Shown: positions 1-64,000 of the stretch, piece after piece
Layout: each line of letters starts with the position of its first letter
How positions within the stretch are numbered: position 1 is the stretch's first letter
From: Exiguobacterium mexicanum
GTDB taxonomy: Bacteria > Bacillota > Bacilli > Exiguobacteriales > Exiguobacteriaceae
NCBI RefSeq assembly: GCF_005960665.1
Contig: NZ_CP040676.1
Coordinates: forward strand, 2,543,001 to 2,607,000
DNA: 64,000 nucleotides
Reading direction: 5' to 3'
The notes under the pieces: model-generated
Databases searched by the model: none
Told to the model about the DNA's origin: nothing
The model's input: the letters and a program-made list of their open reading frames with translations, nothing else
Position numbers and translations under genes: made by a program

Positions 1-268
1 GGAAGAAGTTCGCGTCGACTTCTTTTGCTGCGAGCGCTGTGTTCGGTTGGACGTTGTCACCGAGGACGACGATTTCGAGCTCGATGTTGTCTTCTGCGAG
101 TTGCTCTTTCGCGATTTCAAGCATATCCGTCATCGGTGGGATGAGCGATGCGACTTTGAGCGTCTGCGGCTCGTTTGACGGGGCTTCCGTCGTGTTCGTT
201 TCGGAATCGTTCCCACACGCCGCGAGGACGAGTGTGAGTGAGGCGAAAAGCGCCATTAATTTTTTCAT
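1..268 (-). CDS. metQ: Methionine ABC transporter substrate-binding lipoprotein MetQ (partial)
   Basis: N-terminal 89 residues of a NlpA/MetQ-type lipoprotein; the rest lies before base 1. The protein starts MKKLMALFASLTLVLAACGN, a lipoprotein signal with lipobox LAAC, so the mature protein is expected to be lipid-anchored outside the membrane and to deliver methionine to MetNI. After an acidic linker the mature part begins LKVASLIPPMTDML, as in this family. The ATG (266-268) follows a GAAGGAG ribosome site. It is the last of three genes, metN-metI-metQ, on the minus strand, 25 bases after metI. Substrate is inferred from the operon. Confidence 0.85.
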   Translation of the reverse strand, partial: MKKLMALFASLTLVLAACGNDSETNTTEAPSNEPQTLKVASLIPPMTDMLEIAKEQLAEDNIELEIVVLGDNVQPNTALAAKEVDANFF

Positions 269-293
269 AAGTTCTCCTTCTTTCTTTAGGTAA

Positions 294-956
294 TTAGCGT
301 TTGTCGATGAGCCGAGCCACCGTCGTACCGGTGAACTGAATCATCTGGACGAAGACGAGCATGATCAAAATCATGTACATCATCAGCTCCGTCTTGAACT
401 GTTGATAACCATAGCGGATGGCAAAGTCACCGATGCCACCACCCCCGACCACCCCCATGATGGTCGAGTACGAGATGAAGCTAATGATGGACGTCGTCAG
501 CCCGAGGACGAGACCGGAACGGGCCTCGACGTACAAGAACTTGAAGATGACGTCTTTGATGGACGCCCCCATCGACACGGCCGCCTCGACGACGCCGCGT
601 GGGACGTCAAGGAGTGACTGCTCGACGAGTCGTGAGTAATGGGCGATGGCGATGATGGCGAGCGGCACGGTTGCCGCCGCCGTCCCGATGGCCGTTCCGA
701 TGATGAGCCGCGTAAATGGAATCAAAAACACGACGAGTAACAGGAACGGGAACGAGCGGACGATATTGACGATCAAGTTGAGCACGGAGAAGACGGCCCG
801 ATTTTCGAGCAGTTGCCCTTTTCGTGACAAGTAGAGCCACGTCCCGAGCGGCAGGCCGAGGAGGACGGCCGCGAGAATCGAGACGCCGACCATGATGAAC
901 GTCTCGCCGATCGATTGCCAAATCTCGGTCTGATATTGCAGGAGCACCTCAGGCAT
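294..956 (-). CDS. metI: Methionine ABC transporter permease MetI
   Basis: About 220 residues with five to six hydrophobic membrane segments and the EAA-type loop that docks on the ATPase (EAAVSMGASIKDVIFKF, residues about 120-140). It forms the membrane channel of the MetNIQ importer. I place the start at ATG 954-956 (MPEVLLQYQ); a GTG nine bases upstream is in frame but less likely. The start overlaps the metN stop by 8 bases, so the two are probably translationally coupled. Length fits the family. Confidence 0.88.
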   Translation of the reverse strand: MPEVLLQYQTEIWQSIGETFIMVGVSILAAVLLGLPLGTWLYLSRKGQLLENRAVFSVLNLIVNIVRSFPFLLLVVFLIPFTRLIIGTAIGTAAATVPLAIIAIAHYSRLVEQSLLDVPRGVVEAAVSMGASIKDVIFKFLYVEARSGLVLGLTTSIISFISYSTIMGVVGGGGIGDFAIRYGYQQFKTELMMYMILIMLVFVQMIQFTGTTVARLIDKR

Positions 957-1695
957 GTGGTTCACCTGCCTTCTTCAGTTGATCGACGAACCAGGACGGA
1001 TTGTCGTCGATGTCTGCGACCCCGCTCGGAATGACGTCAATCGTCTCATACACCGCACCGTCCGTCATGACGGTCACGCGGTCACACACTTGTTTGATGA
1101 CGTCCATCTCATGCGTCACGATGACGATGGTGACGCCGAGCCGCTCATTGATCGACTTCAACACGCCGAGCACTTCGGCCGTCGTGTTCGGGTCGAGCGA
1201 CGACGTCGGCTCATCACACAATAAGACGTGCGGTTCGTTCGCGAGCGCCCGGGCGATGGCAACACGCTGTTTCTGCCCGCCGCTCAACTGTGCCGGGTAC
1301 TTGTCTTTGAACGACTCGAGCCCGACGAAACGAAGGCACTCGAGCACCCGGGCCTCGTGCGTCGCCCGCGGTCGGCCGGCCAGTTTCAGCGAGGCGGCCA
1401 CATTGTCATAGACGGTCTTGTTCGCGACGAGATTAAACTGTTGAAAAATCATGCCGATGACGTGCCGCTTCTCGCGTAGTTGTCGACTCGACAGGCCCGT
1501 CAACTCATCGCCATCGATCGTGACTTGCCCTGTATCCGGTGTCTCGAGCAGGTTCATCAGCCGGAGCAACGTCGATTTGCCGGCTCCGCTCGCGCCGATG
1601 ATGCCATATACCTCGCCACGCTCGATTTGAAGCGAGACGTCACGGACGGCTGCGTCGCGGCCGAACTGTTTGCTGACATTCGTTAGCGTGATCAT
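949..1695 (-). CDS. metN: Methionine ABC transporter ATP-binding protein MetN, short form without NIL domain
   Basis: A 248-residue ABC ATPase that powers MetI. Visible motifs are Walker A GASGAGKST (about residue 38), signature LSGGQKQR and Walker B VLLCDEPTS. Typical MetN proteins are about 340 residues, because a C-terminal NIL (ACT-like) domain binds methionine and inhibits transport; here the protein ends soon after the ATPase domain, so that feedback is probably missing. The start is ATG 1693-1695 (MITLTNVSKQF) after AAAGGA; an upstream in-frame ATG lacks a ribosome site. First gene of the operon. Confidence 0.88.
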   Translation of the reverse strand: MITLTNVSKQFGRDAAVRDVSLQIERGEVYGIIGASGAGKSTLLRLMNLLETPDTGQVTIDGDELTGLSSRQLREKRHVIGMIFQQFNLVANKTVYDNVAASLKLAGRPRATHEARVLECLRFVGLESFKDKYPAQLSGGQKQRVAIARALANEPHVLLCDEPTSSLDPNTTAEVLGVLKSINERLGVTIVIVTHEMDVIKQVCDRVTVMTDGAVYETIDVIPSGVADIDDNPSWFVDQLKKAGEPHA

Positions 1696-1744
1696 AGACG
1701 GTTCCTTTCTTTCGTGATGAAAAAGTGGATGATAACCGTTTTCC

Positions 1745-1773
1745 ATTTTAGCGAACTAAAGCAAACTTGTCAG
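1745..1773 (-). promoter_or_regulatory. Promoter of the metNIQ operon
   Basis: On the minus strand CTGACA (1768-1773), a 17-base spacer and TAAAAT (1745-1750) make a good sigma-A promoter about 50 bases before metN. I see no S-box riboswitch between it and metN. Confidence 0.5.
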
Positions 1774-1787
1774 GTGAGGTGCTTCAC

Positions 1788-1816
1788 AAAAAAAAGAACC
1801 GCACGTGGCGGTTCAC
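1788..1816 (-). terminator. Rho-independent terminator
   Basis: Perfect stem GAACCGC/GCGGTTC with a 5-base loop and an 8-base T run on the minus strand. It overlaps the stop of the gene ending at 1813. Confidence 0.7.
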
Positions 1817-2559
1817 TTTAACGGGTGCTGTTTGAAATGCTCAGCGATATGGCGCCGCATCGATTCACGATTCTCGGCAAAGATTCGATGTCGATGGCCG
1901 TTTCCCCCTGATGGATGGGGAAATCCGCTCACGACGCGCTCTGGCGCGATGATGCCCTTGTCGACGAGCGTCTCGACGGCACGACGGACGTTAATCCCCA
2001 TCGGCAAGATAAGTGCGTCCTCGAGGACGGCCATCTCGTCGGCGAACCCTCCTTCGACATAAGACCTAAATAAATCCGTCTTTAACATATCTGGACTCGA
2101 CCCGTTGTAGTTCTTCCCTTTATAAAAGACGGGATACGGTAGCACCGCCGTATTCTGCACAAGATGGTTCGCCTCGCCGAACAAGTCGAGCGTCGTCGGG
2201 ATCCCAAGGTGGTGATGCAACTCCAAATCGTCGAGCATCGTCACCAAGTTTTTACGGATCGGTCCGGAAAAGCTGCCACGTTGTTTGACGGCTCGGAGCG
2301 CCTCCTCGTCGGGCGCGTCCGCCAAATCACGGATTGCCTCGAACGATTGCCGCATTTGATATAGTCCCGGCGTAATCCCGGCGATGACGACTTTGGCCTG
2401 CGGGTTAACGTATTCGAACGGAGCGTAATAGATTGTAAGTTGTTTGTTCGGGTCCTCCTCGAGCAGGAACGGTTCACTCTTCAGAGTCGTTTCCTCTAAA
2501 TCAGGTAACTCGAGAATATGTTGTTTATAACGTTGAAATAAATCGGTACGTGTCGGCAT
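1813..2559 (-). CDS. Uracil-DNA glycosylase-like superfamily protein
   Basis: A 248-residue soluble protein. VVIAGITPGLYQ near residue 60 matches the GxxPG motif at the N-terminal active-site loop of uracil-DNA glycosylase superfamily proteins, and GFPHPSGGNGHRHR near the C terminus matches the HPSxxN loop. I therefore place it in that superfamily but not in a characterised family. Substrate and activity are unknown; it could be a non-catalytic relative. Monocistronic, with its own terminator. Confidence 0.65.
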   Translation of the reverse strand: MPTRTDLFQRYKQHILELPDLEETTLKSEPFLLEEDPNKQLTIYYAPFEYVNPQAKVVIAGITPGLYQMRQSFEAIRDLADAPDEEALRAVKQRGSFSGPIRKNLVTMLDDLELHHHLGIPTTLDLFGEANHLVQNTAVLPYPVFYKGKNYNGSSPDMLKTDLFRSYVEGGFADEMAVLEDALILPMGINVRRAVETLVDKGIIAPERVVSGFPHPSGGNGHRHRIFAENRESMRRHIAEHFKQHPLK

Positions 2560-2632
2560 GTAATTCCCTCCTCTGCTTTTCTGTTCCCCAAACCGTCAAA
2601 TCCTATCAGAGAATCGTGAACTCGTTTGCGCA

Positions 2633-2661
2633 TTGACGCGACACATCGGCTTTTGTATAGT
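2633..2661 (+). promoter_or_regulatory. Promoter of the MarR-family gene
   Basis: TTGACG (2633-2638), 17-base spacer and TATAGT (2656-2661), followed 21 bases later by TAGGAG and the TTG start at 2695. Confidence 0.6.
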
Positions 2662-2694
2662 TAGGAACGACAAAAACGAATAGGAGTGACCAAT

Positions 2695-3123
2695 TTGACT
2701 CCAACAGAACCGACGACACGACTCCTCGATCTCCTCAGTGAGCGACATGACCAAATCCGACGCATCAGCGAGCGGGCTTGGAACGAGCAACATGACATCT
2801 ACATCTCCAACTCCGAATGGTACGTGCTCGCCCGCATCTATAAGACGAAGCCGACCATTGCCGAAGTGACACGCAACGTCCACATCTCCCGCCAAGCGAT
2901 CCATAAGCTCATCAAGAACTTGAAAGCCAAAGACCTCGTCACGGTGACCGATCATCCGACGAGTCGAAAAGATAAATGTATCGAGCTGACCGAGCTCGGA
3001 GTCCGTTGCTACGAACAGAACGAGGCACTGAAAGCCGAACTCGAACAAAAAATAGCCGAATCACTCGGTGACGACGCATTCCGACAACTGAAAATGTTGT
3101 TGAAAGCCGACTGGAATTTGTAA
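2695..3123 (+). CDS. MarR-family transcriptional regulator
   Basis: A 142-residue winged-helix protein. The recognition region reads VHISRQAIHKLIKNLKAKD (about residues 66-84), followed by the wing VTVTDHPTSRKDKCIELT, typical of MarR. I choose TTG 2695, which is 8 bases after AGGAG; the in-frame GTG at 2686 overlaps that ribosome site. MarR proteins bind DNA as dimers and are often released by small aromatic ligands; the target here is unknown. The neighbouring gene at 3239 has a palindrome over its promoter and is a candidate target. Confidence 0.85.
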   Translation: MTPTEPTTRLLDLLSERHDQIRRISERAWNEQHDIYISNSEWYVLARIYKTKPTIAEVTRNVHISRQAIHKLIKNLKAKDLVTVTDHPTSRKDKCIELTELGVRCYEQNEALKAELEQKIAESLGDDAFRQLKMLLKADWNL

Positions 3124-3153
3124 TCTCTCCTAACGATTGGGAGGGATTTTTTT
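3124..3153 (+). terminator. Terminator of the MarR gene
   Basis: Stem around CTCTCCTAA/TTGGGAG followed by GATTTTTTT. Confidence 0.6.
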
Positions 3154-3173
3154 GTGTCATATCTCACCTCAAA

Positions 3174-3214
3174 TGTCAACCGAGTTGACATTTCGTGTCA
3201 TGAACTACTATACT
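3174..3214 (+). promoter_or_regulatory. Promoter with overlapping palindromic operator, CarD-like gene
   Basis: TTGACA (3185-3190), 18-base spacer and TATACT (3209-3214). The -35 box is the right half of a perfect palindrome TGTCAAC-CGA-GTTGACA (3174-3190) and the left half of a second one, TGACA-N5-TGTCA (3186-3200). A dimeric repressor bound there would block RNA polymerase. Confidence 0.6.
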
Positions 3215-3238
3215 TGATGAAAGGAAGAGGTGATCGAT

Positions 3239-3754
3239 TTGTTCAAAACTGGTGATTTAATCATCTATTCGACCCACGGAGTTTGCCGCATTGACGACAT
3301 TTCCGACATGACGGTCGCGGGTGAGACGAAGTCGTACTACACGCTCCATCCCATCAATAACGCACAGAAGTTGCAAATCAGTATCCCCGTCGATAGTGAT
3401 AAAGTGATGATGTTGACGCTCCTTGAAGCGAAAGAAGCAAAAGAGATCCTCGAATCGTTCCGCTCGCCGGGTGTCGAATGGAATCCCCATCCGAACAACC
3501 GCAATCGCGAATTCTTGAACGTCGTGCACTCGGGTAACCGGCACGACATCGCTCAAGTCATCAACACGCTTGCTCGCCGCCAAAGCGAAGCTATCTTGTT
3601 GAACAAAAAGTTATATGAACAGGACCGCAAGATTCTAGAGAACGCTAAAACGATCCTCGTGAAAGAACTTTCGCTCGCGCTTGAATTGTCGGAAGAAATT
3701 ATCGATCAACAAATTGCTGCTTATTTGAGCGAAGAACCTGTCGCCACTACTTGA
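3239..3754 (+). CDS. CarD/CdnL-family RNA polymerase-binding protein
   Basis: A 171-residue cytoplasmic protein starting LFKTGDLIIYSTHGVCRI, the opening of the CarD/TRCF RNA polymerase-interaction domain (about residues 1-60). A helical C-terminal domain follows, which in the family contacts promoter DNA. CarD-type proteins stabilise open complexes and adjust rRNA and stress transcription. I choose TTG 3239 because it makes the protein begin exactly like the family; upstream GTG 3230 falls inside the AAGGAAGAGG ribosome site. Monocistronic, with a strong promoter and palindromic operator. Confidence 0.85.
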   Translation: MFKTGDLIIYSTHGVCRIDDISDMTVAGETKSYYTLHPINNAQKLQISIPVDSDKVMMLTLLEAKEAKEILESFRSPGVEWNPHPNNRNREFLNVVHSGNRHDIAQVINTLARRQSEAILLNKKLYEQDRKILENAKTILVKELSLALELSEEIIDQQIAAYLSEEPVATT

Positions 3755-3756
3755 TT

Positions 3757-3787
3757 GGCCCCTTCCGTGCGAAGAGGTCTTTTTTTA
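3757..3787. terminator. Bidirectional terminator
   Basis: Imperfect stem GGCCCCTTC/GAAGAGGTC followed by seven T, between convergent genes ending at 3754 and 3785. Confidence 0.55.
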
Positions 3788-4477
3788 TTGTTCAAAGACG
3801 GCCAGCACCTGTTCTTTCAGCGGTTGGAAGCTATGTCCGACATGTCCGTGGTACATAAAATGCTTGGAGCAGAAAATCGTCCCGATTGTTCCATCTTCGT
3901 ACGTGAAAGTAATTGGGCCGGCTGCAATCCAGTCCACTAATCGCACGTTCGAATCGAAGGTTACGGATGGGTTCAGTTTTTCTATTTCCAAAAACGCCAG
4001 CAATTCGCCAAGTGCTTGCTTACTGTGGACAATCAACACGTTAGGTTTGTAGTGGAAGAAAACCCTTTTGAAGATTTGTGCACCGTATACTGCCGCTTGT
4101 TTATTTTTTGGTAAAGACAAGCATTTTGCAGATTTTGTAGGCCATGCATTCATGTTCGTTTCAACCACGTTAATCACTCCGCTAGATTTGGCCTCCAAAT
4201 CTTTCACGAATGCGTTCAAACCGACCCGCGTCTTAGAGAGTCGTGATTTTCCGTCTCGGATTCTAAGCGTCTGCATCCGTTCCATGAATCGACTTCGATT
4301 ATAAATCAGATCGATATATTCGCTAGTATCTTCGAAGTCTTTCACTTTCATAGGTGTGGCTGGATTGATGCCGACGACAAATACATTCCCTCTTGAATCC
4401 GGAGACTCAACAACAAACGGTCTAAAATAGGAGTCTTCCTCTTTCAGCTGAACCAGCTCCTCCATGTTCTTCTGCAT
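3785..4477 (-). CDS. Conserved hypothetical protein, possibly uracil-DNA glycosylase-like fold
   Basis: A 230-residue soluble protein that I cannot assign firmly. VFVVGINPATPM near residue 33 recalls the first active-site loop of the uracil-DNA glycosylase superfamily. NMNAWPT and KHFMYHGHVG near the end could be later loops of the same fold. Start ATG 4475-4477 follows GGAGGGGG. Second gene of a two-gene operon, 15 bases after its partner. Function unknown. Confidence 0.55.
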   Translation of the reverse strand: MQKNMEELVQLKEEDSYFRPFVVESPDSRGNVFVVGINPATPMKVKDFEDTSEYIDLIYNRSRFMERMQTLRIRDGKSRLSKTRVGLNAFVKDLEAKSSGVINVVETNMNAWPTKSAKCLSLPKNKQAAVYGAQIFKRVFFHYKPNVLIVHSKQALGELLAFLEIEKLNPSVTFDSNVRLVDWIAAGPITFTYEDGTIGTIFCSKHFMYHGHVGHSFQPLKEQVLAVFEQ

Positions 4478-4492
4478 CACTAATCCCCCTCC

Positions 4493-4981
4493 TCATTCCT
4501 TCTCAATAATGATGTCTTCCGCGAGCCCTGTGTTATTGATTTTCTTATACTGATCATACACATCCGCCACATCAACAAGTTCTTCGGAATCCACAAGCAA
4601 TGTCTTCGACCCTTTTTCAATCAAGAGAAGTGGATGGTCTTTGAATTTGATTTGTTCAACCACATCATTCGCATGTGAGATTAGAAGCGTCTCTGTTGTC
4701 GGTCTCATGCAACGCATTTCCCAGCGGTCAAGCCATTCTAACACTTGTCTCGTTTCCCATTCGACATCGAACAGGATGGCAACAAGGATATAGTGATCCG
4801 CATGCCTCATCAGGACTGCGAAACAGTCGCCCAACTGGATACATTCCGTCTGTGCGATCTCCATATGGTCTTCGTAGTTAGGGACCACACAATACTCGAA
4901 ACAGTCCGGGTACTCTCGAAGTTTGTTGACATAATCACCGTATTTTTTACGCTCCCATTCAGAAAGAATGATTTTATTCAT
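4493..4981 (-). CDS. Hypothetical protein
   Basis: A 162-residue acidic protein with no membrane segment and no motif I recognise. It has a good AGGAGGTG ribosome site and coding character like its neighbours. It is the first gene of an operon with the glycosylase-fold candidate downstream, so the two may act together. Confidence 0.6.
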   Translation of the reverse strand: MNKIILSEWERKKYGDYVNKLREYPDCFEYCVVPNYEDHMEIAQTECIQLGDCFAVLMRHADHYILVAILFDVEWETRQVLEWLDRWEMRCMRPTTETLLISHANDVVEQIKFKDHPLLLIEKGSKTLLVDSEELVDVADVYDQYKKINNTGLAEDIIIEKE

Positions 4982-5051
4982 GCAGCACCTCCTATTTTTA
5001 TGTAGACTCCTACTTATTTTTAACCAATATATGGATTAATTGTCTTACAAT

Positions 5052-5087
5052 CAAAAAGAAAAAGCGAGAATATGAACATATCCTCGC
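5052..5087 (-). terminator. Terminator of mqo
   Basis: Near-perfect 11-bp hairpin (5064-5087) followed on the minus strand by TTTTTCTTTTTGA. Confidence 0.7.
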
Positions 5088-5097
5088 CTGTACTCGC

Positions 5098-6597
5098 TTA
5101 ATTGTGGACGACGCCTTTCTCTTTCAAGCCGAGCGCCATTGCTGTCGATTCGTGAATCGTCTTGAACAGTTCCGGGTGATCGGAGAGTGAGACGCCATAA
5201 GACGGCACCATCTCTTTGATTTTCGATTCCCATTCCGGCATCCGATTCGGGAAACACTGCTCGAGCACTTTTAACATGACGTGCACGGCCGTTGAGGCAC
5301 CCGGTGACGCACCAAGCAGCGCTGCGACAGATCCGTCTTCGGCGCTGACGACTTCCGTCCCGAACTGGAGCGTCCCTTTGCCGTCCGGCGTGTCTTTAAT
5401 GACTTGGACTCGTTGTCCGGCGACGACGATTTCCCAGTCCTCGTTCTTCGCCGTTGGGATGAATTCGCGGAGCTCGTCCATCCGTTTGTCATGCGACAAG
5501 AGCACCTGTTCAATCAAATATTTTGTGAGCGGCATCTCTTTCGCCCCGGCCGCGAGCATCGTCACGACGTTGTACGGTTTGACCGATTGGATGAGGTCGA
5601 GGTTTGAGCCCGTCTTCAAGAATTTCGGCGTAAAGCCGGCGAACGGTCCGAACAACAACTCTTTGCGCCCTTCGATGAAGCGCGTGTCGAGGTGCGGCAC
5701 CGACATCGGCGGTGCGCCGACTTTCGCTTTGCCGTATACTTTCGCGTTGTGCTGTTCGATGACGTCACGGTTCTTACAGACGAGGAACAGACCACTCACC
5801 GGGAATCCACCGATATGCTTCGACTCCGGGATGCCTGTCTTCTGAAGAAGCGGCAGGCTGCCGCCACCGCCGCCGATAAACAGGAATGGCGCCGTGTGCG
5901 TTTCGATTGTGTTCGCCTGAATATCCTTTACCTTCACTTCCCACAGCCCGTTCGCCAACCGTTTGACGTCCTCGACGCTATGCTTGTAATTGACCTCGAC
6001 ACCTTGGCCGGTCAAATGATCAAACAGCATCCGTGTGAGCGCACCGAAGTTGACGTCGGTACCTGAATCGATTTTCGTCGCCGCGATCGGCTCATCGACG
6101 GAACGTCCTTCCATGACGATCGGCATCCAGTCACGGAGTTGTTCCGGGTCATCCGATAAAACCATTCCTTCAAACAACGGATTATTTGTTAGCGCTTCCA
6201 AACGTTTCTTCAAGAAGTCGACGTCTTTCTCGCCTTGGACCATGCTCATATGTGGAATCGAACGGATGAACGCTTCCGGGTTTTGAATCAAGCCTTTATT
6301 GACGAGATGCGCCCAAAACTGACGCGAGATTTGGAACTGCTCGTTCACGTTGATCGCTTTCGAAATATCGAGCGTACCATCTGGCTTCTCGGTCGTATAG
6401 TTCAACTCACAGAGGGCGGCATGTCCCGTCCCGGCGTTATTCCATTCGTTCGAACTCTCTTCCCCTGCACTTTCGAGCTTCTCAAACACTTTGACTTCCC
6501 ACTCTGGTACGAGCTCTTTAAAAAGCGACCCGAGCGTCGCACTCATGATACCGGCACCAATCAAAATGACGTCTGTTCTCTTTTGAACACTGCTCAT
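5098..6597 (-). CDS. mqo: Malate:quinone oxidoreductase
   Basis: A 499-residue FAD enzyme that oxidises malate to oxaloacetate at the membrane and passes electrons to quinone, joining the TCA cycle to respiration. The N terminus shows the dinucleotide-binding motif [17 protein letters not shown]. Other family stretches are [32 protein letters not shown] and [18 protein letters not shown]. Start ATG 6595-6597 (MSSVQKRTD) follows GAAGGATGGGG and gives the normal family length; the ORF is open 19 codons further but without a ribosome site. Monocistronic. Confidence 0.95.
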
Positions 6598-6768
6598 GAA
6601 AACCCCATCCTTCTCCCCTGGATTTGTGTATGAGACGATTCGGTAAATCCCCATTCGCCGACTCGCCCCGTTTATAATTGTTATATTGATTATAACGCTT
6701 TTGTGATGTTTGATAAGGGTTAAGTACGGATTTCATCCATGAAACTTTTGAAGGGAGGAGTTGAATCC

Positions 6769-7230
6769 GTGAAGCGCGGCATCAGTTTTAAAATCCCGAA
6801 TACATATGGGCGCTTTCTGACCGACATGTTAAGTCCCATCGATATCACCTCTTACAGCTGGTTCGTCGGTAGTGAGGAATCGTATCGTGTGAAGGACGGC
6901 GATCTTGATCACCCGTTGTTTCCTGAAGAGACCGAGATGGACGGCGAAACGTTTTCTCATTTGATTCATCAGGATGAGCACTATCTCATCTTCGTAAATT
7001 TAAAGGGCTTTTCAAAAGGACCGGTGAAAGACATGGAGACGTATGAGGCGTTTCGTGATAGCCATTGTGTCCTCGCCCTGCTCATCGTCGACTCCACATT
7101 CGTCGATATGTACTGCAAAGATCAACAAATGATTGAATCACTCTATACATACGCCCTATCCCGTTCCTTCGAGGACGTCGCCTATTTGACTGACGCCAAC
7201 GATACGAGGACGAGTTTGACCGTCTGGTAA
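6769..7230 (+). CDS. DUF2691-family protein
   Basis: A 153-residue protein starting VKRGISFKIPNTYGRFLTDML, which matches the opening of the DUF2691 family of Bacilli. GTG 6769 is 8 bases after GGGAGGAG and is preferred over an ATG at 6739 that precedes the ribosome site. No membrane segment or catalytic motif is visible. Function unknown. It is followed after 32 bases by the phosphatase gene and may share its transcript. Confidence 0.72.
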   Translation: MKRGISFKIPNTYGRFLTDMLSPIDITSYSWFVGSEESYRVKDGDLDHPLFPEETEMDGETFSHLIHQDEHYLIFVNLKGFSKGPVKDMETYEAFRDSHCVLALLIVDSTFVDMYCKDQQMIESLYTYALSRSFEDVAYLTDANDTRTSLTVW

Positions 7231-7262
7231 GCACCCAACCCTACAACGAAGGAGGATCCATC

Positions 7263-7814
7263 ATGTCTACGTTCTATCTCATCCGCCATTGCTCGGCCAC
7301 CGGACAAGAGCCGGACGCCCCACTCACCTATGCCGGTGAACGACAAGCACTCGCCCTCGCTGACTTCTTTCAAGACATCCCTGTCGACCGCATCATCTCA
7401 AGCGACTATACGCGAGCCGTCGCCTCGATCACTCCGGTCGCCACGTCTAAGCAGTTGACCATCGAGACGGAGCCGAAGTTGCGCGAGCGTATCCTCTCGC
7501 TCGAACCGCGCGACGATTGGTTCGAGTTGCTTCGTCATTCGTTCACCGATGCCTCGTTCCGTGTCCCGGGTGCCGAATCGGGTCAAGAGGCGACGGATCG
7601 GATTTTGAGCGTCATCACTTCACTCGACGACGTAAACGGCACGACCGTCCTCGTGACGCACGGCAATCTCCTCGCGCTGCTACTCCAATATGTGGATAAC
7701 CGCTTCGACTTTGACACGTGGCGCAATCTGAGTAATCCCGACGTCTATCACCTCAAAATTGTGGATAACTCTTGGTACGTGGAACGTGTCTGGTCTGTCC
7801 CTGCCTGTGGATAA
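7263..7814 (+). CDS. Histidine phosphatase family protein
   Basis: A 183-residue member of the phosphoglycerate mutase-like superfamily. The catalytic RHG-type motif is LIRHC (residues 6-10, with Gly replaced by Cys). The second histidine is in LVTHGNLLALLL near residue 133, and the acidic loop in LRERILSLEPRD. Such proteins remove phosphate from small metabolites; the substrate is not predictable. AAGGAGG precedes the ATG. The 3' part holds several DnaA-box-like sequences, one containing the stop codon. Confidence 0.85.
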   Translation: MSTFYLIRHCSATGQEPDAPLTYAGERQALALADFFQDIPVDRIISSDYTRAVASITPVATSKQLTIETEPKLRERILSLEPRDDWFELLRHSFTDASFRVPGAESGQEATDRILSVITSLDDVNGTTVLVTHGNLLALLLQYVDNRFDFDTWRNLSNPDVYHLKIVDNSWYVERVWSVPACG

Positions 7815-7825
7815 CGTTATCCACA
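7691..7825. promoter_or_regulatory. Cluster of four consensus DnaA boxes
   Basis: TGTGGATAA at 7691-7699, 7760-7768 and 7806-7814, and its inverse TTATCCACA at 7817-7825. All four match TTATCCACA exactly. The last two form a palindrome separated by CG. The first two lie in VDN codons of the phosphatase gene and the third contains its stop codon. Confidence 0.5.
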
Positions 7826-7828
7826 GAA

Positions 7829-7856
7829 AAAGCCGTCTCATGAATGAGACGGCTTT
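7829..7856. terminator. Bidirectional terminator
   Basis: Perfect 13-bp stem AAAGCCGTCTCAT/ATGAGACGGCTTT with a 2-base loop between convergent genes. Confidence 0.75.
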
Positions 7857-7860
7857 CGTT

Positions 7861-8724
7861 TTATTTTTCCACAAAAAACATTGAGATGGCACCAAGACCG
7901 ACATGCGTCCCGACCGAGACGCCCATCTGCATGAGGTAAATCTCGCCGTCAAAGTCGGATTCGGCTTGAATCTTCGCCTTCAAGTTCTCGGCAATCTTTT
8001 GATCGGACGTATAGCCGATGATGACAAAATTGGTGATGTCCTTGTCGCAACGTTTGATGAACTCGTCCGTATAGTGCTTGAGAACTTTACGCGTTCCGCG
8101 CTCTTTGGCGACAATGGCCCCTTTGCCATTCTTCATGCTCATGATCGGTTTGACCATCAACAGCTTGCCGATGATGGCGCTCGCATTCGAGATGCGGCCG
8201 CTTTTAATCAAATGGTCCAAGTCGTCGACCGACAAGAAGTGCTTCACTTTCAGCTTATACTTCTCGTTGAAGTCAACGAGCTCCTCGAACGTCGCCCCGG
8301 CTTCACGCATCTGGGCGCTCTTCATTAACAACCAGCCGCTGCCGTGGCTCATCGAACGAGAGTCGACGATATGAATTTTCACCGTCGAATCAGGATGTGC
8401 CTCTTCGAAATATTCTTTTCCGAGCACGGCCGATTGATACGACCCACTCGTCCCGCTCGACATACAGATGCATAGAATCTCGTCATGTCCGCTCTCGACG
8501 GCCTCTTCCATCAGCTTCATAAATGTCGCTGGGCTCGGCATCCCCGTCGTCGGGAATTCCGGTAGCGCTTCCAACATTCCGTAAAACTCATCGGGCTGGA
8601 TGTCGACACGGTCCTCATACGACTTGTTGTCAATCGTAATGATGAGCGGCGCGACGCCAATCTCGTATTTTGCTAAAATCTCATCGGATAAATCACAAGT
8701 TGAATCTGCCAATAATCTAATCAT
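7861..8724 (-). CDS. DegV family fatty-acid-binding protein
   Basis: A 287-residue cytoplasmic protein. It starts MIRLLADSTCDLSDEI and carries TTGMPSPATFM and CMSSGTSGSYQSA, the conserved DegV segments that hold the carboxylate of a bound fatty acid. In Gram-positive bacteria related FakB proteins present fatty acids to the kinase FakA; no fakA is in this window, so the FakB role is inference. The ATG (8722-8724) follows TTGGAGGG; the three-codon extension upstream has no ribosome site. Confidence 0.9.
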   Translation of the reverse strand: MIRLLADSTCDLSDEILAKYEIGVAPLIITIDNKSYEDRVDIQPDEFYGMLEALPEFPTTGMPSPATFMKLMEEAVESGHDEILCICMSSGTSGSYQSAVLGKEYFEEAHPDSTVKIHIVDSRSMSHGSGWLLMKSAQMREAGATFEELVDFNEKYKLKVKHFLSVDDLDHLIKSGRISNASAIIGKLLMVKPIMSMKNGKGAIVAKERGTRKVLKHYTDEFIKRCDKDITNFVIIGYTSDQKIAENLKAKIQAESDFDGEIYLMQMGVSVGTHVGLGAISMFFVEK

Positions 8725-8813
8725 AGTACCCTCCAAAAATCGCTCCTGAGTGACGAGAATCGTCCTAGACCACTACGTCGATTCAGACGTCACGATAGGA
8801 CTTCTCCATTGTA

Positions 8814-9326
8814 TCAGATATGGAGGGGTAGAAGTTTTTTTGCCAGGCCTGAATATGCGTTGGTTTGCTCGTGTCGAAGCAACCATTCCTTTCGCCACAG
8901 TCCGCCCGCATAGCCCGTCAACGTCCCGTTCGATCCGATGACGCGATGGCACGGGATGACGATGCTCAACCGGTTGCGCCCGTTGGCACTGCCGACGGCC
9001 CGCACGGCGCGGTCACGGCCGAGTGTCACGGCCAGTCCGCGATACGAGGTCGTCTCGGCGTATGGAATCATGGCCAGCGCCTGCCACACGTCCTGTTGAA
9101 ACACCGTCCCCTCGACTTCAAACGGGAACGTGAACGAGTGCCGGCGTCCGATGAAGTATTCCTCGATTTCTCGATGGCACGTTTTCAACACGTCCGGCGT
9201 CATTTCATCCGCTTCAAAGCGGACATCATCGCGTTCAACGAACAGGATGGAACGGATGGCCGTCTCTGTCCCGACAATCTCTAGAATTCCAATCGGACTC
9301 ACATAGTCCAGTCTATACGTCTCCAT
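8814..9326 (-). CDS. ogt: Methylated-DNA--protein-cysteine methyltransferase
   Basis: A 170-residue suicide enzyme that moves the methyl group from O6-methylguanine to its own cysteine. The active site is IPCHRVI with Cys126. TSYRGLAVTLGRDRAVRAVG is the DNA-binding helix-turn-helix segment, and NGRNRLSIV leads into the active site. Start ATG 9324-9326 follows GGAGGTCG. Last gene of adaA-alkA-ogt; its start overlaps the end of alkA by 14 bases. Confidence 0.92.
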   Translation of the reverse strand: METYRLDYVSPIGILEIVGTETAIRSILFVERDDVRFEADEMTPDVLKTCHREIEEYFIGRRHSFTFPFEVEGTVFQQDVWQALAMIPYAETTSYRGLAVTLGRDRAVRAVGSANGRNRLSIVIPCHRVIGSNGTLTGYAGGLWRKEWLLRHEQTNAYSGLAKKLLPLHI

Positions 9327-10212
9327 ACAACGACCTCCATAGATAGAATGTGGCGTACGCCTCCCACCCGGCAAAGCGTTCCCCGTACTGCCTCACTTCG
9401 TCTGCCGTCAACTTGTCGCTTCGCCCAAGATGATGCTTCAACGCCTGATGCAGACCAGCGTCCGCAACCGGGAACGCCGTCGGATCTTGGAAACACTTCA
9501 TCCGGACATACGCGGCCGTCCACTCCCCGACACCGCGTAAGCTTAACAACCGTTCATGCATCACGTCGGGTGGCTCGCTGCGTAACTGCTGTTTCGACAA
9601 TCGTCCGTCCGTCATCTCCTGGGCGATGCCGATGATATATTCTGCTTTCCGGGTGCTGAATTGGAGCTGTCTCAGTTCACTCGGGTCGAGCAGCGCAATC
9701 GTCTCAGGATTTGGGAACGCCCAGTACGTCACGCCGTCCACTTCCCGGGATGGTCCATACTGCTCGACGAACCGTCGTTTCAGCGTATAGGCGAACGAGA
9801 GTGTGATCTGTTGACCGATGACGGCCCACGTGAGCGCCTCGAACAAGTCCGGGAACCCGATCAGGCGTAGCCCCTCGTACTCTCGGACGAGCGGACGCAA
9901 CAGTTCATCCGTCTCGGCCATCCACACGAACGCCGCGACGTCTTGGTCGAGGTCGAACCAGTCGCGGACGTAGCGCTCCACGTGTTTCTGTTCCGAGCTC
10001 GTGATGTCGTCTTCCGGGAACGTGATGACGAGGCCGTGAGCCGTCTCCATGATATCCCCTAGCAGCAATCGTCCGTCCACATCGAACAGCTTTGAGACGG
10101 ACGTTTCACGGGCGACATGCATCACTTCATCGTCAGAGCGTCGCAAAAATTGCAGACATTGTTGAAAATCAAACGGAGCGGTGACGTGAATCTCGAACGA
10201 TGAGCGACTCAT
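9313..10212 (-). CDS. alkA: DNA-3-methyladenine glycosylase II (AlkA type)
   Basis: A 299-residue glycosylase that removes alkylated purines from DNA. The helix-hairpin-helix signature is LRGVGEWTAAYVRM (residues 225-238), followed by FPVADAGLHQAL with the catalytic Asp251. The N-terminal domain is of AlkA type. I take ATG 10210-10212 (MSRSSFEIHV), which follows AAGGGGGGAG. The start overlaps the 3' end of adaA by 44 bases and the end overlaps ogt, so the three repair genes form a tightly overlapped operon. Confidence 0.88.
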   Translation of the reverse strand: MSRSSFEIHVTAPFDFQQCLQFLRRSDDEVMHVARETSVSKLFDVDGRLLLGDIMETAHGLVITFPEDDITSSEQKHVERYVRDWFDLDQDVAAFVWMAETDELLRPLVREYEGLRLIGFPDLFEALTWAVIGQQITLSFAYTLKRRFVEQYGPSREVDGVTYWAFPNPETIALLDPSELRQLQFSTRKAEYIIGIAQEMTDGRLSKQQLRSEPPDVMHERLLSLRGVGEWTAAYVRMKCFQDPTAFPVADAGLHQALKHHLGRSDKLTADEVRQYGERFAGWEAYATFYLWRSLYGDV

Positions 10213-10762
10213 CGGCTCCCCCCTTTCGATACATGCTCGGTGAACATCCCTTGAGACGTCGGAAAACGCGATAAAAGTTGGACGGGGTTTGAAAGCCGAC
10301 CTCATAACAGATGGCGAGATTGCTCATGTCCGTCGTCCGCAACAGATGGGTCGCCTTGTCGATGCGAACCTTTTCGAGCAGACGGCGCGGCGTCTCGCCC
10401 GTCGCTTGGGTGAACGTCCGCTCGACATAGAACGGGCTCAAGTTGACGTGCTCGGCAATCTCCTCAAGCTTGAGCGGCCGTTTGTAATGCGTGAGCACGA
10501 ACGCCGTCACGTCATGGACGAGCGCGCTCGCCGGACTACGGTCGACCTCGGGCTGACATCGCTTACACGGCCGAAAGCCGGACGACTCCGACTCCGCTTC
10601 CGCTTTCGTCTCATAAAAATCGACATTCTCCCGCTTCGGCTTCCGCGAGCGGCACGAGGGCCGACAGTAAATCCCGGTCGTCTTGACCGCGGTATAAAAC
10701 TGTCCGTCATACGCCGCGTCACAGGCGAGCACTTTCTCCCACTTCTCTTCAAACGTCAGCAT
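10169..10762 (-). CDS. adaA: Methylphosphotriester-DNA methyltransferase and AraC-type activator AdaA
   Basis: A 197-residue protein. The N-terminal domain has the four zinc-binding cysteines Cys33, Cys37, Cys66 and Cys69 (IYCRPSC and RPCKRC); one of these accepts methyl groups from DNA phosphotriesters. An AraC helix-turn-helix domain (residues about 85-180) follows. In B. subtilis methylated AdaA activates the ada operon; here it heads an operon with alkA and ogt, so autoregulated adaptive response is the likely role. The O6-methylguanine domain is not fused, as expected for AdaA. Start ATG 10760-10762 follows AAGGGGGTGG. Confidence 0.9.
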   Translation of the reverse strand: MLTFEEKWEKVLACDAAYDGQFYTAVKTTGIYCRPSCRSRKPKRENVDFYETKAEAESESSGFRPCKRCQPEVDRSPASALVHDVTAFVLTHYKRPLKLEEIAEHVNLSPFYVERTFTQATGETPRRLLEKVRIDKATHLLRTTDMSNLAICYEVGFQTPSNFYRVFRRLKGCSPSMYRKGGADESLIVRDSRHRSV

Positions 10763-10957
10763 CTCAGTCCACCCCCTTTGTTCCAATGTATCAGATTGAT
10801 TTTCGTTCACTCGTCCTGTTTCTTGCCCTTACAGTCTACATTCCCGCGATTCACGAATCTCATTGATTTTGAATCCGTCTCCCCCTTTGACTCGTACTAT
10901 GATTACGCGACTCGATTGAGTACACTTTAGCTAATCAAGTCAGAAGGAGTACATACG

Positions 10958-13456
10958 ATGCAAAAGCGATTTTCCTGGAAACAACTGAAATGGTTGCTTC
11001 CATTCCTATTGATTGGATTGATTCTTTATCAGAGCGGCCAAGAGCTCCAAAACCTGTCGCTCGCCGCGGCGTTTCAAACGTTAGAGGCGTTGACGGGCTT
11101 CGAACAGATTGCCTTGATCGGACTCGGGCTCGTCGCCGTTTTGACGATGACCGGCTACGATTACTTTTTACTGCGCTCGCTCGACGTCCAGCTCCCGCTC
11201 TCGAAGCTGCTTCGCGCGGCATGGATCACGAACGCGATGAACGGCATGATCGGGTTCGGCGGCGTCATCGGCATCGCGCTCCGAACGTCGCTGTATCGAC
11301 CGTATACGGACACGAAACGATTGCTCCGGGCCATCGGCTGGATGACCCCGACACTCATCAGCGGCTTGTCGCTACTTGCCGCAGGGGTGCTGCTCGGGCT
11401 CTTCCCGGCCGGTGCGCTCACCGCAACGAAACAATGGATTTGGCCAGTGCTCCTCGCGACACTCGCCGTCCTGCCGCTCTACATCTATGTGACGCGGAAG
11501 CGGTCGAACTTGGATTGGCCGACCTTGGTCGGCTATATCGCGACGTCACTCGCCGAATGGGTAACGGCCGGACTCGTCGCCTTGTATGCCCTGCATTTAC
11601 TCGGGGGCGAAGCGTCGCTCCCGGCCATGATGGGTGTCTTCATCGTCGCGACCATCGTCGGGGTCGTCTCGCTCGTCCCGGGTGGTGTCGGTTCGTTTGA
11701 TTTATTATACCTCGTCGGGATGACCCAGCTCGGCATCGACCAAGAGATCGTCTTGTCTTCCTTGATCGTCTATCGCTTCGTCTATTTCATCGTCCCATTC
11801 ATGATCAGCCTGTTTTTGGCGGCCCTCGTCTTCGGAGACCAGGTCGTCAAACAGATCGAGTATAAACCGATCATCGGGTCGTCCTATGAGATCGGGACCG
11901 TCGTCTGGCGCATCGTGTCGCGCACACTCGTCAAGACCGGACGGCTCGCCGGAAGCCTGATCGCATTGATGACGAGCCTCGTCCTTTGGTTCCAGACGCT
12001 GTTACCGAGTGTGTCACCGCTCTATTCGACCGCCCTCTGGGTACAGTGGGTCGGTACGCTCGCGCTGTTCACGGCCGGTCTGTTGACACTCCTGACCACG
12101 TTCGGGATGTACATCCGGACGAAACGTGTGCTCTGGCTCGTCGGGGTCGCCTGTGTCGTCGCCGGCATCGGTGTCATCGCGCGCGGCTTCAACCTGTTTG
12201 AAGCGTTCGTCGTCGGTGGGTTCGCCTTGTTCGTCTGGTTAACTCGCACCCAGCATAAACGGTATCGCTCCATCGTGACTGTCAGCCGCTTCGTTCGGAA
12301 CATCGCCTATGTCGGCCTTTATGTCGGTACACACGCGTTTCTGCTGCAATCGTTCAGTCAGACGGACACGATCTTCTTTTATCCGGACGCAGCTGCCGGA
12401 TTGAGCATCGCCGCCGTTGTCTTATCCGGACTAGTGTTGATTAGTATCTTCACGCTGTTCAACCGATTGAAACGCCCGCAACTCGGTACATCCTTCGAAC
12501 CGTCCCGCTTCGCGTCGTTTCAAGCTATGCATGCGACAACAAGTGCTTTCGATTTAGCTTATATGAAGGATAAATCGATTTATTATGGTTCAGACGACGA
12601 GGCGTGTCTGTTGTTCGCGGTATCCGGCAATCACGCCATCGTCCTTGGAGATGTGCAAGGCGCGCGCGACGCCGCGTCACACCTGTTGCTCGCCTTTATC
12701 GAAGAGACGGATCGCCTCGGCTATATCCCACTCTTTTATCAAGTCACCCCGGATTGGATGCCGCGCCTGCACGACGCCGGGTTCACGTTCTTCAAGCTCG
12801 GTGAAGAGGCGACGGTCGACGTCGCCACGTTCTCGCTCACCGGCAAAAAGCGCGCCAACATGCGCTCGCTTTATAACCAATTCACGAAGCGAGACTATAC
12901 GGCTGACATCGTCATGCATCCATCGCCCGACTTGATCAAGTCACTGCGCTTCATCTCGGATGACTGGCTCGGCAATCGAAGCGAGAAAGGATTCTCGCTC
13001 GGCTTTTTCAACGAACAGGCTTTGACCCATTATCCGGTTGCTCTCCTACGTGATGACACGGGACAAGTCGTCGCCTTCATCACGTTGCTCCGCGGCAGTG
13101 ATACCGTCTCCATCGATTTAATGCGCTCTAAGAATGATGCTCTGCCCGGCTCGATTGAGGTGCTGATTCTCCATGTAATCGAGTGGGCACGAGCCAACGA
13201 CTACGCCTACGTCGGTCTTGGCATGGCGCCACTCGCATCGGTCGGTGAGCACACGTTCGCGTACTGGCCGGAACGGATTGCAGCCGATATTTTCGAAAAC
13301 ATCAGTTATATCTACCCGTTCAGCGGGCTTCGTCAGTTCAAACATAAGTTCAAACCGACGTGGGAAGCTCGATATTTGGCCATTCGAAAGCGTCGGAAGC
13401 TACTACCTTCTTTGCTTCGGACGGCACGGTTGATTAGCCGGAAACGAGAGCTTTAA
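10958..13456 (+). CDS. mprF: Phosphatidylglycerol lysyltransferase/flippase MprF
   Basis: An 832-residue integral membrane protein. The N-terminal half (to about residue 515) has some 13-14 hydrophobic segments and the flippase signature VSLVPGGVGSFDLLYLVGM. The C-terminal cytosolic domain (about 520-830) is the DUF2156 lysyl-tRNA-dependent transferase. MprF adds lysine or alanine to phosphatidylglycerol and flips it outward, lowering surface negative charge and giving resistance to cationic peptides. AGAAGGAG precedes the ATG. Monocistronic; divergent from adaA. Confidence 0.93.
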   Translation: MQKRFSWKQLKWLLPFLLIGLILYQSGQELQNLSLAAAFQTLEALTGFEQIALIGLGLVAVLTMTGYDYFLLRSLDVQLPLSKLLRAAWITNAMNGMIGFGGVIGIALRTSLYRPYTDTKRLLRAIGWMTPTLISGLSLLAAGVLLGLFPAGALTATKQWIWPVLLATLAVLPLYIYVTRKRSNLDWPTLVGYIATSLAEWVTAGLVALYALHLLGGEASLPAMMGVFIVATIVGVVSLVPGGVGSFDLLYLVGMTQLGIDQEIVLSSLIVYRFVYFIVPFMISLFLAALVFGDQVVKQIEYKPIIGSSYEIGTVVWRIVSRTLVKTGRLAGSLIALMTSLVLWFQTLLPSVSPLYSTALWVQWVGTLALFTAGLLTLLTTFGMYIRTKRVLWLVGVACVVAGIGVIARGFNLFEAFVVGGFALFVWLTRTQHKRYRSIVTVSRFVRNIAYVGLYVGTHAFLLQSFSQTDTIFFYPDAAAGLSIAAVVLSGLVLISIFTLFNRLKRPQLGTSFEPSRFASFQAMHATTSAFDLAYMKDKSIYYGSDDEACLLFAVSGNHAIVLGDVQGARDAASHLLLAFIEETDRLGYIPLFYQVTPDWMPRLHDAGFTFFKLGEEATVDVATFSLTGKKRANMRSLYNQFTKRDYTADIVMHPSPDLIKSLRFISDDWLGNRSEKGFSLGFFNEQALTHYPVALLRDDTGQVVAFITLLRGSDTVSIDLMRSKNDALPGSIEVLILHVIEWARANDYAYVGLGMAPLASVGEHTFAYWPERIAADIFENISYIYPFSGLRQFKHKFKPTWEARYLAIRKRRKLLPSLLRTARLISRKREL

Positions 13457-13497
13457 ACACGAAAGAGCGTCTCACACGCGAGGCGCTCTTTCGTGTT
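13456..13497 (+). terminator. Terminator of mprF
   Basis: Perfect 14-bp stem AACACGAAAGAGCG/CGCTCTTTCGTGTT with a 14-base loop, right at the mprF stop. Confidence 0.7.
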
Positions 13498-13605
13498 ACG
13501 TCATGAGTGAAATGTCGGGCATCTAAAACTGATACATTCTCTTTAATAAGATGCATTTCTGTGTTCAACTCTTCTTTTAACGAATATGGTAGCACCGACC
13601 TTATA

Positions 13606-14178
13606 TCAAGTCGATGCTTCCGTAACTGTCCAATCTGAAATTGTGACGTTGAATCCTGACGCCTTCGGATCCGGACTACAGGCGTACGGTCCGATGCGTA
13701 ACGTCGAGACGTCATGGAGGTGAGCGATTCGCAACTGTTCACGCGTACCCCCCTCGTATTCGAAGAACACCTCAACATCGCCATCGGTGTAGCCGAGTTC
13801 AAACGTCAACGGTTCACGGATGGCGTCGTTCGGGAAATCACGTGTCGACCAATCCGAGTAGCCAAAGGACGTGACGACGGCCCCAAGGTGTGACGGTCCG
13901 TCCGGAATATATTCGACGGACGTCTTAAGCCAATGCTCGTCGTTAACGTATAACAGGATGCCGGCCTGGTCATATGTATGGCTCGGATCCATCTCAATCG
14001 TCGCGCGACATGTGAACCGCTTAGACGCCACATCCGTCACCAAAGCGTGGGCCGTCATCCGGTTGAACCCGTAATGGGTGTTCCGCCAAAAGTCGGTGTC
14101 GGGTGCTGTCTGGAACGTCAAGCTTTCACCGAGACTCACTTCGTCTGGTTCATTGATCCACTTATATGACTTCCACAT
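13606..14178 (-). CDS. DUF1349 concanavalin-like domain protein
   Basis: A 190-residue protein of the DUF1349 family, a beta-sandwich related to the C-terminal module of beta-xylosidases. It starts MWKSYKWINEPDEVSL and contains DFWRNTHYGF, DQAGILLYVNDEHWLKTSVE and LRIGPYACSPD, typical family stretches. No signal peptide, so cytoplasmic. Its start overlaps the NUDIX gene stop by 17 bases; third gene of the operon beginning at 15200. Function unknown. Confidence 0.78.
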   Translation of the reverse strand: MWKSYKWINEPDEVSLGESLTFQTAPDTDFWRNTHYGFNRMTAHALVTDVASKRFTCRATIEMDPSHTYDQAGILLYVNDEHWLKTSVEYIPDGPSHLGAVVTSFGYSDWSTRDFPNDAIREPLTFELGYTDGDVEVFFEYEGGTREQLRIAHLHDVSTLRIGPYACSPDPKASGFNVTISDWTVTEAST

Positions 14179-14692
14179 GATTGATACCTCCCCATTGTCC
14201 TCGCATCGCGAACAGCAACGGAATCATCGGTTCGTGATACGGAATAAATTTCCCTGACCTGATCATATCAAGAATCGTCGCCTCATCCGCCCATTGCACG
14301 GCTTGCACTTCTGATGGTTGGAGCGTCAACTCATCGAGGTCAACTTCTGCTTCGACGAGATAGATATCATCGAACCCTTCGTCAAAGTTGACCGTCAAAT
14401 GGGGCCGTGTGTTAGATAAATCAAGTTTCAGCCCGATCTCTTCTTCAAGCTCGCGCATCGCCGCTTGTTGACTCGTATCGCCGACCGTGGCGCTACCGCC
14501 GACGGTGATGTCCCACATGTTCGCCCAACCGTCTTTGAACGGTTGGCGCTGCTGAATCAACATCTGTCCATCCTTGTTGAAAATGCAAACGTGGATGACG
14601 AGATGATAATCATCTTGAGGAAGGCGTATCCCTCGTTGCCACGTTCGCCCTGTTTTCTTGCAGTCTACATCATACACATCCCAAAACTCCAT
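14162..14692 (-). CDS. NUDIX hydrolase
   Basis: A 176-residue NUDIX enzyme. The NUDIX box reads GGSATVGDTSQQAAMRELEE, continuing EIGL, with Asp in place of the first Glu. The start MEFWDVYDVDCKKTGRTW resembles isopentenyl-diphosphate isomerase-like and YfcD-type NUDIX proteins. Substrate unknown. ATG 14690-14692 follows GGGGATGG; the ORF is open upstream but that part overlaps the previous gene. Confidence 0.88.
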   Translation of the reverse strand: MEFWDVYDVDCKKTGRTWQRGIRLPQDDYHLVIHVCIFNKDGQMLIQQRQPFKDGWANMWDITVGGSATVGDTSQQAAMRELEEEIGLKLDLSNTRPHLTVNFDEGFDDIYLVEAEVDLDELTLQPSEVQAVQWADEATILDMIRSGKFIPYHEPMIPLLFAMRGQWGGINHVEVI

Positions 14693-14705
14693 CGTTCCAT
14701 CCCCT

Positions 14706-15200
14706 TTACGTCGCGGCGCTCGAAGATGCCGCTTGATCTGCTTTGACGCAGTCGATGGCGACGACGATTGAGATGAGTAAGTGTTCCATCGTATCATCGA
14801 CTACTCGAATTTCGTACGTATCGCCCCACGTTAGCCACTTCTTTTGGACACTACCGATGACATGTCCGTTTTGGCGTACTTCGAAGTTCATATCCCACCA
14901 GTTGCCATCGACTTCAATCCCGGCTGCATCAATTGTGTAGCGCGGCTTGAAGAACGTGAACTCTTTTGAAATCGTTAACGTCTCCTCCCCCTCGACATCG
15001 ACGTAAAATGTCGGCAAAAAGCTGAATGTCTTTTTCGTAATCGTCGTAATCTCGTATCCATTCTTGTCAGAAATCGTGAACGACTTCGGTAACTTCATAA
15101 AACTACCTTCTACAAAATAAAGATCGTTCTCATCTGCATCTTTGATACTGAACCGGCCACGTAGGCTGAAAACCTTTTGTTTCATGTAGAGCGTGTTCAT
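14706..15200 (-). CDS. LURP-one-related (YxjI-like) protein
   Basis: A 164-residue protein of the LURP-one/YxjI family with a tubby-like beta-barrel fold. Recognisable stretches are MKQKVFSLRGRFSIKDADEN and YFVEGSFMKLPKSFTI. The last residues include hydrophobic LLISIVVAIDCV that packs inside the barrel. Role in bacteria is unclear. Start ATG 15198-15200 is 7 bases after GGAGG; an earlier ATG almost touches that site. First gene of a three-gene operon with the NUDIX and DUF1349 genes. Confidence 0.78.
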   Translation of the reverse strand: MNTLYMKQKVFSLRGRFSIKDADENDLYFVEGSFMKLPKSFTISDKNGYEITTITKKTFSFLPTFYVDVEGEETLTISKEFTFFKPRYTIDAAGIEVDGNWWDMNFEVRQNGHVIGSVQKKWLTWGDTYEIRVVDDTMEHLLISIVVAIDCVKADQAASSSAAT

Positions 15201-15304
15201 CGTCATCCCTCCGATTGTATGTGGTACCTTATATACGAAACCATACCCGAAATCGATTCAGAATCTTTCAACACGCAACGTGAGGTGGACTAAGGAGTTC
15301 TAGA

Positions 15305-15755
15305 ATGTCTGTCAACTCATTAACGATGTAGTCCGCTTGGTGTACATTCATTAACATACTCGAATCAAATCGTTGGGAACATCACTTTCGTCATCGATTT
15401 TCATGATTATTTCCCGGGACAAGGCTGGTCAGATTTCGTTGCTATCGTGTTGACATGGTGGATTGACAATGGCCACGCCCTCTTATTCGCCCCGTTGCAG
15501 GAAACCTACTCATTCCAATTCATGGACGGTCCAATTCAAATAGCTGCTAAAAAAGTGACCGGCACAGAAGTTGAGCTCACATTGATAGAAGAGGATCGTC
15601 CCTAAACAATCCTGGGAACGGTAACACTTGTGGAATTAACAAAGGCACTCATCAAAACGAGCCGGCAGTTAATTAACGCCGCAGACCGAAACGGATGGAA
15701 AAACGAGGAGATCGACCAGCTACGTCATACCGTCAAATCACTTCAGGCATACTAA
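15305..15755 (+). pseudogene. Decayed gene, frameshifted and with an internal stop
   Basis: AAGGAG and ATG 15305 open a reading frame that stops after eight codons. From 15324 another frame (no start codon) encodes a convincing protein tail, including VGNITFVIDFHDYFPGQGW, then FQFMDGPIQIAAKK, and stops at TAA 15603-15605. The same frame continues TILGTVTLVELTKALIKTSR to a stop at 15753-15755. A single frameshift and one nonsense change would restore a gene of about 150 residues. Family not recognised. Confidence 0.6.
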
Positions 15756-15802
15756 TAGAGAACTAAGCATTAGCATAGCTAGCGATCTATTAGGCTCTAT
15801 GC

Positions 15803-15831
15803 AAAAAAGATCGACGGACAGTCGATCTTTT
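15803..15831 (-). terminator. Terminator of the FusB-family gene
   Basis: Perfect 10-bp stem AAAGATCGAC/GTCGATCTTT with a T run on the minus strand. Confidence 0.7.
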
Positions 15832-15833
15832 AC

Positions 15834-16487
15834 TCACTCTGTCAAAGCTGTTTCGACGAACGTCATTAAGCCGTTAAGATTTGTCATTTTTTCGTTGCAC
15901 GTGGCACTATCTGTACAGATATATGTCCCAATCGCTTTATAATAGTCAGGATTTTTGGCTTGTTTTGCTTTCGTGATAGTCACACAATATGAGACTTCTG
16001 CCAACTGATTACAGAAGGCACAAATGTTTTTCTTCGAATTCGGGCTTGGCTTACACTCAATCCCAATCAGCTGATGATCTTCCTTCTCGCAAAGGATATA
16101 TTTTCGATTAGAACGCAAGTCATTCCAACTCATATAGGACATCCGATTCACATTTAGACCCGCTACGTCTGGAAGTTTCAGCTTTTTCTGTTTTGGAAAC
16201 AGTTTTTTCACTTGTTGTTCCGAAACGTGTGGAAACGACCGGACATGGGGTCTTAATCCATCTATAAACATGTCATATGATTCATCTGTTTGTAAGGTTG
16301 ACACGTCGATCATTGCGAGCTGAGATGGCGTCGCTTCTGGAAATAGATATGAAATTTTGGCATTGGCCAAATCAATGACAGCTTGTAATACGGAGACCGG
16401 TAAACTTTTCTTTCGACTATCTCGAATGATTTCTACTTGTTCTCGAATGTAATTAAATTGGTGGTTTTCAATAAAACGCTCTAGCAT
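15834..16487 (-). CDS. FusB/FusC-family EF-G-binding protein
   Basis: A 217-residue cytoplasmic protein with the N-terminal helical domain and C-terminal treble-clef zinc finger of FusB-family proteins; the four ligands are Cys156, Cys159, Cys191 and Cys197 (ICAFCNQ and YICTDSATC). FusB proteins bind elongation factor G on the ribosome and release it when fusidic acid has locked it there. Chromosomal homologues in Bacilli may have a housekeeping role, so resistance is possible but not shown. Monocistronic, with its own terminator. Confidence 0.85.
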   Translation of the reverse strand: MLERFIENHQFNYIREQVEIIRDSRKKSLPVSVLQAVIDLANAKISYLFPEATPSQLAMIDVSTLQTDESYDMFIDGLRPHVRSFPHVSEQQVKKLFPKQKKLKLPDVAGLNVNRMSYMSWNDLRSNRKYILCEKEDHQLIGIECKPSPNSKKNICAFCNQLAEVSYCVTITKAKQAKNPDYYKAIGTYICTDSATCNEKMTNLNGLMTFVETALTE

Positions 16488-16580
16488 GTTCAGTCATCCT
16501 TTCCAATCCTGACTTCTTTTAGTGTAAAGGATTTTGCACTACAAATATGTACCTACTTTAAGTTAGAACTGTTTTATATA

Positions 16581-16614
16581 AAAAACGGCACAATCGCAAA
16601 CATGCGTTGTGCCG
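16581..16614 (-). terminator. Terminator
   Basis: Perfect 8-bp stem CGGCACAA/TTGTGCCG with a T run on the minus strand, 5 bases after the gene ending at 16619. Confidence 0.65.
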
Positions 16615-16618
16615 CTAA

Positions 16619-16885
16619 TTATTTTGAAATGTAGATGATTTTGCGAATTGTACTGACAGACAAATGGTATTCATCCGCCAATTGATCGACCCCGGTCCCT
16701 TTCGCAAAGGATATCCGAATCGCTTCGTTACGCTTTTCAAGTAGCTTTTTCCCGCCACTGACCGTTCCCCAACGCTTCTTTTCTTGAACTGTCCGGGGCA
16801 CATAAAGTGTTTCCCCTTGGACGTATCGTTGAACTTCTTGAAGCAATTTCTCTGGAAGAATGTGTTGCGCATTTACGTACTTCAT
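16619..16885 (-). CDS. CD3324-type small helix-turn-helix protein
   Basis: An 88-residue protein starting MKYVNAQHILPEKLLQEVQR. This opening and the central YVPRTVQEKKRWGTVSGGKK match the CD3324 family of small putative DNA-binding proteins of Firmicutes. The C-terminal half (GVDQLADEYHLSVSTIRKII) is a Mor-like helix-turn-helix. ATG 16883-16885 follows AAGGAG. Probable regulator with unknown targets. Confidence 0.7.
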   Translation of the reverse strand: MKYVNAQHILPEKLLQEVQRYVQGETLYVPRTVQEKKRWGTVSGGKKLLEKRNEAIRISFAKGTGVDQLADEYHLSVSTIRKIIYISK

Positions 16886-17086
16886 ATCTGCTCGCTCCTT
16901 ATAAGAATTTCGACAATAAGGAAGCAAAGCCATTGTTGTAAAAAATTATATAGCGATCAACTTATACATTCTGCCCCATGCAAACGATCGCCTTTGTGAC
17001 AACTGGCTTTGCATGAGTGATTGAAGACTTAGAAAATCTCAAACGATTTTCCACGTATATGCGCCCCCTTTCAAATCACAAGATGT

Positions 17087-17287
17087 CTATTCCATTATAC
17101 AAAATAACTCGTTACTTTTGATACAAAAGTAGGTCGACATAAAGTCATCACCTATTTTCACACTTAACGAATCATCATGTGTGCAAGAACTGTCTGTGAG
17201 CACTTCACCGGCGTTGTCGCCAAACGATTTTGTATCTGGACAATCGACAACTAGCCACCAGTCTTTTTATGACTGGCCCCTTAACAT
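17087..17287 (-). pseudogene. Possible gene remnant in a 560-base gap
   Basis: Within the gene-poor stretch 16886-17443 the minus strand has ATG (17285-17287) giving six codons, MLRGQS, then a stop. In another frame 60 codons follow and encode plausible protein such as DWWLVVDCPDTKSFGDNAGE, ending at TAG 17087-17089. A frameshift next to the small CCAGTC/GACTGG hairpin (17258-17276) would join them. I see nothing else in 16886-17443. Confidence 0.3.
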
Positions 17288-17443
17288 ACTGTTCTGATGA
17301 TTCGTCTCTGAATTTATAGTTCAAAGTTGGCTTATACGCTCACTAGTTATGTATAACCTTTATTCCATCCTTTTATAAATTAAAAGGATTCGCCTTTGAT
17401 TGGTAGAATAAGGATTTATCATCTACGAAATTGAGGTCATTCT

Positions 17444-18217
17444 ATGTACAGTACAGTTGAAAGAGACACACAGTTCCAACACGTTCTTAATCACTTACAA
17501 ACTGACACAGGCGTTCAAGGGGTTGTTCAGCTCGGCTCCGGTGCCGCAGGATATCAGGACCGCTATTCCGATATCGATTTAATGGTGGCTGCCCGCCCTG
17601 ATGTTGACCCCCAATCAATCAAGCAGAATTTAACCGACTACTTTCTCCGATTATCCCCTATTTTCGTTAAAGAAAAGCAGTTCGGACCGGACATCTTTTT
17701 GCTGATTGTCCTACTCGAGAATCGCTTGGAGTTTAACATCTCTATCGCCCCACTCGAACTACTCCCGGTCCGTTCTCCACTTTGGAACGTCGTGGTCGAT
17801 CGGGACGGGCAACTCCTCCAACACATGGAGATTGAACATGAGCGTTTTGTTGAGAGCCCGATTCGATACGAGACCAGTGATGTTCCCTTTGAGTTTATCT
17901 ATGCCTCGCTAGCACTGGAGAAAGAGTTGAAGCGAAACAATCTCATTTATGCTTTGAAGATGCTTGAGACGTTGCGTGAGTTGACGTTGACAGCCCAGAC
18001 ATTGAAAGAGGGACGAAAAGCGCATCAATTCAAGGCTTATCACACATTGAACCGTTCGTTCATCGAGGATTATTTACAGACATATCCTAATTCAATCGAC
18101 CCGATATCCATCCAACGTGCCAAACAATCGATTCACACTTTATTCTCAGCCTGCTTGGAAGACCATCCACAATATAAACTTGAACCGTATATGCAGCGGT
18201 TGCTTTATGAAGAATGA
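17444..18217 (+). CDS. Nucleotidyltransferase-domain protein
   Basis: A 257-residue protein of the polymerase-beta nucleotidyltransferase superfamily. GSGAAGYQDRYSDIDLMV (residues 31-48) is the GS-x-DxD metal-binding signature with Asp43 and Asp45. The layout (N-terminal transferase, C-terminal helical domain) resembles aminoglycoside or lincosamide nucleotidyltransferases, but many relatives have no antibiotic activity. Single gene. I cannot name a substrate. Confidence 0.78.
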   Translation: MYSTVERDTQFQHVLNHLQTDTGVQGVVQLGSGAAGYQDRYSDIDLMVAARPDVDPQSIKQNLTDYFLRLSPIFVKEKQFGPDIFLLIVLLENRLEFNISIAPLELLPVRSPLWNVVVDRDGQLLQHMEIEHERFVESPIRYETSDVPFEFIYASLALEKELKRNNLIYALKMLETLRELTLTAQTLKEGRKAHQFKAYHTLNRSFIEDYLQTYPNSIDPISIQRAKQSIHTLFSACLEDHPQYKLEPYMQRLLYEE

Positions 18218-18405
18218 CAATCAAAAGCGTCTTTGTAGAACAGTTTTTAAATATGGAACGTCCTTTCGACTTGTCCCGCTTTACATTCAAACGATTATTG
18301 GGATGAACGACGAATGGGTTGCTTTCGTGTATAATGAAGCGTAATCCAAATTGCTAATGAAAATTTCTCGAATAGAAGTTTCTTACACGAAAATGAGGTA
18401 ACCCT

Positions 18406-19851
18406 ATGAATCAACCAAGCTTTTTAGACTATCGCCTAAGCGAAGACATCCAACGCGCACTAGGCATCATGAAATACGAATCACCGACCGAAGTCCAACA
18501 GAAAGTCATCCCGCTCGCACTTGAGTGCAAAGACTCAGTCGTCAAAGCCCAAACCGGAAGCGGAAAGACAGCAGCGTTCGGCATTCCGGTCACGGAACTC
18601 ATCGAATGGGAAGAGAACAAGCCGCAAGTGCTAATTCTCACACCGACACGCGAACTTGCCGTTCAAGTCCGCGAAGATATGACGAACATCGGTCGTTTCA
18701 AACGAATCAAGGCGACTGCCGTTTACGGGAAAGAGCCGTTCTCGAAACAACGTGATGAATTGAAACAGAAAACGCATATCGTTGTCGGAACACCGGGACG
18801 CGTCATGGACCACATCGAACGGGAGACACTCGTTCTCGATAAAATCGATTACTTGATTATCGATGAGGCCGACGAGATGTTGAACCGTGGCTTCCTCGCT
18901 GACGTCGAAGCGATTCTTCAAGAATTGCCGCGCGATCGCGTGACGATGGTATTCTCGGCGACATTCCCGAATGACATCGAACGCTTGTGCCAAAAGCATA
19001 TGAACGAACCAGTCCGTGTCGCCATCGAATCGAGCGGGGTCACCGCCTCGACAATCGAGCACCGTCTGATTGAAGTCCGCCGCGAAGACAAACTCGCCGT
19101 GCTTCAAGATGTGACGGTCGTCGAGAATCCGGACAGCTGCCTCATCTTCTGTCGGACGAAAGAACATGTCGACACGGTGTACAGTGAGCTCGACCAAGCC
19201 GGTTACTCGTGCGAGCGACTCCACGGTGGCCTCGAGCAAGAAGACCGCTTCGCCGTCATGGAAGGCTTCAAGATGGGGAACTTCCGCTACCTCGTCGCGA
19301 CCGATGTCGCAGCACGTGGGATTGACGTCGATAACGTCAACCTCGTCATCAACTATGACGTACCGATGGAAAAAGAGAGTTACGTGCACCGGACCGGCCG
19401 CACCGGCCGTGCCGGAAACGCTGGGAAGGCAATCACGCTCGCAACCCCTCACGAAGGCAAGTTCGTTCGCGCCATTGAGGCATTCATCAAATTCGATATC
19501 CCAGAGATGGATGCGCCGAACGCAGCGCAAGTCGCGCGCAACCAAGCTGCGTTCGAAGAGAAGTTGAGCGGACGACGCGTCGTTCGCAACAACAAGACGG
19601 CCCGCATCAACCAAGACATCATGAAACTTCACTTTAGCGGCGGGAAGAAGAAAAAACTCCGCGCCGTCGACTTCGTCGGGACGATTGCAAAAATTCCTGG
19701 CGTGACAGCAGACGATATCGGGATCATCACAATCAACGATCAAATGACGTATGTTGACATTTTGAACGGTAAAGGCTCACTCGTCCTCCAAGCGATGGAA
19801 TCCACACCGATCAAAGGCAAAAAGCTAAAAGTTAGTAAAGCCCATAAGTAA
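18406..19851 (+). CDS. dbpA: DEAD-box ATP-dependent RNA helicase DbpA/YxiN
   Basis: A 481-residue helicase. Motifs in order are Q motif [10 protein letters not shown], Walker A AQTGSGKT (48-55), PTRELA, TPGR, DEAD, SAT and [12 protein letters not shown]. The last 75 residues (from about 405) form the DbpA RNA-binding domain that docks on hairpin 92 of 23S rRNA in large-subunit assembly. Length equals B. subtilis YxiN. A long open frame on the opposite strand is a codon-bias shadow. Confidence 0.92.
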
Positions 19852-19859
19852 ACAAGCGA

Positions 19860-19900
19860 GGTTTCGGAGAGGATGATCTCTCCGGACCTTATTTATGTTT
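19860..19900 (+). terminator. Terminator of dbpA
   Basis: Stem around TCGGAGAG/CTCTCCGGA followed by TTATTTATGTTT. Confidence 0.55.
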
Positions 19901-19966
19901 AATCAGCATTTCCGAAAACGCTTTACGATTACACGTCATAAATTCAACCTTTCTCACCTGATTGTC

Positions 19967-19997
19967 ATAAAAATAGCTCAGGCATTGAGCCTGAGCT
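19967..19997 (-). terminator. Terminator
   Basis: Perfect 9-bp stem AGCTCAGGC/GCCTGAGCT with ATTTTTAT on the minus strand, touching the stop of the gene at 19997. Confidence 0.6.
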
Positions 19998-20425
19998 TAT
20001 TTTCCTAAATGGTGAAAGTCAATTTTCCCTTCAATCGTCGAACTGAATCCTCGTTGCTCGACTTCGCCTTCGTCTGTCACCTGATAATAATACTCCGAAT
20101 CCGGCTCACTCGAAAATGTCACGTATATCGTGTATGGATTTGTACTCTCGTACCCCTCGGTTCGAAATGGAATCGTCGTGACAGTGAACGTTTCATTCGG
20201 ATGTCGTTCTTTGAGTTTGTCTTCAAGGATGATGACGTCCGCCGCGAGTCGACTCTCAATTAAAAACGGACGGATTGCATAAAACACCGCATACATGAGG
20301 ATGCAGAGTACAGCCAACAGACGAATCATCGTCCGCCATTTCCCGCGAAATACATAGGATGCCGCAAAAATCAGAAAGACGACAACAGCTACCAGCAAAC
20401 ATTCAATCAGCTCTGTCGGATGCAC
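19997..20425 (-). CDS. Small membrane protein of unknown function
   Basis: A 142-residue protein with two N-terminal membrane segments (about residues 9-26 and 34-54). An extracytoplasmic domain with a conserved-looking beta-rich tail follows (TIYVTFSSEPDSEYYYQVTD). No family recognised. Single gene, 24 bases after the DUF4317 gene on the same strand. Confidence 0.6.
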   Translation of the reverse strand: MHPTELIECLLVAVVVFLIFAASYVFRGKWRTMIRLLAVLCILMYAVFYAIRPFLIESRLAADVIILEDKLKERHPNETFTVTTIPFRTEGYESTNPYTIYVTFSSEPDSEYYYQVTDEGEVEQRGFSSTIEGKIDFHHLGK

Positions 20426-20449
20426 TCGATGTCCTCCAGTCGGAATTTA

Positions 20450-21643
20450 TTAGTCGAGCAGTTCTTCCGAGATCAACTTGAATCCTTCAATCTCCGTATC
20501 CTCTTCTAATTCAATCAACAGGCACCGTTTCCCTTTCACGTTCACTTGTCTCACGTACTTCAGGTCTTGCGGACTGATCGAGATATTGGCGACTTTCGTA
20601 TTGATTTTAATCGACTTCGACGTGTATTTCGGGACGACGCTGCTCGCCTTCATCTCATATTGGCGGTCGTCGACGACTTGTTGGAACGCCTGCTCGACCT
20701 TCTCCGTCGTCACATCCTCGACCCCGCTCGCCTTCAAGACGATTTCGACGGTACGGGCGTCAATCATCGGCACGCTCTCGTCCTCGTCCTCGCGTTCCGC
20801 TTCGGCTAGGATCATCTGATTGATTTCATCATAGACGGTGGCGAGCGTCCCGACGTTCACTTCTTCGCCGATGACAGTTTTGACGACCTCCTCGAACATC
20901 GCCTTCTCTTCGACCGCCGTCACAATCTCGGTGCCATTCAAGACGTTCTCGATGAAGCCGAAGTCCGGTTGATGAGCCTTTTGCGCGGCGTACAGGATAT
21001 GGTTGACGTCGGCCGCGTTGTCCGTGAAGCACGGGAACATGAAACCACCAATCGGGGCATCGAGTTTGATGACCGGATTGATGAAGATATTCGACTTGAA
21101 CTCCCGCTCGATATAATCGAACACGAGCGACTGTTTCGGGAGCTCGGTCTGGTTGATGCTACATAGGATGAATCGTGACGTCCATACCTCGTCACGCATA
21201 TCGATTTCCGTCTCCTCCGAGTGACGGCGTGTCGGCTTATTGTATTTGAAGCGAATGAACGTGACGACCATATCTTTCTCAAATGGTGCCTCCTGGACCA
21301 TCTTGAGCGCGATCCGCTGCATCATACCGGCCCACTCTTCAATCTCGTCGGTCCGAAGCGCCTCATACAACAACGTCTGCGTATGGTCGATCTGGCCCGG
21401 CTCCGGATGTTGAAACTTCACTTCGAATAGCTTCTCGTCGATTTTGCCGCCGAGCACTTTCTTGAAGTTGGCGAGAAACAGCTCTTGGTGCTCCTGCTCG
21501 ACAAACGGGAACGAGCGCAGCTCCTCATGGAAAATCTCGTTGCTGTCTTGGCGAATATAAATATTATAAATGTCAGCGATTTTGACCGCTTCCGCATTTA
21601 ACTTGAAATGCTTGCGGATTGCCGCGATATCTTTTTGATTCAT
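20450..21643 (-). CDS. DUF4317-family protein
   Basis: A 397-residue cytoplasmic protein starting MNQKDIAAIRKHFKLNAEAV and containing RFILCSINQTELPKQSLVF, which match the DUF4317 family common in Firmicutes. Function unknown. The gene is complete, has AAGGAG-type spacing at its ATG and may be co-transcribed with the small membrane protein downstream. Confidence 0.82.
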   Translation of the reverse strand: MNQKDIAAIRKHFKLNAEAVKIADIYNIYIRQDSNEIFHEELRSFPFVEQEHQELFLANFKKVLGGKIDEKLFEVKFQHPEPGQIDHTQTLLYEALRTDEIEEWAGMMQRIALKMVQEAPFEKDMVVTFIRFKYNKPTRRHSEETEIDMRDEVWTSRFILCSINQTELPKQSLVFDYIEREFKSNIFINPVIKLDAPIGGFMFPCFTDNAADVNHILYAAQKAHQPDFGFIENVLNGTEIVTAVEEKAMFEEVVKTVIGEEVNVGTLATVYDEINQMILAEAEREDEDESVPMIDARTVEIVLKASGVEDVTTEKVEQAFQQVVDDRQYEMKASSVVPKYTSKSIKINTKVANISISPQDLKYVRQVNVKGKRCLLIELEEDTEIEGFKLISEELLD

Positions 21644-21828
21644 TACGTACCACTCCTTCGTCCTTTACTACAAACCGATTCCATTATACCAATAGTTGAT
21701 GCTGACGCGTATGTCAGTAGTGCTAAAGCCGGGACGTCTGATGTCATGTATCATGTCCCTGACCTCAACTTTTATAATCGTTAGATTCATTTTTTGTAAA
21801 TTTGCGTATTTCTCACATCCTTGCCATG

Positions 21829-21866
21829 TATAGTCGATGTGCATCGTGCGTTTACGATGCACGTCG
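21829..21866 (+). promoter_or_regulatory. Promoter -10 box and 5'-UTR hairpin of the secreted nuclease gene
   Basis: TATAGT (21829-21834) is followed at once by an inverted repeat GTGCATCGT-N6-ACGATGCAC (21839-21862), extendable to 13 bp. No clear -35 box is seen, which suggests an activator or operator role for the palindrome. Confidence 0.4.
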
Positions 21867-21898
21867 TTCAGTCGTCATACATAATAGGAGGCACAAAC

Positions 21899-22531
21899 AT
21901 GTTCAAAAAATGCATCAGTTCGTTATTCGCCATCATCTTAGTCGCCACAACGCTTCACTTCACGACCCCGACCGCCTCGGCGCTCCCGCCGAACATCCCG
22001 TCGAAATCGACCGCGCTGTCTAAATTGAACGCGTTGACGGTGAAGACAGAAGGATCGATGACCGGTTATAGCCGTGACTTGTTCCCGCATTGGAGTAGCC
22101 AAGGGAACGGGTGTAACACGCGTCACGTCGTCTTGAAACGCGACGCCGACTCGGTCGTCGACGAGTGTCCGGTCACGACCGGTAAGTGGTACAGTTACTA
22201 TGACGGCATCACGTTCACGTCGCCGTCTGACATCGATATCGATCACGTCGTCCCATTGGCTGAAGCGTGGCGTTCAGGTGCAAGCAGCTGGACGACAACG
22301 AAACGTCAAAGCTTCGCAAATGATTTGAACGGGCCTCAGCTCATCGCCGTCTCGGCCAGCTCAAACCGTTCAAAAGGGGACCAAGATCCGTCGACATGGC
22401 AACCGCCACGTACCGGTGCACGCTGTGCCTATGCGAAGATGTGGGTTGAGACGAAGAGCCGTTGGGGCCTCAGCCTCCAATCGACAGAAAAGACGGCCTT
22501 GCAAACGGCCATCAACGCCTGCAGCTATTAA
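21899..22531 (+). CDS. Secreted HNH-family nuclease
   Basis: A 210-residue protein. Residues 1-28 are a Sec signal peptide ending ASA. The mature part carries DIDIDHVVPLAEAW (His116 next to Asp115) and, further on, NDLNGPQ and SASSNRSKGDQDPSTW. These are the parts of the DUF1524/GmrSD-type HNH fold seen in secreted nucleases of actinobacteria and Exiguobacterium-like bacteria. Four cysteines could make disulphides outside the cell. A role in DNA scavenging is plausible but not shown. ATG follows AATAGGAGG. Confidence 0.82.
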   Translation: MFKKCISSLFAIILVATTLHFTTPTASALPPNIPSKSTALSKLNALTVKTEGSMTGYSRDLFPHWSSQGNGCNTRHVVLKRDADSVVDECPVTTGKWYSYYDGITFTSPSDIDIDHVVPLAEAWRSGASSWTTTKRQSFANDLNGPQLIAVSASSNRSKGDQDPSTWQPPRTGARCAYAKMWVETKSRWGLSLQSTEKTALQTAINACSY

Positions 22532-22550
22532 GTTTTGAAAGGAGTTCACG

Positions 22551-22793
22551 ATGAACCAGCAATCTTCTATCTTTAAAGCCTCCCACGGTGTCATGACCGA
22601 GGAAGTCGGTGTCATCAGTGGAGAACTTGAATTACGGACGACGTGCCAGGAAGACGGCACGCTCGAGCTCGCCATCACGTACGTCGGGGCGGCCGAGTGG
22701 TACACATTGCCCGGGAAAGACTACAAACTGCATGACGTGCGCGACCACGAGGTCGTGCATCAACTGCTCGTGAACGTCCTCGAGCGGGCATAA
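22551..22793 (+). CDS. Hypothetical small protein
   Basis: An 80-residue soluble protein, 19 bases after the nuclease gene and probably in its operon. ATG follows AAAGGAG. No signal peptide and no known family. A cytoplasmic partner of the nuclease is only a guess from position. Confidence 0.55.
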   Translation: MNQQSSIFKASHGVMTEEVGVISGELELRTTCQEDGTLELAITYVGAAEWYTLPGKDYKLHDVRDHEVVHQLLVNVLERA

Positions 22794-22795
22794 CA

Positions 22796-22827
22796 AATGA
22801 GCCGACACGGCATCGTGTCGGCTCATT
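22796..22827. terminator. Bidirectional terminator
   Basis: Perfect 14-bp stem AATGAGCCGACACG/CGTGTCGGCTCATT between convergent genes. Confidence 0.75.
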
Positions 22828-23329
22828 GTTTATACTTCTCTAATAACGTCTTCGGGATGTGGCAGTAATCGTCCGGGCATCGCGCGAGCCGGTCTTGATG
22901 CTCGTCCGCGCTCCGGACGTAGTTCGTGAGCGGACACACCTCGACCGCGATTCGGTCCGCGTCGCTGCGACTGTCGATAAACGTGCGCGCGGCTTCCAAA
23001 TGGCGCGGGTCTGTACTATAGACGCCGGTCCGATACTTTTCACCGACATCCTCGCCTTGGCGATTGACGCTATACGGGTCGATGATTTCGAACAAGTAGT
23101 GCATCAAATCCTCCATCGTGACGATGCTCGAATCGAACGTCGTTTTGACGCATTCGGCGTAACCGTCATATGGTCCGTTAAGCGTATCCGTCGTCCCGTT
23201 CGCCCGTCCGGCCTCCGTTTCGATGACACCGGGTAACGTCTTGATGAACGCTTGGACGCCCCAGAGGCAACCACCTGCTAAATAAACGGTTTCGATCAGT
23301 CTCACTCCTTGTCTGTCAGGTTTAGGCAA
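22823..23329 (-). CDS. msrA: Peptide-methionine (S)-S-oxide reductase MsrA
   Basis: A reductase that repairs oxidised methionine. The active site is AGGCLWGVQAF (usual form GCFWG), followed by YDGYAECVKTTFD and EVCPLTNYVRSADEHQD of the family. The start is uncertain. The frame opens at TTG 23327-23329 without a ribosome site, whereas AAGGAG lies just before CTG 23297-23299, which would begin the protein IETVYLAGG as in homologues. The shorter form of about 158 residues is more likely. Single gene. Confidence 0.85.
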   Translation of the reverse strand: MPKPDRQGVRLIETVYLAGGCLWGVQAFIKTLPGVIETEAGRANGTTDTLNGPYDGYAECVKTTFDSSIVTMEDLMHYLFEIIDPYSVNRQGEDVGEKYRTGVYSTDPRHLEAARTFIDSRSDADRIAVEVCPLTNYVRSADEHQDRLARCPDDYCHIPKTLLEKYKQ

Positions 23330-23380
23330 TTCTAGTTATACTATCGTTATACATGATTATATCCAAAAAGGAGCACCATT

Positions 23381-23644
23381 TTGAAAACAATCAGACTCGC
23401 TCTTCTTCTATCCACAGCACTCCATCTGATTTATGTTGTCGCCACCTTCGGAATCGGCTTCATCCGCACGCTCAATTATGAACCCGACATCATCGCCGAG
23501 GCGGATAACGTCACTATGCTTCAAAACGAGGTGGCCATCGGGACGACCGGTTCACCCTTCTATTTGGGATTCACGTTCATTGTCCTAACCGTCATTTTGG
23601 CGCTCGGACTATTCATGGTTCAACGGATTCGCCAAACTCGTTAA
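23381..23644 (+). CDS. Small two-helix membrane protein
   Basis: An 87-residue protein with membrane segments at about residues 5-29 and 58-80 and an extracytoplasmic loop between. TTG start after AAAAAGGAG. No family recognised. Confidence 0.6.
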   Translation: MKTIRLALLLSTALHLIYVVATFGIGFIRTLNYEPDIIAEADNVTMLQNEVAIGTTGSPFYLGFTFIVLTVILALGLFMVQRIRQTR

Positions 23645-23710
23645 ACAGGAAGGGAATCCAGGATAAATTCGCTACACTCGTGATAGAACCCAATTTAGGA
23701 GGGATGTCGT

Positions 23711-24085
23711 TTGAATCTCATTCAACAAATCAGACAAATCTATGTGCCGGTGCACGACTTGGATCGCGCGGTACGTTTCTATCGGGACACGCTTCAACTT
23801 CCGCTCTTATTCCAAACAGGCAACCTCGCCTTTTTAGAATGTAGCGGTGTGCGGCTCATGCTGTCGCGTCCCGAAAATGAAGACTTTGCGAAAGCGAGCT
23901 CTGTGCTATATCTCCAAGTGAACCATCTCACCGAGGCGTATGAACAGCTTTTGGCGAAAGATGTTCAGTTTATCGACGAGCCGCACCTCGTCGCGAAAAT
24001 GGAGAACCTCGAGACGTGGATGGCTTTTTTCAAGGATTCTGAGGGTAACACGCATGCGTTGATAAGTGAGATTCATACAAAATGA
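23711..24085 (+). CDS. VOC-family (glyoxalase/bleomycin resistance-like) protein
   Basis: A 124-residue protein of the vicinal oxygen chelate fold. It starts IRQIYVPVHDLDRAVRFYRD and ends DSEGNTHALISE, the two conserved ends of the family. VOC proteins include metal-dependent lyases, dioxygenases and antibiotic-binding proteins; this one cannot be assigned. TTG start after AGGAGGG. Confidence 0.85.
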   Translation: MNLIQQIRQIYVPVHDLDRAVRFYRDTLQLPLLFQTGNLAFLECSGVRLMLSRPENEDFAKASSVLYLQVNHLTEAYEQLLAKDVQFIDEPHLVAKMENLETWMAFFKDSEGNTHALISEIHTK

Positions 24086-24086
24086 T

Positions 24087-24125
24087 AGGTTACGGCTGTT
24101 CGGTGACCTTTCTTATATTTTTTTA
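24087..24125 (+). terminator. Terminator of the VOC gene
   Basis: Stem AGGTTAC/GTGACCT (one G-T pair) followed by TTTCTTATATTTTTTT. Confidence 0.55.
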
Positions 24126-24167
24126 ACTAGTTTCTAGTGACTTACTCAATCGTTTCTTTACCATTTT

Positions 24168-25121
24168 TTAATCTGTTTGAATTACTTCAGCCAACCTCAC
24201 GACTTGAAGCTCAGTTTTCACTTCATTGATGGAAGAGATTGTTCGCTTCGATCGTTCGGCCATTTCTTCAGGAAGATCTTTTAGACGTTCTCTTGAATCT
24301 GCTAACTCTTTTTCAATTCGATCGTACTTGTCCTGATCAATTTTATTTTCATTCTTTTCTTCTTTCCAAAATTGCAGTGTCTCGATGGCTTTTCCACCCG
24401 TCCTTTTTACCTTTTGATAGGAAGAAATTGTATAGTTCGCCGTTACAATGACATTTGTAGATAATTCTAGAGCTTCCCTAGCTTCGATTGTCGAGGTTCG
24501 AACGTCCTCAATTTGATAAACGAGTTCCGTATCCAATTCGTGCTCCATTTCTAATAGCAATGCTGGATCATTCTCAGTTTGGTAGGTCTCATATAATTGA
24601 CTCACCCGTTTACGCGTCTCAGCCATCTCTTGTTTGATACTCGATAAGTGTTCTAGTCGAAATAAAACGTCATCCACTTCATTTAACGTGCTGTTGGCAG
24701 AACTTAAATAAGAACTCATTTTACCTAACACCGGACTACTAACCACACTGTTAACTCCTGAAATGACAAGCGTCGCTGAATTGATATGTTCTAAAATGCT
24801 ACGGACAGGGACCATATTTTCTTTTAACCAATCGACTTGTTGGACGAGCTGGGTTAAATCTTGATCGTATTCTTCTAAATCATTAATGATTTGCGGTACT
24901 TCTTTTTCAATGGTTGTGACAGATTCTGCTTGCATATCGTCGACGCGCGATTGCATCTCCGCTTGAGAAATAGACTCGTTCGTATCCCGATTCATATTAA
25001 ATTGACTAACAAAGTATCCGACTGTACCAGATACGACTACAGACGAAGCGATTGTGATTGGGATCAAATATCTTTGAAAAAATGATGTTCTTCTTGTCGT
25101 TCGTTCTCGTTTCGATTCCAT
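24168..25121 (-). CDS. Membrane-anchored coiled-coil protein
   Basis: A 317-residue protein with a basic N terminus (KRERTTRRTSFFQRY), one membrane anchor (about residues 17-38) and a long helical, charged extracytoplasmic part that looks like coiled coil. No family recognised. Base composition is more AT-rich than the genes to its left. It lies just outside the left end of the rlmH-associated island and may be native or left by an older insertion. Confidence 0.62.
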   Translation of the reverse strand: MESKRERTTRRTSFFQRYLIPITIASSVVVSGTVGYFVSQFNMNRDTNESISQAEMQSRVDDMQAESVTTIEKEVPQIINDLEEYDQDLTQLVQQVDWLKENMVPVRSILEHINSATLVISGVNSVVSSPVLGKMSSYLSSANSTLNEVDDVLFRLEHLSSIKQEMAETRKRVSQLYETYQTENDPALLLEMEHELDTELVYQIEDVRTSTIEAREALELSTNVIVTANYTISSYQKVKRTGGKAIETLQFWKEEKNENKIDQDKYDRIEKELADSRERLKDLPEEMAERSKRTISSINEVKTELQVVRLAEVIQTD

Positions 25122-25296
25122 TTTTGGAAAGCTCCTCTGCGCTTAAAAATATGATTTTTTATAAAAAATACCATTTTATGATGATTTTTATCTATATTGT
25201 AAATTCGAAACTGATTATCGACAATCCTTTTTAAATTGGATATAAAAAAGATTGGATTATGGTCTTAGTCTCTATTTAAAAATGTCTTCAGGACAA

Positions 25297-25336
25297 AATA
25301 AAAGGTTGATGAGCGCTGGCTCATCAACCTTTTATT
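25297..25336 (-). terminator. Strong terminator, probably the original rlmH terminator
   Basis: Perfect 18-bp stem (25297-25314 with 25319-25336) and a 4-base loop. It starts a few bases beyond the duplicated rlmH stop codon at the left attachment site. In an uninterrupted chromosome it would follow rlmH directly. Confidence 0.7.
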
Positions 25337-25340
25337 AGAC

Positions 25341-25363
25341 CTCATTTATTTATGGTACGGCTC
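25341..25363 (-). repeat. Left attachment site: direct repeat of the rlmH 3' end
   Basis: Reads on the minus strand as codons for E-P-Y-H-K-stop, preceded by RYG, then AATGAG. It matches the real rlmH end at 45447-45469 in 20 of 23 bases in the same orientation (for example TATGGTACGGCTC against TATGATACGGCTC on the plus strand). Inverted repeats flank it: ACCTCATTTA/TAAATGAGGT and TACGG/CCGTA. Confidence 0.82.
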
Positions 25364-25411
25364 TCCGTATCGCATCTAAATGAGGTTTTTATATTTCAAC
25401 TTCAAATATAT

Positions 25412-26254
25412 TTACCTCATAGATTCAGTTACAACTTGATGAATATGCTCTACTATCGTGTCTAAAGAATATTTACTAGTGTTTAACGCAAACTTATCAA
25501 CTAGGTATGGGTTATATTCTTTCACCTGATCAAATGATACATTATGCCAAATAGGCAATATTATTATCTTCTTCTCATTAATTTCTCGATTTAAAAAACT
25601 TTTAAATTCATAGCTTGACCATCCGCTCTGTATAAAGTTTTCCGAAAGAAAAATTACAACGAATCTTGAATTTAATATTCCCATGTTCATCATTTCTGTT
25701 TGGCTTTGTCCGATCTTAAATACTTTTACGTCCTCAAATACTCTTAATCCTTTATCAGCTAATTTGTCTGACAACTCTGTCACAAATATGTCTTTGTCCA
25801 AACTAGAATGTGATAAAAACACGTCGTATTCTATAAGTTCTTTTTCTTTTACAGCTTGTTTAATATCGCTAGACAGGTCATCGAGCTTATCTTTTATCTC
25901 AATGATTTCGTCTAAATATTCTTCATTAGAATTTGTATTAGCCTTCATAGACTTCGTTAAATCGCTATACTGCTTCTTTTGCTCTTTTGCTACTTTAACT
26001 TCATATTTATTAATATTTTCTTTATTCTTTTTCAACTTTTCAATGAGTTGCGTAATATTTTTATCGTATTGTAATAGCTCATTGTTATAACTAGCTATTT
26101 TTTTTAGATCGGACTTATTTGGATTTTTTTTATTCATAAGTTTATTCAACTTAGTAAATAACTGATCTCTTTTTTTCCTCATGTCTACTAACTTCGACTG
26201 CAACTGAACATCATTCTTTACATGTCTTTTTAAACTAGTAACATTAATACTCAT
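25412..26254 (-). CDS. TIR-domain protein with N-terminal coiled coil, TirS-like
   Basis: A 280-residue protein. Residues 10-135 are Lys/Glu-rich and strongly coiled-coil. Residues 142-275 are a TIR domain: YDVFLSHSSLDKD (143-155), then GWSSYEFKSFL with the likely catalytic Glu216, then IILPIWHNVS. Bacterial TIR domains cleave NAD+ or make signal nucleotides in antiphage defence. The layout and length match S. aureus TirS, itself encoded on an SCC element. It is the terminal gene of the island next to the left attachment site, 33 bases after a membrane-protein gene in the same direction. Confidence 0.85.
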   Translation of the reverse strand: MSINVTSLKRHVKNDVQLQSKLVDMRKKRDQLFTKLNKLMNKKNPNKSDLKKIASYNNELLQYDKNITQLIEKLKKNKENINKYEVKVAKEQKKQYSDLTKSMKANTNSNEEYLDEIIEIKDKLDDLSSDIKQAVKEKELIEYDVFLSHSSLDKDIFVTELSDKLADKGLRVFEDVKVFKIGQSQTEMMNMGILNSRFVVIFLSENFIQSGWSSYEFKSFLNREINEKKIIILPIWHNVSFDQVKEYNPYLVDKFALNTSKYSLDTIVEHIHQVVTESMR

Positions 26255-26287
26255 CTATACACCCCTTCAAACAGAAGTATCATTACT

Positions 26288-26899
26288 TTATTTTACTAAG
26301 TAATACAATAAACTTTTGGCTGTATGCTTAAGTTCTAAGTTTTCCAAGAGAAGACCATTTTTTCCGTTTTCCCCCAAACTCAACTTACCTTTCACATAAT
26401 CGAAACGCTGATACTCAAGAATATAATTGGGAATCCCCTCAGGAAGATAGGTTCTGACTTCTAAAACTTGTTCATTTTTTAAATTTAGGTATTCAGCAAT
26501 AAACTTACCCCTTTTATCTTTATCAAAGTCATACTCATAAAATTTAATGTATCTCATAGGTTCAATTGAGCTTAAATAAACAGTTTCTGAATGGTCTTCA
26601 CCTAGTTCAATCACGTCGACTATGTTGTTTTTCTGATTTTCTGCATTGGATGTATAGACAACATCAATCGATTCAGTGATAAAGGTTTCTACTTTTCTAA
26701 CTAATAAATATCGACCAATCAAGTAAAAAAGAAAGAGCATTAAAGTGACAACAGAAGAAAAGAAAGATATAGCTTCTATCAGATTTAGTGTACGTAGCTC
26801 ATTTATTAATCTAGGGCTGATGTAACCAAAGACATATCCGGCTAAGAAAATTGCTATTCCTACACTAATTTTAAAGTTTCTATCACTCTTTCTTATCAT
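26288..26899 (-). CDS. Two-helix membrane protein paired with the TIR gene
   Basis: A 203-residue protein with membrane segments at about residues 11-29 and 43-66 and a cytoplasmic C-terminal domain of about 130 residues. That domain has beta-rich stretches such as SETVYLSSIEPMRYIKFYEY. I do not recognise a family. It precedes the TIR gene by 33 bases and is AT-rich like it, so the two likely form one transcription unit and possibly one defence module. Confidence 0.65.
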   Translation of the reverse strand: MIRKSDRNFKISVGIAIFLAGYVFGYISPRLINELRTLNLIEAISFFSSVVTLMLFLFYLIGRYLLVRKVETFITESIDVVYTSNAENQKNNIVDVIELGEDHSETVYLSSIEPMRYIKFYEYDFDKDKRGKFIAEYLNLKNEQVLEVRTYLPEGIPNYILEYQRFDYVKGKLSLGENGKNGLLLENLELKHTAKSLLYYLVK

Positions 26900-26980
26900 T
26901 AGTTCTATTCCCCTTTTGACGTTGCTAGTTCTTCATTCGTATTATAGCTTATTCACCGGGTTTCCGGGTCCTAAAGCAAG

Positions 26981-27008
26981 AGCCGCGTAACAGGCGATAT
27001 ACGCGGCT
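26981..27008 (-). terminator. Hairpin after the recombinase gene
   Basis: Perfect 9-bp stem AGCCGCGTA/TACGCGGCT with a 10-base loop. The T-rich tail is weak on either strand, so termination is only likely. Confidence 0.4.
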
Positions 27009-27110
27009 TTCATTAAATAGAAGTACATTTAGTCGCTTCATGGATAAAAGCTGTTTTAAACGCTCATTTGGACACTCAGGATTGATTTCAGCTTCGTCTG
27101 ATAAGCAACC

Positions 27111-28808
27111 TTATGCAATATTCAACAACAATGAAAAAGGCGGAGGTGACCCGTCAGGATCATCTCCACCTTTGCTCGAAAAGAAGCGTATGACTTCTTC
27201 ATTCAGTTTGATTTGAATCGTCTCGATCTGGCGACTTGCATCAATCGTGATTTCTTCGACTAGGATACGCACTAAACGTTTCTGTTGCTCCACAGTCAGC
27301 GCTTCGTCATAAAGCGTCATGAAGTTGCTTAGCACGCTTTCTACAACGTCAGTATCCACTTTCAATCGATCTTGCTCACGAAGTTTCCGTGCAATCTGGG
27401 ACAGCTCATTCTTCGTCGTCTCGATGTCGAAGTCACTCGCTTCTAAGCGTTTTTGTACCTCGACTTTTTTAATCATCCCGTCTTCATAAAGACCGAATGT
27501 TTTTTCACGCTTCCTTTCCAGACTCTCTAGGCGGCGCGTCAGGTGTGCATGACGCTTCTGTAATGGCTGGATTCCCTCCTTCGCATTCTTGTTCACCGCT
27601 TCAATAAGTCCTTTTAAAAGTGACCGATCGTTTAACAACTCGCGAATACGGTTGATGACATAAGGATTCGCTTTATCAATTCGAACCCCGTTAGAGCTAC
27701 ATACAGATGATCCTTTGTTTTTCCATTGCCCACAGGCATAGTATTCAAGCACGCGCTTTTCGCCGTTCTTTCGTCGATTCGTCGTCCGGGAGAGCACCAT
27801 CCCTGCACCGCATTGCGGACACTTCATGATTCCCGTCAGCAGATAGCTGCCCGAGTGAACCCGGTTTGGCGTGTAGCTTCTTCCTTTCAACAGCTCTTGC
27901 GTTTTTTTCCATGTCTCCGCATCAATGATGGGGTCATGAATACCTTTGACGAGTACAGGATCTGGATTGATGTTGTTACGGCGTTTGGTCGCCCACTCCT
28001 GTCGAACGTTGTAGCGGATGTATCCGGCATAAAGCGGATTGGTCAGGATGGTCTTGATTCCATTGATCGAGTGCTCGCGTTTATGCTTGGTCTTGTACCC
28101 CTCACGATTCAACAGATTGGCAATAGTCTTGTAACCATCGCCCAGATTGTAAAGGGTAAATATCCGGCGCACGACCTCTGCTTCATCTGGATTGATTTCA
28201 AGAATCGTATCGCCCCGTTTCCGCATCGTGTCCCGTACTTTGATGATGTCATAGCCGTATACGACACCCCCGTTCCATCGACCACTCTGAGCGCGCTCAA
28301 TCATCCCCATTTTCACGTTCTCGGCGATGTTCTTCCGTTCGAACTCAGAGACGGCAGCCATGATGTGAAACTGAAAGCTTCCTTGTGGGGTATTCGTATC
28401 GATGTTGTCCGTGTGGGAATAAAATTCAACGTTACGTAACTTCAATGAATCAACGATGTTCAGCATATCCGTGATTTTTCGGGATAGACGATTCATTTTC
28501 CAGACGAGTACAATATCAAGTCTTCTTTCTTCAACAGCCTGAAGCATTGCCTGAAGCCCAGGACGGTTTACGACGTCCTTCCCACTAATCCCTCGGTCCA
28601 CGAACTCTTCAACGAGTTCAAAGCCTTTTTCTTCGCATACTTGACGAAGTATTTTTAATTGGGCATCGATGGAATACCCTTCATCGGCTTGCTCGACCGT
28701 GGAAACGCGGGCATAAATTGCCGCGCGCTTTCCAGTTGTCGAAGTAAAGTCCTTTTTCGAATACGATTGTTGAAGTTCTAAAATCATGTTCCCTAATGAA
28801 TTAGTCAT
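27111..28808 (-). CDS. Large serine recombinase, Ccr-type
   Basis: A 565-residue site-specific recombinase. The resolvase catalytic domain (residues 27-175) has nucleophile Ser36 in YARVSTVEQADEGYSIDAQ and the LSR signature VWKMNRLSRK. A recombinase domain (about 180-310) follows, then a zinc ribbon (Cys330, Cys333, Cys359, Cys370) and a long coiled-coil C-terminal tail. Size and layout equal CcrC/CcrB of SCC elements and phage integrases. With the attachment repeats at rlmH, excision and integration of this island is the evident role. Its start overlaps a small upstream ORF by 8 bases. Confidence 0.92.
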   Translation of the reverse strand: MTNSLGNMILELQQSYSKKDFTSTTGKRAAIYARVSTVEQADEGYSIDAQLKILRQVCEEKGFELVEEFVDRGISGKDVVNRPGLQAMLQAVEERRLDIVLVWKMNRLSRKITDMLNIVDSLKLRNVEFYSHTDNIDTNTPQGSFQFHIMAAVSEFERKNIAENVKMGMIERAQSGRWNGGVVYGYDIIKVRDTMRKRGDTILEINPDEAEVVRRIFTLYNLGDGYKTIANLLNREGYKTKHKREHSINGIKTILTNPLYAGYIRYNVRQEWATKRRNNINPDPVLVKGIHDPIIDAETWKKTQELLKGRSYTPNRVHSGSYLLTGIMKCPQCGAGMVLSRTTNRRKNGEKRVLEYYACGQWKNKGSSVCSSNGVRIDKANPYVINRIRELLNDRSLLKGLIEAVNKNAKEGIQPLQKRHAHLTRRLESLERKREKTFGLYEDGMIKKVEVQKRLEASDFDIETTKNELSQIARKLREQDRLKVDTDVVESVLSNFMTLYDEALTVEQQKRLVRILVEEITIDASRQIETIQIKLNEEVIRFFSSKGGDDPDGSPPPFSLLLNIA

Positions 28809-28899
28809 TTTTCGTCTCCGCCTCTCTGTTCGCTTGTTGGTACAGCACCATGTCCTTGAGAATATTTGCTAGTTCGTTTGCTTGAGTGTCGATGTGCAT
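28801..28899 (-). CDS. Small ORF translationally coupled to the recombinase
   Basis: A 32-residue ORF, MHIDTQANELANILKDMVLY and on to ETKND. AAGGAG lies 10 bases before its ATG (28897-28899), and its stop overlaps the recombinase ATG by 8 bases. It begins 14 bases after the DUF927 gene. The arrangement suggests a real peptide or a leader that couples translation. A second ATG in another frame lies only 3 bases from the ribosome site and is less likely. Confidence 0.5.
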   Translation of the reverse strand: MHIDTQANELANILKDMVLYQQANREAETKND

Positions 28900-28913
28900 T
28901 GTTCATTCGCTCC

Positions 28914-30923
28914 TTAAATGTCGTCTCCGTCTTGCGGGGGAAGTTCAACGTCAATCAATTGCAAGTCAGCTTCAATTTGCTGCACTCGGGTCTGCTGAGA
29001 ACCAGGGTGTTCCCATTGAGGTCCATATCGAAGGCTTAACTCGGCCTCGGTAGGCAGATAATCATCAAAAGTTCCAGACTCAAAAGTGACCCGATACCCT
29101 GTCAATCGATCGTTGCCTAATGTCTTCGTTCGTGAAGTAATGCGATCACTGTCTGAAACGATGAAGCCTTTGGACTTCCACTCTTTCAAAACCACCTTCG
29201 GACTCGTATAACCCGCCTTTCTGAAAAACTCATGAAGATGTTCTTGCAGTATGAATACTTCGAATCGACTCGGATGTCTGATGGGTTTGATCTCACCTAA
29301 GACGTCATTACTCACAGGACGGTATGAGTCATATTTAAATTTCCGAATGTGTGTGATGACATAGTTGCGGAATTGATCGTATGCGGTGTTCGCAATATCA
29401 AGGGTCTTCAACTGCTCTTCAAAGATGTGCACCATCATATCGCGAAACTCCTGAAACTCTCTTGAAACTCGCGCTTGATCATCCTCTGCTGATTTGAAGA
29501 AGTATGAATATGCTAAACGAATCGATAAATCTAACGTGGCAAACATCGGCGATAGTCGGTTCACGTAATTGCTCGAATTCGATACGAGTGCTTCATAGCT
29601 GTCGCGAGTCCTGTTCCAAGAAGCCAATACTTTCTTAGGGTCAATACGGAGCAAGCCTTCAGCAAAGATTGGTCCCAATATTCCATGATGCTCATGAATT
29701 ATTTTTGAGACAGTCTCAGCGACTTCTTTCGATGGCATAAAATTGAGATCGGTGACCTCGATAGCGCGAACGGAAACACCTGCATTCTTAACATTGCGTC
29801 CATGTCGATCCAAGTTCCGTAGGCTTTGCTCACCTGTGGATACGCAAATCGTCGCAAAAACGGCTCGTGGTCTTTGTCGGGAATCACGCCCTAATCTCGC
29901 ACGTTCTTCACCGTTCGAAAACTGATAAATCATATCTGACGCATCACGGGACGCCATCGAAGACTCATCGATGAGTACAGGTAGACCGAAGTTTCCTTGA
30001 AAACCGTTCAACAGTGCATTAGGTGTCGCATCCCACGATGTCTTAAGAGGCGCCTCTAACGGACTACCGCCAACACTGACAGCCAATTTTGCGGCTGTGG
30101 TCTTCCCTGTCGAGCTGTTCCCATGCAGATGGATGATGTAGTTGAGAAGGTCTGGCTTTTGTAACTTAAGATAGCCATGTAACAAGGCAGAGAATCCGAT
30201 TGCTAGTGCGAATTTGACTTCCTTGTGCGGAAACAGTACTTTCAGTCGTTGAATGAGATCATCCGCATTGCCTTTTACCGTCACCGCTTTACGATATCGC
30301 TCACTCACCTGACTTTCCGTTATAAAGAGTTCACCCGTTTCTGTACGCTCGTACTCGTAAGCTTGATGGGCAAACAGTATCGAGTCTCCATCGATGCGTT
30401 TTTGCTTACGAAATCCTACATACTCGTGGATGGAGTTATGGGTAAGTTCATTGATTTGGAGCATCAGATAGTGAGCAAGTAACGGCTTATTGCCAGGAGT
30501 CGGATTGATGACTACCCCGAGGCTAGATAGATTGGACGACACCCCTTCATTGATACTTTGAGACGAGAGTTCGAGTTCATACCACTCTAAACCCTGTAAT
30601 TTGTATGCGATGGTCGCGATCAGCTCTCCTGTGATGCTGTTTCGTGTCACACTGCGTACATACATCGGGGTACATAAGCGTTTACGTGCAGGCATATAGT
30701 CATCGTAGTCCTTATCGTACTTCATCGCGTAAACACCCTTTGGATTTAAAAGGAACTCAGGTCCGTCCTCGTAGTGCATGAGATACTGACCGTCTGTAAA
30801 TACCGATTGATAGTCTATGTGCTCCACCTGCTCGTCTGGTATCGTTTCATACGATTCTGCAATTGACTCGTCGTACTCGTGTGCTTGCGGTTCGTGTTCG
30901 TTTCGTTCGGATAAATGCGACAT
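28914..30923 (-). CDS. DUF927-domain ATPase (SCC-type)
   Basis: A 669-residue protein. The N-terminal 220 residues are acidic and of unknown fold. The DUF927 P-loop ATPase core (about 225-480) has Walker A HGNSSTGKTT (267-276) and Walker B LPVLIDE (314-320). A winged-helix-like C-terminal part may bind DNA. In SCC elements DUF927 proteins and Cch helicases lie directly upstream of ccr genes and are thought to help the element replicate or transfer. Here it is likewise the gene before the recombinase, in one operon. Confidence 0.85.
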   Translation of the reverse strand: MSHLSERNEHEPQAHEYDESIAESYETIPDEQVEHIDYQSVFTDGQYLMHYEDGPEFLLNPKGVYAMKYDKDYDDYMPARKRLCTPMYVRSVTRNSITGELIATIAYKLQGLEWYELELSSQSINEGVSSNLSSLGVVINPTPGNKPLLAHYLMLQINELTHNSIHEYVGFRKQKRIDGDSILFAHQAYEYERTETGELFITESQVSERYRKAVTVKGNADDLIQRLKVLFPHKEVKFALAIGFSALLHGYLKLQKPDLLNYIIHLHGNSSTGKTTAAKLAVSVGGSPLEAPLKTSWDATPNALLNGFQGNFGLPVLIDESSMASRDASDMIYQFSNGEERARLGRDSRQRPRAVFATICVSTGEQSLRNLDRHGRNVKNAGVSVRAIEVTDLNFMPSKEVAETVSKIIHEHHGILGPIFAEGLLRIDPKKVLASWNRTRDSYEALVSNSSNYVNRLSPMFATLDLSIRLAYSYFFKSAEDDQARVSREFQEFRDMMVHIFEEQLKTLDIANTAYDQFRNYVITHIRKFKYDSYRPVSNDVLGEIKPIRHPSRFEVFILQEHLHEFFRKAGYTSPKVVLKEWKSKGFIVSDSDRITSRTKTLGNDRLTGYRVTFESGTFDDYLPTEAELSLRYGPQWEHPGSQQTRVQQIEADLQLIDVELPPQDGDDI

Positions 30924-31296
30924 TCCTCATATCCCCTTTTAGTTAATGTCCGGGCCCGGTAGACACACTATATGGCATGGATTTGTATAAAGGGAATAGA
31001 AAAACAACAAAAACTTTTCGCCCCGCTGTTGCTAGGGGTTTTGCATCCTCGCCGTCGTAAGTGCCTGTCCTGCTATCGATAAAACCGGAGGATTTTTCTT
31101 GATAGATGGAGTATTTTATAATAATTGAAATATTCAGTTATTTATAATTATTCAATTTTTACCTGATTATAAGATTATTCGAGTAAAAAAAATAGCGAAT
31201 CATGATTAAAAATCCATAATTCGCTACACCCCATTCATTTGTGTCTAATTATTGAAATCGTGAGATTGATAATAACTTTGCACAGCTCTTTCATCT
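30924..31296. other. Non-coding AT-rich region before the DUF927-recombinase operon
   Basis: No gene seen. It holds the promoter region of the DUF927 operon, a GC-rich short hairpin (CCCC-N10-GGGG then TTTT, near 31021-31043), a very AT-rich stretch with short inverted repeats (about 31120-31180), and a terminator (31185-31226). AT-rich DNA beside an element-encoded ATPase makes an origin of replication conceivable, but nothing proves it. Confidence 0.4.
31185..31226 (-). terminator. Terminator of the radC operon
   Basis: Perfect 8-bp stem TAGCGAAT/ATTCGCTA with an 18-base loop, followed by eight T on the minus strand. Confidence 0.6.
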
Positions 31297-31548
31297 TCAT
31301 TCCTCCGATAACTTTAAATAATAAGACAGATACAGCGCCACCATATTGCGATCTTCAGCAGACAATTGACTCAATACTTGTCTGACCACACCCTCATCGA
31401 TATCCGTCCCATCCGACACGTATTCCTCCATCAAGATGTCTTTCATCGCATCTTCATCCCAGATGCTATCCGAGTCCGCATTGATCCATGCGTCCGACTT
31501 GCAATAGACTTCCTCGCCGTCAATCCAAATTCGTTGATACTCGTTCAT
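31297..31548 (-). CDS. Hypothetical acidic protein of the element
   Basis: An 83-residue, strongly acidic protein (MNEYQRIWIDGEEVYCKSD), third and last gene of the radC operon, 3 bases after the previous gene. Family unknown. Acidic small proteins in such operons can be DNA mimics or anti-restriction proteins, but no motif supports that here. Confidence 0.6.
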   Translation of the reverse strand: MNEYQRIWIDGEEVYCKSDAWINADSDSIWDEDAMKDILMEEYVSDGTDIDEGVVRQVLSQLSAEDRNMVALYLSYYLKLSEE

Positions 31549-31551
31549 TAT

Positions 31552-31845
31552 TTATTCCTCCTCGATTAGTTGAATCAGTTTCAGTTCGTCACGTTGATAG
31601 ATGACCAGACACGTTCTTTGCTCATCACGTATGAGATGGACCAGATATTCTTTATACAGATACGTCTCAAGCAGGACCCGGTTTCCCGTTGTTTTTTCGA
31701 TTTCATCAGGTAAGAAGGACAGGTCCAACTCCTCTTTATCAAATTCGAATGCCTCGCTGACAATCAGGTCCCACCACACCTCATCCGATTTATCCACATA
31801 CATAAGAGCGCGGTCGATAATCGTTCTAGCATCATCCATCAGCAA
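31552..31845 (-). CDS. Hypothetical acidic protein of the element
   Basis: A 97-residue acidic protein rich in Glu, Asp and Leu. Its start overlaps the end of the radC-like gene by 7 bases, so it is translationally coupled. Family unknown. Confidence 0.6.
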   Translation of the reverse strand: MLMDDARTIIDRALMYVDKSDEVWWDLIVSEAFEFDKEELDLSFLPDEIEKTTGNRVLLETYLYKEYLVHLIRDEQRTCLVIYQRDELKLIQLIEEE

Positions 31846-32294
31846 TGCCCTCTTTCTTTCAATGAGACATATCCTTCTGTGCCGATAATCAAATGATCGA
31901 GCAACGGAATGCCGATTAAGTCTCCCGCCTGTGCCAAGCGCTCTGTGACCGATACATCTTCTCCACTAGGTTCACAGTCGTCAGACGGATGGTTATGACA
32001 CACCATAATGCACGCTGCGTTCGAGAGAATGGCAGACTTGAACACTTCACGAGGGTGAACTATGGACGCACTTAATGAGCCGATATGGACCGTCTCTAGC
32101 ACGACTGGTTCGTTCTTCATATTTAACCCCATCAGCACAAAATGCTCACGATCAAGGTCACCCATATAATTACGGAACAAAGAAACCGCATCACCTGGTG
32201 AGGTGATGCGGCGTTTAGCGTATAGTATTGATTTTTCTCTTACCAACTTTAGTGTAACGATAGGGATTCGTTTTTTTGGTTCATTGCTCATCAT
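31839..32294 (-). CDS. RadC-like JAB/JAMM-domain protein
   Basis: A 151-residue protein of the short RadC family found on mobile elements. The JAMM metal site is CHNHPSDDCEPSGED (about residues 99-113), preceded by an upstream Glu in VLETVHIGS. It lacks the N-terminal helix-hairpin-helix of chromosomal RadC. Short RadC proteins are common in SCC and other islands; their biochemical role is not settled. First gene of a three-gene operon, divergent from the restriction-modification gene. Confidence 0.87.
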   Translation of the reverse strand: MMSNEPKKRIPIVTLKLVREKSILYAKRRITSPGDAVSLFRNYMGDLDREHFVLMGLNMKNEPVVLETVHIGSLSASIVHPREVFKSAILSNAACIMVCHNHPSDDCEPSGEDVSVTERLAQAGDLIGIPLLDHLIIGTEGYVSLKERGHC

Positions 32295-32475
32295 ATTACC
32301 TCCTCAAATATTCTCAAGGAAATAATATATATTTAAAATTATCATTAAATTCGGAATTGACTAGAGGCGCTCTTATTCACATCAGTTTAGTCTGTATATG
32401 TTCTACAGAACTACCTTGTACGACTTGAACTGTATGCTAAAATTTAATTACTACATGTTTTGGAGGCTAGTAAAT

Positions 32476-35400
32476 ATGAAAGAACTATCTGAAGAAAAAG
32501 CAATACAACATTCCTTCGATACCCTCATTCGTTCGCTGGAGGGCGATCGCATGGTTCAACGAGATCGGGGCACACTTTTCGAATTATTAGTTGTAGCTTA
32601 CCTTAAAAATGAACCAATGTATGCGCGCTTGTTCGATGAGGTATGGATGTTACATAACGTTCCTGAAGATTATAAAATCCCTAAAAAAGATACAGGGGTT
32701 GATTTGGTTGCAAGGAACCGTGAAACTGGAAAACTCGTCGCAATTCAATGTAAATATTATTCGAAAGATACTACTATCCAAAAATCTCATATCGACTCTT
32801 TCTTGAACGAAGTTGGGAAAAGTTATTATGACGAGGGTATCATCGTTACGTCTACTGACAAGTGGAGTGATAACGCCAATAACGCTTTATTAGACCGAGA
32901 TAAGAGCATTGCTCGAATTGGACTTTCTCAATTACGAGATAGCGAAATTGATTGGACTCAGTTTTCAACAGAAAAACCTCAAAACATTCCGCTAAAATCC
33001 ATTAAAGAGCCACGTTCACACCAAATTCCTGCTATTGAAGCTGTAATCAATGGCTTTAAATCAGCTGATCGCGGAAAATTAATCATGGCTCCTGGAACAG
33101 GAAAAACGTATACCTCGATGGTTATCGCAGAAGAAATGGCTTCTAAAAAAGAAGGTCCTTTCCGTGTTCTTTATCTTGTTCCGAGTATCCAACTACTTTC
33201 TCAATCGCTTCGTGGATGGACAAGTGATTCAAAGTATAGACAGGACATGGATACGTTCGCAGTATGTTCGGACCGTAAGGTGACAAAACGCGTTAAAGGT
33301 GCAGATGAGTTTGAAGATATTGCGGCTGCTGATTTAGGTTATCCTGCGACTACTGACTACAACAAATTGATTGAGCGACAAAACGATATCGACTCATCTG
33401 AACATCAAAGCAAATTTTTGGTCGTCTTTTCTACATATCAATCTATCGATGTTATTATCGACGCACAAAAACATGGGTTCTATGAATTCGACTTAGTAGT
33501 CTGTGATGAAGCACACCGAACAACTGGTGCAACGGACGCTGGAAAAGATGCTAGTGCCTTCGTTAAAGTCCATAGCGATGATAACATCAGAGCTCGTAAA
33601 CGCCTCTATCAAACTGCGACTCCTCGTATCTACGGTGAAGATGCAAAGCAAAAAGCTGATGAAATGTCTGTTCTAATCGCAGACATGAATGACGCGAATA
33701 TTTATGGGGAAGAATTTTATCGCATTGGCTTTGGCGATGCTGTAAACAAAGGCATTTTAACAGATTACAAAGTCATGGTTCTCGCAGTTGATCAAAAGAT
33801 GGTTGAGCGCAATTTTCAAAAAATGATGTCAAAAGACTCAGAACTCGAATTTGATGATGTAACTAAAATCATTGGCTGTTGGAACGGACTTGTCAAAAGA
33901 CAAAGTCATTCAAATATAATATCAGCTAATCCAATGAAACGCGCGATTGCTTTTGCCGGAACCATCAAAGATTCCAAATTGATTACTGACATGTTTACAA
34001 ATGTTGTAGACATGTACATCAACGAATCTGGGTATCAAGCGGATCCCGTACGTATTCAAATCGAACATGCAGATGGATCAATGAATGCTTTACAAAAGAA
34101 CGAGAAAATATCATGGTTAAAATCTGAAGTTCCACCAAACACATGTCGTATCCTCTCAAATGCCCGTTTCCTAACTGAAGGAGTCGATATCCCAGATCTT
34201 GACGCAGTCATGTTTTTAAAGCCTCGTAAATCTAAAATCGATATTGCCCAAGCAGTAGGTCGAGTTATGCGGAAAGCCGATGGGAAAGAATATGGGTATG
34301 TCATTCTACCAATCGGAATTCCAGCAGGCTTTGATGAGAATGCAATTTTAGATAAAAATGAAAAATATCAAGTTGTGTGGGACGTTCTTAATGCATTACG
34401 TTCTTTAGATGAACGTTTTGACTCCACAATCAATAAATTAGAGCTTAACAAAAAGAAGCCTGATCAACTTCAGGTCGTAGGTGTGGGAGAGGCGCCTGAC
34501 GAGGACGACGGCGGTTTTAAAATTGCTGATCCGGAGACAGAACAGCTTCAATTCGGACTTGATATGGAAGAGTTTTCCGATATTGAGCGAGCTATTTATG
34601 GGAAAATCGTCAAAAAAGTTGGCAATGTGCGTTATTGGGAAGATTGGTCAAAAGACGTATCAGAAATCGCACAGCAGCATATCACACGCATCCAAGTTAT
34701 GATTGAGGATACTAATAATCAGGCATATCATGCCTTTAAGCAATTTGTTTCTGGACTCAGACACAACATCAATGAATCAATTTCAGAGCAACAAGCGATT
34801 GAGATGCTAGCACAACATCTGATCACCAAACCTGTTTTTGAAGCATTATTTGACTCATACAGTTTCGCTAAAGATAATCCTGTTTCTCAGGCAATGGATG
34901 CTGTATTAAGCGTCATGGATGAAAAAGGATTAATCAAGGAGCAAGAGCGACTTGAAAAATTCTATGAGAGTGTTCGTATTCGCGCAGAAGGTATAGACAA
35001 TCTTAAAGCGAAGCAAGACATCATTATTCAACTTTATGATAAATTCTTCAAAGTTGGATTCAAAGAAACAACAGAACGCCTTGGAATAGTATTTACTCCT
35101 GTTGAAGTAGTGGATTTCATTATTCATTCAGTAAATGACGTGTTACAAAAACACTTTGGTAAATCTATTGGAGATGAAGGTGTAAATATTTTAGACCCCT
35201 TCACGGGAACGGGAACATTTATCGTTCGTCTATTGCAAAGTGGACTAATTTCAAAAGAAGACTTGCTGCGTAAGTATACGCAAGAGCTTCATGCTAATGA
35301 AATCGTACTTTTAAGTTATTACATTGCAGCAATCAATATTGAGGAAACCTTCCATGCAATATTAAAACAAGAATATCAACCTTTCGAGGGAATCGTTTTG

Positions 35401-36789
35401 ACCGACACATTTGAAAGTACTGAAAAAGAAGATTCGTTTGAGGATGAGTTATTTGGTGCAAACAATGAACGTCTTGAGAAACAACGAAAAGAACCTATTT
35501 TCGCAATCATTGGAAATCCACCTTATTCGATAGGGCAGTCCAACGCCAATGATAACAATCAAAATCAAGTTTATCCAAGTCTAGATGAAAGTATTGATGC
35601 TACTTATGCGCGCCACTCAAAGGCAAGTCTAAAGAAAAGTCTTTATGACTCCTATATCAAGGCTTTTAGATGGGCAAGTAACAGAATTCGGCAAAAGGGA
35701 GTTATAGCTTTCGTATCGAATGGATCGTTTATTGATAGCAACAGTACAGATGGTCTTCGTAAATGCTGGCATGAAGAATTCAATTATGTATATATTTTGA
35801 ACCTTAGAGGTGATCAACGAACTTTAGGGGAACGCTCTAGACAAGAAGGTGGAAAAATTTTTGGTTCAGGAAGCAGAACCCCCATTGCTATCACAGTTCT
35901 CGTTAAAGATGGCACTGATGACCATCATGTTTTTTACCATGATATAGGCGACTACTTAACTCGGGAACAAAAGCTTTCTATTATTTCTACGTTTAAATCT
36001 GTAGATGGTATTGACTGGACTGAAATCAAACCAGACGCTAATAATGATTGGATTAATCAGCGTGATCAAAATTATGATAAGTTCCTACCAATGGAGGGTG
36101 AGGTTTTTACTAACAAAGCTATCGGAGTTAGCACAAACCGAGACTCATGGGTATATGGCTTCAATCGTGAGGCAGTTATTCAAAATACAAATTTAATGGT
36201 GAATAACTATAACTCAGAAATTTTACGTCTAGCTCATATCCAAGATCCGAACGAAAAATTAAAACTAATCAATACAGCTGATACTTTTATTAAATGGAGT
36301 AGAGGATTAAAACAGAAATTCAAAAAATCTGAAGAAATCAATTTGAATGATAATATTGTCAAAAGTATGCATAGACCTTACGTAAAAAAATGGCTTTATT
36401 ATGATAAGAATGTTGTAGAAATGCCAGGGAGGTATCATTCATTATTTGGAGAAACCAATAAATTAATTTATGTTACCGGTGCTGGTTCTAGTCGTGACTT
36501 CTCTTGTCTTGCAATCGATGCAATCCCGAACCTTGACTTGATGGAAAAAGGGCAGGGTTTCTATCTGCATGACAATAGCAATAAAGACGCTCTATTCTTA
36601 AGCACTAGCAATATCTCTGAATCATTCAAAAATAAACTTAACATTTCAGACGACGAAGTTTTTTACTACACATATGGTATTTTGCACTCGAAAGAATATC
36701 GTGAGAAATATGCAAATGACTTAAAAAAGGCGTTACCTCGCATTCCAATTGTAAAAAATGGCTATTCGGATTTTATGGTGAAAAGTTAA
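32476..36789 (+). CDS. Type ISP single-chain restriction-modification enzyme
   Basis: A 1437-residue polypeptide with all functions in one chain. It has an Mrr-type nuclease (Asp76 and Gln91-x-Lys93), an SF2 helicase/translocase (APGTGKT 205-211, DEAH 344-347, helicase C near 600), and an N6-adenine methyltransferase (DPFTGTGTF from Asp907, NPPY 1014-1017). A C-terminal target-recognition region follows. The order matches Type ISP enzymes such as LlaGI and LlaBIII: they methylate one strand of an asymmetric site and translocate to cleave foreign DNA. I choose ATG 32476, 9 bases after GGAGG; the frame is open 26 codons earlier. AT-rich compared with the chromosome. Confidence 0.9.
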   Translation: MKELSEEKAIQHSFDTLIRSLEGDRMVQRDRGTLFELLVVAYLKNEPMYARLFDEVWMLHNVPEDYKIPKKDTGVDLVARNRETGKLVAIQCKYYSKDTTIQKSHIDSFLNEVGKSYYDEGIIVTSTDKWSDNANNALLDRDKSIARIGLSQLRDSEIDWTQFSTEKPQNIPLKSIKEPRSHQIPAIEAVINGFKSADRGKLIMAPGTGKTYTSMVIAEEMASKKEGPFRVLYLVPSIQLLSQSLRGWTSDSKYRQDMDTFAVCSDRKVTKRVKGADEFEDIAAADLGYPATTDYNKLIERQNDIDSSEHQSKFLVVFSTYQSIDVIIDAQKHGFYEFDLVVCDEAHRTTGATDAGKDASAFVKVHSDDNIRARKRLYQTATPRIYGEDAKQKADEMSVLIADMNDANIYGEEFYRIGFGDAVNKGILTDYKVMVLAVDQKMVERNFQKMMSKDSELEFDDVTKIIGCWNGLVKRQSHSNIISANPMKRAIAFAGTIKDSKLITDMFTNVVDMYINESGYQADPVRIQIEHADGSMNALQKNEKISWLKSEVPPNTCRILSNARFLTEGVDIPDLDAVMFLKPRKSKIDIAQAVGRVMRKADGKEYGYVILPIGIPAGFDENAILDKNEKYQVVWDVLNALRSLDERFDSTINKLELNKKKPDQLQVVGVGEAPDEDDGGFKIADPETEQLQFGLDMEEFSDIERAIYGKIVKKVGNVRYWEDWSKDVSEIAQQHITRIQVMIEDTNNQAYHAFKQFVSGLRHNINESISEQQAIEMLAQHLITKPVFEALFDSYSFAKDNPVSQAMDAVLSVMDEKGLIKEQERLEKFYESVRIRAEGIDNLKAKQDIIIQLYDKFFKVGFKETTERLGIVFTPVEVVDFIIHSVNDVLQKHFGKSIGDEGVNILDPFTGTGTFIVRLLQSGLISKEDLLRKYTQELHANEIVLLSYYIAAINIEETFHAILKQEYQPFEGIVLTDTFESTEKEDSFEDELFGANNERLEKQRKEPIFAIIGNPPYSIGQSNANDNNQNQVYPSLDESIDATYARHSKASLKKSLYDSYIKAFRWASNRIRQKGVIAFVSNGSFIDSNSTDGLRKCWHEEFNYVYILNLRGDQRTLGERSRQEGGKIFGSGSRTPIAITVLVKDGTDDHHVFYHDIGDYLTREQKLSIISTFKSVDGIDWTEIKPDANNDWINQRDQNYDKFLPMEGEVFTNKAIGVSTNRDSWVYGFNREAVIQNTNLMVNNYNSEILRLAHIQDPNEKLKLINTADTFIKWSRGLKQKFKKSEEINLNDNIVKSMHRPYVKKWLYYDKNVVEMPGRYHSLFGETNKLIYVTGAGSSRDFSCLAIDAIPNLDLMEKGQGFYLHDNSNKDALFLSTSNISESFKNKLNISDDEVFYYTYGILHSKEYREKYANDLKKALPRIPIVKNGYSDFMVKS

Positions 36790-36960
36790 GCACAGATATT
36801 AAAGTATAAAATCGGATTAAATAGTTGAAATCAACGTACTTTTTTTTGCGCTAGATTGTGTTACTGCAATTAGTAACTGTGATTATTTTACATCTCCATT
36901 TCGGATGGTTTCCTCTATATGCAGCAAGCATAAAGAATATACTAGAGGTCAAGGACGGAG

Positions 36961-36989
36961 TTGACTTATGTTTTCGACAGGAGTATTAT
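36961..36989 (+). promoter_or_regulatory. Promoter of the ArsR-family gene
   Basis: TTGACT (36961-36966), 17-base spacer and TATTAT (36984-36989). The expected transcript start is just before operator 37004-37019. Confidence 0.6.
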
Positions 36990-37003
36990 GGATTCATAAA
37001 CAT

Positions 37004-37019
37004 ATCAAAAAAAATTGAT
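37004..37019 (+). promoter_or_regulatory. Metal-regulator operator O1
   Basis: ATCAA-AAAAAA-TTGAT, 15 bases before the regulator start. First of five copies of one inverted repeat in 3 kb. Confidence 0.65.
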
Positions 37020-37034
37020 TAGGGGGTGTGGGCC

Positions 37035-37361
37035 TTGGATCAATGCATAACGGATATTCCAAGAGTCCGTCGAGGTGATGTGCCCCTTCCACAAGAAGAG
37101 GCAATTCAAAGAATAGCTTCTGTGACAAAGGCTTTTAGTGATCCAATTCGTTTAAAAATGGTTTACTTGCTTTCAAAGCAATCTGATTTGTGCACCTGTG
37201 AGTTTGAAGAATTATTGGACCTGAGCCAGTCCAAAGTATCGTATCACCTTAAAATATTGCTTGACGCTGGAGTTATCGATCGCGAAATCCACGGTTCATG
37301 GAGTCATTACAGCCTTCGAAATCCTAAAATATTGGAACAGGTTCATGCCTTGTCCCAATGA
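37035..37361 (+). CDS. ArsR/CadC-family metal-sensing repressor
   Basis: A 108-residue winged-helix repressor. The alpha-3 metal site is DLCTCEFEELL with Cys53 and Cys55, a form of the ELCVCDL box of ArsR and CadC; Cys4 near the N terminus could complete a CadC-like site. The recognition helix is LSQSKVSYHLKIL. Metal binding should release it from DNA. TTG 37035 follows AGGGGGTG; GTG 37026 overlaps that site. Operators of one type lie before this and three other genes, so it probably controls all of them. Confidence 0.87.
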   Translation: MDQCITDIPRVRRGDVPLPQEEAIQRIASVTKAFSDPIRLKMVYLLSKQSDLCTCEFEELLDLSQSKVSYHLKILLDAGVIDREIHGSWSHYSLRNPKILEQVHALSQ

Positions 37362-37404
37362 TAAAAAGCGAGTGTTTCGGTGCTGGCTTTTTATTTTAAG
37401 ATTC

Positions 37405-37424
37405 ACATCAATTTTTTTTGATGT
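37405..37424 (+). promoter_or_regulatory. Metal-regulator operator O2
   Basis: ACATCAA-TTTTTT-TTGATGT, a 20-base near-palindrome with 7-base arms. It is 180 bases upstream of O3 in the 271-base gap after the regulator; that gap holds no other convincing feature. Confidence 0.6.
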
Positions 37425-37585
37425 CATAATACTCTGACTTGTATTGGGGATTCTTAGATTAACAACTTACGATGTCCCGGTTACTCATGAAACCCGTTCA
37501 ACTGTTACTGCATTATTAAGTTTTTGGTTATGCCAGGTAATCTTTTGCCTTTTAGAATGAAATTGGAATTACTTATGTTATTCAA

Positions 37586-37601
37586 ATCAAAAAAAGTTGA
37601 T
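37586..37601 (+). promoter_or_regulatory. Metal-regulator operator O3
   Basis: ATCAA-AAAAAG-TTGAT, 31 bases before the start of the heavy-metal-binding protein. Confidence 0.65.
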
Positions 37602-37632
37602 AAACACCTTTAATTAAGGAGGAATGGAATAA

Positions 37633-37842
37633 ATGAAGAAAGAAGTTCTTCGAGTAAGTGGTATGGATTGTCCTTCCTGTGCAAAGGATATCGAAAAAAC
37701 GGTAGCGAAGCTAAACGGGGTTGAGAAAGCAGAGGTAAACTTTATTGCTGAGAAATTAACCGTCACATATGATGATTCTCAATTGCCCCGTGAAAAAATC
37801 GAGGAAAATTTAAAGAAAATCGGACATCCAGTCGTTAAATAA
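37633..37842 (+). CDS. Heavy-metal-associated domain protein (CopZ-like)
   Basis: A 69-residue single HMA domain with ferredoxin-like fold; the metal site is GMDCPSC (Cys14 and Cys17). Such proteins carry soft metal ions to a P-type ATPase. The ATPase two genes on lacks its own HMA domain, so this free domain may serve it in trans. AAGGAGG precedes the ATG. It has its own operator copy. Confidence 0.88.
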   Translation: MKKEVLRVSGMDCPSCAKDIEKTVAKLNGVEKAEVNFIAEKLTVTYDDSQLPREKIEENLKKIGHPVVK

Positions 37843-37966
37843 TAAATTGATCCGAGATCCTAATATATATGCGATTACCTGGCGTAATCAAAAACTTGGC
37901 TTGCAGTTATAATTGAAAGCTTATTTTCCTAGGAGAAAGGGAAAGTTGATTAAACATAAATTCCTA

Positions 37967-37981
37967 ATCAAAAAAATTGAT
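37967..37981 (+). promoter_or_regulatory. Metal-regulator operator O4
   Basis: ATCAA-AAAAA-TTGAT with a 5-base spacer, 49 bases before the ATPase start. Confidence 0.6.
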
Positions 37982-38030
37982 GAATAGTGATTTGACTTGA
38001 AATTAGACAATGATAAAGGGAGGGCTCAAC

Positions 38031-39947
38031 ATGAGTAAGTCAAAATGGTGGAAACAACCAAGAACGGTATTGCTGATTATTTCAGGGATCACAACAGTCT
38101 TTACATTAATCTCAGAACTTTTCCTAGGTTTACCGGAAATATGGGCTGTTGCATTGTATGGTGTTGCAATTATTATTGGGGGTATTTACCCAGCCAAGAG
38201 TGCATGGATGGACTTGAGAAGGAGAAAACTTTCCATAAATACTCTGCTTATTGTCGGAGTTATCGGGGCCATCTATCTGGGATTGTGGGAAGAAGCCGCA
38301 GGTCTTGTGGTCATCTTCTCCTTAGCTGAAGTGTTGGAAGCTTATGCAGTAAATAAAGCCAGGGATTCCGTCCGAGCGCTTGTGGAACTGGCACCCCGGG
38401 AAGCAACCGTTTTACGGGAAGGCCGCGAAGTTCGCATACTAGCCGATGAAGTCGAGATTGGCGATCGGGTTCTGATCCGACCAGGGGAGAAAATACCAGT
38501 AGATGGGGTTGTTGTAAGCGGTACGTCTACAGCGGATCAATCGACAATCACAGGAGAATCCATTCCGGTTGCAAAAATATCAGGCGATGAAGTATATGCT
38601 TCCACAATGAATGGCCGCGGTGCTTTGGAAATTGAAGTGACGAAATTGGCGCAGGATACCACCTTGTCAAAAATCATTGAATTAGTGGCAAATGCACAAG
38701 GAGATAAAGGAAAAGCACAACGTTTCAGTGAACGCTTTGGTGAAGTCTACACGCCGATCATGTTCGTGATCGCCGTTTTAATGGTTGTTATACCAACCCT
38801 TTTCTTTGGCCAACCGTTTGACACGTGGCTATATAGAGCGTTAATCGTATTGGTTGTTTCATGCTCCTGTTCTCTAGTGCTTTCAGTTCCAGTAGCTGTC
38901 GTAACTGGTGTAGGAAATGCGGCGCGAAACGGGGTTATGGTAAAAGGCGGCAGCTATATGGAAACGGCCAGTCACATCCAAGTGGTCGCATTTGATAAAA
39001 CGGGTACATTAACCGTCGGAAAGCCTTCGGTAACGGATATTGTATCTGTCTCCGATTTATCAAAAGAAAAACTGCTGGGAATTGCCGGTGCGCTTGAAAA
39101 ACTTTCTGAACACCCTTTGGCTGAGGCAATTCTTCAAGAAGCTTCAAAAAGAAACATAAATCTTCCAGGTGTTGAAGAGTTCGACACATTAACCGGACGG
39201 GGAGCTAAAGGCAGCATAAATAGAACCACATACTATATCGGCAGTCCCCGGTTGTTCAGCGAATTGAATGTAAAACTGAATCAAGATCAATTAAAACAAA
39301 TTGAAACACTTCAAGGACAAGGAAAGACCGTCACGCTTTTGGGAACTGCTGATCTTGTACTTGGATTAATCGCGATAGCGGATCGACCGAAAGAAAACGC
39401 AAAACAAGCGATTCAACGTCTGAAAACTACCGGTGTAAAACGAATCGTCATGCTTACGGGCGATAACCGGCTTACTGGTGAAGCCATTGGCCGGGAACTT
39501 GGCGTGGATGAGGTACGGGCAGAATTACTGCCGGAAGATAAAATTACAGCGATTAAAGAACTGCAAAAGAAGTACGGTCTTGTTGCGATGGTGGGTGACG
39601 GTGTAAACGATGCGCCTGCACTGGCTCAGGCCGATGTGGGGATCGCGATGGGAGTCCAAGGGACAGACGTTGCTTTGGAAACGGCTGATATCGCATTGAT
39701 GCAGGATAATTTGGATCAACTGGTTTATCTGATCAAACTTAGCCGTAAGACCGTTGCGAAAATACATCAAAATATCGGGTTTTCATTAGCTCTTCTAGCC
39801 CTCCTTATTGTTACAGCCTTGACCGGAGTGATGAGCCTGACTACAGGTTTGCTTCTTAACGAAGGAAGCGCCTTGGTTGTTATTGCAAATGCGATGGTTC
39901 TCCGGAAGTATCAGATGAATAAAGCCAATGCCATAGGTAACGAGTGA
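38031..39947 (+). CDS. P1B-type metal-transporting ATPase with an atypical CSC motif
   Basis: A 638-residue heavy-metal efflux-type ATPase. Visible parts: actuator TITGES (172-177), phosphorylation site DKTGT (Asp322) and hinge GDGVNDAP. The sixth membrane helix normally has CPC; here it is VSCSCSLVLSVPVAV, with Cys278-Ser279-Cys280. The last helix has NEGSALVVIANAM in place of the Cd/Zn-type DxG, closer to the HEG of P1B-4 pumps. There is no N-terminal HMA domain. Metal specificity is therefore open, though sequence around it is CadA-like. ATG 38031 follows AAAGGGAGGG. Confidence 0.88.
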   Translation: MSKSKWWKQPRTVLLIISGITTVFTLISELFLGLPEIWAVALYGVAIIIGGIYPAKSAWMDLRRRKLSINTLLIVGVIGAIYLGLWEEAAGLVVIFSLAEVLEAYAVNKARDSVRALVELAPREATVLREGREVRILADEVEIGDRVLIRPGEKIPVDGVVVSGTSTADQSTITGESIPVAKISGDEVYASTMNGRGALEIEVTKLAQDTTLSKIIELVANAQGDKGKAQRFSERFGEVYTPIMFVIAVLMVVIPTLFFGQPFDTWLYRALIVLVVSCSCSLVLSVPVAVVTGVGNAARNGVMVKGGSYMETASHIQVVAFDKTGTLTVGKPSVTDIVSVSDLSKEKLLGIAGALEKLSEHPLAEAILQEASKRNINLPGVEEFDTLTGRGAKGSINRTTYYIGSPRLFSELNVKLNQDQLKQIETLQGQGKTVTLLGTADLVLGLIAIADRPKENAKQAIQRLKTTGVKRIVMLTGDNRLTGEAIGRELGVDEVRAELLPEDKITAIKELQKKYGLVAMVGDGVNDAPALAQADVGIAMGVQGTDVALETADIALMQDNLDQLVYLIKLSRKTVAKIHQNIGFSLALLALLIVTALTGVMSLTTGLLLNEGSALVVIANAMVLRKYQMNKANAIGNE

Positions 39948-39992
39948 TGAAATTTTTTATCATTGGTGAGGATTTACCTATGGATTGGCATT

Positions 39993-40014
39993 CTAATCAA
40001 AAATAATTGATTAG
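39993..40014 (+). promoter_or_regulatory. Metal-regulator operator O5
   Basis: CTAATCAA-AAATAA-TTGATTAG, perfect 8-base arms, 16 bases before the MtrA-like gene. Best copy of the five. Confidence 0.65.
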
Positions 40015-40030
40015 CATACAAGGAGAGTTG

Positions 40031-41410
40031 ATGATGGGCATAACAGAAGGCATTAAAAGCATTCATAAACAATTAGACACAATACGAAAGATCCCTAAAT
40101 GTGTAGGATGTGAATGTGTACTTGACGTGATGACAGCCGTTGAGCAAGATCTAGAAGATATAGATAAACCGATTGCAAAAGAAGTTCAACTGGATTTAAA
40201 ACAGTGGGTTGACGAAGGGAACAAAGTTAGACATAACTGTCTTGGGTGTGAAGTTTGTTTCCCAATTAAGCCGTACAATCATTTTAGTTCATTGATTAAT
40301 GGATCGAATGAAATTGAAATCAATGGAGCTGCATGTGGCTGTAATGACAATGCATGCGGAAGTCAACCCCAAGTAAACAGTACTGCGTGTGGGTGTGATG
40401 ACGATTCGTGCGAAGGTGAACCACAAGTAAATAATACAGCATGTGGTTGTGATGAAAATAAATCGAAGAATACGCACCCCTCAAATTGCAGCTGTGAACT
40501 TAAAACCGAAGTTCAGAAACAATCCGTTTGTGGAACAGTGGATCCCAACGATAGCAATGTGGCCTCCCCCTCGACCCAGCAGGAACAAAAATGGCCAATA
40601 GCAGAAGGAAATTATCTAGTCGGAAATGATACATCTTTTGTTGCAATATGTACTTTAGCCGATACAGATCTCCCGTCCGAAATACAAGGTTCCGGATTAC
40701 TAAATCATATATCTATTGTTGGTACCTTATCGACAGAAAATCTAGGAATAGAACGCTTGATTCGAAATGTTACCGCGAATCCCAATATTTCACACTTAAT
40801 ACTATGTGGGCGCGACTCTCGTGGTCATCAAGCAGGGCAAGCCATTTTGTCATTAAAAGAAAATGGGATAGACGATAAGTATCGGATTATAGGCGCAGTT
40901 GGACCTCGCCCGGTGCTCAAGAATATTACCTTGAAAGAGATCGAAATTTTTCGCCAACGAGTGAAAATCGTTGATGAAATTGGAACACGAGATGTCGAAC
41001 GATTGCATCAGGTAGTTCGTGCTTATGAGGGCAAGCCAAATGGGGACCCAGTAATGCTTCTTCCGATAATTCAAGAACCCAAAATAGTGAAAGCAGAACG
41101 TCTTAAAAATGATGAGTGGGTTCATGACCCAGAGGGATTTTTCCTAGTTATTCTTGATCGAAATAAGAAATCAATTAGGTGTGAACATTACATCCTGGAT
41201 GGGACTCTGAATGAAGTTATTGAAGGAAAACTAGCCAGTGATATTGCAAATACAGCAATCAAGCGCGGTTTGCTTTCTCGTTTGGATCACGCAGCATATC
41301 TGGGGAAAGAATTGGCGAAAGCTGAAACAGCTCTTGCCTACGATATGCCTTATACGCAAGATTTACCGTTATCAAAAAGTAAAGCCCTCAATCAAACGGT
41401 TGTTTCCTAG
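40031..41410 (+). CDS. Cysteine-rich protein with MtrA-like corrinoid-binding domain and DUF4346-type tail
   Basis: A 459-residue cytoplasmic protein. Residues 1-80 have two cysteine clusters (KCVGCEC, NCLGCEVC). Residues 101-155 are an 18-residue repeat ACGC-N4-C. From Trp188 it resembles subunit A of methanogen tetrahydromethanopterin S-methyltransferase: WPIAEGNYLVGN, STENLGIERLIRNVTANPN, LILCGRDSRGHQAGQ. His266 lies at the place of the MtrA histidine that binds cobalt of the corrinoid. The C-terminal 120 residues resemble DUF4346. No membrane anchor. Under operator O5, so probably metal-induced. ATG 40034 is an alternative start. Reaction unknown. Confidence 0.78.
   Translation: MMGITEGIKSIHKQLDTIRKIPKCVGCECVLDVMTAVEQDLEDIDKPIAKEVQLDLKQWVDEGNKVRHNCLGCEVCFPIKPYNHFSSLINGSNEIEINGAACGCNDNACGSQPQVNSTACGCDDDSCEGEPQVNNTACGCDENKSKNTHPSNCSCELKTEVQKQSVCGTVDPNDSNVASPSTQQEQKWPIAEGNYLVGNDTSFVAICTLADTDLPSEIQGSGLLNHISIVGTLSTENLGIERLIRNVTANPNISHLILCGRDSRGHQAGQAILSLKENGIDDKYRIIGAVGPRPVLKNITLKEIEIFRQRVKIVDEIGTRDVERLHQVVRAYEGKPNGDPVMLLPIIQEPKIVKAERLKNDEWVHDPEGFFLVILDRNKKSIRCEHYILDGTLNEVIEGKLASDIANTAIKRGLLSRLDHAAYLGKELAKAETALAYDMPYTQDLPLSKSKALNQTVVS
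40331..40492 (+). repeat. Three tandem 54-base units encoding cysteine-rich repeats
   Basis: Units begin ACGCNDNACG, ACGCDDDSCE and ACGCDENKSK, spaced exactly 18 codons (Cys102, Cys120, Cys138). The first two end PQVNST and PQVNNT; the third has diverged. The pattern resembles metal-chelating modules. Confidence 0.75.
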
Positions 41411-41505
41411 ATGAATAGAACGATTATTCAATTAGTTTAAAATCTGTTATACGAGAAACGATTAGTATTTAAAGAGCTAACTTACTAGATGTAGAAGGTG
41501 ACACA

Positions 41506-42843
41506 ATGGAGATTCTAAACCTCCCCCACTTCAATATCAAACAATTTGCTGAAAATGAACATGACTTTCTGATCCAGGTGGAGACAGCCTCTCCACCTTC
41601 TTTTTGTCCACATTGTGGATGCGTGGCAAATCTGTATAAGCATGATAACAGAGACCATCTTTGTATGGATCTGCCTATTCATGGAAAACGTGTAGGGCTT
41701 CTTGTAAAGCGTCAGCGATATAAATGCCGTGAATGTAATCAAACTTTTTGGGAACGATTAGAACACACCATAGACGAGAAGCGAAACTGCACCAAACGGT
41801 TATTGTCTTACGTCGAGAAGCAAAGTCTTAAACGCACGTTTGTCAGTATTTCAGAAGATGTCGGGCTGAACGAAAAGACGATACGGAACATCTTTCGTGA
41901 TTACATCAATCGCCTGGAAGAGACGCTTCGATTTGAAACACCTAATTGGCTTGGAATAGACGAAATTCACATTATCAAGCCAAGATGCGTTTTAACCAAC
42001 ATCGAGGAACGTACCTTGTTAGACGTTCTACCCAATCGCAATAAGGAAACGGTTGTAAGCTACCTCTCACGCCTTCCAAACAGAGGACGAATACAATACG
42101 TCACAATGGATATGTGGCGACCGTATAAGGACGCTGTGAAAGCTGTACTGCCCAAGGCGACTATCATCGTCGATAAGTTTCACGTTGTCCGTATGGCGAA
42201 TCAAGCCTTAGAATCCATCCGCAAACAGCTTAGAGAAGGCTTATCACCGAAGGAACGGCGCGGGCTTATGCACGACCGCTTTATCCTCTTGAAACGCCAT
42301 AAAGAGCTTACGGAAATGGATAAGATAACGCTTGACCTATGGACGAAGAATCACCCCTCTCTCGGTATTGCTTATGACTTGAAGGAATCATTTTTCGATA
42401 TTTGGGATACCGACAGCAGACAGAAAGCGTACCTCAGATACCACGATTGGAAAGCCAAGATACCAAAGGAACTGCAATCCGCTTTTGAGCCTCTTACAAA
42501 GGCTATGGCGAATTGGGAAGAAGAGATATTCAACTACTTCGACCATCGCATTACAAACGCCTATACGGAGTCTCTGAACAGCCTTATACGTGTCACAAAC
42601 CGTTTAGGAAGGGGCTACTCCTTCGAAGCTTTACGAGCCAAAATACTCTTTACAGAAGGACTTCAAAAGGAACGTAAACCCAAGTATCAGAAACGTTTGG
42701 ATGACTACGAACTTCGAGACTACAACTATCCGATGTTCGAGAAAATGTTCCCCGTTGGCGTTGTTCGTGAACGTGAGCGTGGCGAGCTTCTTGGTGTCGA
42801 CATTTCCACCTTAATTGAGAAATTGGAGAAGGGCGAACTATAA
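41506..42843 (+). CDS. ISL3-family transposase
   Basis: A 445-residue DDE transposase. Residues about 30-85 form the zinc-binding N-terminal domain (FCPHCGC and KCREC). The DDE core includes WLGIDEIHI, VTMDMWRPYKDAV, IVDKFHVVRMANQAL and NAYTESLNSLIR. It looks intact. I find no terminal inverted repeats around it, so the limits of an insertion sequence cannot be set; it may be a gene of a larger transposon that carries the metal cluster. The 3' end overlaps the end of the convergent STAND gene by 6 bases. Confidence 0.9.
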   Translation: MEILNLPHFNIKQFAENEHDFLIQVETASPPSFCPHCGCVANLYKHDNRDHLCMDLPIHGKRVGLLVKRQRYKCRECNQTFWERLEHTIDEKRNCTKRLLSYVEKQSLKRTFVSISEDVGLNEKTIRNIFRDYINRLEETLRFETPNWLGIDEIHIIKPRCVLTNIEERTLLDVLPNRNKETVVSYLSRLPNRGRIQYVTMDMWRPYKDAVKAVLPKATIIVDKFHVVRMANQALESIRKQLREGLSPKERRGLMHDRFILLKRHKELTEMDKITLDLWTKNHPSLGIAYDLKESFFDIWDTDSRQKAYLRYHDWKAKIPKELQSAFEPLTKAMANWEEEIFNYFDHRITNAYTESLNSLIRVTNRLGRGYSFEALRAKILFTEGLQKERKPKYQKRLDDYELRDYNYPMFEKMFPVGVVRERERGELLGVDISTLIEKLEKGEL

Positions 42844-42852
42844 GCCCTTTTC
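42829..42852. terminator. Short hairpin shared by convergent gene ends
   Basis: AAGGGC-N9-GCCCTT then TTCC; contains both stop codons. Confidence 0.4.
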
Positions 42853-45174
42853 CACTATTAAATCCGAATACCCTAAATTTAGAACTTCTTCTCCATTTTC
42901 AATAAAAACTTCAGAGTCTTCATTCAGAAATTCTTCTTCATACTTATAAATTATTCTCCCCTTACTTTTAATTTTATTTTCCAATAACAATGCCAATAGT
43001 CGAATTGATCTTATTTCACATTTCTTAAGCATCGATTTTAAGTCAAGATAAGTATCAGCCATTTCAGGAAATCGATTATAAAATCTCATTCGTAATTCAA
43101 ATAACTCGTCTGTATCTTGGTTTATATCATACATAAAAAATTTTAAGAGCTTATTATCATCCTCCCGTGAATTAAATAAATATTTTTCAATGAAATTAAT
43201 ATCGTCAGTTTCATAATTGGGGCTCATACTAACAAGTAATTTTATAACAAGCTCTTTTTTTGACGGATTGTTAAGCCATTTTTCTAAAATCCCGTGTTCC
43301 CGAAGTAACTGAATATATTTAGGTCTTGAATATAATACGTTTTTTATAAGAGGATTATTGTAAATTACATTTTCACAGGAGTTCAAGATAAAATACTGTA
43401 TATTTCTATCTGGATTTTCTATCTGACTTAGTATTTCTAAGAATACAAATTTAAAAAAATACCGAACTTGCTCTGCTTCAAATATTCTTTGCCCAACACT
43501 AACAAAATCTTGGCTATCAAATTCATATAAATTCTGCATAAACATCTGAACTTGATATCTTCTTCCAGGAGTTTGTTTCTCTTTACTTCCAATAATATCA
43601 ATGACATCTTCACCGTTATAATATCTCTGAAGCATTTTTTCAGCTAAAAAACAATCCAATATAGATTGATGGGCAAACGATACTTTATTATCTTGAATTA
43701 TTAAAAAAGCATTTGAAGATAAAAATTCTAAAGATGATTTATTTTCGTTTAAAATAGTTAAAGGAATGAATATTCTACCATTCATTTCTAAAAAATTTAC
43801 CATTTTATCTTTAATCTGAATTAGATTGTTTTCTTCTAATCCATACTCGAAACATTTATATGATAACTGCTCCCACCATTTGGACACTAAATGGCTCGCA
43901 GTAGAACATTCCTCATAAACTTTAGTTGGATCTAATCGTTGCCATATATACAAATTACTTGGAATTTCCAGCATTTTTTTTAGTTTATAAGTAAGCTGTT
44001 CATAACGCTTCCCAACAGTACTTTTTACTAAATCCTCGTCTAACTCATTAACTTGAATCTTAGACCATTGAATGACATCCTCATCCGAATCACCTTTTTT
44101 AAATAATGAATTTATATTATTATCGTTTTCTAAGTCATGTGTTCGACATACGAAAACGATGGATATTTTATTTTCCCTCTCAATGTTCAATTTCCTAACC
44201 TGATTTATAATCTCGGCGCATACCAATAAAGCATCTCTAGAGTGTGCCACAGTCCAACGTAGTGCATCCAATTGATCTAGAATGATTACTGCTCTTTCAT
44301 TTTTAGAAATATTGTGAATAGAATATGTAACCGATGCAGGTAATCCTAAATCTTCCCCCCATTTTTCTGCAGTCATGCTTGGAATCCGTTTATCTAATTT
44401 TATTGCCAAATACGGTAATGCTTTTTCTTCACAGAAATTAATAATATCTAATGTACATCCACTTTTTCCTCTACCAGCCTTTCCATGTATTATCAAGGAA
44501 TTACCTGAATCTATCGTTTCTCTGCACATAGAAAATTCTTTTCGATTGATTAACCCACTTTTCAATGGAATAAATGCTGCTTTATATTCCTGATTTAATT
44601 CCATAAGCCTGAGCTTTATTAGTTCATCTACTTCAAGGTTTTTAGAACTACTTAGAAATGGTTCTGAACTAAATTTTTCTTCAATAGTTTTTACAAGATT
44701 ACTTTCTAATTTACCCATTGACTCATCAAATATTGATAGAGTAGCCTTCTCTTTAACACTCAATAATGATTCACGAAAATCAACTAGTACATCGAACAAA
44801 TCAGAAAAGTACTCTTCAAAATCATCTGGTTTTTTAATGTGTGAATGATCATATTTATCTCTCTTAAAATTGACAAACTCGACAGCTTCTATTCCCAATT
44901 CTTTAGAAAATTCTTTATAATTTCCTCTTGGGACATTGTAAGCATTAAATATCCTCTGCATTATCTTATTACTAATATGATTTTGTTCTAGAAAATCTAT
45001 AAAATACTTACTATCAACCTCAGTACCATCAAATTTCCAATTAAAGTCATTAACTTTATCCTCTATTTCTTTAATCAACTTTTTTTCCTCTTTATTTGAT
45101 AACCCACTTGATAAAATATAACCCGCAATATTTGGTGCTATTAAAGTTCCTGCTATGTATATTAAAAAGCTCAT
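42838..45174 (-). CDS. STAND-type P-loop NTPase, candidate defence protein
   Basis: A 778-residue protein. A hydrophobic N-terminal helix (residues 1-23) is followed by a helical region of 180 residues, a NACHT/STAND ATPase (Walker A GKAGRGKSG 231-239, Walker B AVIILDQLD 295-303, FVCRTHDLE sensor) and helical repeats to the end. STAND ATPases act as phage sensors and death effectors in bacteria. The effector is not recognised; membrane insertion through the N-terminal helix is possible. Very AT-rich. It ends inside the transposase gene end, so a longer C-terminal sensor may have been cut off. First gene of the island after rlmH. Confidence 0.72.
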   Translation of the reverse strand: MSFLIYIAGTLIAPNIAGYILSSGLSNKEEKKLIKEIEDKVNDFNWKFDGTEVDSKYFIDFLEQNHISNKIMQRIFNAYNVPRGNYKEFSKELGIEAVEFVNFKRDKYDHSHIKKPDDFEEYFSDLFDVLVDFRESLLSVKEKATLSIFDESMGKLESNLVKTIEEKFSSEPFLSSSKNLEVDELIKLRLMELNQEYKAAFIPLKSGLINRKEFSMCRETIDSGNSLIIHGKAGRGKSGCTLDIINFCEEKALPYLAIKLDKRIPSMTAEKWGEDLGLPASVTYSIHNISKNERAVIILDQLDALRWTVAHSRDALLVCAEIINQVRKLNIERENKISIVFVCRTHDLENDNNINSLFKKGDSDEDVIQWSKIQVNELDEDLVKSTVGKRYEQLTYKLKKMLEIPSNLYIWQRLDPTKVYEECSTASHLVSKWWEQLSYKCFEYGLEENNLIQIKDKMVNFLEMNGRIFIPLTILNENKSSLEFLSSNAFLIIQDNKVSFAHQSILDCFLAEKMLQRYYNGEDVIDIIGSKEKQTPGRRYQVQMFMQNLYEFDSQDFVSVGQRIFEAEQVRYFFKFVFLEILSQIENPDRNIQYFILNSCENVIYNNPLIKNVLYSRPKYIQLLREHGILEKWLNNPSKKELVIKLLVSMSPNYETDDINFIEKYLFNSREDDNKLLKFFMYDINQDTDELFELRMRFYNRFPEMADTYLDLKSMLKKCEIRSIRLLALLLENKIKSKGRIIYKYEEEFLNEDSEVFIENGEEVLNLGYSDLIVEKGL

Positions 45175-45345
45175 TTTCTACCTCCTATTCGATGCTTATA
45201 AACAGTGCTATTAAAAAGGCGACGCTTACCAATAACCTAGATTCCCTAATGCAATTATATGATTAATTATCAATAATTAATCATTAAAAACTTTTAGTAT
45301 CTTTTTTAAATATTTTAGTACAAACTAGCTAATTTAGTGATATAA

Positions 45346-45386
45346 AATAAGCTCTCAAATCTATATCAAAGATTTGAGAGCTTATT
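45346..45386 (-). terminator. Strong hairpin between rlmH and the STAND gene
   Basis: Perfect 17-bp stem (45346-45362 with 45370-45386) and 7-base loop, TTTTATAT after it on the minus strand. It gives rlmH a new terminator inside the island. Confidence 0.65.
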
Positions 45387-45446
45387 CGTAATTACTAAAT
45401 ATGAAGCGGAACCTCATGAACATTATATGAAAATCAGCGTAAATTT

Positions 45447-45469
45447 CTCACTTACTTATGATACGGCTC
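45447..45469 (-). repeat. Right attachment site at the rlmH 3' end
   Basis: Covers the codons for E-P-Y-H-K-stop of rlmH plus seven bases. Direct repeat of 25341-25363 with three mismatches, all transitions. SCC attachment sites of staphylococci lie over the same last codons of rlmH. Confidence 0.82.
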
Positions 45470-45931
45470 ATTCCGATTGATCCGGTACGCCCGATAAATC
45501 TGCTCACACAAGACGAGCTTCATCAACTGATGCGGGAACGTCATCTTCGAGAAGGAGATCGTATCATCCGAGCGTTTCATGACGTCGTCCGACAAGCCGA
45601 GCGAGCCGCCGATGACGAAGGCGATTTTGCTCTTGCCGTATGTCGCCAAGTGGTCGAGCTCACGGGCGAACTCTTCGCTCGTCCGTTGCTTGGCGTCGAT
45701 GGCCAAAGCGATCACATGCGTGTCCGGACTGATTTTCGACAAAATCCGCTCGCCTTCTTTTTGTTTTACTAGAATCATGTCCGCTTCACTCAAATGCTCG
45801 GGTGCTTTCTCGTCCGCGACCTCGATTTCCTGCACTTTCGCATAGGCCGACAAACGTTTTGTGTACTCGGCAATCCCTAGTTTCAAATACTTCTCTTTTA
45901 GTTTGCCGACCGTGATAATTGAAATATTCAT
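45452..45931 (-). CDS. rlmH: 23S rRNA (pseudouridine1915-N3)-methyltransferase RlmH
   Basis: A 159-residue SPOUT methyltransferase that methylates pseudouridine 1915 of 23S rRNA on the 70S ribosome. Family segments are [27 protein letters not shown] and [20 protein letters not shown]; the tail RNEPYHK is nearly invariant. The gene is intact although a mobile island is joined at its last codons. It follows the CxxH/CxxC gene and htrA as in Bacillus. Confidence 0.95.
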
Positions 45932-45964
45932 CCAATTCTTCCTTTTTCCACAGTTTTTTTGGAG

Positions 45965-46014
45965 TTATCCATAGGGTTATCCACAGAGTTATCCACAAAT
46001 CCACATGTTGATAA
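45965..46014. promoter_or_regulatory. Periodic DnaA-box cluster upstream of rlmH
   Basis: TTATCCATA (45965), TTATCCACA (45977) and TTATCCACA (45989), each exactly 12 bases apart, then TGTTGATAA (46006-46014), a one-mismatch box on the other strand. The cluster fills the gap between rlmH and the small gene 46015-46176. Confidence 0.6.
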
Positions 46015-46176
46015 TCATTTTTTGCTTGACACAACATATGTTGCGTCGACATCGCAGAACTCACACGTCACTTGCCCACTTGTGGATAGTTCTTCGAGCA
46101 ACGGGTATTCCCCCGTCTCGTCGACAATGATATCTAAAGCGATTTCAACATGTTCCTTGCATACTTTTTTTTCCAC
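46015..46176 (-). CDS. CxxH/CxxC small zinc-motif protein (YyzF-like)
   Basis: A 53-residue protein. It starts at GTG 46174-46176 after AAGGAGG and reads MEKKVCKEHVEIALDIIVDE, later TCEFCDVDATYVV. The CKEH and CEFC pairs define the CxxH/CxxC family; in B. subtilis yyzF sits at the same place between the htrA homologue and rlmH. Likely binds zinc. Function unknown. Confidence 0.82.
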   Translation of the reverse strand: MEKKVCKEHVEIALDIIVDETGEYPLLEELSTSGQVTCEFCDVDATYVVSSKK

Positions 46177-46213
46177 AATGTTTCCTCCTTAAAAAAGAAG
46201 CGTCGCCGCTCCT

Positions 46214-47482
<1,269 letters not shown>

Positions 47483-47533
47483 GACGCGTCCCCCCTTCAA
47501 GACAGTGTATTACCTGTCTTTTCCCAAGTTCGC

Positions 47534-48325
47534 TTATAAAGAAACGAGCGAAGTGGGGGTCGATGGGTCGGTATCGCACAATTTGATGCGACCGAGGTCG
47601 ACATCGCGCATCCCGAGTGTTTGGGACACGCTCATTTGAGCGAGTTCTTTCATGTTGTTGTCTTTACTGAGGTGGGCCAAATAAATCCGTTTCGTCTGGT
47701 CTCCGATGACCTCGCTCATCGCGATGGCCGCGTCTTCGTTCGAGACGTGACCGTAGTCCCCGAGAATCCGTCGCTTGACGCTCCACGGGTACCGTCCCAT
47801 TTGAAGCATCGAGACGTCATGGTTCGATTCGAAAATAAAATCATCGGCCCCACGGATGACGCCTTTCATTCGGTCGGACACATAGCCCGTGTCCGTGATG
47901 TGGGCGAGGCGTCTGCCTTCATGCGCGAACTGGTAGAACATCGGGTCGGCCGCGTCATGGCTGACGTTGAACGACTCGATTTCGATATCGCCGAACTGTT
48001 TAATCTCCCCTACCTCGAAGTGAAACTTCAAGGCCGGGTCGACTTTTCCAATCAACGATTCCATCGCATCCCACGTCTTCGCGTTCGCATAAATCGGTAA
48101 GTTATATTTTCGAGCGAGAATCCCGACACCTTTAATATGGTCGGAGTGCTCATGCGTGACGAGCAGTGCATCGATCCCATCAAACGATCGTCCAATCTCA
48201 GTGATGCGTTGTTGCATCGCCTTCCCGGTCAATCCGGCATCGACGAGCAATTTCGCCCGTTCCGTCTCAATGTAGAGGGCGTTCCCGGTCGAACCGCTCG
48301 CAAGCACACTATAGCGTAAAGTCAC
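47534..48325 (-). CDS. walJ: Metallo-beta-lactamase-fold exonuclease WalJ (YycJ)
   Basis: A 263-residue protein with the metal site HEHSDH (in [19 protein letters not shown]) and ITDTGYVSD of the metallo-beta-lactamase fold. YycJ/WalJ proteins are 5' exonucleases tied to mismatch repair or replication-division coordination and travel with walRK. GTG 48323-48325 ([15 protein letters not shown]) follows AAAGGAG; the longer frame overlaps walI. The end ([11 protein letters not shown]) is complete. Confidence 0.9.
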
Positions 48326-48338
48326 TCGATCACTCCTT

Positions 48339-49163
48339 TCATTCTTCTGAATCAAATTCGACCCGTTCGACGGTCCCATCGATCGCATTGACGAAGTAGA
48401 CGTCCTCGTCAATCGTAATCGACCAGAGCGGCGGCATGATGATCAAGCTGCCGGAACTGTCGAGCGGCAGGCTATAGAAGCCCGTGTTGATGGCCCGCAT
48501 CTCTTGGTTCGGCTGGAAGTACTTCCGGGCCGCGAGTTGCGAGATCGCCTCGCTCGCCGTCAAGACGAGATCGTCTTGCGACTTCGAGGACAAGTTCGTC
48601 AAATGACGTTGTTTATAGTCGGTCACTTCAAGCGCTTCGTTCAATTGAAGCAACAGGAGCGACGGACCGATGTACTGCTCGGTCCCCCCATCGATCTCGG
48701 GGTTCGAGAAGATCTTATTGTTCTCATACGTCTGTACGAAGGCGACTTGACGCGTCTCGGCGTCATAGCGCCAGTACGCATACTCGGAACCGAACGGGAC
48801 ATACTCGGAGACGAACGTCGACGCAGTCGTCCGTAAATCGTCTTGATCGAGCGGGACCGGCTGTTTGAGCTCGACTTCGAGTTGCATATTGTCGAGCGTC
48901 GTCGCCAGTTGGGCTTCCCGGTTCTTCGTGATCATCGAGGCCGACATCTGTTCCGACGACCCCGTCAAATAACCGATATCCCGACCCATCCGCGGCAACT
49001 TCGACGCATCGACGTTTCGTTGGTCCAAGATTTGCGCGATCGACGTATTATCGTTCGTCACGACCTCTGTCGCCCACGTTTCCGTCAAAAGCTGGAACAA
49101 CAGGTAGATGTTCAGCGCGAGGAAGGCGAAGAGAAGAATCGTTTTCGCTTTACTCCAATCCAC
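48339..49163 (-). CDS. walI: WalK-regulating membrane protein WalI (YycI)
   Basis: A 274-residue protein with one N-terminal membrane helix (residues 8-26) and an extracytoplasmic YycI domain. WalI and WalH form a complex with the sensor WalK in the membrane and restrain it. Starts [19 protein letters not shown], as the family does. Overlaps walH by 14 bases. Confidence 0.9.
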
Positions 49164-50535
49164 GATACATCATCCTTTCTGTCCAGTCATCCGGTTGATC
49201 GAATGGGATCCATCTTCCGGCTTCCCGAACGAACCAGTTCGGGGAGAACGTGACGTAACGGCTCGTGTCTTCATTGTATTCGATCTCATACCCGAGTCGA
49301 ATCTCGGTCACGTTTTCAAATCGTCCGGCATTGACGAGCGTATCGACCACATCTTGTCCGTCCGCGAGCTGTGTCGTCCCGACCGAGATCAAGCGATCGA
49401 TCTCGAGATGGTGCCGAGTGATCGACCGGACTTGTGTCCCGTCGTTCTCGACACGCAACGTCGATAAGTCGACGGCATCGTTATTGATAAACGCCTCCCG
49501 TTGACTGAACACCGGGAAACCCTTCACGTGAAACCGGAACACGGTCGTTTCAAAGCCTTTGTTGGCCGGAGTGATCGCATCAAACCGAAGCGACAAACCT
49601 TGGCTCTCCGACGTCTCATCGACCCAACCTCCGTGGAAGTTGACGAACTCGACGATCGTGTCGAGTCCGATGACCGACTCCTGTTCCGAACTGTTGCGTG
49701 ATAAGTTTCGATAACGGCTCGCGTTCAGGTTCGCATCATATTCGGCGACGCTAATCCCGTTCGTGAGTGCGCCCACGGAGCTGGCCGGATCGACTTCCTG
49801 CACGTTCGGGTCGCCCGGGAAGAACGTATCGCGCATCCAATCGAGACGGGCCGAGATTTGAATCTGAGATACGTCGTAAGCGAACAGCTCGTTCATCTCC
49901 GGTCCGACGACGGGGATGTAGTTGACGCGTTCATCCGTGTACGTGACACGACGCATCGATCGGTCTGAGTCTTTCAAGAACAGACTGTTGACGTCCCCTT
50001 GGCCGACTTTCGACAAACGCCCTTCCCAAAGTGATTGGTCGCTCATGATCGTGCGGATGCGCCACGTGTCGTCCTCCATGAAGATGAGGGCCCGCTGTGG
50101 CACTTTCCCGGACAAGCTGTATGAGCCCGGAAGCATGTAGCTGAGTGTATCCGCATAATACGGCTCCGGTAAAATCAATTCGACGGCCTCATCGACACCC
50201 GCATACAAACTCGGGACGTTCTTGACGGCGAGCGGTTTAAATTCGCTCGCCTCGAACGACTCCCGGATGACACGCATAATCTGTTTCGGTGAGTTTTTCG
50301 TGGCGAAGACGGCGTTGTTCTCGTGGACGACCGTCTGGGCCGGTACGATGACTTGGCGCGGTTGTCGCTGCAGCGACTCATCCACCGTCGCGACTTGCGT
50401 CTCTGACTGGACCGACTGATACTTCGGATGGTAGTCCCAGAGGATGACCGTTTGGACGATGGACGTGACGATCAAGGTGAGCAAGACGAGCGATTTCACT
50501 AGTTCTGGCTTCGCCAAGAAGCGTGGTCGTTCCAT
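49150..50535 (-). CDS. walH: WalK-regulating membrane protein WalH (YycH)
   Basis: A 461-residue protein with one N-terminal membrane helix (about residues 14-34) and a large extracytoplasmic YycH domain. Partner of WalI in control of WalK. The ATG overlaps the walK stop (TGATG), a sign of translational coupling. Confidence 0.9.
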   Translation of the reverse strand: MERPRFLAKPELVKSLVLLTLIVTSIVQTVILWDYHPKYQSVQSETQVATVDESLQRQPRQVIVPAQTVVHENNAVFATKNSPKQIMRVIRESFEASEFKPLAVKNVPSLYAGVDEAVELILPEPYYADTLSYMLPGSYSLSGKVPQRALIFMEDDTWRIRTIMSDQSLWEGRLSKVGQGDVNSLFLKDSDRSMRRVTYTDERVNYIPVVGPEMNELFAYDVSQIQISARLDWMRDTFFPGDPNVQEVDPASSVGALTNGISVAEYDANLNASRYRNLSRNSSEQESVIGLDTIVEFVNFHGGWVDETSESQGLSLRFDAITPANKGFETTVFRFHVKGFPVFSQREAFINNDAVDLSTLRVENDGTQVRSITRHHLEIDRLISVGTTQLADGQDVVDTLVNAGRFENVTEIRLGYEIEYNEDTSRYVTFSPNWFVREAGRWIPFDQPDDWTERMMYRGLE

Positions 50536-52376
50536 CAGTCATTCACCTCCACGATCGTATCGAATGGGATGGTGAAGTAAATCGTCGTCCCGCGTCCGAA
50601 CTCACTCTCGGCCCAAATGTCGCCGCCATGGGCGGAAACGACTTCTTTGGCAATCGACAAACCAAGTCCGGTCCCGCCGATATTGCGGGCCCGAGCCTTA
50701 TCGACCCGGTAGAACCGTTCAAAGATTTTCTTCAAATTCGATTTCGGAATGCCGACCCCTTCATCTTTAATACCGATGACGAGTCGCTTGGCACGGAGCA
50801 TCGTCCGGAACGTGATCGTCCCGCCTTCTGGCGAGAACTTGATGGCGTTCGTGATGATGTTGTCGATGACCTGCGTCATCTTATCTTGATCGGCGTGGAC
50901 GTATACCCGACGTTTCATGAGCTTCCGGCGGAACTGGATCGTCTCGCCTTTCGTCATCTCATGCCGGTCGATGATGTCGTTGAAGAACTGGATAAAATCG
51001 AACTTCACTTTTTGCATCGTATACTCTTTGCTGTCCATCTTCGATAGCTGCAACAGATCGTTGACGAGGCGAATCATCCGCTCCGTCTCATTCTGGGTCG
51101 TCTCGAGGAAGCGCGGGGCGAGCTCATCGTCCTTGTATGCGCCTTCCGCGAGCACTTCGAGGTAACTCCGCATCGTCGTGAGCGGCGTCCGCAGCTCGTG
51201 GCTGACGTTCGCGACGAACTCGCGGCGGTCTTGCTCGACTTGTTCTTGCTCGGTCACATCGTGCAGAACGACGATGAGACCGGTGATCGGTCCGCTATGC
51301 TTTTGAATCGGTGAGAAGTAGGCGCGGACGAGGAATAGTTCTTCGTCCGTACTGAGGTCGATCAGTTTCGGCGGCATCGTCCCGTCTTCCGGAATGACGA
51401 TCTCGTCATCGAATTCGAGCAAGTTCTGTAGGTTCGCCCCCATCGCTTCTTCTTCAGCGAGCCCGATCATATCGCGGGCTTGGTCGTTCATCAAGATGAC
51501 GCGCAAGGAGCGATCCGTCGCGACGACCCCGTCCGACATGTTCTCGAGGACGCTCGTCAAGCGGCGCCGTTCGGCTTCCGTCGTTGCGTTCGCCTCCATG
51601 AGTTCATCGGTCAATTCGTTGAAGGCGTAAGCAAGTTGGCCGACCTCGTCGTCGGAATAGACTTTAACTTTCCGCGAGAAATTCCCTTTTCGCATCTCGA
51701 CGGCTTGACGACGCATATCCGCAATCGGTCGCGTGATCGTCCGTGACAGCAACACCCCAAGGATCGATGTGATGATGAGAGCGATGAGCGTCCCGGTCGC
51801 GAGAATCCTCGTCACTTGTTCCATTTGGTTATAGATGGACTGCATCGAGGCCTCGATATAGATCATACCGGTCGTCGTCCCATCGACCTTGGATTTGACC
51901 GGGACGGCGACGACACGCATGCGTTCGTTCGAGTCTTCATAGACGAGCGTCTCTTGCGCTCCGCTCGTCGCAAACGATTTTTGAATAAACGAGTTCGCCG
52001 TCCGTTGTCCGACGAGACTTTGGTTATTCGGATTCGACGTCGCCCGGACGACACTGTTCGTGTCGATAATCTGGACTTCGCGAATGTCATCAGCTAGCGT
52101 CGTGCTCTCCGTAAACTCAGACAGCAGTTGATCCAGTACCTGGTTCAACTGCTGGTCCGAAGTCGAGTCACCGCCGTTCGATGCGATCCCTTCACTGACG
52201 TTATAGCTCAGAAGGTTGGCGCGATCGACGAGCGACTGCGAGAAGTTGTTGATGTATTGTCGTTCGAGGGAGCGCACAAAGTACACTCCGATGACTTGCA
52301 TCGCAACAAGAATGAGCAGCGCATAGATGACGACGAGCTTCCACTGGATAGATTTAAAGAAGTTCGTCCGTTTCAT
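50535..52376 (-). CDS. walK: Sensor histidine kinase WalK
   Basis: A 613-residue sensor of cell-wall state. Two membrane helices (about 14-34 and 185-205) enclose an extracytoplasmic Cache domain; then come HAMP, PAS (from about 265), the phospho-acceptor box VSHELRTPLTTMRSYLEVL and the ATPase (DEGVGIPKSNL, GGTGLGLSIAKE). It phosphorylates WalR. Gap to walR only 3 bases. Usual length for the family. Confidence 0.95.
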   Translation of the reverse strand: MKRTNFFKSIQWKLVVIYALLILVAMQVIGVYFVRSLERQYINNFSQSLVDRANLLSYNVSEGIASNGGDSTSDQQLNQVLDQLLSEFTESTTLADDIREVQIIDTNSVVRATSNPNNQSLVGQRTANSFIQKSFATSGAQETLVYEDSNERMRVVAVPVKSKVDGTTTGMIYIEASMQSIYNQMEQVTRILATGTLIALIITSILGVLLSRTITRPIADMRRQAVEMRKGNFSRKVKVYSDDEVGQLAYAFNELTDELMEANATTEAERRRLTSVLENMSDGVVATDRSLRVILMNDQARDMIGLAEEEAMGANLQNLLEFDDEIVIPEDGTMPPKLIDLSTDEELFLVRAYFSPIQKHSGPITGLIVVLHDVTEQEQVEQDRREFVANVSHELRTPLTTMRSYLEVLAEGAYKDDELAPRFLETTQNETERMIRLVNDLLQLSKMDSKEYTMQKVKFDFIQFFNDIIDRHEMTKGETIQFRRKLMKRRVYVHADQDKMTQVIDNIITNAIKFSPEGGTITFRTMLRAKRLVIGIKDEGVGIPKSNLKKIFERFYRVDKARARNIGGTGLGLSIAKEVVSAHGGDIWAESEFGRGTTIYFTIPFDTIVEVND

Positions 52377-52379
52377 CGT

Positions 52380-53090
52380 TTAGTCTTCTTCTCCTGCTTT
52401 TAAATAGTAACCGACACCACGGCGCGTGATGATATACGTCGGCGTCGATGGGTTGTCTTCGACTTTTTCGCGCAAACGTCGGACCGTCACATCGACCGTA
52501 CGGACGTCGCCGAAGTAGTCATAGCCCCATACCGTCTGGAGCAAATGCTCGCGCGTCATGACTTGCCCGATGTTTTGGGCAAGATAATGGATGAGCTCGA
52601 ACTCACGGTGTGTCAGTTCGATTTTCTCTTCCCGTTTCGTGACCATGTATGAATCCGGATGAATCGTCAAGTCACCGATGACGATATCATTGGCGTTGGC
52701 ACCTTTCGTTTCTGGGGCCGGGGCCGTTGCATGACGGCGCATGTTCGCCTTGACGCGGGCCAAGAGCTCGCGCGAGCTGAACGGCTTCGTGACGTAATCG
52801 TCAGCACCGAGCTCGAGTCCGAGCACTTTATCGATCTCAGAGTCTTTCGCCGTCAACATGATGATCGGCATATCGTATTTCTTCCGGACTTCACGGCATA
52901 CTTCCATACCGTCTTTGAGCGGCAACATGATGTCGAGCAAAATCAAATCTGGTTTGACTTCTTCGACTTTCACGAGCGCCTCTTCCCCGTCATAGGCGAC
53001 GTGGACTTGGTAACCTTCTTTTTCAAGCTTAAACTTCAATATATCTGCGATTGGTTGTTCGTCATCTACCACTAAAATCGTACGATCCAT
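52380..53090 (-). CDS. walR: Response regulator WalR
   Basis: A 236-residue OmpR-type regulator. The receiver domain (1-120) has the phospho-Asp in [13 protein letters not shown]; the winged helix (about 130-232) ends [14 protein letters not shown]. WalR controls peptidoglycan hydrolases and is essential in Bacilli. GAGGAGG precedes the ATG. First gene of walR-K-H-I-J-htrA; a minus-strand TACAAT upstream is a likely -10 box. Confidence 0.96.
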
Positions 53091-53179
53091 TCAGTGAGTC
53101 CTCCTCTTATCGTTAAACGTACATGTCTACATTGTAACTCTTTTTCTATAGGTTAGAAAGCGTGGTCCATTTCCGTGGA

Positions 53180-53208
53180 AATGAAAAGAGAGCCACGAGG
53201 ACTCTCTG
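53180..53208 (-). terminator. Terminator of purA
   Basis: Stem AGAGAG/CTCTCT with partial inner pairing, then CTCTTTTC on the minus strand, just after the purA stop. Confidence 0.5.
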
Positions 53209-53210
53209 TC

Positions 53211-54500
53211 TTATGCTTCGTAAATATCACGTAAGATGACCGTCTGCTCACGTGCCGGTCCGACCGAGAACGTCAACAATTCGATACCTGTCAACGCTTC
53301 GATGCGCTTGACATAGTTCTGCGCGTTCACCGGCAAGTCTTCGAACTTGCGAACGCCTGTGATGTCTTCTGTCCAGCCTGGGAGCTCTTCAAACACCGGT
53401 TTGCACTGTTCGAGCACGCGGAAGTTCGGTGGGTACTCGTCGAGGAGCTTGCCTTCGAACTCGTATGCCGTACAAATCTTGAGCGTCTCAAGACCTGTCA
53501 ACACGTCGATTGAGTTGAGGCAAAGGTCTGTGATGCCGCTGACGCGGCGCGAGTGGCGGACGACGACCGAGTCGAACCAACCGACGCGACGCGGGCGTCC
53601 TGTCGTCGTACCGTACTCTTTTCCGACTTCACGGATCGTGTGACCGATCTCATCGTCAAGCTGGGTCGGGAACGGGCCGTCTCCGACACGTGACGTGTAC
53701 GCCTTACAGACGCCGACGACGTGATGGATCTTCGATGGTCCGATTCCGGCACCGCTCGATACGCCGCCTGAAGCTGCGTTCGATGATGTGACGAACGGGT
53801 ACGTTCCATGGTCGATGTCGAGCAAGACACCTTGTGCGCCTTCAAATAACACTTTCTGTTCTTCGTCGAGCGCGTTGTTCAACACGACCGATGTATCACA
53901 TACGTACTTGGCGAACTGTTGGCCGTACGTGTAGTATTCTTCGAAGATGTCATCGAATTCAATCGCATCGACTTCATACATCTTCACGAACATGCGGTTT
54001 TTAATCGCGAGGACGGTCTTGAGCTTCTCGGCGAACACTTCTTTGTCGAGAAGGTCAGCGATGCGAATCCCGATACGCGCCGCTTTGTCCATGTAGCAAG
54101 GACCGATCCCTTTGAGCGTCGTCCCGACTTTGGCGTCGCCTTTCGCGTCCTCTTCGAGCTTGTCTTGCAATTGGTGGTACGGCAAGATGACGTGGGCCCG
54201 GTTCGAGATGCGGAGGTTATCCGTACTCACGCCACGCTCGTGCAAGTACGCGAGCTCCGTGACGAGCGATTTCGGATTGACGACCATCCCGTTCCCGATG
54301 ACACATGTTTTGTCCGAGTAGAAGATCCCCGATGGAATCAAGTGAAGTTTATACTTCGTATCGTTGAAGACGATCGTATGACCAGCGTTGTCTCCCCCTT
54401 GATAACGCGCGACGACCTCGGCCTGCTTCGATAAGAAGTCCGTGATTTTCCCTTTACCTTCATCGCCCCACTGCGTTCCCACTACGACTACTGATGACAT
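53211..54500 (-). CDS. purA: Adenylosuccinate synthetase
   Basis: A 429-residue enzyme that joins IMP and aspartate with GTP to make adenylosuccinate, the first step to AMP. Conserved parts are [16 protein letters not shown] (P-loop and catalytic Asp), GNGMVV and [19 protein letters not shown] precedes the ATG. Single gene. PurR-type boxes lie upstream. Confidence 0.97.
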
Positions 54501-54577
54501 AATGAATCCTCCTTGTAGATAAACGTTCTATTCAAACCATCCGTAAGTGTACACTTGCTTCTCGCGAAAGTCAACCT

Positions 54578-54621
54578 AATACCGAACGATATTTTTACGT
54601 TGTAACCTTTCGTTCGTTATT
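54578..54621 (-). promoter_or_regulatory. Putative PurR operator (two inverted PurBoxes)
   Basis: AATACCGAACGAT (54578-54590) fits the Bacillus PurBox AWWWCCGAACWWT in 12 of 13 bases. The inverse TTCGTTCGTTATT (54609-54621) is a weaker copy 18 bases away. It lies about 80-120 bases before purA, as in B. subtilis. Confidence 0.5.
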
Positions 54622-54689
54622 GACGCATCATTTCTCATCCAACGAATGAATTCTTCAAAAATTGAATACGTTTAGGTCCAAAGACCGAC

Positions 54690-54720
54690 AAAAAAGGCGA
54701 CGTCTCGTGACGTCGCCTTT
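54690..54720 (-). terminator. Terminator after dnaB
   Basis: Perfect 12-bp stem AAAGGCGACGTC/GACGTCGCCTTT with a 4-base loop and a T-rich tail on the minus strand. Confidence 0.7.
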
Positions 54721-54736
54721 GGCGGAATGACTCGTC

Positions 54737-56089
54737 CTACATCGGTGGCGCAAAAGCTTGCGTCTCCATGTTGACGAACTTGTTATATTCTTTTCGGAAC
54801 GAGAGCTTGACCGTGCCGGTCGGACCATTACGCTGTTTGGCGATGATGATCTCGATCGTGTTGGCGTCTTCACTCTCTTTATCGTAATAGTCGTCCCGGT
54901 AGAGGAACGCGACGATATCGGCATCTTGCTCAATCGCCCCGGATTCCCGGATATCCGACATCATCGGCCGCTTGTCTTGACGGCTCTCAACACCACGTGA
55001 GAGCTGGGACAAGGCGATGACCGGCACTTGAAGCTCACGCGCGATCGCTTTGAGCGTACGTGAAATCTCCGAGACTTCTTGTTGCCGGTTCTCGCCCGGC
55101 TTGCCGTTCCCGACGATGAGCTGCAAGTAGTCGATCATGATCATGCCGAGGCCGTGCTCTTGTTTCAAGCGGCGGCACTTGGCCCGGATCTCGTTGACGC
55201 GAAGACCCGGCGTATCATCGATATAGATACCGGCTTGTGACAGCGACGACATGGCGAGCGAGAGTCGCCCCCAGTCCTCGGCCTCGAGCCGACCCGTCCG
55301 CAGACGCTGGGCGTCGATATTGCCTTCCGCACAGAGCATCCGCATGACGAGCTGCTCGGCACCCATCTCCAAACTGAAGATGGCGACGTTCTCGCCGGTA
55401 CGGACGGCCACGTTTTGCGAGATGTTGAGGGCGAAGGCCGTCTTCCCGACGGAAGGACGGGCCGCGACGATAATGAGGTCGTTACGTTGAAACCCGGCCG
55501 TCATCTTGTCGAGATCGCTGAACCCGGTCGCGATACCGGTGATTTCGCCACTCGATTGGTGCAGTTTTTCAATCGTCGAGTAGGCGTCCGATAAGACGGA
55601 GCCGATCGGATGAAAGCTCGACTGCCCTTTTCGTTGCGAGACTTTCAAAATGTTCCGCTCAGCATCTGACAGGACGGCATCGACCTCGTCTTGGCGTTCA
55701 TAGCCGTCCGAGACGATATTCGTCGCAGTCCGAATCAAGCGGCGGAGTGCCGCCTTTTGATCGACGACGTTCAAATAATACCCGATGTTCCCGATGGCTG
55801 GAACCGCCTCGGCGATTTCCGCCAAATAGTTCAATCCACCGATTTCATCGAGAATACCTTGGGCTTGAAGCTCCGAACTGAGCGTGACCAAATCGACGAG
55901 TTCGCCCCGGTCATTGATTTTCAGCATCGCCTCAAAGATCCGTTGATGGCTGACACGATAAAAGTCGTCCGGGTCGACCCGTTCCGAGGCCGTGATCAGC
56001 CGATCGGAATCGAGAATGACGGCCCCGAGGACAGCTTGTTCCGCTTCGACGCTATGTGGCGGGGTATTGACTTGAATCGCATCACTCAT
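54737..56089 (-). CDS. dnaB: Replicative DNA helicase DnaB (DnaC in Bacillus naming)
   Basis: A 450-residue hexameric helicase that unwinds DNA at the fork. The N-terminal DnaB domain starts NTPPHSVEAEQAVLGAVI. The RecA-like motor has ARPSVGKTAFAL, FSLEMGAEQLVMRM and DYLQLI. It follows rplI by 17 bases. No intein. Confidence 0.96.
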   Translation of the reverse strand: MSDAIQVNTPPHSVEAEQAVLGAVILDSDRLITASERVDPDDFYRVSHQRIFEAMLKINDRGELVDLVTLSSELQAQGILDEIGGLNYLAEIAEAVPAIGNIGYYLNVVDQKAALRRLIRTATNIVSDGYERQDEVDAVLSDAERNILKVSQRKGQSSFHPIGSVLSDAYSTIEKLHQSSGEITGIATGFSDLDKMTAGFQRNDLIIVAARPSVGKTAFALNISQNVAVRTGENVAIFSLEMGAEQLVMRMLCAEGNIDAQRLRTGRLEAEDWGRLSLAMSSLSQAGIYIDDTPGLRVNEIRAKCRRLKQEHGLGMIMIDYLQLIVGNGKPGENRQQEVSEISRTLKAIARELQVPVIALSQLSRGVESRQDKRPMMSDIRESGAIEQDADIVAFLYRDDYYDKESEDANTIEIIIAKQRNGPTGTVKLSFRKEYNKFVNMETQAFAPPM

Positions 56090-56106
56090 ACGTGTCTACC
56101 TCACCT

Positions 56107-56550
56107 TCACGCTTCTTGAACATGAACGTTTAACGTAGCCGTGACGTCGTGGTGCAACTTCACCGGCACTTTCGTAAACCCGAGCGCTTTGATTGGGTGT
56201 TCGAGCTCGATTTTACGCTTGTCGATCTTGTAGCCCATCCCTTTCAACGCTTCACCGATTTGTTTGCTCGTGACCGATCCGAAGACGCGACCGCCCTCAC
56301 CTGACTTCGTCTTGACGACGATCGTCTCTTTTTCAAGCTTGTCCTTCAACTGCTGGGCTTGTTTCAATTCTGCTTCAGCCGCTTCTTCGGCGCGTCGCTC
56401 TTTTGCGGCGAACGCCTTCAAGTTACCCGGTGTCGCTTCGACCGCCAAGTTCTTTTTAAAGAGTACGTTCTTCGCGTAAGCGTCCGCGACGTCTTTGACG
56501 TCACCAGCTTTACCTTGACCTTTAACATCTACTTTTAAAATGACTTTCAT
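56107..56550 (-). CDS. rplI: 50S ribosomal protein L9
   Basis: A 147-residue L9: N-terminal domain [20 protein letters not shown], long central helix (about 45-75) and C-terminal RNA-binding domain. Overlaps the gdpP stop by 4 bases. Confidence 0.97.
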
Positions 56551-58538
56551 TCAGAATCCTCTCCCTCTGTTTCATCTGTCATATAATGATCAATCGCTTC
56601 TTGTAATAACGTTTTCGCCTGTTCCGGGCTCACGTTCAATTGTGTCGCCGCATTCGTCAAATGACCGCCCCCGTCCAGCATCTCCATGATGACTTGGACG
56701 TTGACATCACCGAGCGAACGGGCACTAATGCCGGTTCGGCCGTCAGGTAAGACGGCGATGACGAACGATGCTTTGACGCCCTCCATATTAAGGAGCTGGT
56801 CAGCGGCTTGGGCGATCAACACTTGATGGTGCACTTCATCGTCCGAGGCGACGGCGATCGCCATGCCGTCGGAATAGATGTCCGTGTTTTCGAGAATATG
56901 AGACTGTTCGATATACGAATCGAGGTCTTGCCGCATGAAGTGCTGGACGAGCACGGTGTCTGCCCCTTGAATCCGAAGGAAGGAAGCGGCATCGAACGTC
57001 CGCGACCCGGTCCGCAAGGTGAATCCTTTCGTGTCGACCACCATACCTGCGAGGAGCGACGTCGCTTCTAAAATCGATAGCTTGCGCGTACCGGCCTGAT
57101 ACTCGATCAACTCCGTTACGAGTTCGCACGTCGAGGATGCGTACGGCTCCATATAGACGAGGACCGGATCTTCAATGAACTCTTCACCACGGCGATGGTG
57201 GTCGATGACGACGACCCGTTCCGCGCGGTCTAGAATATCCCGCGAGATGACGAGCGACGGCCGGTGCGTATCGACGACGACGAGGAGCGTCTGTTCGTCG
57301 ATGAGGGGTTGAGCCTCGAACTCGGTCAAAAAACGGCTATACAGCTCTTCGTCGTTTTCGACTTCATTGACGAGACGTTGGATCCCAACGCTCGTCTCGC
57401 CGGCCGGGATGACGACGTACGCCTCACGTCCGACAAATTCAGCCAGTTTCATGATGCCGATGGATGCTCCAAGCGAGTCCATATCCGGGTTTTTATGCCC
57501 CATGATCAGGACACGGCTCGACTCGCGAATCAAATCACGCATCGAGTTCGAGATGACGCGGGCGCGAACCCGGGTCCGTTTCTCGGTCGGGTTCGTCTTG
57601 CCGCCGAAAAAGCGGACTTTCCCGTTATGACGTTTGACGACGACTTGATCCCCGCCGCGTCCGAGCCCTAAATCAAGGCTCGATTGCGACAAGTTCCCCA
57701 GTTCCGTCAGCGTCGTCTCCCCACAACCGATCCCGATGGAGAGTGTGAGCGGAATTTTATGCTCTTTCGTCGCCTCACGGACCTCATCGAGAATCGAGAA
57801 TCGATTGTTCTCGAGTTCGGAGAGCGTCCGTTCGTTCATCACGAGAAAGAAACGATCGGCTGCCGTTCGACGCATATAGATGTGGTATTTTTGAGCCCAT
57901 TGGTTCAAGAGGACGGTCACGCGTCGATTGATTTCACTCCGGACCTGTTCATCCACAGCGGTTGACATCTCGTCATAGTTGTCTAAGTATAAGACGCCGA
58001 TCACCGTCTGTGTTTCCGAGTATTTTTGTTCAATCTCTGCCTCATCCGTCATGTCGAACAAGTAAAGGGTCTGATATTCCTTATTGTAGAGGACCCGATA
58101 AACGCGGTCTCCGACTTCGATGGTCGCCTCGTCCTCTTCTTCCTCAATCAACTCGGTGAACGCCGAGTGAATCGAATCGATCGAGATCCCGAGTTCCATC
58201 TCGAGCTCAAAGATGAGTCGAGACTGTTCATTGAACCAGCTGATGCGACGAGTTTCGTCAAAGACGAGAATCCCAATCGGCATGCCGGTGAGCGCTTCTT
58301 TCCCGACGTCTTCGATTCGATGCGACAAAGAATGGACGTATTGTTCCCACGCCTTGCGTTCTCGTCGAATCGTCACTTGCTGATAGATGAAAAAAATCAG
58401 CGTGCCCACGAACAGGGTGATTGCCGCCACAATGCTGTAGAACGCCAATCCTAACGCGACAAGCAGTCCAATCACATATGGAACGGCGTGACGCGCGTAC
58501 TGGTTCTTCACTGATGTTATTGCTTCACCACTGTACAT
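56547..58538 (-). CDS. gdpP: Cyclic-di-AMP phosphodiesterase GdpP
   Basis: A 663-residue membrane enzyme that cleaves c-di-AMP. Two membrane helices (about 16-54), a PAS domain (heme-binding in relatives), a degenerate GGDEF domain and the DHH/DHHA1 phosphodiesterase ([45 protein letters not shown]) follow in order. All DHH metal ligands appear present, so it should be active. Sets c-di-AMP level and thus potassium and cell-wall balance. GGAGG precedes the ATG. Confidence 0.96.
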
Positions 58539-58647
58539 GTGTGCCTCCTAAAATGAGTGGTGTTCCACCCATGATATCTAAATGGTTTCTGCTCTATCAT
58601 ACCATATCCGTCCGTTTCACTTACACTCCTACATCGGCTCGGAAAAC

Positions 58648-58677
58648 AAAAAACGACCTATCCCGAGGGATAAGCCG
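58648..58677 (-). terminator. Terminator of the rpsF-ssb-rpsR operon
   Basis: 11-bp stem CGACCTATCCC/GGGATAAGCCG with G-T pairs and TTTTTT on the minus strand. Confidence 0.6.
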
Positions 58678-58688
58678 TGTGTCAAAAA

Positions 58689-58919
58689 TTACTCTGCAAC
58701 GTATGGAAGCAAAGCCATTTGACGTGAGCGCTTGATAGCGACAGTAAGTGGACGTTGGTATTTCGCTGAAGTACCAGTCACACGACGTGGAAGAATTTTA
58801 CCACGCTCCGAAACGAAGCGTTTGAGCAATTCTACGTCTTTATAATCGATATGAGTGATGTTGTTCGACGTAAAGAAACATACTTTACGACGACGACGAC
58901 CTCCTGGACGACGTGCCAT
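58689..58919 (-). CDS. rpsR: 30S ribosomal protein S18
   Basis: A 76-residue S18, [20 protein letters not shown] onward, normal length. It binds the 30S platform with S6. AGGAGG precedes the ATG; last gene of rpsF-ssb-rpsR. Confidence 0.97.
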
Positions 58920-58959
58920 GTGAAGACCTCCTTTTTAGTTTAGTTTCGAATCGACGCGA

Positions 58960-59469
58960 TCAAAATGGTAGATCGTCATCCGATAAGTCGATTTTTCCGC
59001 CACCCGAGAACGGGTCAGCTTCAAAACCTTTGTTTGAGTTCGAGGACTGAGATGAAGTCGAAGAAGCGGCTGCGCCCCATCCTGATCCACTTGACTCACC
59101 ACCACCGAAGACATCTCCAGCCGGTGCTGTATCACGTTGCGTTGAAGCACCGCGTGGTTCAAGGAAGCGTACGCTATCGGCTACGACTTCTGCCCGGTAA
59201 CGACGTTGGCCATCTTGACCTTCGTAACTACTGATTTGAAGGCGACCGTCTACGCCGGCCATGCTGCCTTTTTTCAAATATTGTGCTACGTTCTCTGCTT
59301 GTTTGCGCCAAACGACACAATCAATAAAGTCCGCCTCGCGCTTCCCATCTTGTCCAGTGAATGGACGATCGCAAGCGAGAGTGAAGCGAGTTACGGCAAT
59401 CCCGCTCTGCGTATAACGCATTTCTGGATCGCGTGTCAATCGACCAACTAACACAACTCGGTTAATCAT
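58960..59469 (-). CDS. ssb: Single-stranded DNA-binding protein
   Basis: A 169-residue SSB. The OB fold fills residues 1-105 ([20 protein letters not shown]), then a Gly/Ser-rich linker and the acidic tail DDDLPF that recruits replication and repair proteins. Start ATG 59467-59469 follows the AAAGGGGAG-type site; the seven upstream codons are not family sequence. Middle gene of rpsF-ssb-rpsR. Confidence 0.96.
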
Positions 59470-59506
59470 CTCAAAGCTCCCCTTTCGCAATATGAAGCGT
59501 TAAGAA

Positions 59507-59794
59507 TTAACGCTCGTCTTTAGTTGTCATTTGACGGACAACGTCATCAGAGATCTTCATGAGACGCTCTGTTTCTTGAATCGCTTTAGGCTCAGCAGTG
59601 ATGTTGAGAAGAACGTAGTGTCCTTCGCGCATCTTGTTGATTTCGTAAGCGAGACGACGTTTACCCATGTCTGTTGTTTTATCAACAGTACCACCGTTTT
59701 CAGTGATGACGTTGTTGAAGCGTTCGATTAAAGCTTTCTTAGCTTCCTCATCAACTGATGGACGGATAATGTAAAGAAGTTCGTATTTACGCAT
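59507..59794 (-). CDS. rpsF: 30S ribosomal protein S6
   Basis: A 95-residue S6 (MRKYELLYIIRPSVDEEAKK onward). Heads the operon; GAGGAGGTG precedes the ATG. With S18 it is expected to repress its own mRNA through the leader at 59812-59850. Confidence 0.97.
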   Translation of the reverse strand: MRKYELLYIIRPSVDEEAKKALIERFNNVITENGGTVDKTTDMGKRRLAYEINKMREGHYVLLNITAEPKAIQETERLMKISDDVVRQMTTKDER

Positions 59795-59811
59795 TATCTT
59801 TCACCTCCTCT

Positions 59812-59850
59812 TGGACTAACGGCTCCTACCGGTTGTAGGAGCAAGGAGCA
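59812..59850 (-). promoter_or_regulatory. S6:S18 ribosomal protein leader
   Basis: Perfect 8-bp hairpin GCTCCTAC-AACCG-GTAGGAGC on the minus strand followed by CCGTTAG, 20-45 bases before rpsF. This agrees with the known S6:S18 leader, which mimics the 16S rRNA site and has conserved CCG bases. Confidence 0.65.
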
Positions 59851-59924
59851 AACAATTGTTTTACTCACGTCATAATATACTATCAAACTTCTGTTCATTT
59901 TACAATACGTTTGCGGAAAATGGC

Positions 59925-61025
59925 TTAAACGTTGAAGCGGAACGTGACAACATCGCCGTCTTGGAAGACGTATTCTTTTCCTTCTGAGCGAAGTTTCCCT
60001 TGTTCTTTAACTGCCGTCATGTTGCCGGCAGCTGACAAGTCTTCATACGATACGACTTCGGCACGGATGAACCCACGTTCAAAGTCAGAGTGGATGACGC
60101 CCGCACATTGTGGAGCTTTCATGCCTTGCTTGAACGTCCAGGCGCGCACTTCTTTCTCACCAGCCGTGAAGTATGTGGCGAGACCGAGCGTCGAGTAGGC
60201 GGCACGAATCAATTGATCGAGCCCCGACTCTTCGATGCCGAGGTCTTGCAAGAACTCAAGGCGCTCTTCTGGCTCGAGTTCTGAGATTTCTTCCTCGATG
60301 CGAGCACAGATGACGATTACTTTCGCCTCTTCTGTCGCGGCGTGTTCACGAACTGCTTGGACGTAAGGATTTTGGTCCGCGTCAGCCACTTCGTCCTCAC
60401 TCACGTTCGCGACGTAAAGCATCGGCTTCATCGTGAGCAACTGGAAATGTTTGACGATAGCGAGTTGATCCTCTGTCAATTCAGCAACACGAGCCGGGCG
60501 CTCCGATTCGAGGACTGCTTGAACGATTTCAAGTGCTTCGAGCTCTTGAGCTGCGCCTTTGTCTTTCGACTTGACCATTTTTTGAACGCGTGTGATGCGT
60601 TTCTCGACCAATTCAAGGTCGGCCAAAATCAATTCGAGGTTGATGGTCGTGATGTCATCGATCGGTGAGACTTTACCCGCGACGTGTGTGATGTTGTCAT
60701 CTTCAAAGCAACGGACGACTTGGCAAATCGCGTCGACTTCACGGATGTTAGCCAGGAATTTGTTTCCGAGCCCTTCCCCTTTTGACGCACCTTTTACGAT
60801 TCCGGCGATGTCTGTAAACTCAAATGCGGTCGGTACGGTCTTCTTCGGTTTGACGAGTTCCGTCAACCGGTCAAGACGCGCGTCCGGTACTTCGACGACC
60901 CCAACGTTCGGGTCGATCGTGGCGAACGGATAGTTGGCTGCCTCTACACCGGCTTGCGTGATGGCGTTAAATAATGTCGATTTCCCGACGTTCGGTAATC
61001 CGACGATTCCTGCTGTTAATCCCAC
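59925..61025 (-). CDS. ychF: Ribosome-associated ATPase/GTPase YchF
   Basis: A 366-residue OBG-family protein. G1 is [13 protein letters not shown], then a central coiled coil and a C-terminal TGS domain. Like other YchF proteins it has no NKxD but NVSEDE at G4 and so prefers ATP (family knowledge). GTG start after GAGGAGG. Confidence 0.96.
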
Positions 61026-61159
61026 TTGTATTTCCTCCTCATCCGGCTTTCCCGGGAAATGTTGATCCGTCTGTGGAGTGGGTACGTTCAGTACACCACA
61101 CCGTCACATCCTTCACAATTATAGTTAGTCCTCGATTAAACCGCAACTCACGGTTGTAA

Positions 61160-61196
61160 CATAGAGAAGAACGCCACTTATTCAGCGGCGTTCTCT
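61160..61196 (-). terminator. Terminator of mscS-DUF951
   Basis: Perfect 8-bp stem AGAACGCC/GGCGTTCT overlapping the DUF951 stop codon; tail TCTCTATG is weakly T-rich. Confidence 0.5.
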
Positions 61197-61381
61197 TGTG
61201 GAAGCACTTTTTTCAATCGCTTATCAAAGTCGCGGCGCGGCATGAGTACACTCGCCCCGCAGCCTTGACACTTGATACGAATGTCCATCCCGACCCGAGT
61301 CACCTGCCAACGGTTCGTCTGACAGGCGTGTGGTTTCTTCATTTCTACAAAATCGTTCAACTCATACGATTTAGCCTGCAT
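61178..61381 (-). CDS. DUF951 zinc-ribbon-like protein
   Basis: A 67-residue protein of the DUF951 family, with PHACQTNRWQVTRVGMDIRI and KCQGCG. It always travels with mscS-like and ychF genes in Bacilli. May bind nucleic acid through the cysteines. Overlaps mscS by 11 bases. Confidence 0.88.
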   Translation of the reverse strand: MQAKSYELNDFVEMKKPHACQTNRWQVTRVGMDIRIKCQGCGASVLMPRRDFDKRLKKVLPQENAAE

Positions 61382-62309
61382 TTTCGGGCGCTCCTTTAGT
61401 CGATGTGGTTGGCGGCATCATGACGGTCCGCGGATACGGGATCTCGATTCCGCGCTCATCAAGTCCGGTTTTCAACTCTTTATGCAAAATCCGTCCGGCC
61501 GCGAAGTGTTGCGTCGGTGGAACTTCGGCCATGAGACGATAGACGACTTCCGATGGTCCGAGCGACTGGACCCCGGCGAGCGTGATCGGCTCGATGAACA
61601 AGTCGTGATACTTCTCTTCGACCGTCTTCGCGATCTCTTTCAACGCCTTCTCGACTTTGCCCATGTCTTCTTCATAGGCGACACCGATATCGACGACCGC
61701 GACGCTGTTCTCGAGCGAGTAGTTCGTCACTTGCATGATCTGTCCGTTCGGGATGATCGTCACTTGCCCGTTCAATCCCTTCAACTTCGTCGTCCGAATC
61801 CCGACTTCGATGACGGTCCCGTCGACTTGTTGATTCAAATTGACGTAATCCCCGTTCTTGTATTGATTTTCAAAGATGATGAAGGCGCCCGTGATGACGT
61901 CTTTCACCAAGTTCTGCGCCCCGAACGAGATGGCGAGACCGGCGACCCCGGCCGATGCGATCAAACCAGCGATGTTGACGCCGAACTGGCCTAGCACCGT
62001 CAAAATCATAATCAAGCCAAGGACGTACCGAATCGTGTTTTGAGCCAGTTTTGACAGCGTCTCATTTTGGCGCTGGGCCACGATATTATCTTCTTTGATT
62101 TTGCGCAAGGCGAACACGCGCTGCACCATCGACGTCAAAATGCGTGACGCCACATAAAGCGCCAAGATGATGAGCGCGACACCTGTCAATTTAATGCCGA
62201 GCCCAATCCACATCTCCGTGTCTTGGAAATAAGCGACGAACCGATTGACGTTATCAATCGTCTCATCGGCCACTGTGCTCAAGTCTGTATCTGTATTTTG
62301 TGAAGCCAT
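61371..62309 (-). CDS. Small-conductance mechanosensitive channel (MscS family)
   Basis: A 312-residue channel with three to four membrane helices. The pore helix region reads NIAGLIASAGVAGLAISFGA, and the cytoplasmic vestibule starts DVITGAFIIFENQYKNGDYV. It opens on osmotic down-shock. GAGGTG precedes the ATG. Homologue of B. subtilis YkuT/YyaF-neighbour channels. Confidence 0.93.
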   Translation of the reverse strand: MASQNTDTDLSTVADETIDNVNRFVAYFQDTEMWIGLGIKLTGVALIILALYVASRILTSMVQRVFALRKIKEDNIVAQRQNETLSKLAQNTIRYVLGLIMILTVLGQFGVNIAGLIASAGVAGLAISFGAQNLVKDVITGAFIIFENQYKNGDYVNLNQQVDGTVIEVGIRTTKLKGLNGQVTIIPNGQIMQVTNYSLENSVAVVDIGVAYEEDMGKVEKALKEIAKTVEEKYHDLFIEPITLAGVQSLGPSEVVYRLMAEVPPTQHFAAGRILHKELKTGLDERGIEIPYPRTVMMPPTTSTKGAPENAG

Positions 62310-62478
62310 GTTGTCACCTCTAAAGTTATAGATTCTAACTCATCAAACCATAATTGACGACTTTTCTCAAACCCTACATCCGGACGTTATAAGTTTCGGT
62401 GTTCCGGGAATGGGATAATACGGTTTCATTCCGCAATTGCAACTAGACGTAGGCAGCTTAGAAGAGAGGATGAGATTC

Positions 62479-63105
62479 ATGCCGTTTCGCCTAAAACCTC
62501 ATAAACCATACTCTTTCTTCATCGAACATACCGAACGGAGTGGATCCAAGCTCTTTGCCGATCAACTGCACGACCAGTTGGCGAAAGAGACGCATCGTCC
62601 CATCGTCCTCGTGTGTATCGGCTCCGACCGTTCCACGGGGGATTCACTCGGACCGCTCGTCGGTACCTTCCTCGAAGAACGGTCCGTTCGCAATATCCAT
62701 GTTTACGGGACACTGACAAAACCGGTCCATGCCTTGAACCTCGTCGAGACGCTCCACGAGATTCAGACACGATTTCACCGCCCCCTCATCATTGCAATCG
62801 ACGCCTGTCTCGGCCGATTGTCGAGTGTCGGGTATATCTTCTTTTCGGAAGGGCCGCTCGCTCCTGGCGCCGGCGTCCAAAAAGAGCTCCCTTCGGTCGG
62901 TGAATACAACATCAAAGCTGTCGTCAACGTGAGCGGCTTTATGGAGATGATGATTTTGCAGAACACACGCTTACATCTCGTCTACGAGTTGGCCCGTTTC
63001 ATCACCGACGGGTTCGTCGAGTTCGACTTACGAATCGGACGGCTCCATCAAGAAGAGGCAGCCATTACCCGGCTTCGTCAATCTCGCGACGAATCGAAAT
63101 CTTGA
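62479..63105 (+). CDS. yyaC: YyaC-type protein (germination protease superfamily)
   Basis: A 208-residue protein related to the sporulation protease Gpr superfamily: VLVCIGSDRSTGDSLGPLVG, IIAIDACLGRLSSVGYI, GEYNIKAVVNVSGFMEMM. In spore formers yyaC lies next to spo0J, and here too it is convergent to parB with a 28-base overlap of ends. If the host does not sporulate, its role must be vegetative. ATG 62479 follows AGAGAGGA; another ATG nine bases upstream is closer to that site. Confidence 0.9.
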   Translation: MPFRLKPHKPYSFFIEHTERSGSKLFADQLHDQLAKETHRPIVLVCIGSDRSTGDSLGPLVGTFLEERSVRNIHVYGTLTKPVHALNLVETLHEIQTRFHRPLIIAIDACLGRLSSVGYIFFSEGPLAPGAGVQKELPSVGEYNIKAVVNVSGFMEMMILQNTRLHLVYELARFITDGFVEFDLRIGRLHQEEAAITRLRQSRDESKS

Positions 63106-63860
63106 GGCGATAAAAGCGTCAACAAATGCTCCAAATCGTCTTGCGAGAAATACTTCAGCTCGAGGACGCCCCCTTTTCGACGCGGGCGAATCGATACATC
63201 CATTTGAAGACGTTCCGCTAGCACCGCCTCGACGGCTTCCACGTCGGCGTCCGAGCGTTTGAGCGTCTTTTTTTCAATGCGCTCTTTTTGTAAATAGCGC
63301 TCGAGCCGTCGGACCGTCCATTGCTCGGCGATGACGCGACGGGCAATCTGTTCCATCGCCTGAACCGATTTCATGCCGGTGATGGCCCGGGCGTGGCCCA
63401 TCGTCAACTCACCGACCATGACCGCATGCTGGACCGCATTCGGTAACCGAAGCAGTCTGAGGCTGTTCGTCACATGGCTCCGACTCTTGCCGACGCGTTC
63501 GGCCAGTTGTTGCTGGGTCAATCCGAGCGTTTGCATCAACTGTTCGTAGGCGAGCGCCTCTTCGATCGCGTTCAAGTCGGCACGTTGAATATTCTCAATC
63601 AAGGCGAGTTCCATGACGCGGTCCGAGTCGGCCGTGACAATCAATGCCGGGATATCCGTCTTGCCGGCTAACTTCGCAGCTTGAAACCGGCGCTCGCCGG
63701 CGATGATTTCATAAAACCCACTCGCTTTACGGACGACGATTGGTTGCAACACACCATAACGTTCAATCGATTGCCTGAGCTCGTCTAGCTTTTCTGGCTC
63801 GAACTGCTTACGGGGCTGGTTCGGGTTGGGACGAATGTGTTTAATCGGTAACCGTTCCAT
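63078..63860 (-). CDS. parB: ParB/Spo0J chromosome-partitioning protein
   Basis: A 260-residue ParB. The CTPase/clamp domain has NPNQPRKQF and AGERRFQAAKLAG; helix-turn-helix LTQQQLAERVGKSRSHVTNS; the dimer domain ends VLELKYFSQDDLEHLLTLL. It loads on parS sites and recruits SMC. Neighbour yyaC points to Spo0J rather than Noc. GGAGG precedes the ATG. No clear parS site is seen in this window. Confidence 0.92.
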   Translation of the reverse strand: MERLPIKHIRPNPNQPRKQFEPEKLDELRQSIERYGVLQPIVVRKASGFYEIIAGERRFQAAKLAGKTDIPALIVTADSDRVMELALIENIQRADLNAIEEALAYEQLMQTLGLTQQQLAERVGKSRSHVTNSLRLLRLPNAVQHAVMVGELTMGHARAITGMKSVQAMEQIARRVIAEQWTVRRLERYLQKERIEKKTLKRSDADVEAVEAVLAERLQMDVSIRPRRKGGVLELKYFSQDDLEHLLTLLSPQDFDSSRD

Positions 63861-63892
63861 CCTGATTCCTCCATTCCTTCTGACTGATAGCT

Positions 63893-63930
63893 ATAAAAAA
63901 AGCACAGGCTCACTTTTGTGGCCGTGCTTT
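63893..63930 (-). terminator. Terminator before parB
   Basis: Stem AAAGCAC/GTGCTTT with partial inner pairing and a T run on the minus strand. The stop codon of the upstream gene lies in its loop, so parB probably has its own promoter. Confidence 0.5.
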
Positions 63931-64000
63931 CGGGATTCGAATTCGAATTTCAACAAATTCGTCTTCTTCGACTTCCTCGGTCTGGACTTCAATCCCGGTC
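63910..64000 (-). CDS. C-terminal end of an unidentified protein
   Basis: Thirty codons of a gene that continues past base 64000, ending FVEIRIRIPKARPQK. The acidic stretch EEVEEDEFVEIRI and the RIPK end recall the C terminus of nucleoid occlusion protein Noc, not ParA. Too short to be sure. Confidence 0.4.
   Translation of the reverse strand, partial: TGIEVQTEEVEEDEFVEIRIRIPKARPQK

Follow-up and report, generated by a model that had tools for sequence, protein, structure and literature searches.

The window, i.e., the whole stretch of 64,000 nucleotides that was analyzed, carried a 20106-bp SCC-like integrative element (25364-45469; about 20.1 kb) between two putative crossover positions, the proximal one inside the 3' end of rlmH. 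The reading frame of this host target gene was kept intact. Pfam recognized between the repeats the large serine recombinase, the DUF927 protein and the short RadC named in the initial annotation, and the island also held small ORFs, putative defense genes and a heavy-metal transposon (Table 1). An Rfam scan of 24000-47000 gave no match at E ≤ 1.

Table 1. Features of the rlmH island, with positions in the window, strand and basis of assignment.
Feature	Positions	Strand	Basis or remark
Distal att site, second copy of the rlmH 3' end	25346-25363	-	GAGCCGTACCATAAATAA; pattern search
Distal inner end with CTAAATGAGGTTTTT	25364-25400	+	Resembles distal ends of relatives; 92% identity to congener G001 over 50 bp
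TIR-domain protein, putative anti-phage effector	25412-26254	-	Pfam TIR_2 E 1.7e-16; PADLOC candidate PDC-S66 E 4.1e-55
203-aa protein, two long predicted N-terminal helices	26288-26899	-	No family found (Pfam, NCBIfam, PADLOC, PHROGs)
Ccr-like large serine recombinase, 565 aa	27111-28808	-	Pfam resolvase, recombinase and zinc-ribbon domains; NCBIfam; tree; PHROGs
32-aa ORF overlapping the ccr start, possible micro-ORF counterpart	28801-28899	-	Position only
Cch-like helicase, precedes the recombinase	28914-30923	-	Pfam DUF927 and Cch C-terminal HTH
83-aa ORF	31297-31548	-	Homologous to an ORF in relative G176; phmmer E 2.8e-10 (set of 113 ORFs)
97-aa ORF	31552-31845	-	Match to a single member of a ~105-aa family (phmmer E 3.4e-4); 17-24% identity in alignment
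Short RadC with a JAB domain; first in the conserved module	31839-32294	-	Pfam E 2.6e-41; 54-60% identical in 9/10 relatives
Type ISP restriction-modification enzyme, C-terminal specificity domain truncated	32398-36789	+	Pfam Type_ISP_C positions 1-225 of 342
ISL3-family heavy-metal transposon	36760-42873	+	ArsR-type regulator, HMA protein, heavy-metal P-type ATPase, MtrA/DUF4346 protein
NTPase-like protein, 778 aa, possible defense gene	42838-45174	-	PADLOC PDC-M54A E 1.3e-8
Proximal att site inside the rlmH 3' end	45452-45469	-	GAGCCGTATCATAAGTAA; pattern search
rlmH, host target gene	45452-45931	-	Pfam SPOUT_MTase E 1.5e-57

Limits of the island and empty sites

The repeat of the rlmH end proposed initially was confirmed. 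The terminal 18 bases of the gene were present twice in the same orientation, as direct repeats with two differing positions. A degenerate pattern, GAGCCGTAYCATAARTAA, had exactly two matches in the 64 kb, each with 0 mismatches, although it was built to fit both att copies and is hence biased towards them; its chance expectation with up to 3 mismatches in the 64-kb window was 0.16 matches. The rlmH end itself matched the distal copy with 2 mismatches. When the island was shuffled 100 times by mononucleotides, the closest match came to 3 mismatches in one shuffle and to 4-6 in all others. The two copies of the rlmH end are not a product of chance. The element-type extension before the distal att site, TACGGWGA, was found at five places in 4 of the 19 genomes of the genus, and its reversed control at none.

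Tandem islands with several att copies do occur among relatives, e.g., in Lysinibacillus sphaericus (G442, locus L101), where six rlmH-end copies within 19 kb after rlmH look like a tandem array of islands. The window could likewise hold a composite of two neighboring insertions instead of one element, yet no third att copy was found inside the island, the best other match having 5 mismatches, like most shuffles, and a composite is very unlikely.

As had been predicted for relatives free of the island, the site was empty in 2 of 18 same-genus genomes (G018, locus L009, and G008, locus L017), where the left flank of the window lay directly after rlmH. The hairpin at 25297-25336, a perfect 18-base stem, had a similar counterpart directly after rlmH in both. 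The alignment with G008 ran to window position 25363 and resumed at 45448 with a 23-base query overlap, so that the island alone is missing there. The same flanking gene was located about 0.7 kb after rlmH in two other congeners (G010 and G004), and the flank was not found in the remaining 14 within the 1.5 kb examined after rlmH; the reach beyond rlmH was 20 kb in 5 of the 18 congeners and 1.5 kb in the rest. The left flank (23851-25363) was 99.1% identical to G008 over 1515 bp, and the rlmH side just 86.9% over 1983 bp, a difference which suggests that the flank was exchanged between species.

Both empty sites read TACCATAAATAA, as the distal copy does, whereas the proximal copy reads TATCATAAGTAA; the block GAGCCGTA is common to both att copies. 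Bases after this block therefore look chromosomal at the distal end and element-borne at the proximal end, and the crossover probably lies inside the shared block. The block starts with GA, and GA is the central dinucleotide required by CcrAB, according to the excerpts of PMC10581047. A crossover at this place would give an element of 20106 bp that has swapped the 3' end of rlmH for its own. The size of about 20.1 kb given in the initial annotation therefore stands, while its limits (25341-45469) shift to 25364-45469. At E ≤ 1e-60, the recombinase was found in 1 of 38 genomes of the family, the window's own only, which implies that the island was gained recently or is often lost.

Recombinase, helicase and small core genes

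In an alignment, the recombinase kept the serine position and the NRLSR motif as in CcrB, both of which we take to be catalytic. Its NCBIfam scores were below all cut-offs (CcrB, 389 bits against 900; CcrC, 316 against 900; CcrA, 108 against 700), and its match to the phrog_95 integrase in PHROGs (451.5 bits) exceeded that to the CcrB profile. Nucleotide identity to six staphylococcal ccr genes (two each of ccrB, ccrC, and ccrA) was 42-50% over aligned columns. A 50% threshold for a ccr gene is mentioned in the excerpts of PMC10581047.

Phylogenetic analysis of 58 proteins placed the recombinase with rlmH-associated Ccr-like proteins of other Bacilli in a clade of 16 rows with 100/100 support, and not with unrelated phage integrases, the grouping that the initial annotation had named as a refutation. 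The clade consisted of the window and 15 Ccr-like rows, 14 of them distinct (L040 and L068 are the same genome, so that the 16 rows represent 15 distinct proteins), apart from staphylococcal CcrA (6), CcrB (8), and CcrC (5). Five phage integrases branched outside the CcrB, CcrC and Ccr-like rows, and that branch had 85/85 support only. The tree covered neither 25 of the 55 places found with the CcrB profile, for which no locus was fetched, nor both L050 genes, CcrA of L047 and L053, and CcrC of L076, L078, and L082. By cut-offs and tree, the recombinase is thus none of CcrA, CcrB or CcrC, one of which a strict staphylococcal definition of SCC includes, and the proposed membership in the SCC family holds for the SCC-type island at rlmH and not for the class of its recombinase.

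The helicase scored 134.8 bits with NCBIfam Cch1 (cut-off 700) and higher, 154.6 bits, with the primase/helicase family phrog_8841; it matched a solved helicase, PDB 5dgk ('Active helicase', Cch structure), at E 2.7e-25. Though it lies below the Cch1 cut-off, its DUF927 domain, Cch HTH and 5dgk match agree with the Cch or Cch2 helicase operon that precedes ccr in the strict definition. No ORF of at least 60 aa was present in 30924-31296 on either strand, and no primase was recognized, nor a remnant of one in 30900-31320. A Pol-SSB pair before the helicase was not recognized either, the core ORFs of relatives matching 30924-31296 at most over 9 residues (E 0.09); as far as the excerpts of PMC10061031 go, this pair is the basis on which its examples were selected and not a definition of SCC-like elements.

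The 97-aa ORF is probably, judging by its phmmer match, a divergent member of the ~105-aa family present in 9 of 10 relatives. The structure model of its product had a mean pLDDT of 83. Its identification as SAUGI was rejected, since Pfam gave no SAUGI match, Foldseek found nothing at E ≤ 0.001, and the top PDB hit by sequence was a ribosomal protein (E 0.12). The model of the 203-aa protein was of low confidence (mean pLDDT 51). None of SAUGI, DUF960 and DUF1643, which belong to the strict definition of SCC, was recognized in the 83-, 97- and 203-aa ORFs of the window.

The PHROGs scores of the recombinase and the helicase raise the question whether the island is a prophage or phage satellite with a serine integrase that targets rlmH by coincidence. 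Phages often carry large serine recombinases (at E ≤ 1e-5, that of the window was matched by 1393 of 50697 phage records), and not only the recombinase but also the helicase, RadC and the TIR protein matched PHROGs families; a phage-hub model on the NTPase-like protein reached just E 0.07. However, all 1393 phage records were below 60% identity, with 27-35% among the matches listed (n = 20), compared to 48-52% for nine Ccr-like proteins of Bacilli. No head, tail, packaging or lysis family was detected among 10 island proteins with PHROGs, or with Pfam and NCBIfam at E ≤ 0.001, and the five phage integrases fell outside in the tree. A phage integrase is disfavored by phage identity, tree and PHROGs scan, and a phage origin of the island is highly improbable.

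Ccr-like elements in other genomes and the micro-ORF before ccr

Ccr-like genes were common in the class and, where on the same contig, almost always beside rlmH. The CcrB profile at E ≤ 1e-80 detected 46 of 398 genomes of the class (the name Bacilli is inferred for this set), 11 of them presumed Staphylococcus and 35 outside it, including the window's own; group f10/g11 was taken as Staphylococcus by inference, as it contains all 9 genomes over the CcrB cut-off. Of the 55 places found, 12 belonged to presumed staphylococci and 43, the window included, to other genomes. Up to 60 kb downstream of rlmH lay 7 of the former and 33 of the latter; 3 of the former were elsewhere, as was 1 of the latter, on the same contig, and 2 and 9, respectively, were on other contigs. 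With the window excluded, 32 of the 33 non-staphylococcal places on the rlmH contig were within 60 kb downstream of the gene, the 9 on other contigs completing the 42. CcrB was opposite to rlmH in all 7 rlmH-proximal staphylococcal hits, as were 22 of the 33 rlmH-proximal hits outside staphylococci.

All nine named relatives had rlmH upstream on the ccr contig, at ~4-30 kb and on the same strand. Ten relatives shared the order rlmH - (RadC in nine) - helicase - Ccr; Ccr followed on the strand of rlmH in 10/10, RadC lay in between in 9/10, and 9/10 had an additional copy of the rlmH end. In these relatives, 8/10 proximal and 8/9 distal ends carried the motif AARTGAGGTT; the window had it at the distal end only. 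At the loci of the nine named relatives, the helicase before ccr was of DUF927 (3) or D5/DUF5906 type (4), or had no Pfam family (2). Small ORFs beside RadC in relatives were DUF960 in 3/3 tested (cluster of 4) and DUF1643 in 2/2 tested (cluster of 7). Of 15 staphylococcal genomes searched, 3 had a short RadC no more than 3 kb from ccr, placed after the recombinase.

Two decayed elements were also observed. Congener G001 (locus L116, 16712-19500) held a remnant of a related element within ~2.7 kb of rlmH, with the same distal end (50 bp, 92%) and 252 bp of 79% identity covering the ccr 3' end and the sequence that follows. The genome of the window itself contained another SCC-like island, also decayed, ~670 kb from rlmH (L122, 2264-16020; G000:C4:1904263-1918019). 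Its two rlmH-end-like sites shared one orientation and were separated by 13.7 kb; one was exact and of element type and the other had 1 mismatch, a level at which the reversed control gave 3 genome matches. It contained pieces of a broken Ccr-like recombinase (CcrB profile, 220 bits) and of transposases, type III-like restriction genes, and a DISARM-DrmD-like SNF2 helicase.

A conserved micro-ORF of 31-75 aa preceded ccr in all 14 distinct clade relatives (all 15 non-window rows of the clade); it often overlapped the ccr start and had a motif resembling I-L-x-E-M-V. A profile built from 9 seed ORFs before ccr was applied to the window and 45 loci, together 5469 ORFs. The inclusion threshold was passed by 17 ORFs, among them 8 non-seeds (1 identical to a seed, 2 nearly identical to each other). 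These 17 covered all 15 non-window clade rows (14 distinct; 9 seeds) and two rows outside. All were on the ccr strand, and their positions ranged from 507 nt ahead of ccr to an overlap with its predicted start of up to 118 nt, a case in which that start is possibly misplaced. At the ccrAB or ccrC loci of staphylococci, the profile gave no match better than E 1. The 32-aa ORF of the window scored 2.0 bits (E 64), so that its equivalence is positional and unsupported by sequence. In a codon comparison of six micro-ORF pairs, non-synonymous changes exceeded synonymous ones in 6/6; purifying selection was not shown, which counts against certainty that the micro-ORFs are genes. At L041, L067, and L040 (one genome with L068), micro-ORF and ccr were separated by a resolvase-domain gene of 159-192 aa that has no serine at the aligned catalytic position. 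It is a speculative and rather doubtful proposal that the micro-ORF is an unrecognized core gene of non-staphylococcal Ccr elements, maybe the missing directionality or control factor, with the serine-less resolvase-domain gene as a second regulator in some and the divergent 32-aa ORF in this slot of the window. Literature searches for such a small factor before ccr, including the excerpts of PMC3783163, showed none among the papers listed. The micro-ORF thus offers a concrete candidate, open to testing, for what controls the direction of Ccr recombination.

Cargo, mobility and comparison with known systems

The TIR protein also matched phrog_15646 (function unknown; E 1.2e-52), and a 62% identical copy was found after Ccr in Metasolibacillus (locus L039). 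The NTPase-like protein, by inference of STAND type, had no Pfam family at E ≤ 0.001 and weak matches in 10 plasmid records, one annotated NACHT; the last codons of its gene are within the transposon. The specificity domain of the type ISP enzyme stops where the transposon begins, and this restriction enzyme is probably now broken. Over 6115 bp, the transposon was 100.0% identical to a copy on pA30H1, a plasmid from Planococcus strain ANT_H30. The plasmid copy was flanked by an 8-bp target duplication and the window copy by none, suggesting a deletion beside the transposon. Similar AT-rich repeats preceded three of the transposon genes, and its MtrA/DUF4346 protein (40007-41410) had repeated Cys-rich stretches in the N-terminal part.

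The island is thus very probably an integrative mobile element of SCC type, and the rlmH-targeted island with Ccr-like recombinase and Cch-like helicase proposed at the outset is supported. The recombinase would integrate the circular form by joining its att site to the terminal codons of rlmH, and its reverse reaction would excise the element. The element would provide a replacement 3' end, so that RlmH stays whole. Replication of the excised circle, or of the incoming strand, is probably the task of the helicase. The remainder would be cargo, i.e., putative phage defense (TIR, NTPase-like, type ISP) and a heavy-metal transposon acquired recently. Points against the SCC-type reading are the proximal end without AARTGAGGTT, the lack of a recognized primase, the scores of the recombinase below every Ccr cut-off, the higher bits of phrog_95 over CcrB and of phrog_8841 over Cch1, and the 85/85 support of the branch separating the phage integrases.

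Some of these traits would also fit a dead remnant, immobile and kept as a defense and metal-resistance island. The proximal end has diverged, no primase was recognized, the transposon truncated one gene, perhaps two, and related elements have decayed in G001 and at the second place in the same genome. Nevertheless, the recombinase and the helicase have kept their full length and their motifs, the block in which crossover is placed is common to the two att copies, and the island is confined to one of the 38 family genomes; a remnant seems unlikely, if less so than the other alternatives weighed above. The element is real, the mechanism set out for an SCC-type mobile element is well supported by its anatomy, and its novelty is moderate.

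The initial annotation had expected the host range of the family to be widened. SCC-like elements at rlmH are, however, already in print for other Bacillota, as excerpts of PMC10061031 and PMC10581047 show, so that the kind is known and the element of the window is an added member. In the excerpts of PMC10061031, most Pol-SSB pairs sit in SCC-like islands after rlmH, empty sites are given for Bacillus cereus and B. wiedmannii, and a DUF927 helicase with one large serine recombinase is described in Bacillus subtilis, B. mycoides, and Geobacillus vulcani; hosts of such islands in those of PMC10581047 include Enterococcus faecium, B. cereus, and G. vulcani. Exiguobacterium was absent among the Table 1 rows in the excerpts of PMC10061031. 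Literature searched for Exiguobacterium with cassette chromosome, ccr or rlmH did not yield this element; the excerpts of PMC8407400 present Exiguobacterium as the origin of a resistance gene carried on a plasmid and not as that of an SCC-like island.

Like the Bacillota elements in these excerpts (PMC10061031, PMC10581047), that of the window has a Ccr-related large serine recombinase adjoining a helicase (DUF927 or other), a place after rlmH (as in most examples of PMC10061031), a second copy of the rlmH end with an empty site in relatives, and conflict cargo of restriction-modification type; it differs in its cargo and in that a Pol-SSB pair was not recognized. With staphylococcal SCC pattern 1, LP1413-Cch-CcrAB, one of two patterns in the excerpts of PMC7581432, it shares the DUF927 Cch helicase before the recombinase and the integration in the last codons of rlmH with direct repeats. 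The 18-bp imperfect repeats read GAAGC(A/G)TATCATAA(G/A)TGA in S. brunensis (PMC10581047, excerpts) and GAGCCGTA(C/T)CATAA(A/G)TAA in the window. Unlike pattern 1, there is one recombinase, outside CcrA/B/C, and RadC lies before it, not after it; in strand, the recombinase differs from CcrB and agrees with a CcrC hit in G125. DUF1643 and DUF960 are named as parts of the staphylococcal ccr complex in the excerpts of PMC10581047. The CcrDE islands of staphylococci in the same excerpts likewise combine a Ccr-type recombinase with SCC-like core genes, but lie in rimL and have two recombinases. With its clear limits and its empty sites, the present element extends the set of SCC-like elements known from environmental Bacilli. 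Seen in this way, the cassettes of staphylococci resemble a single branch within a broader family that carries defense and metal resistance. Its architecture resembles that of methicillin-resistance cassettes at the same chromosomal address in another bacterial family, with anti-phage and heavy-metal cargo instead.
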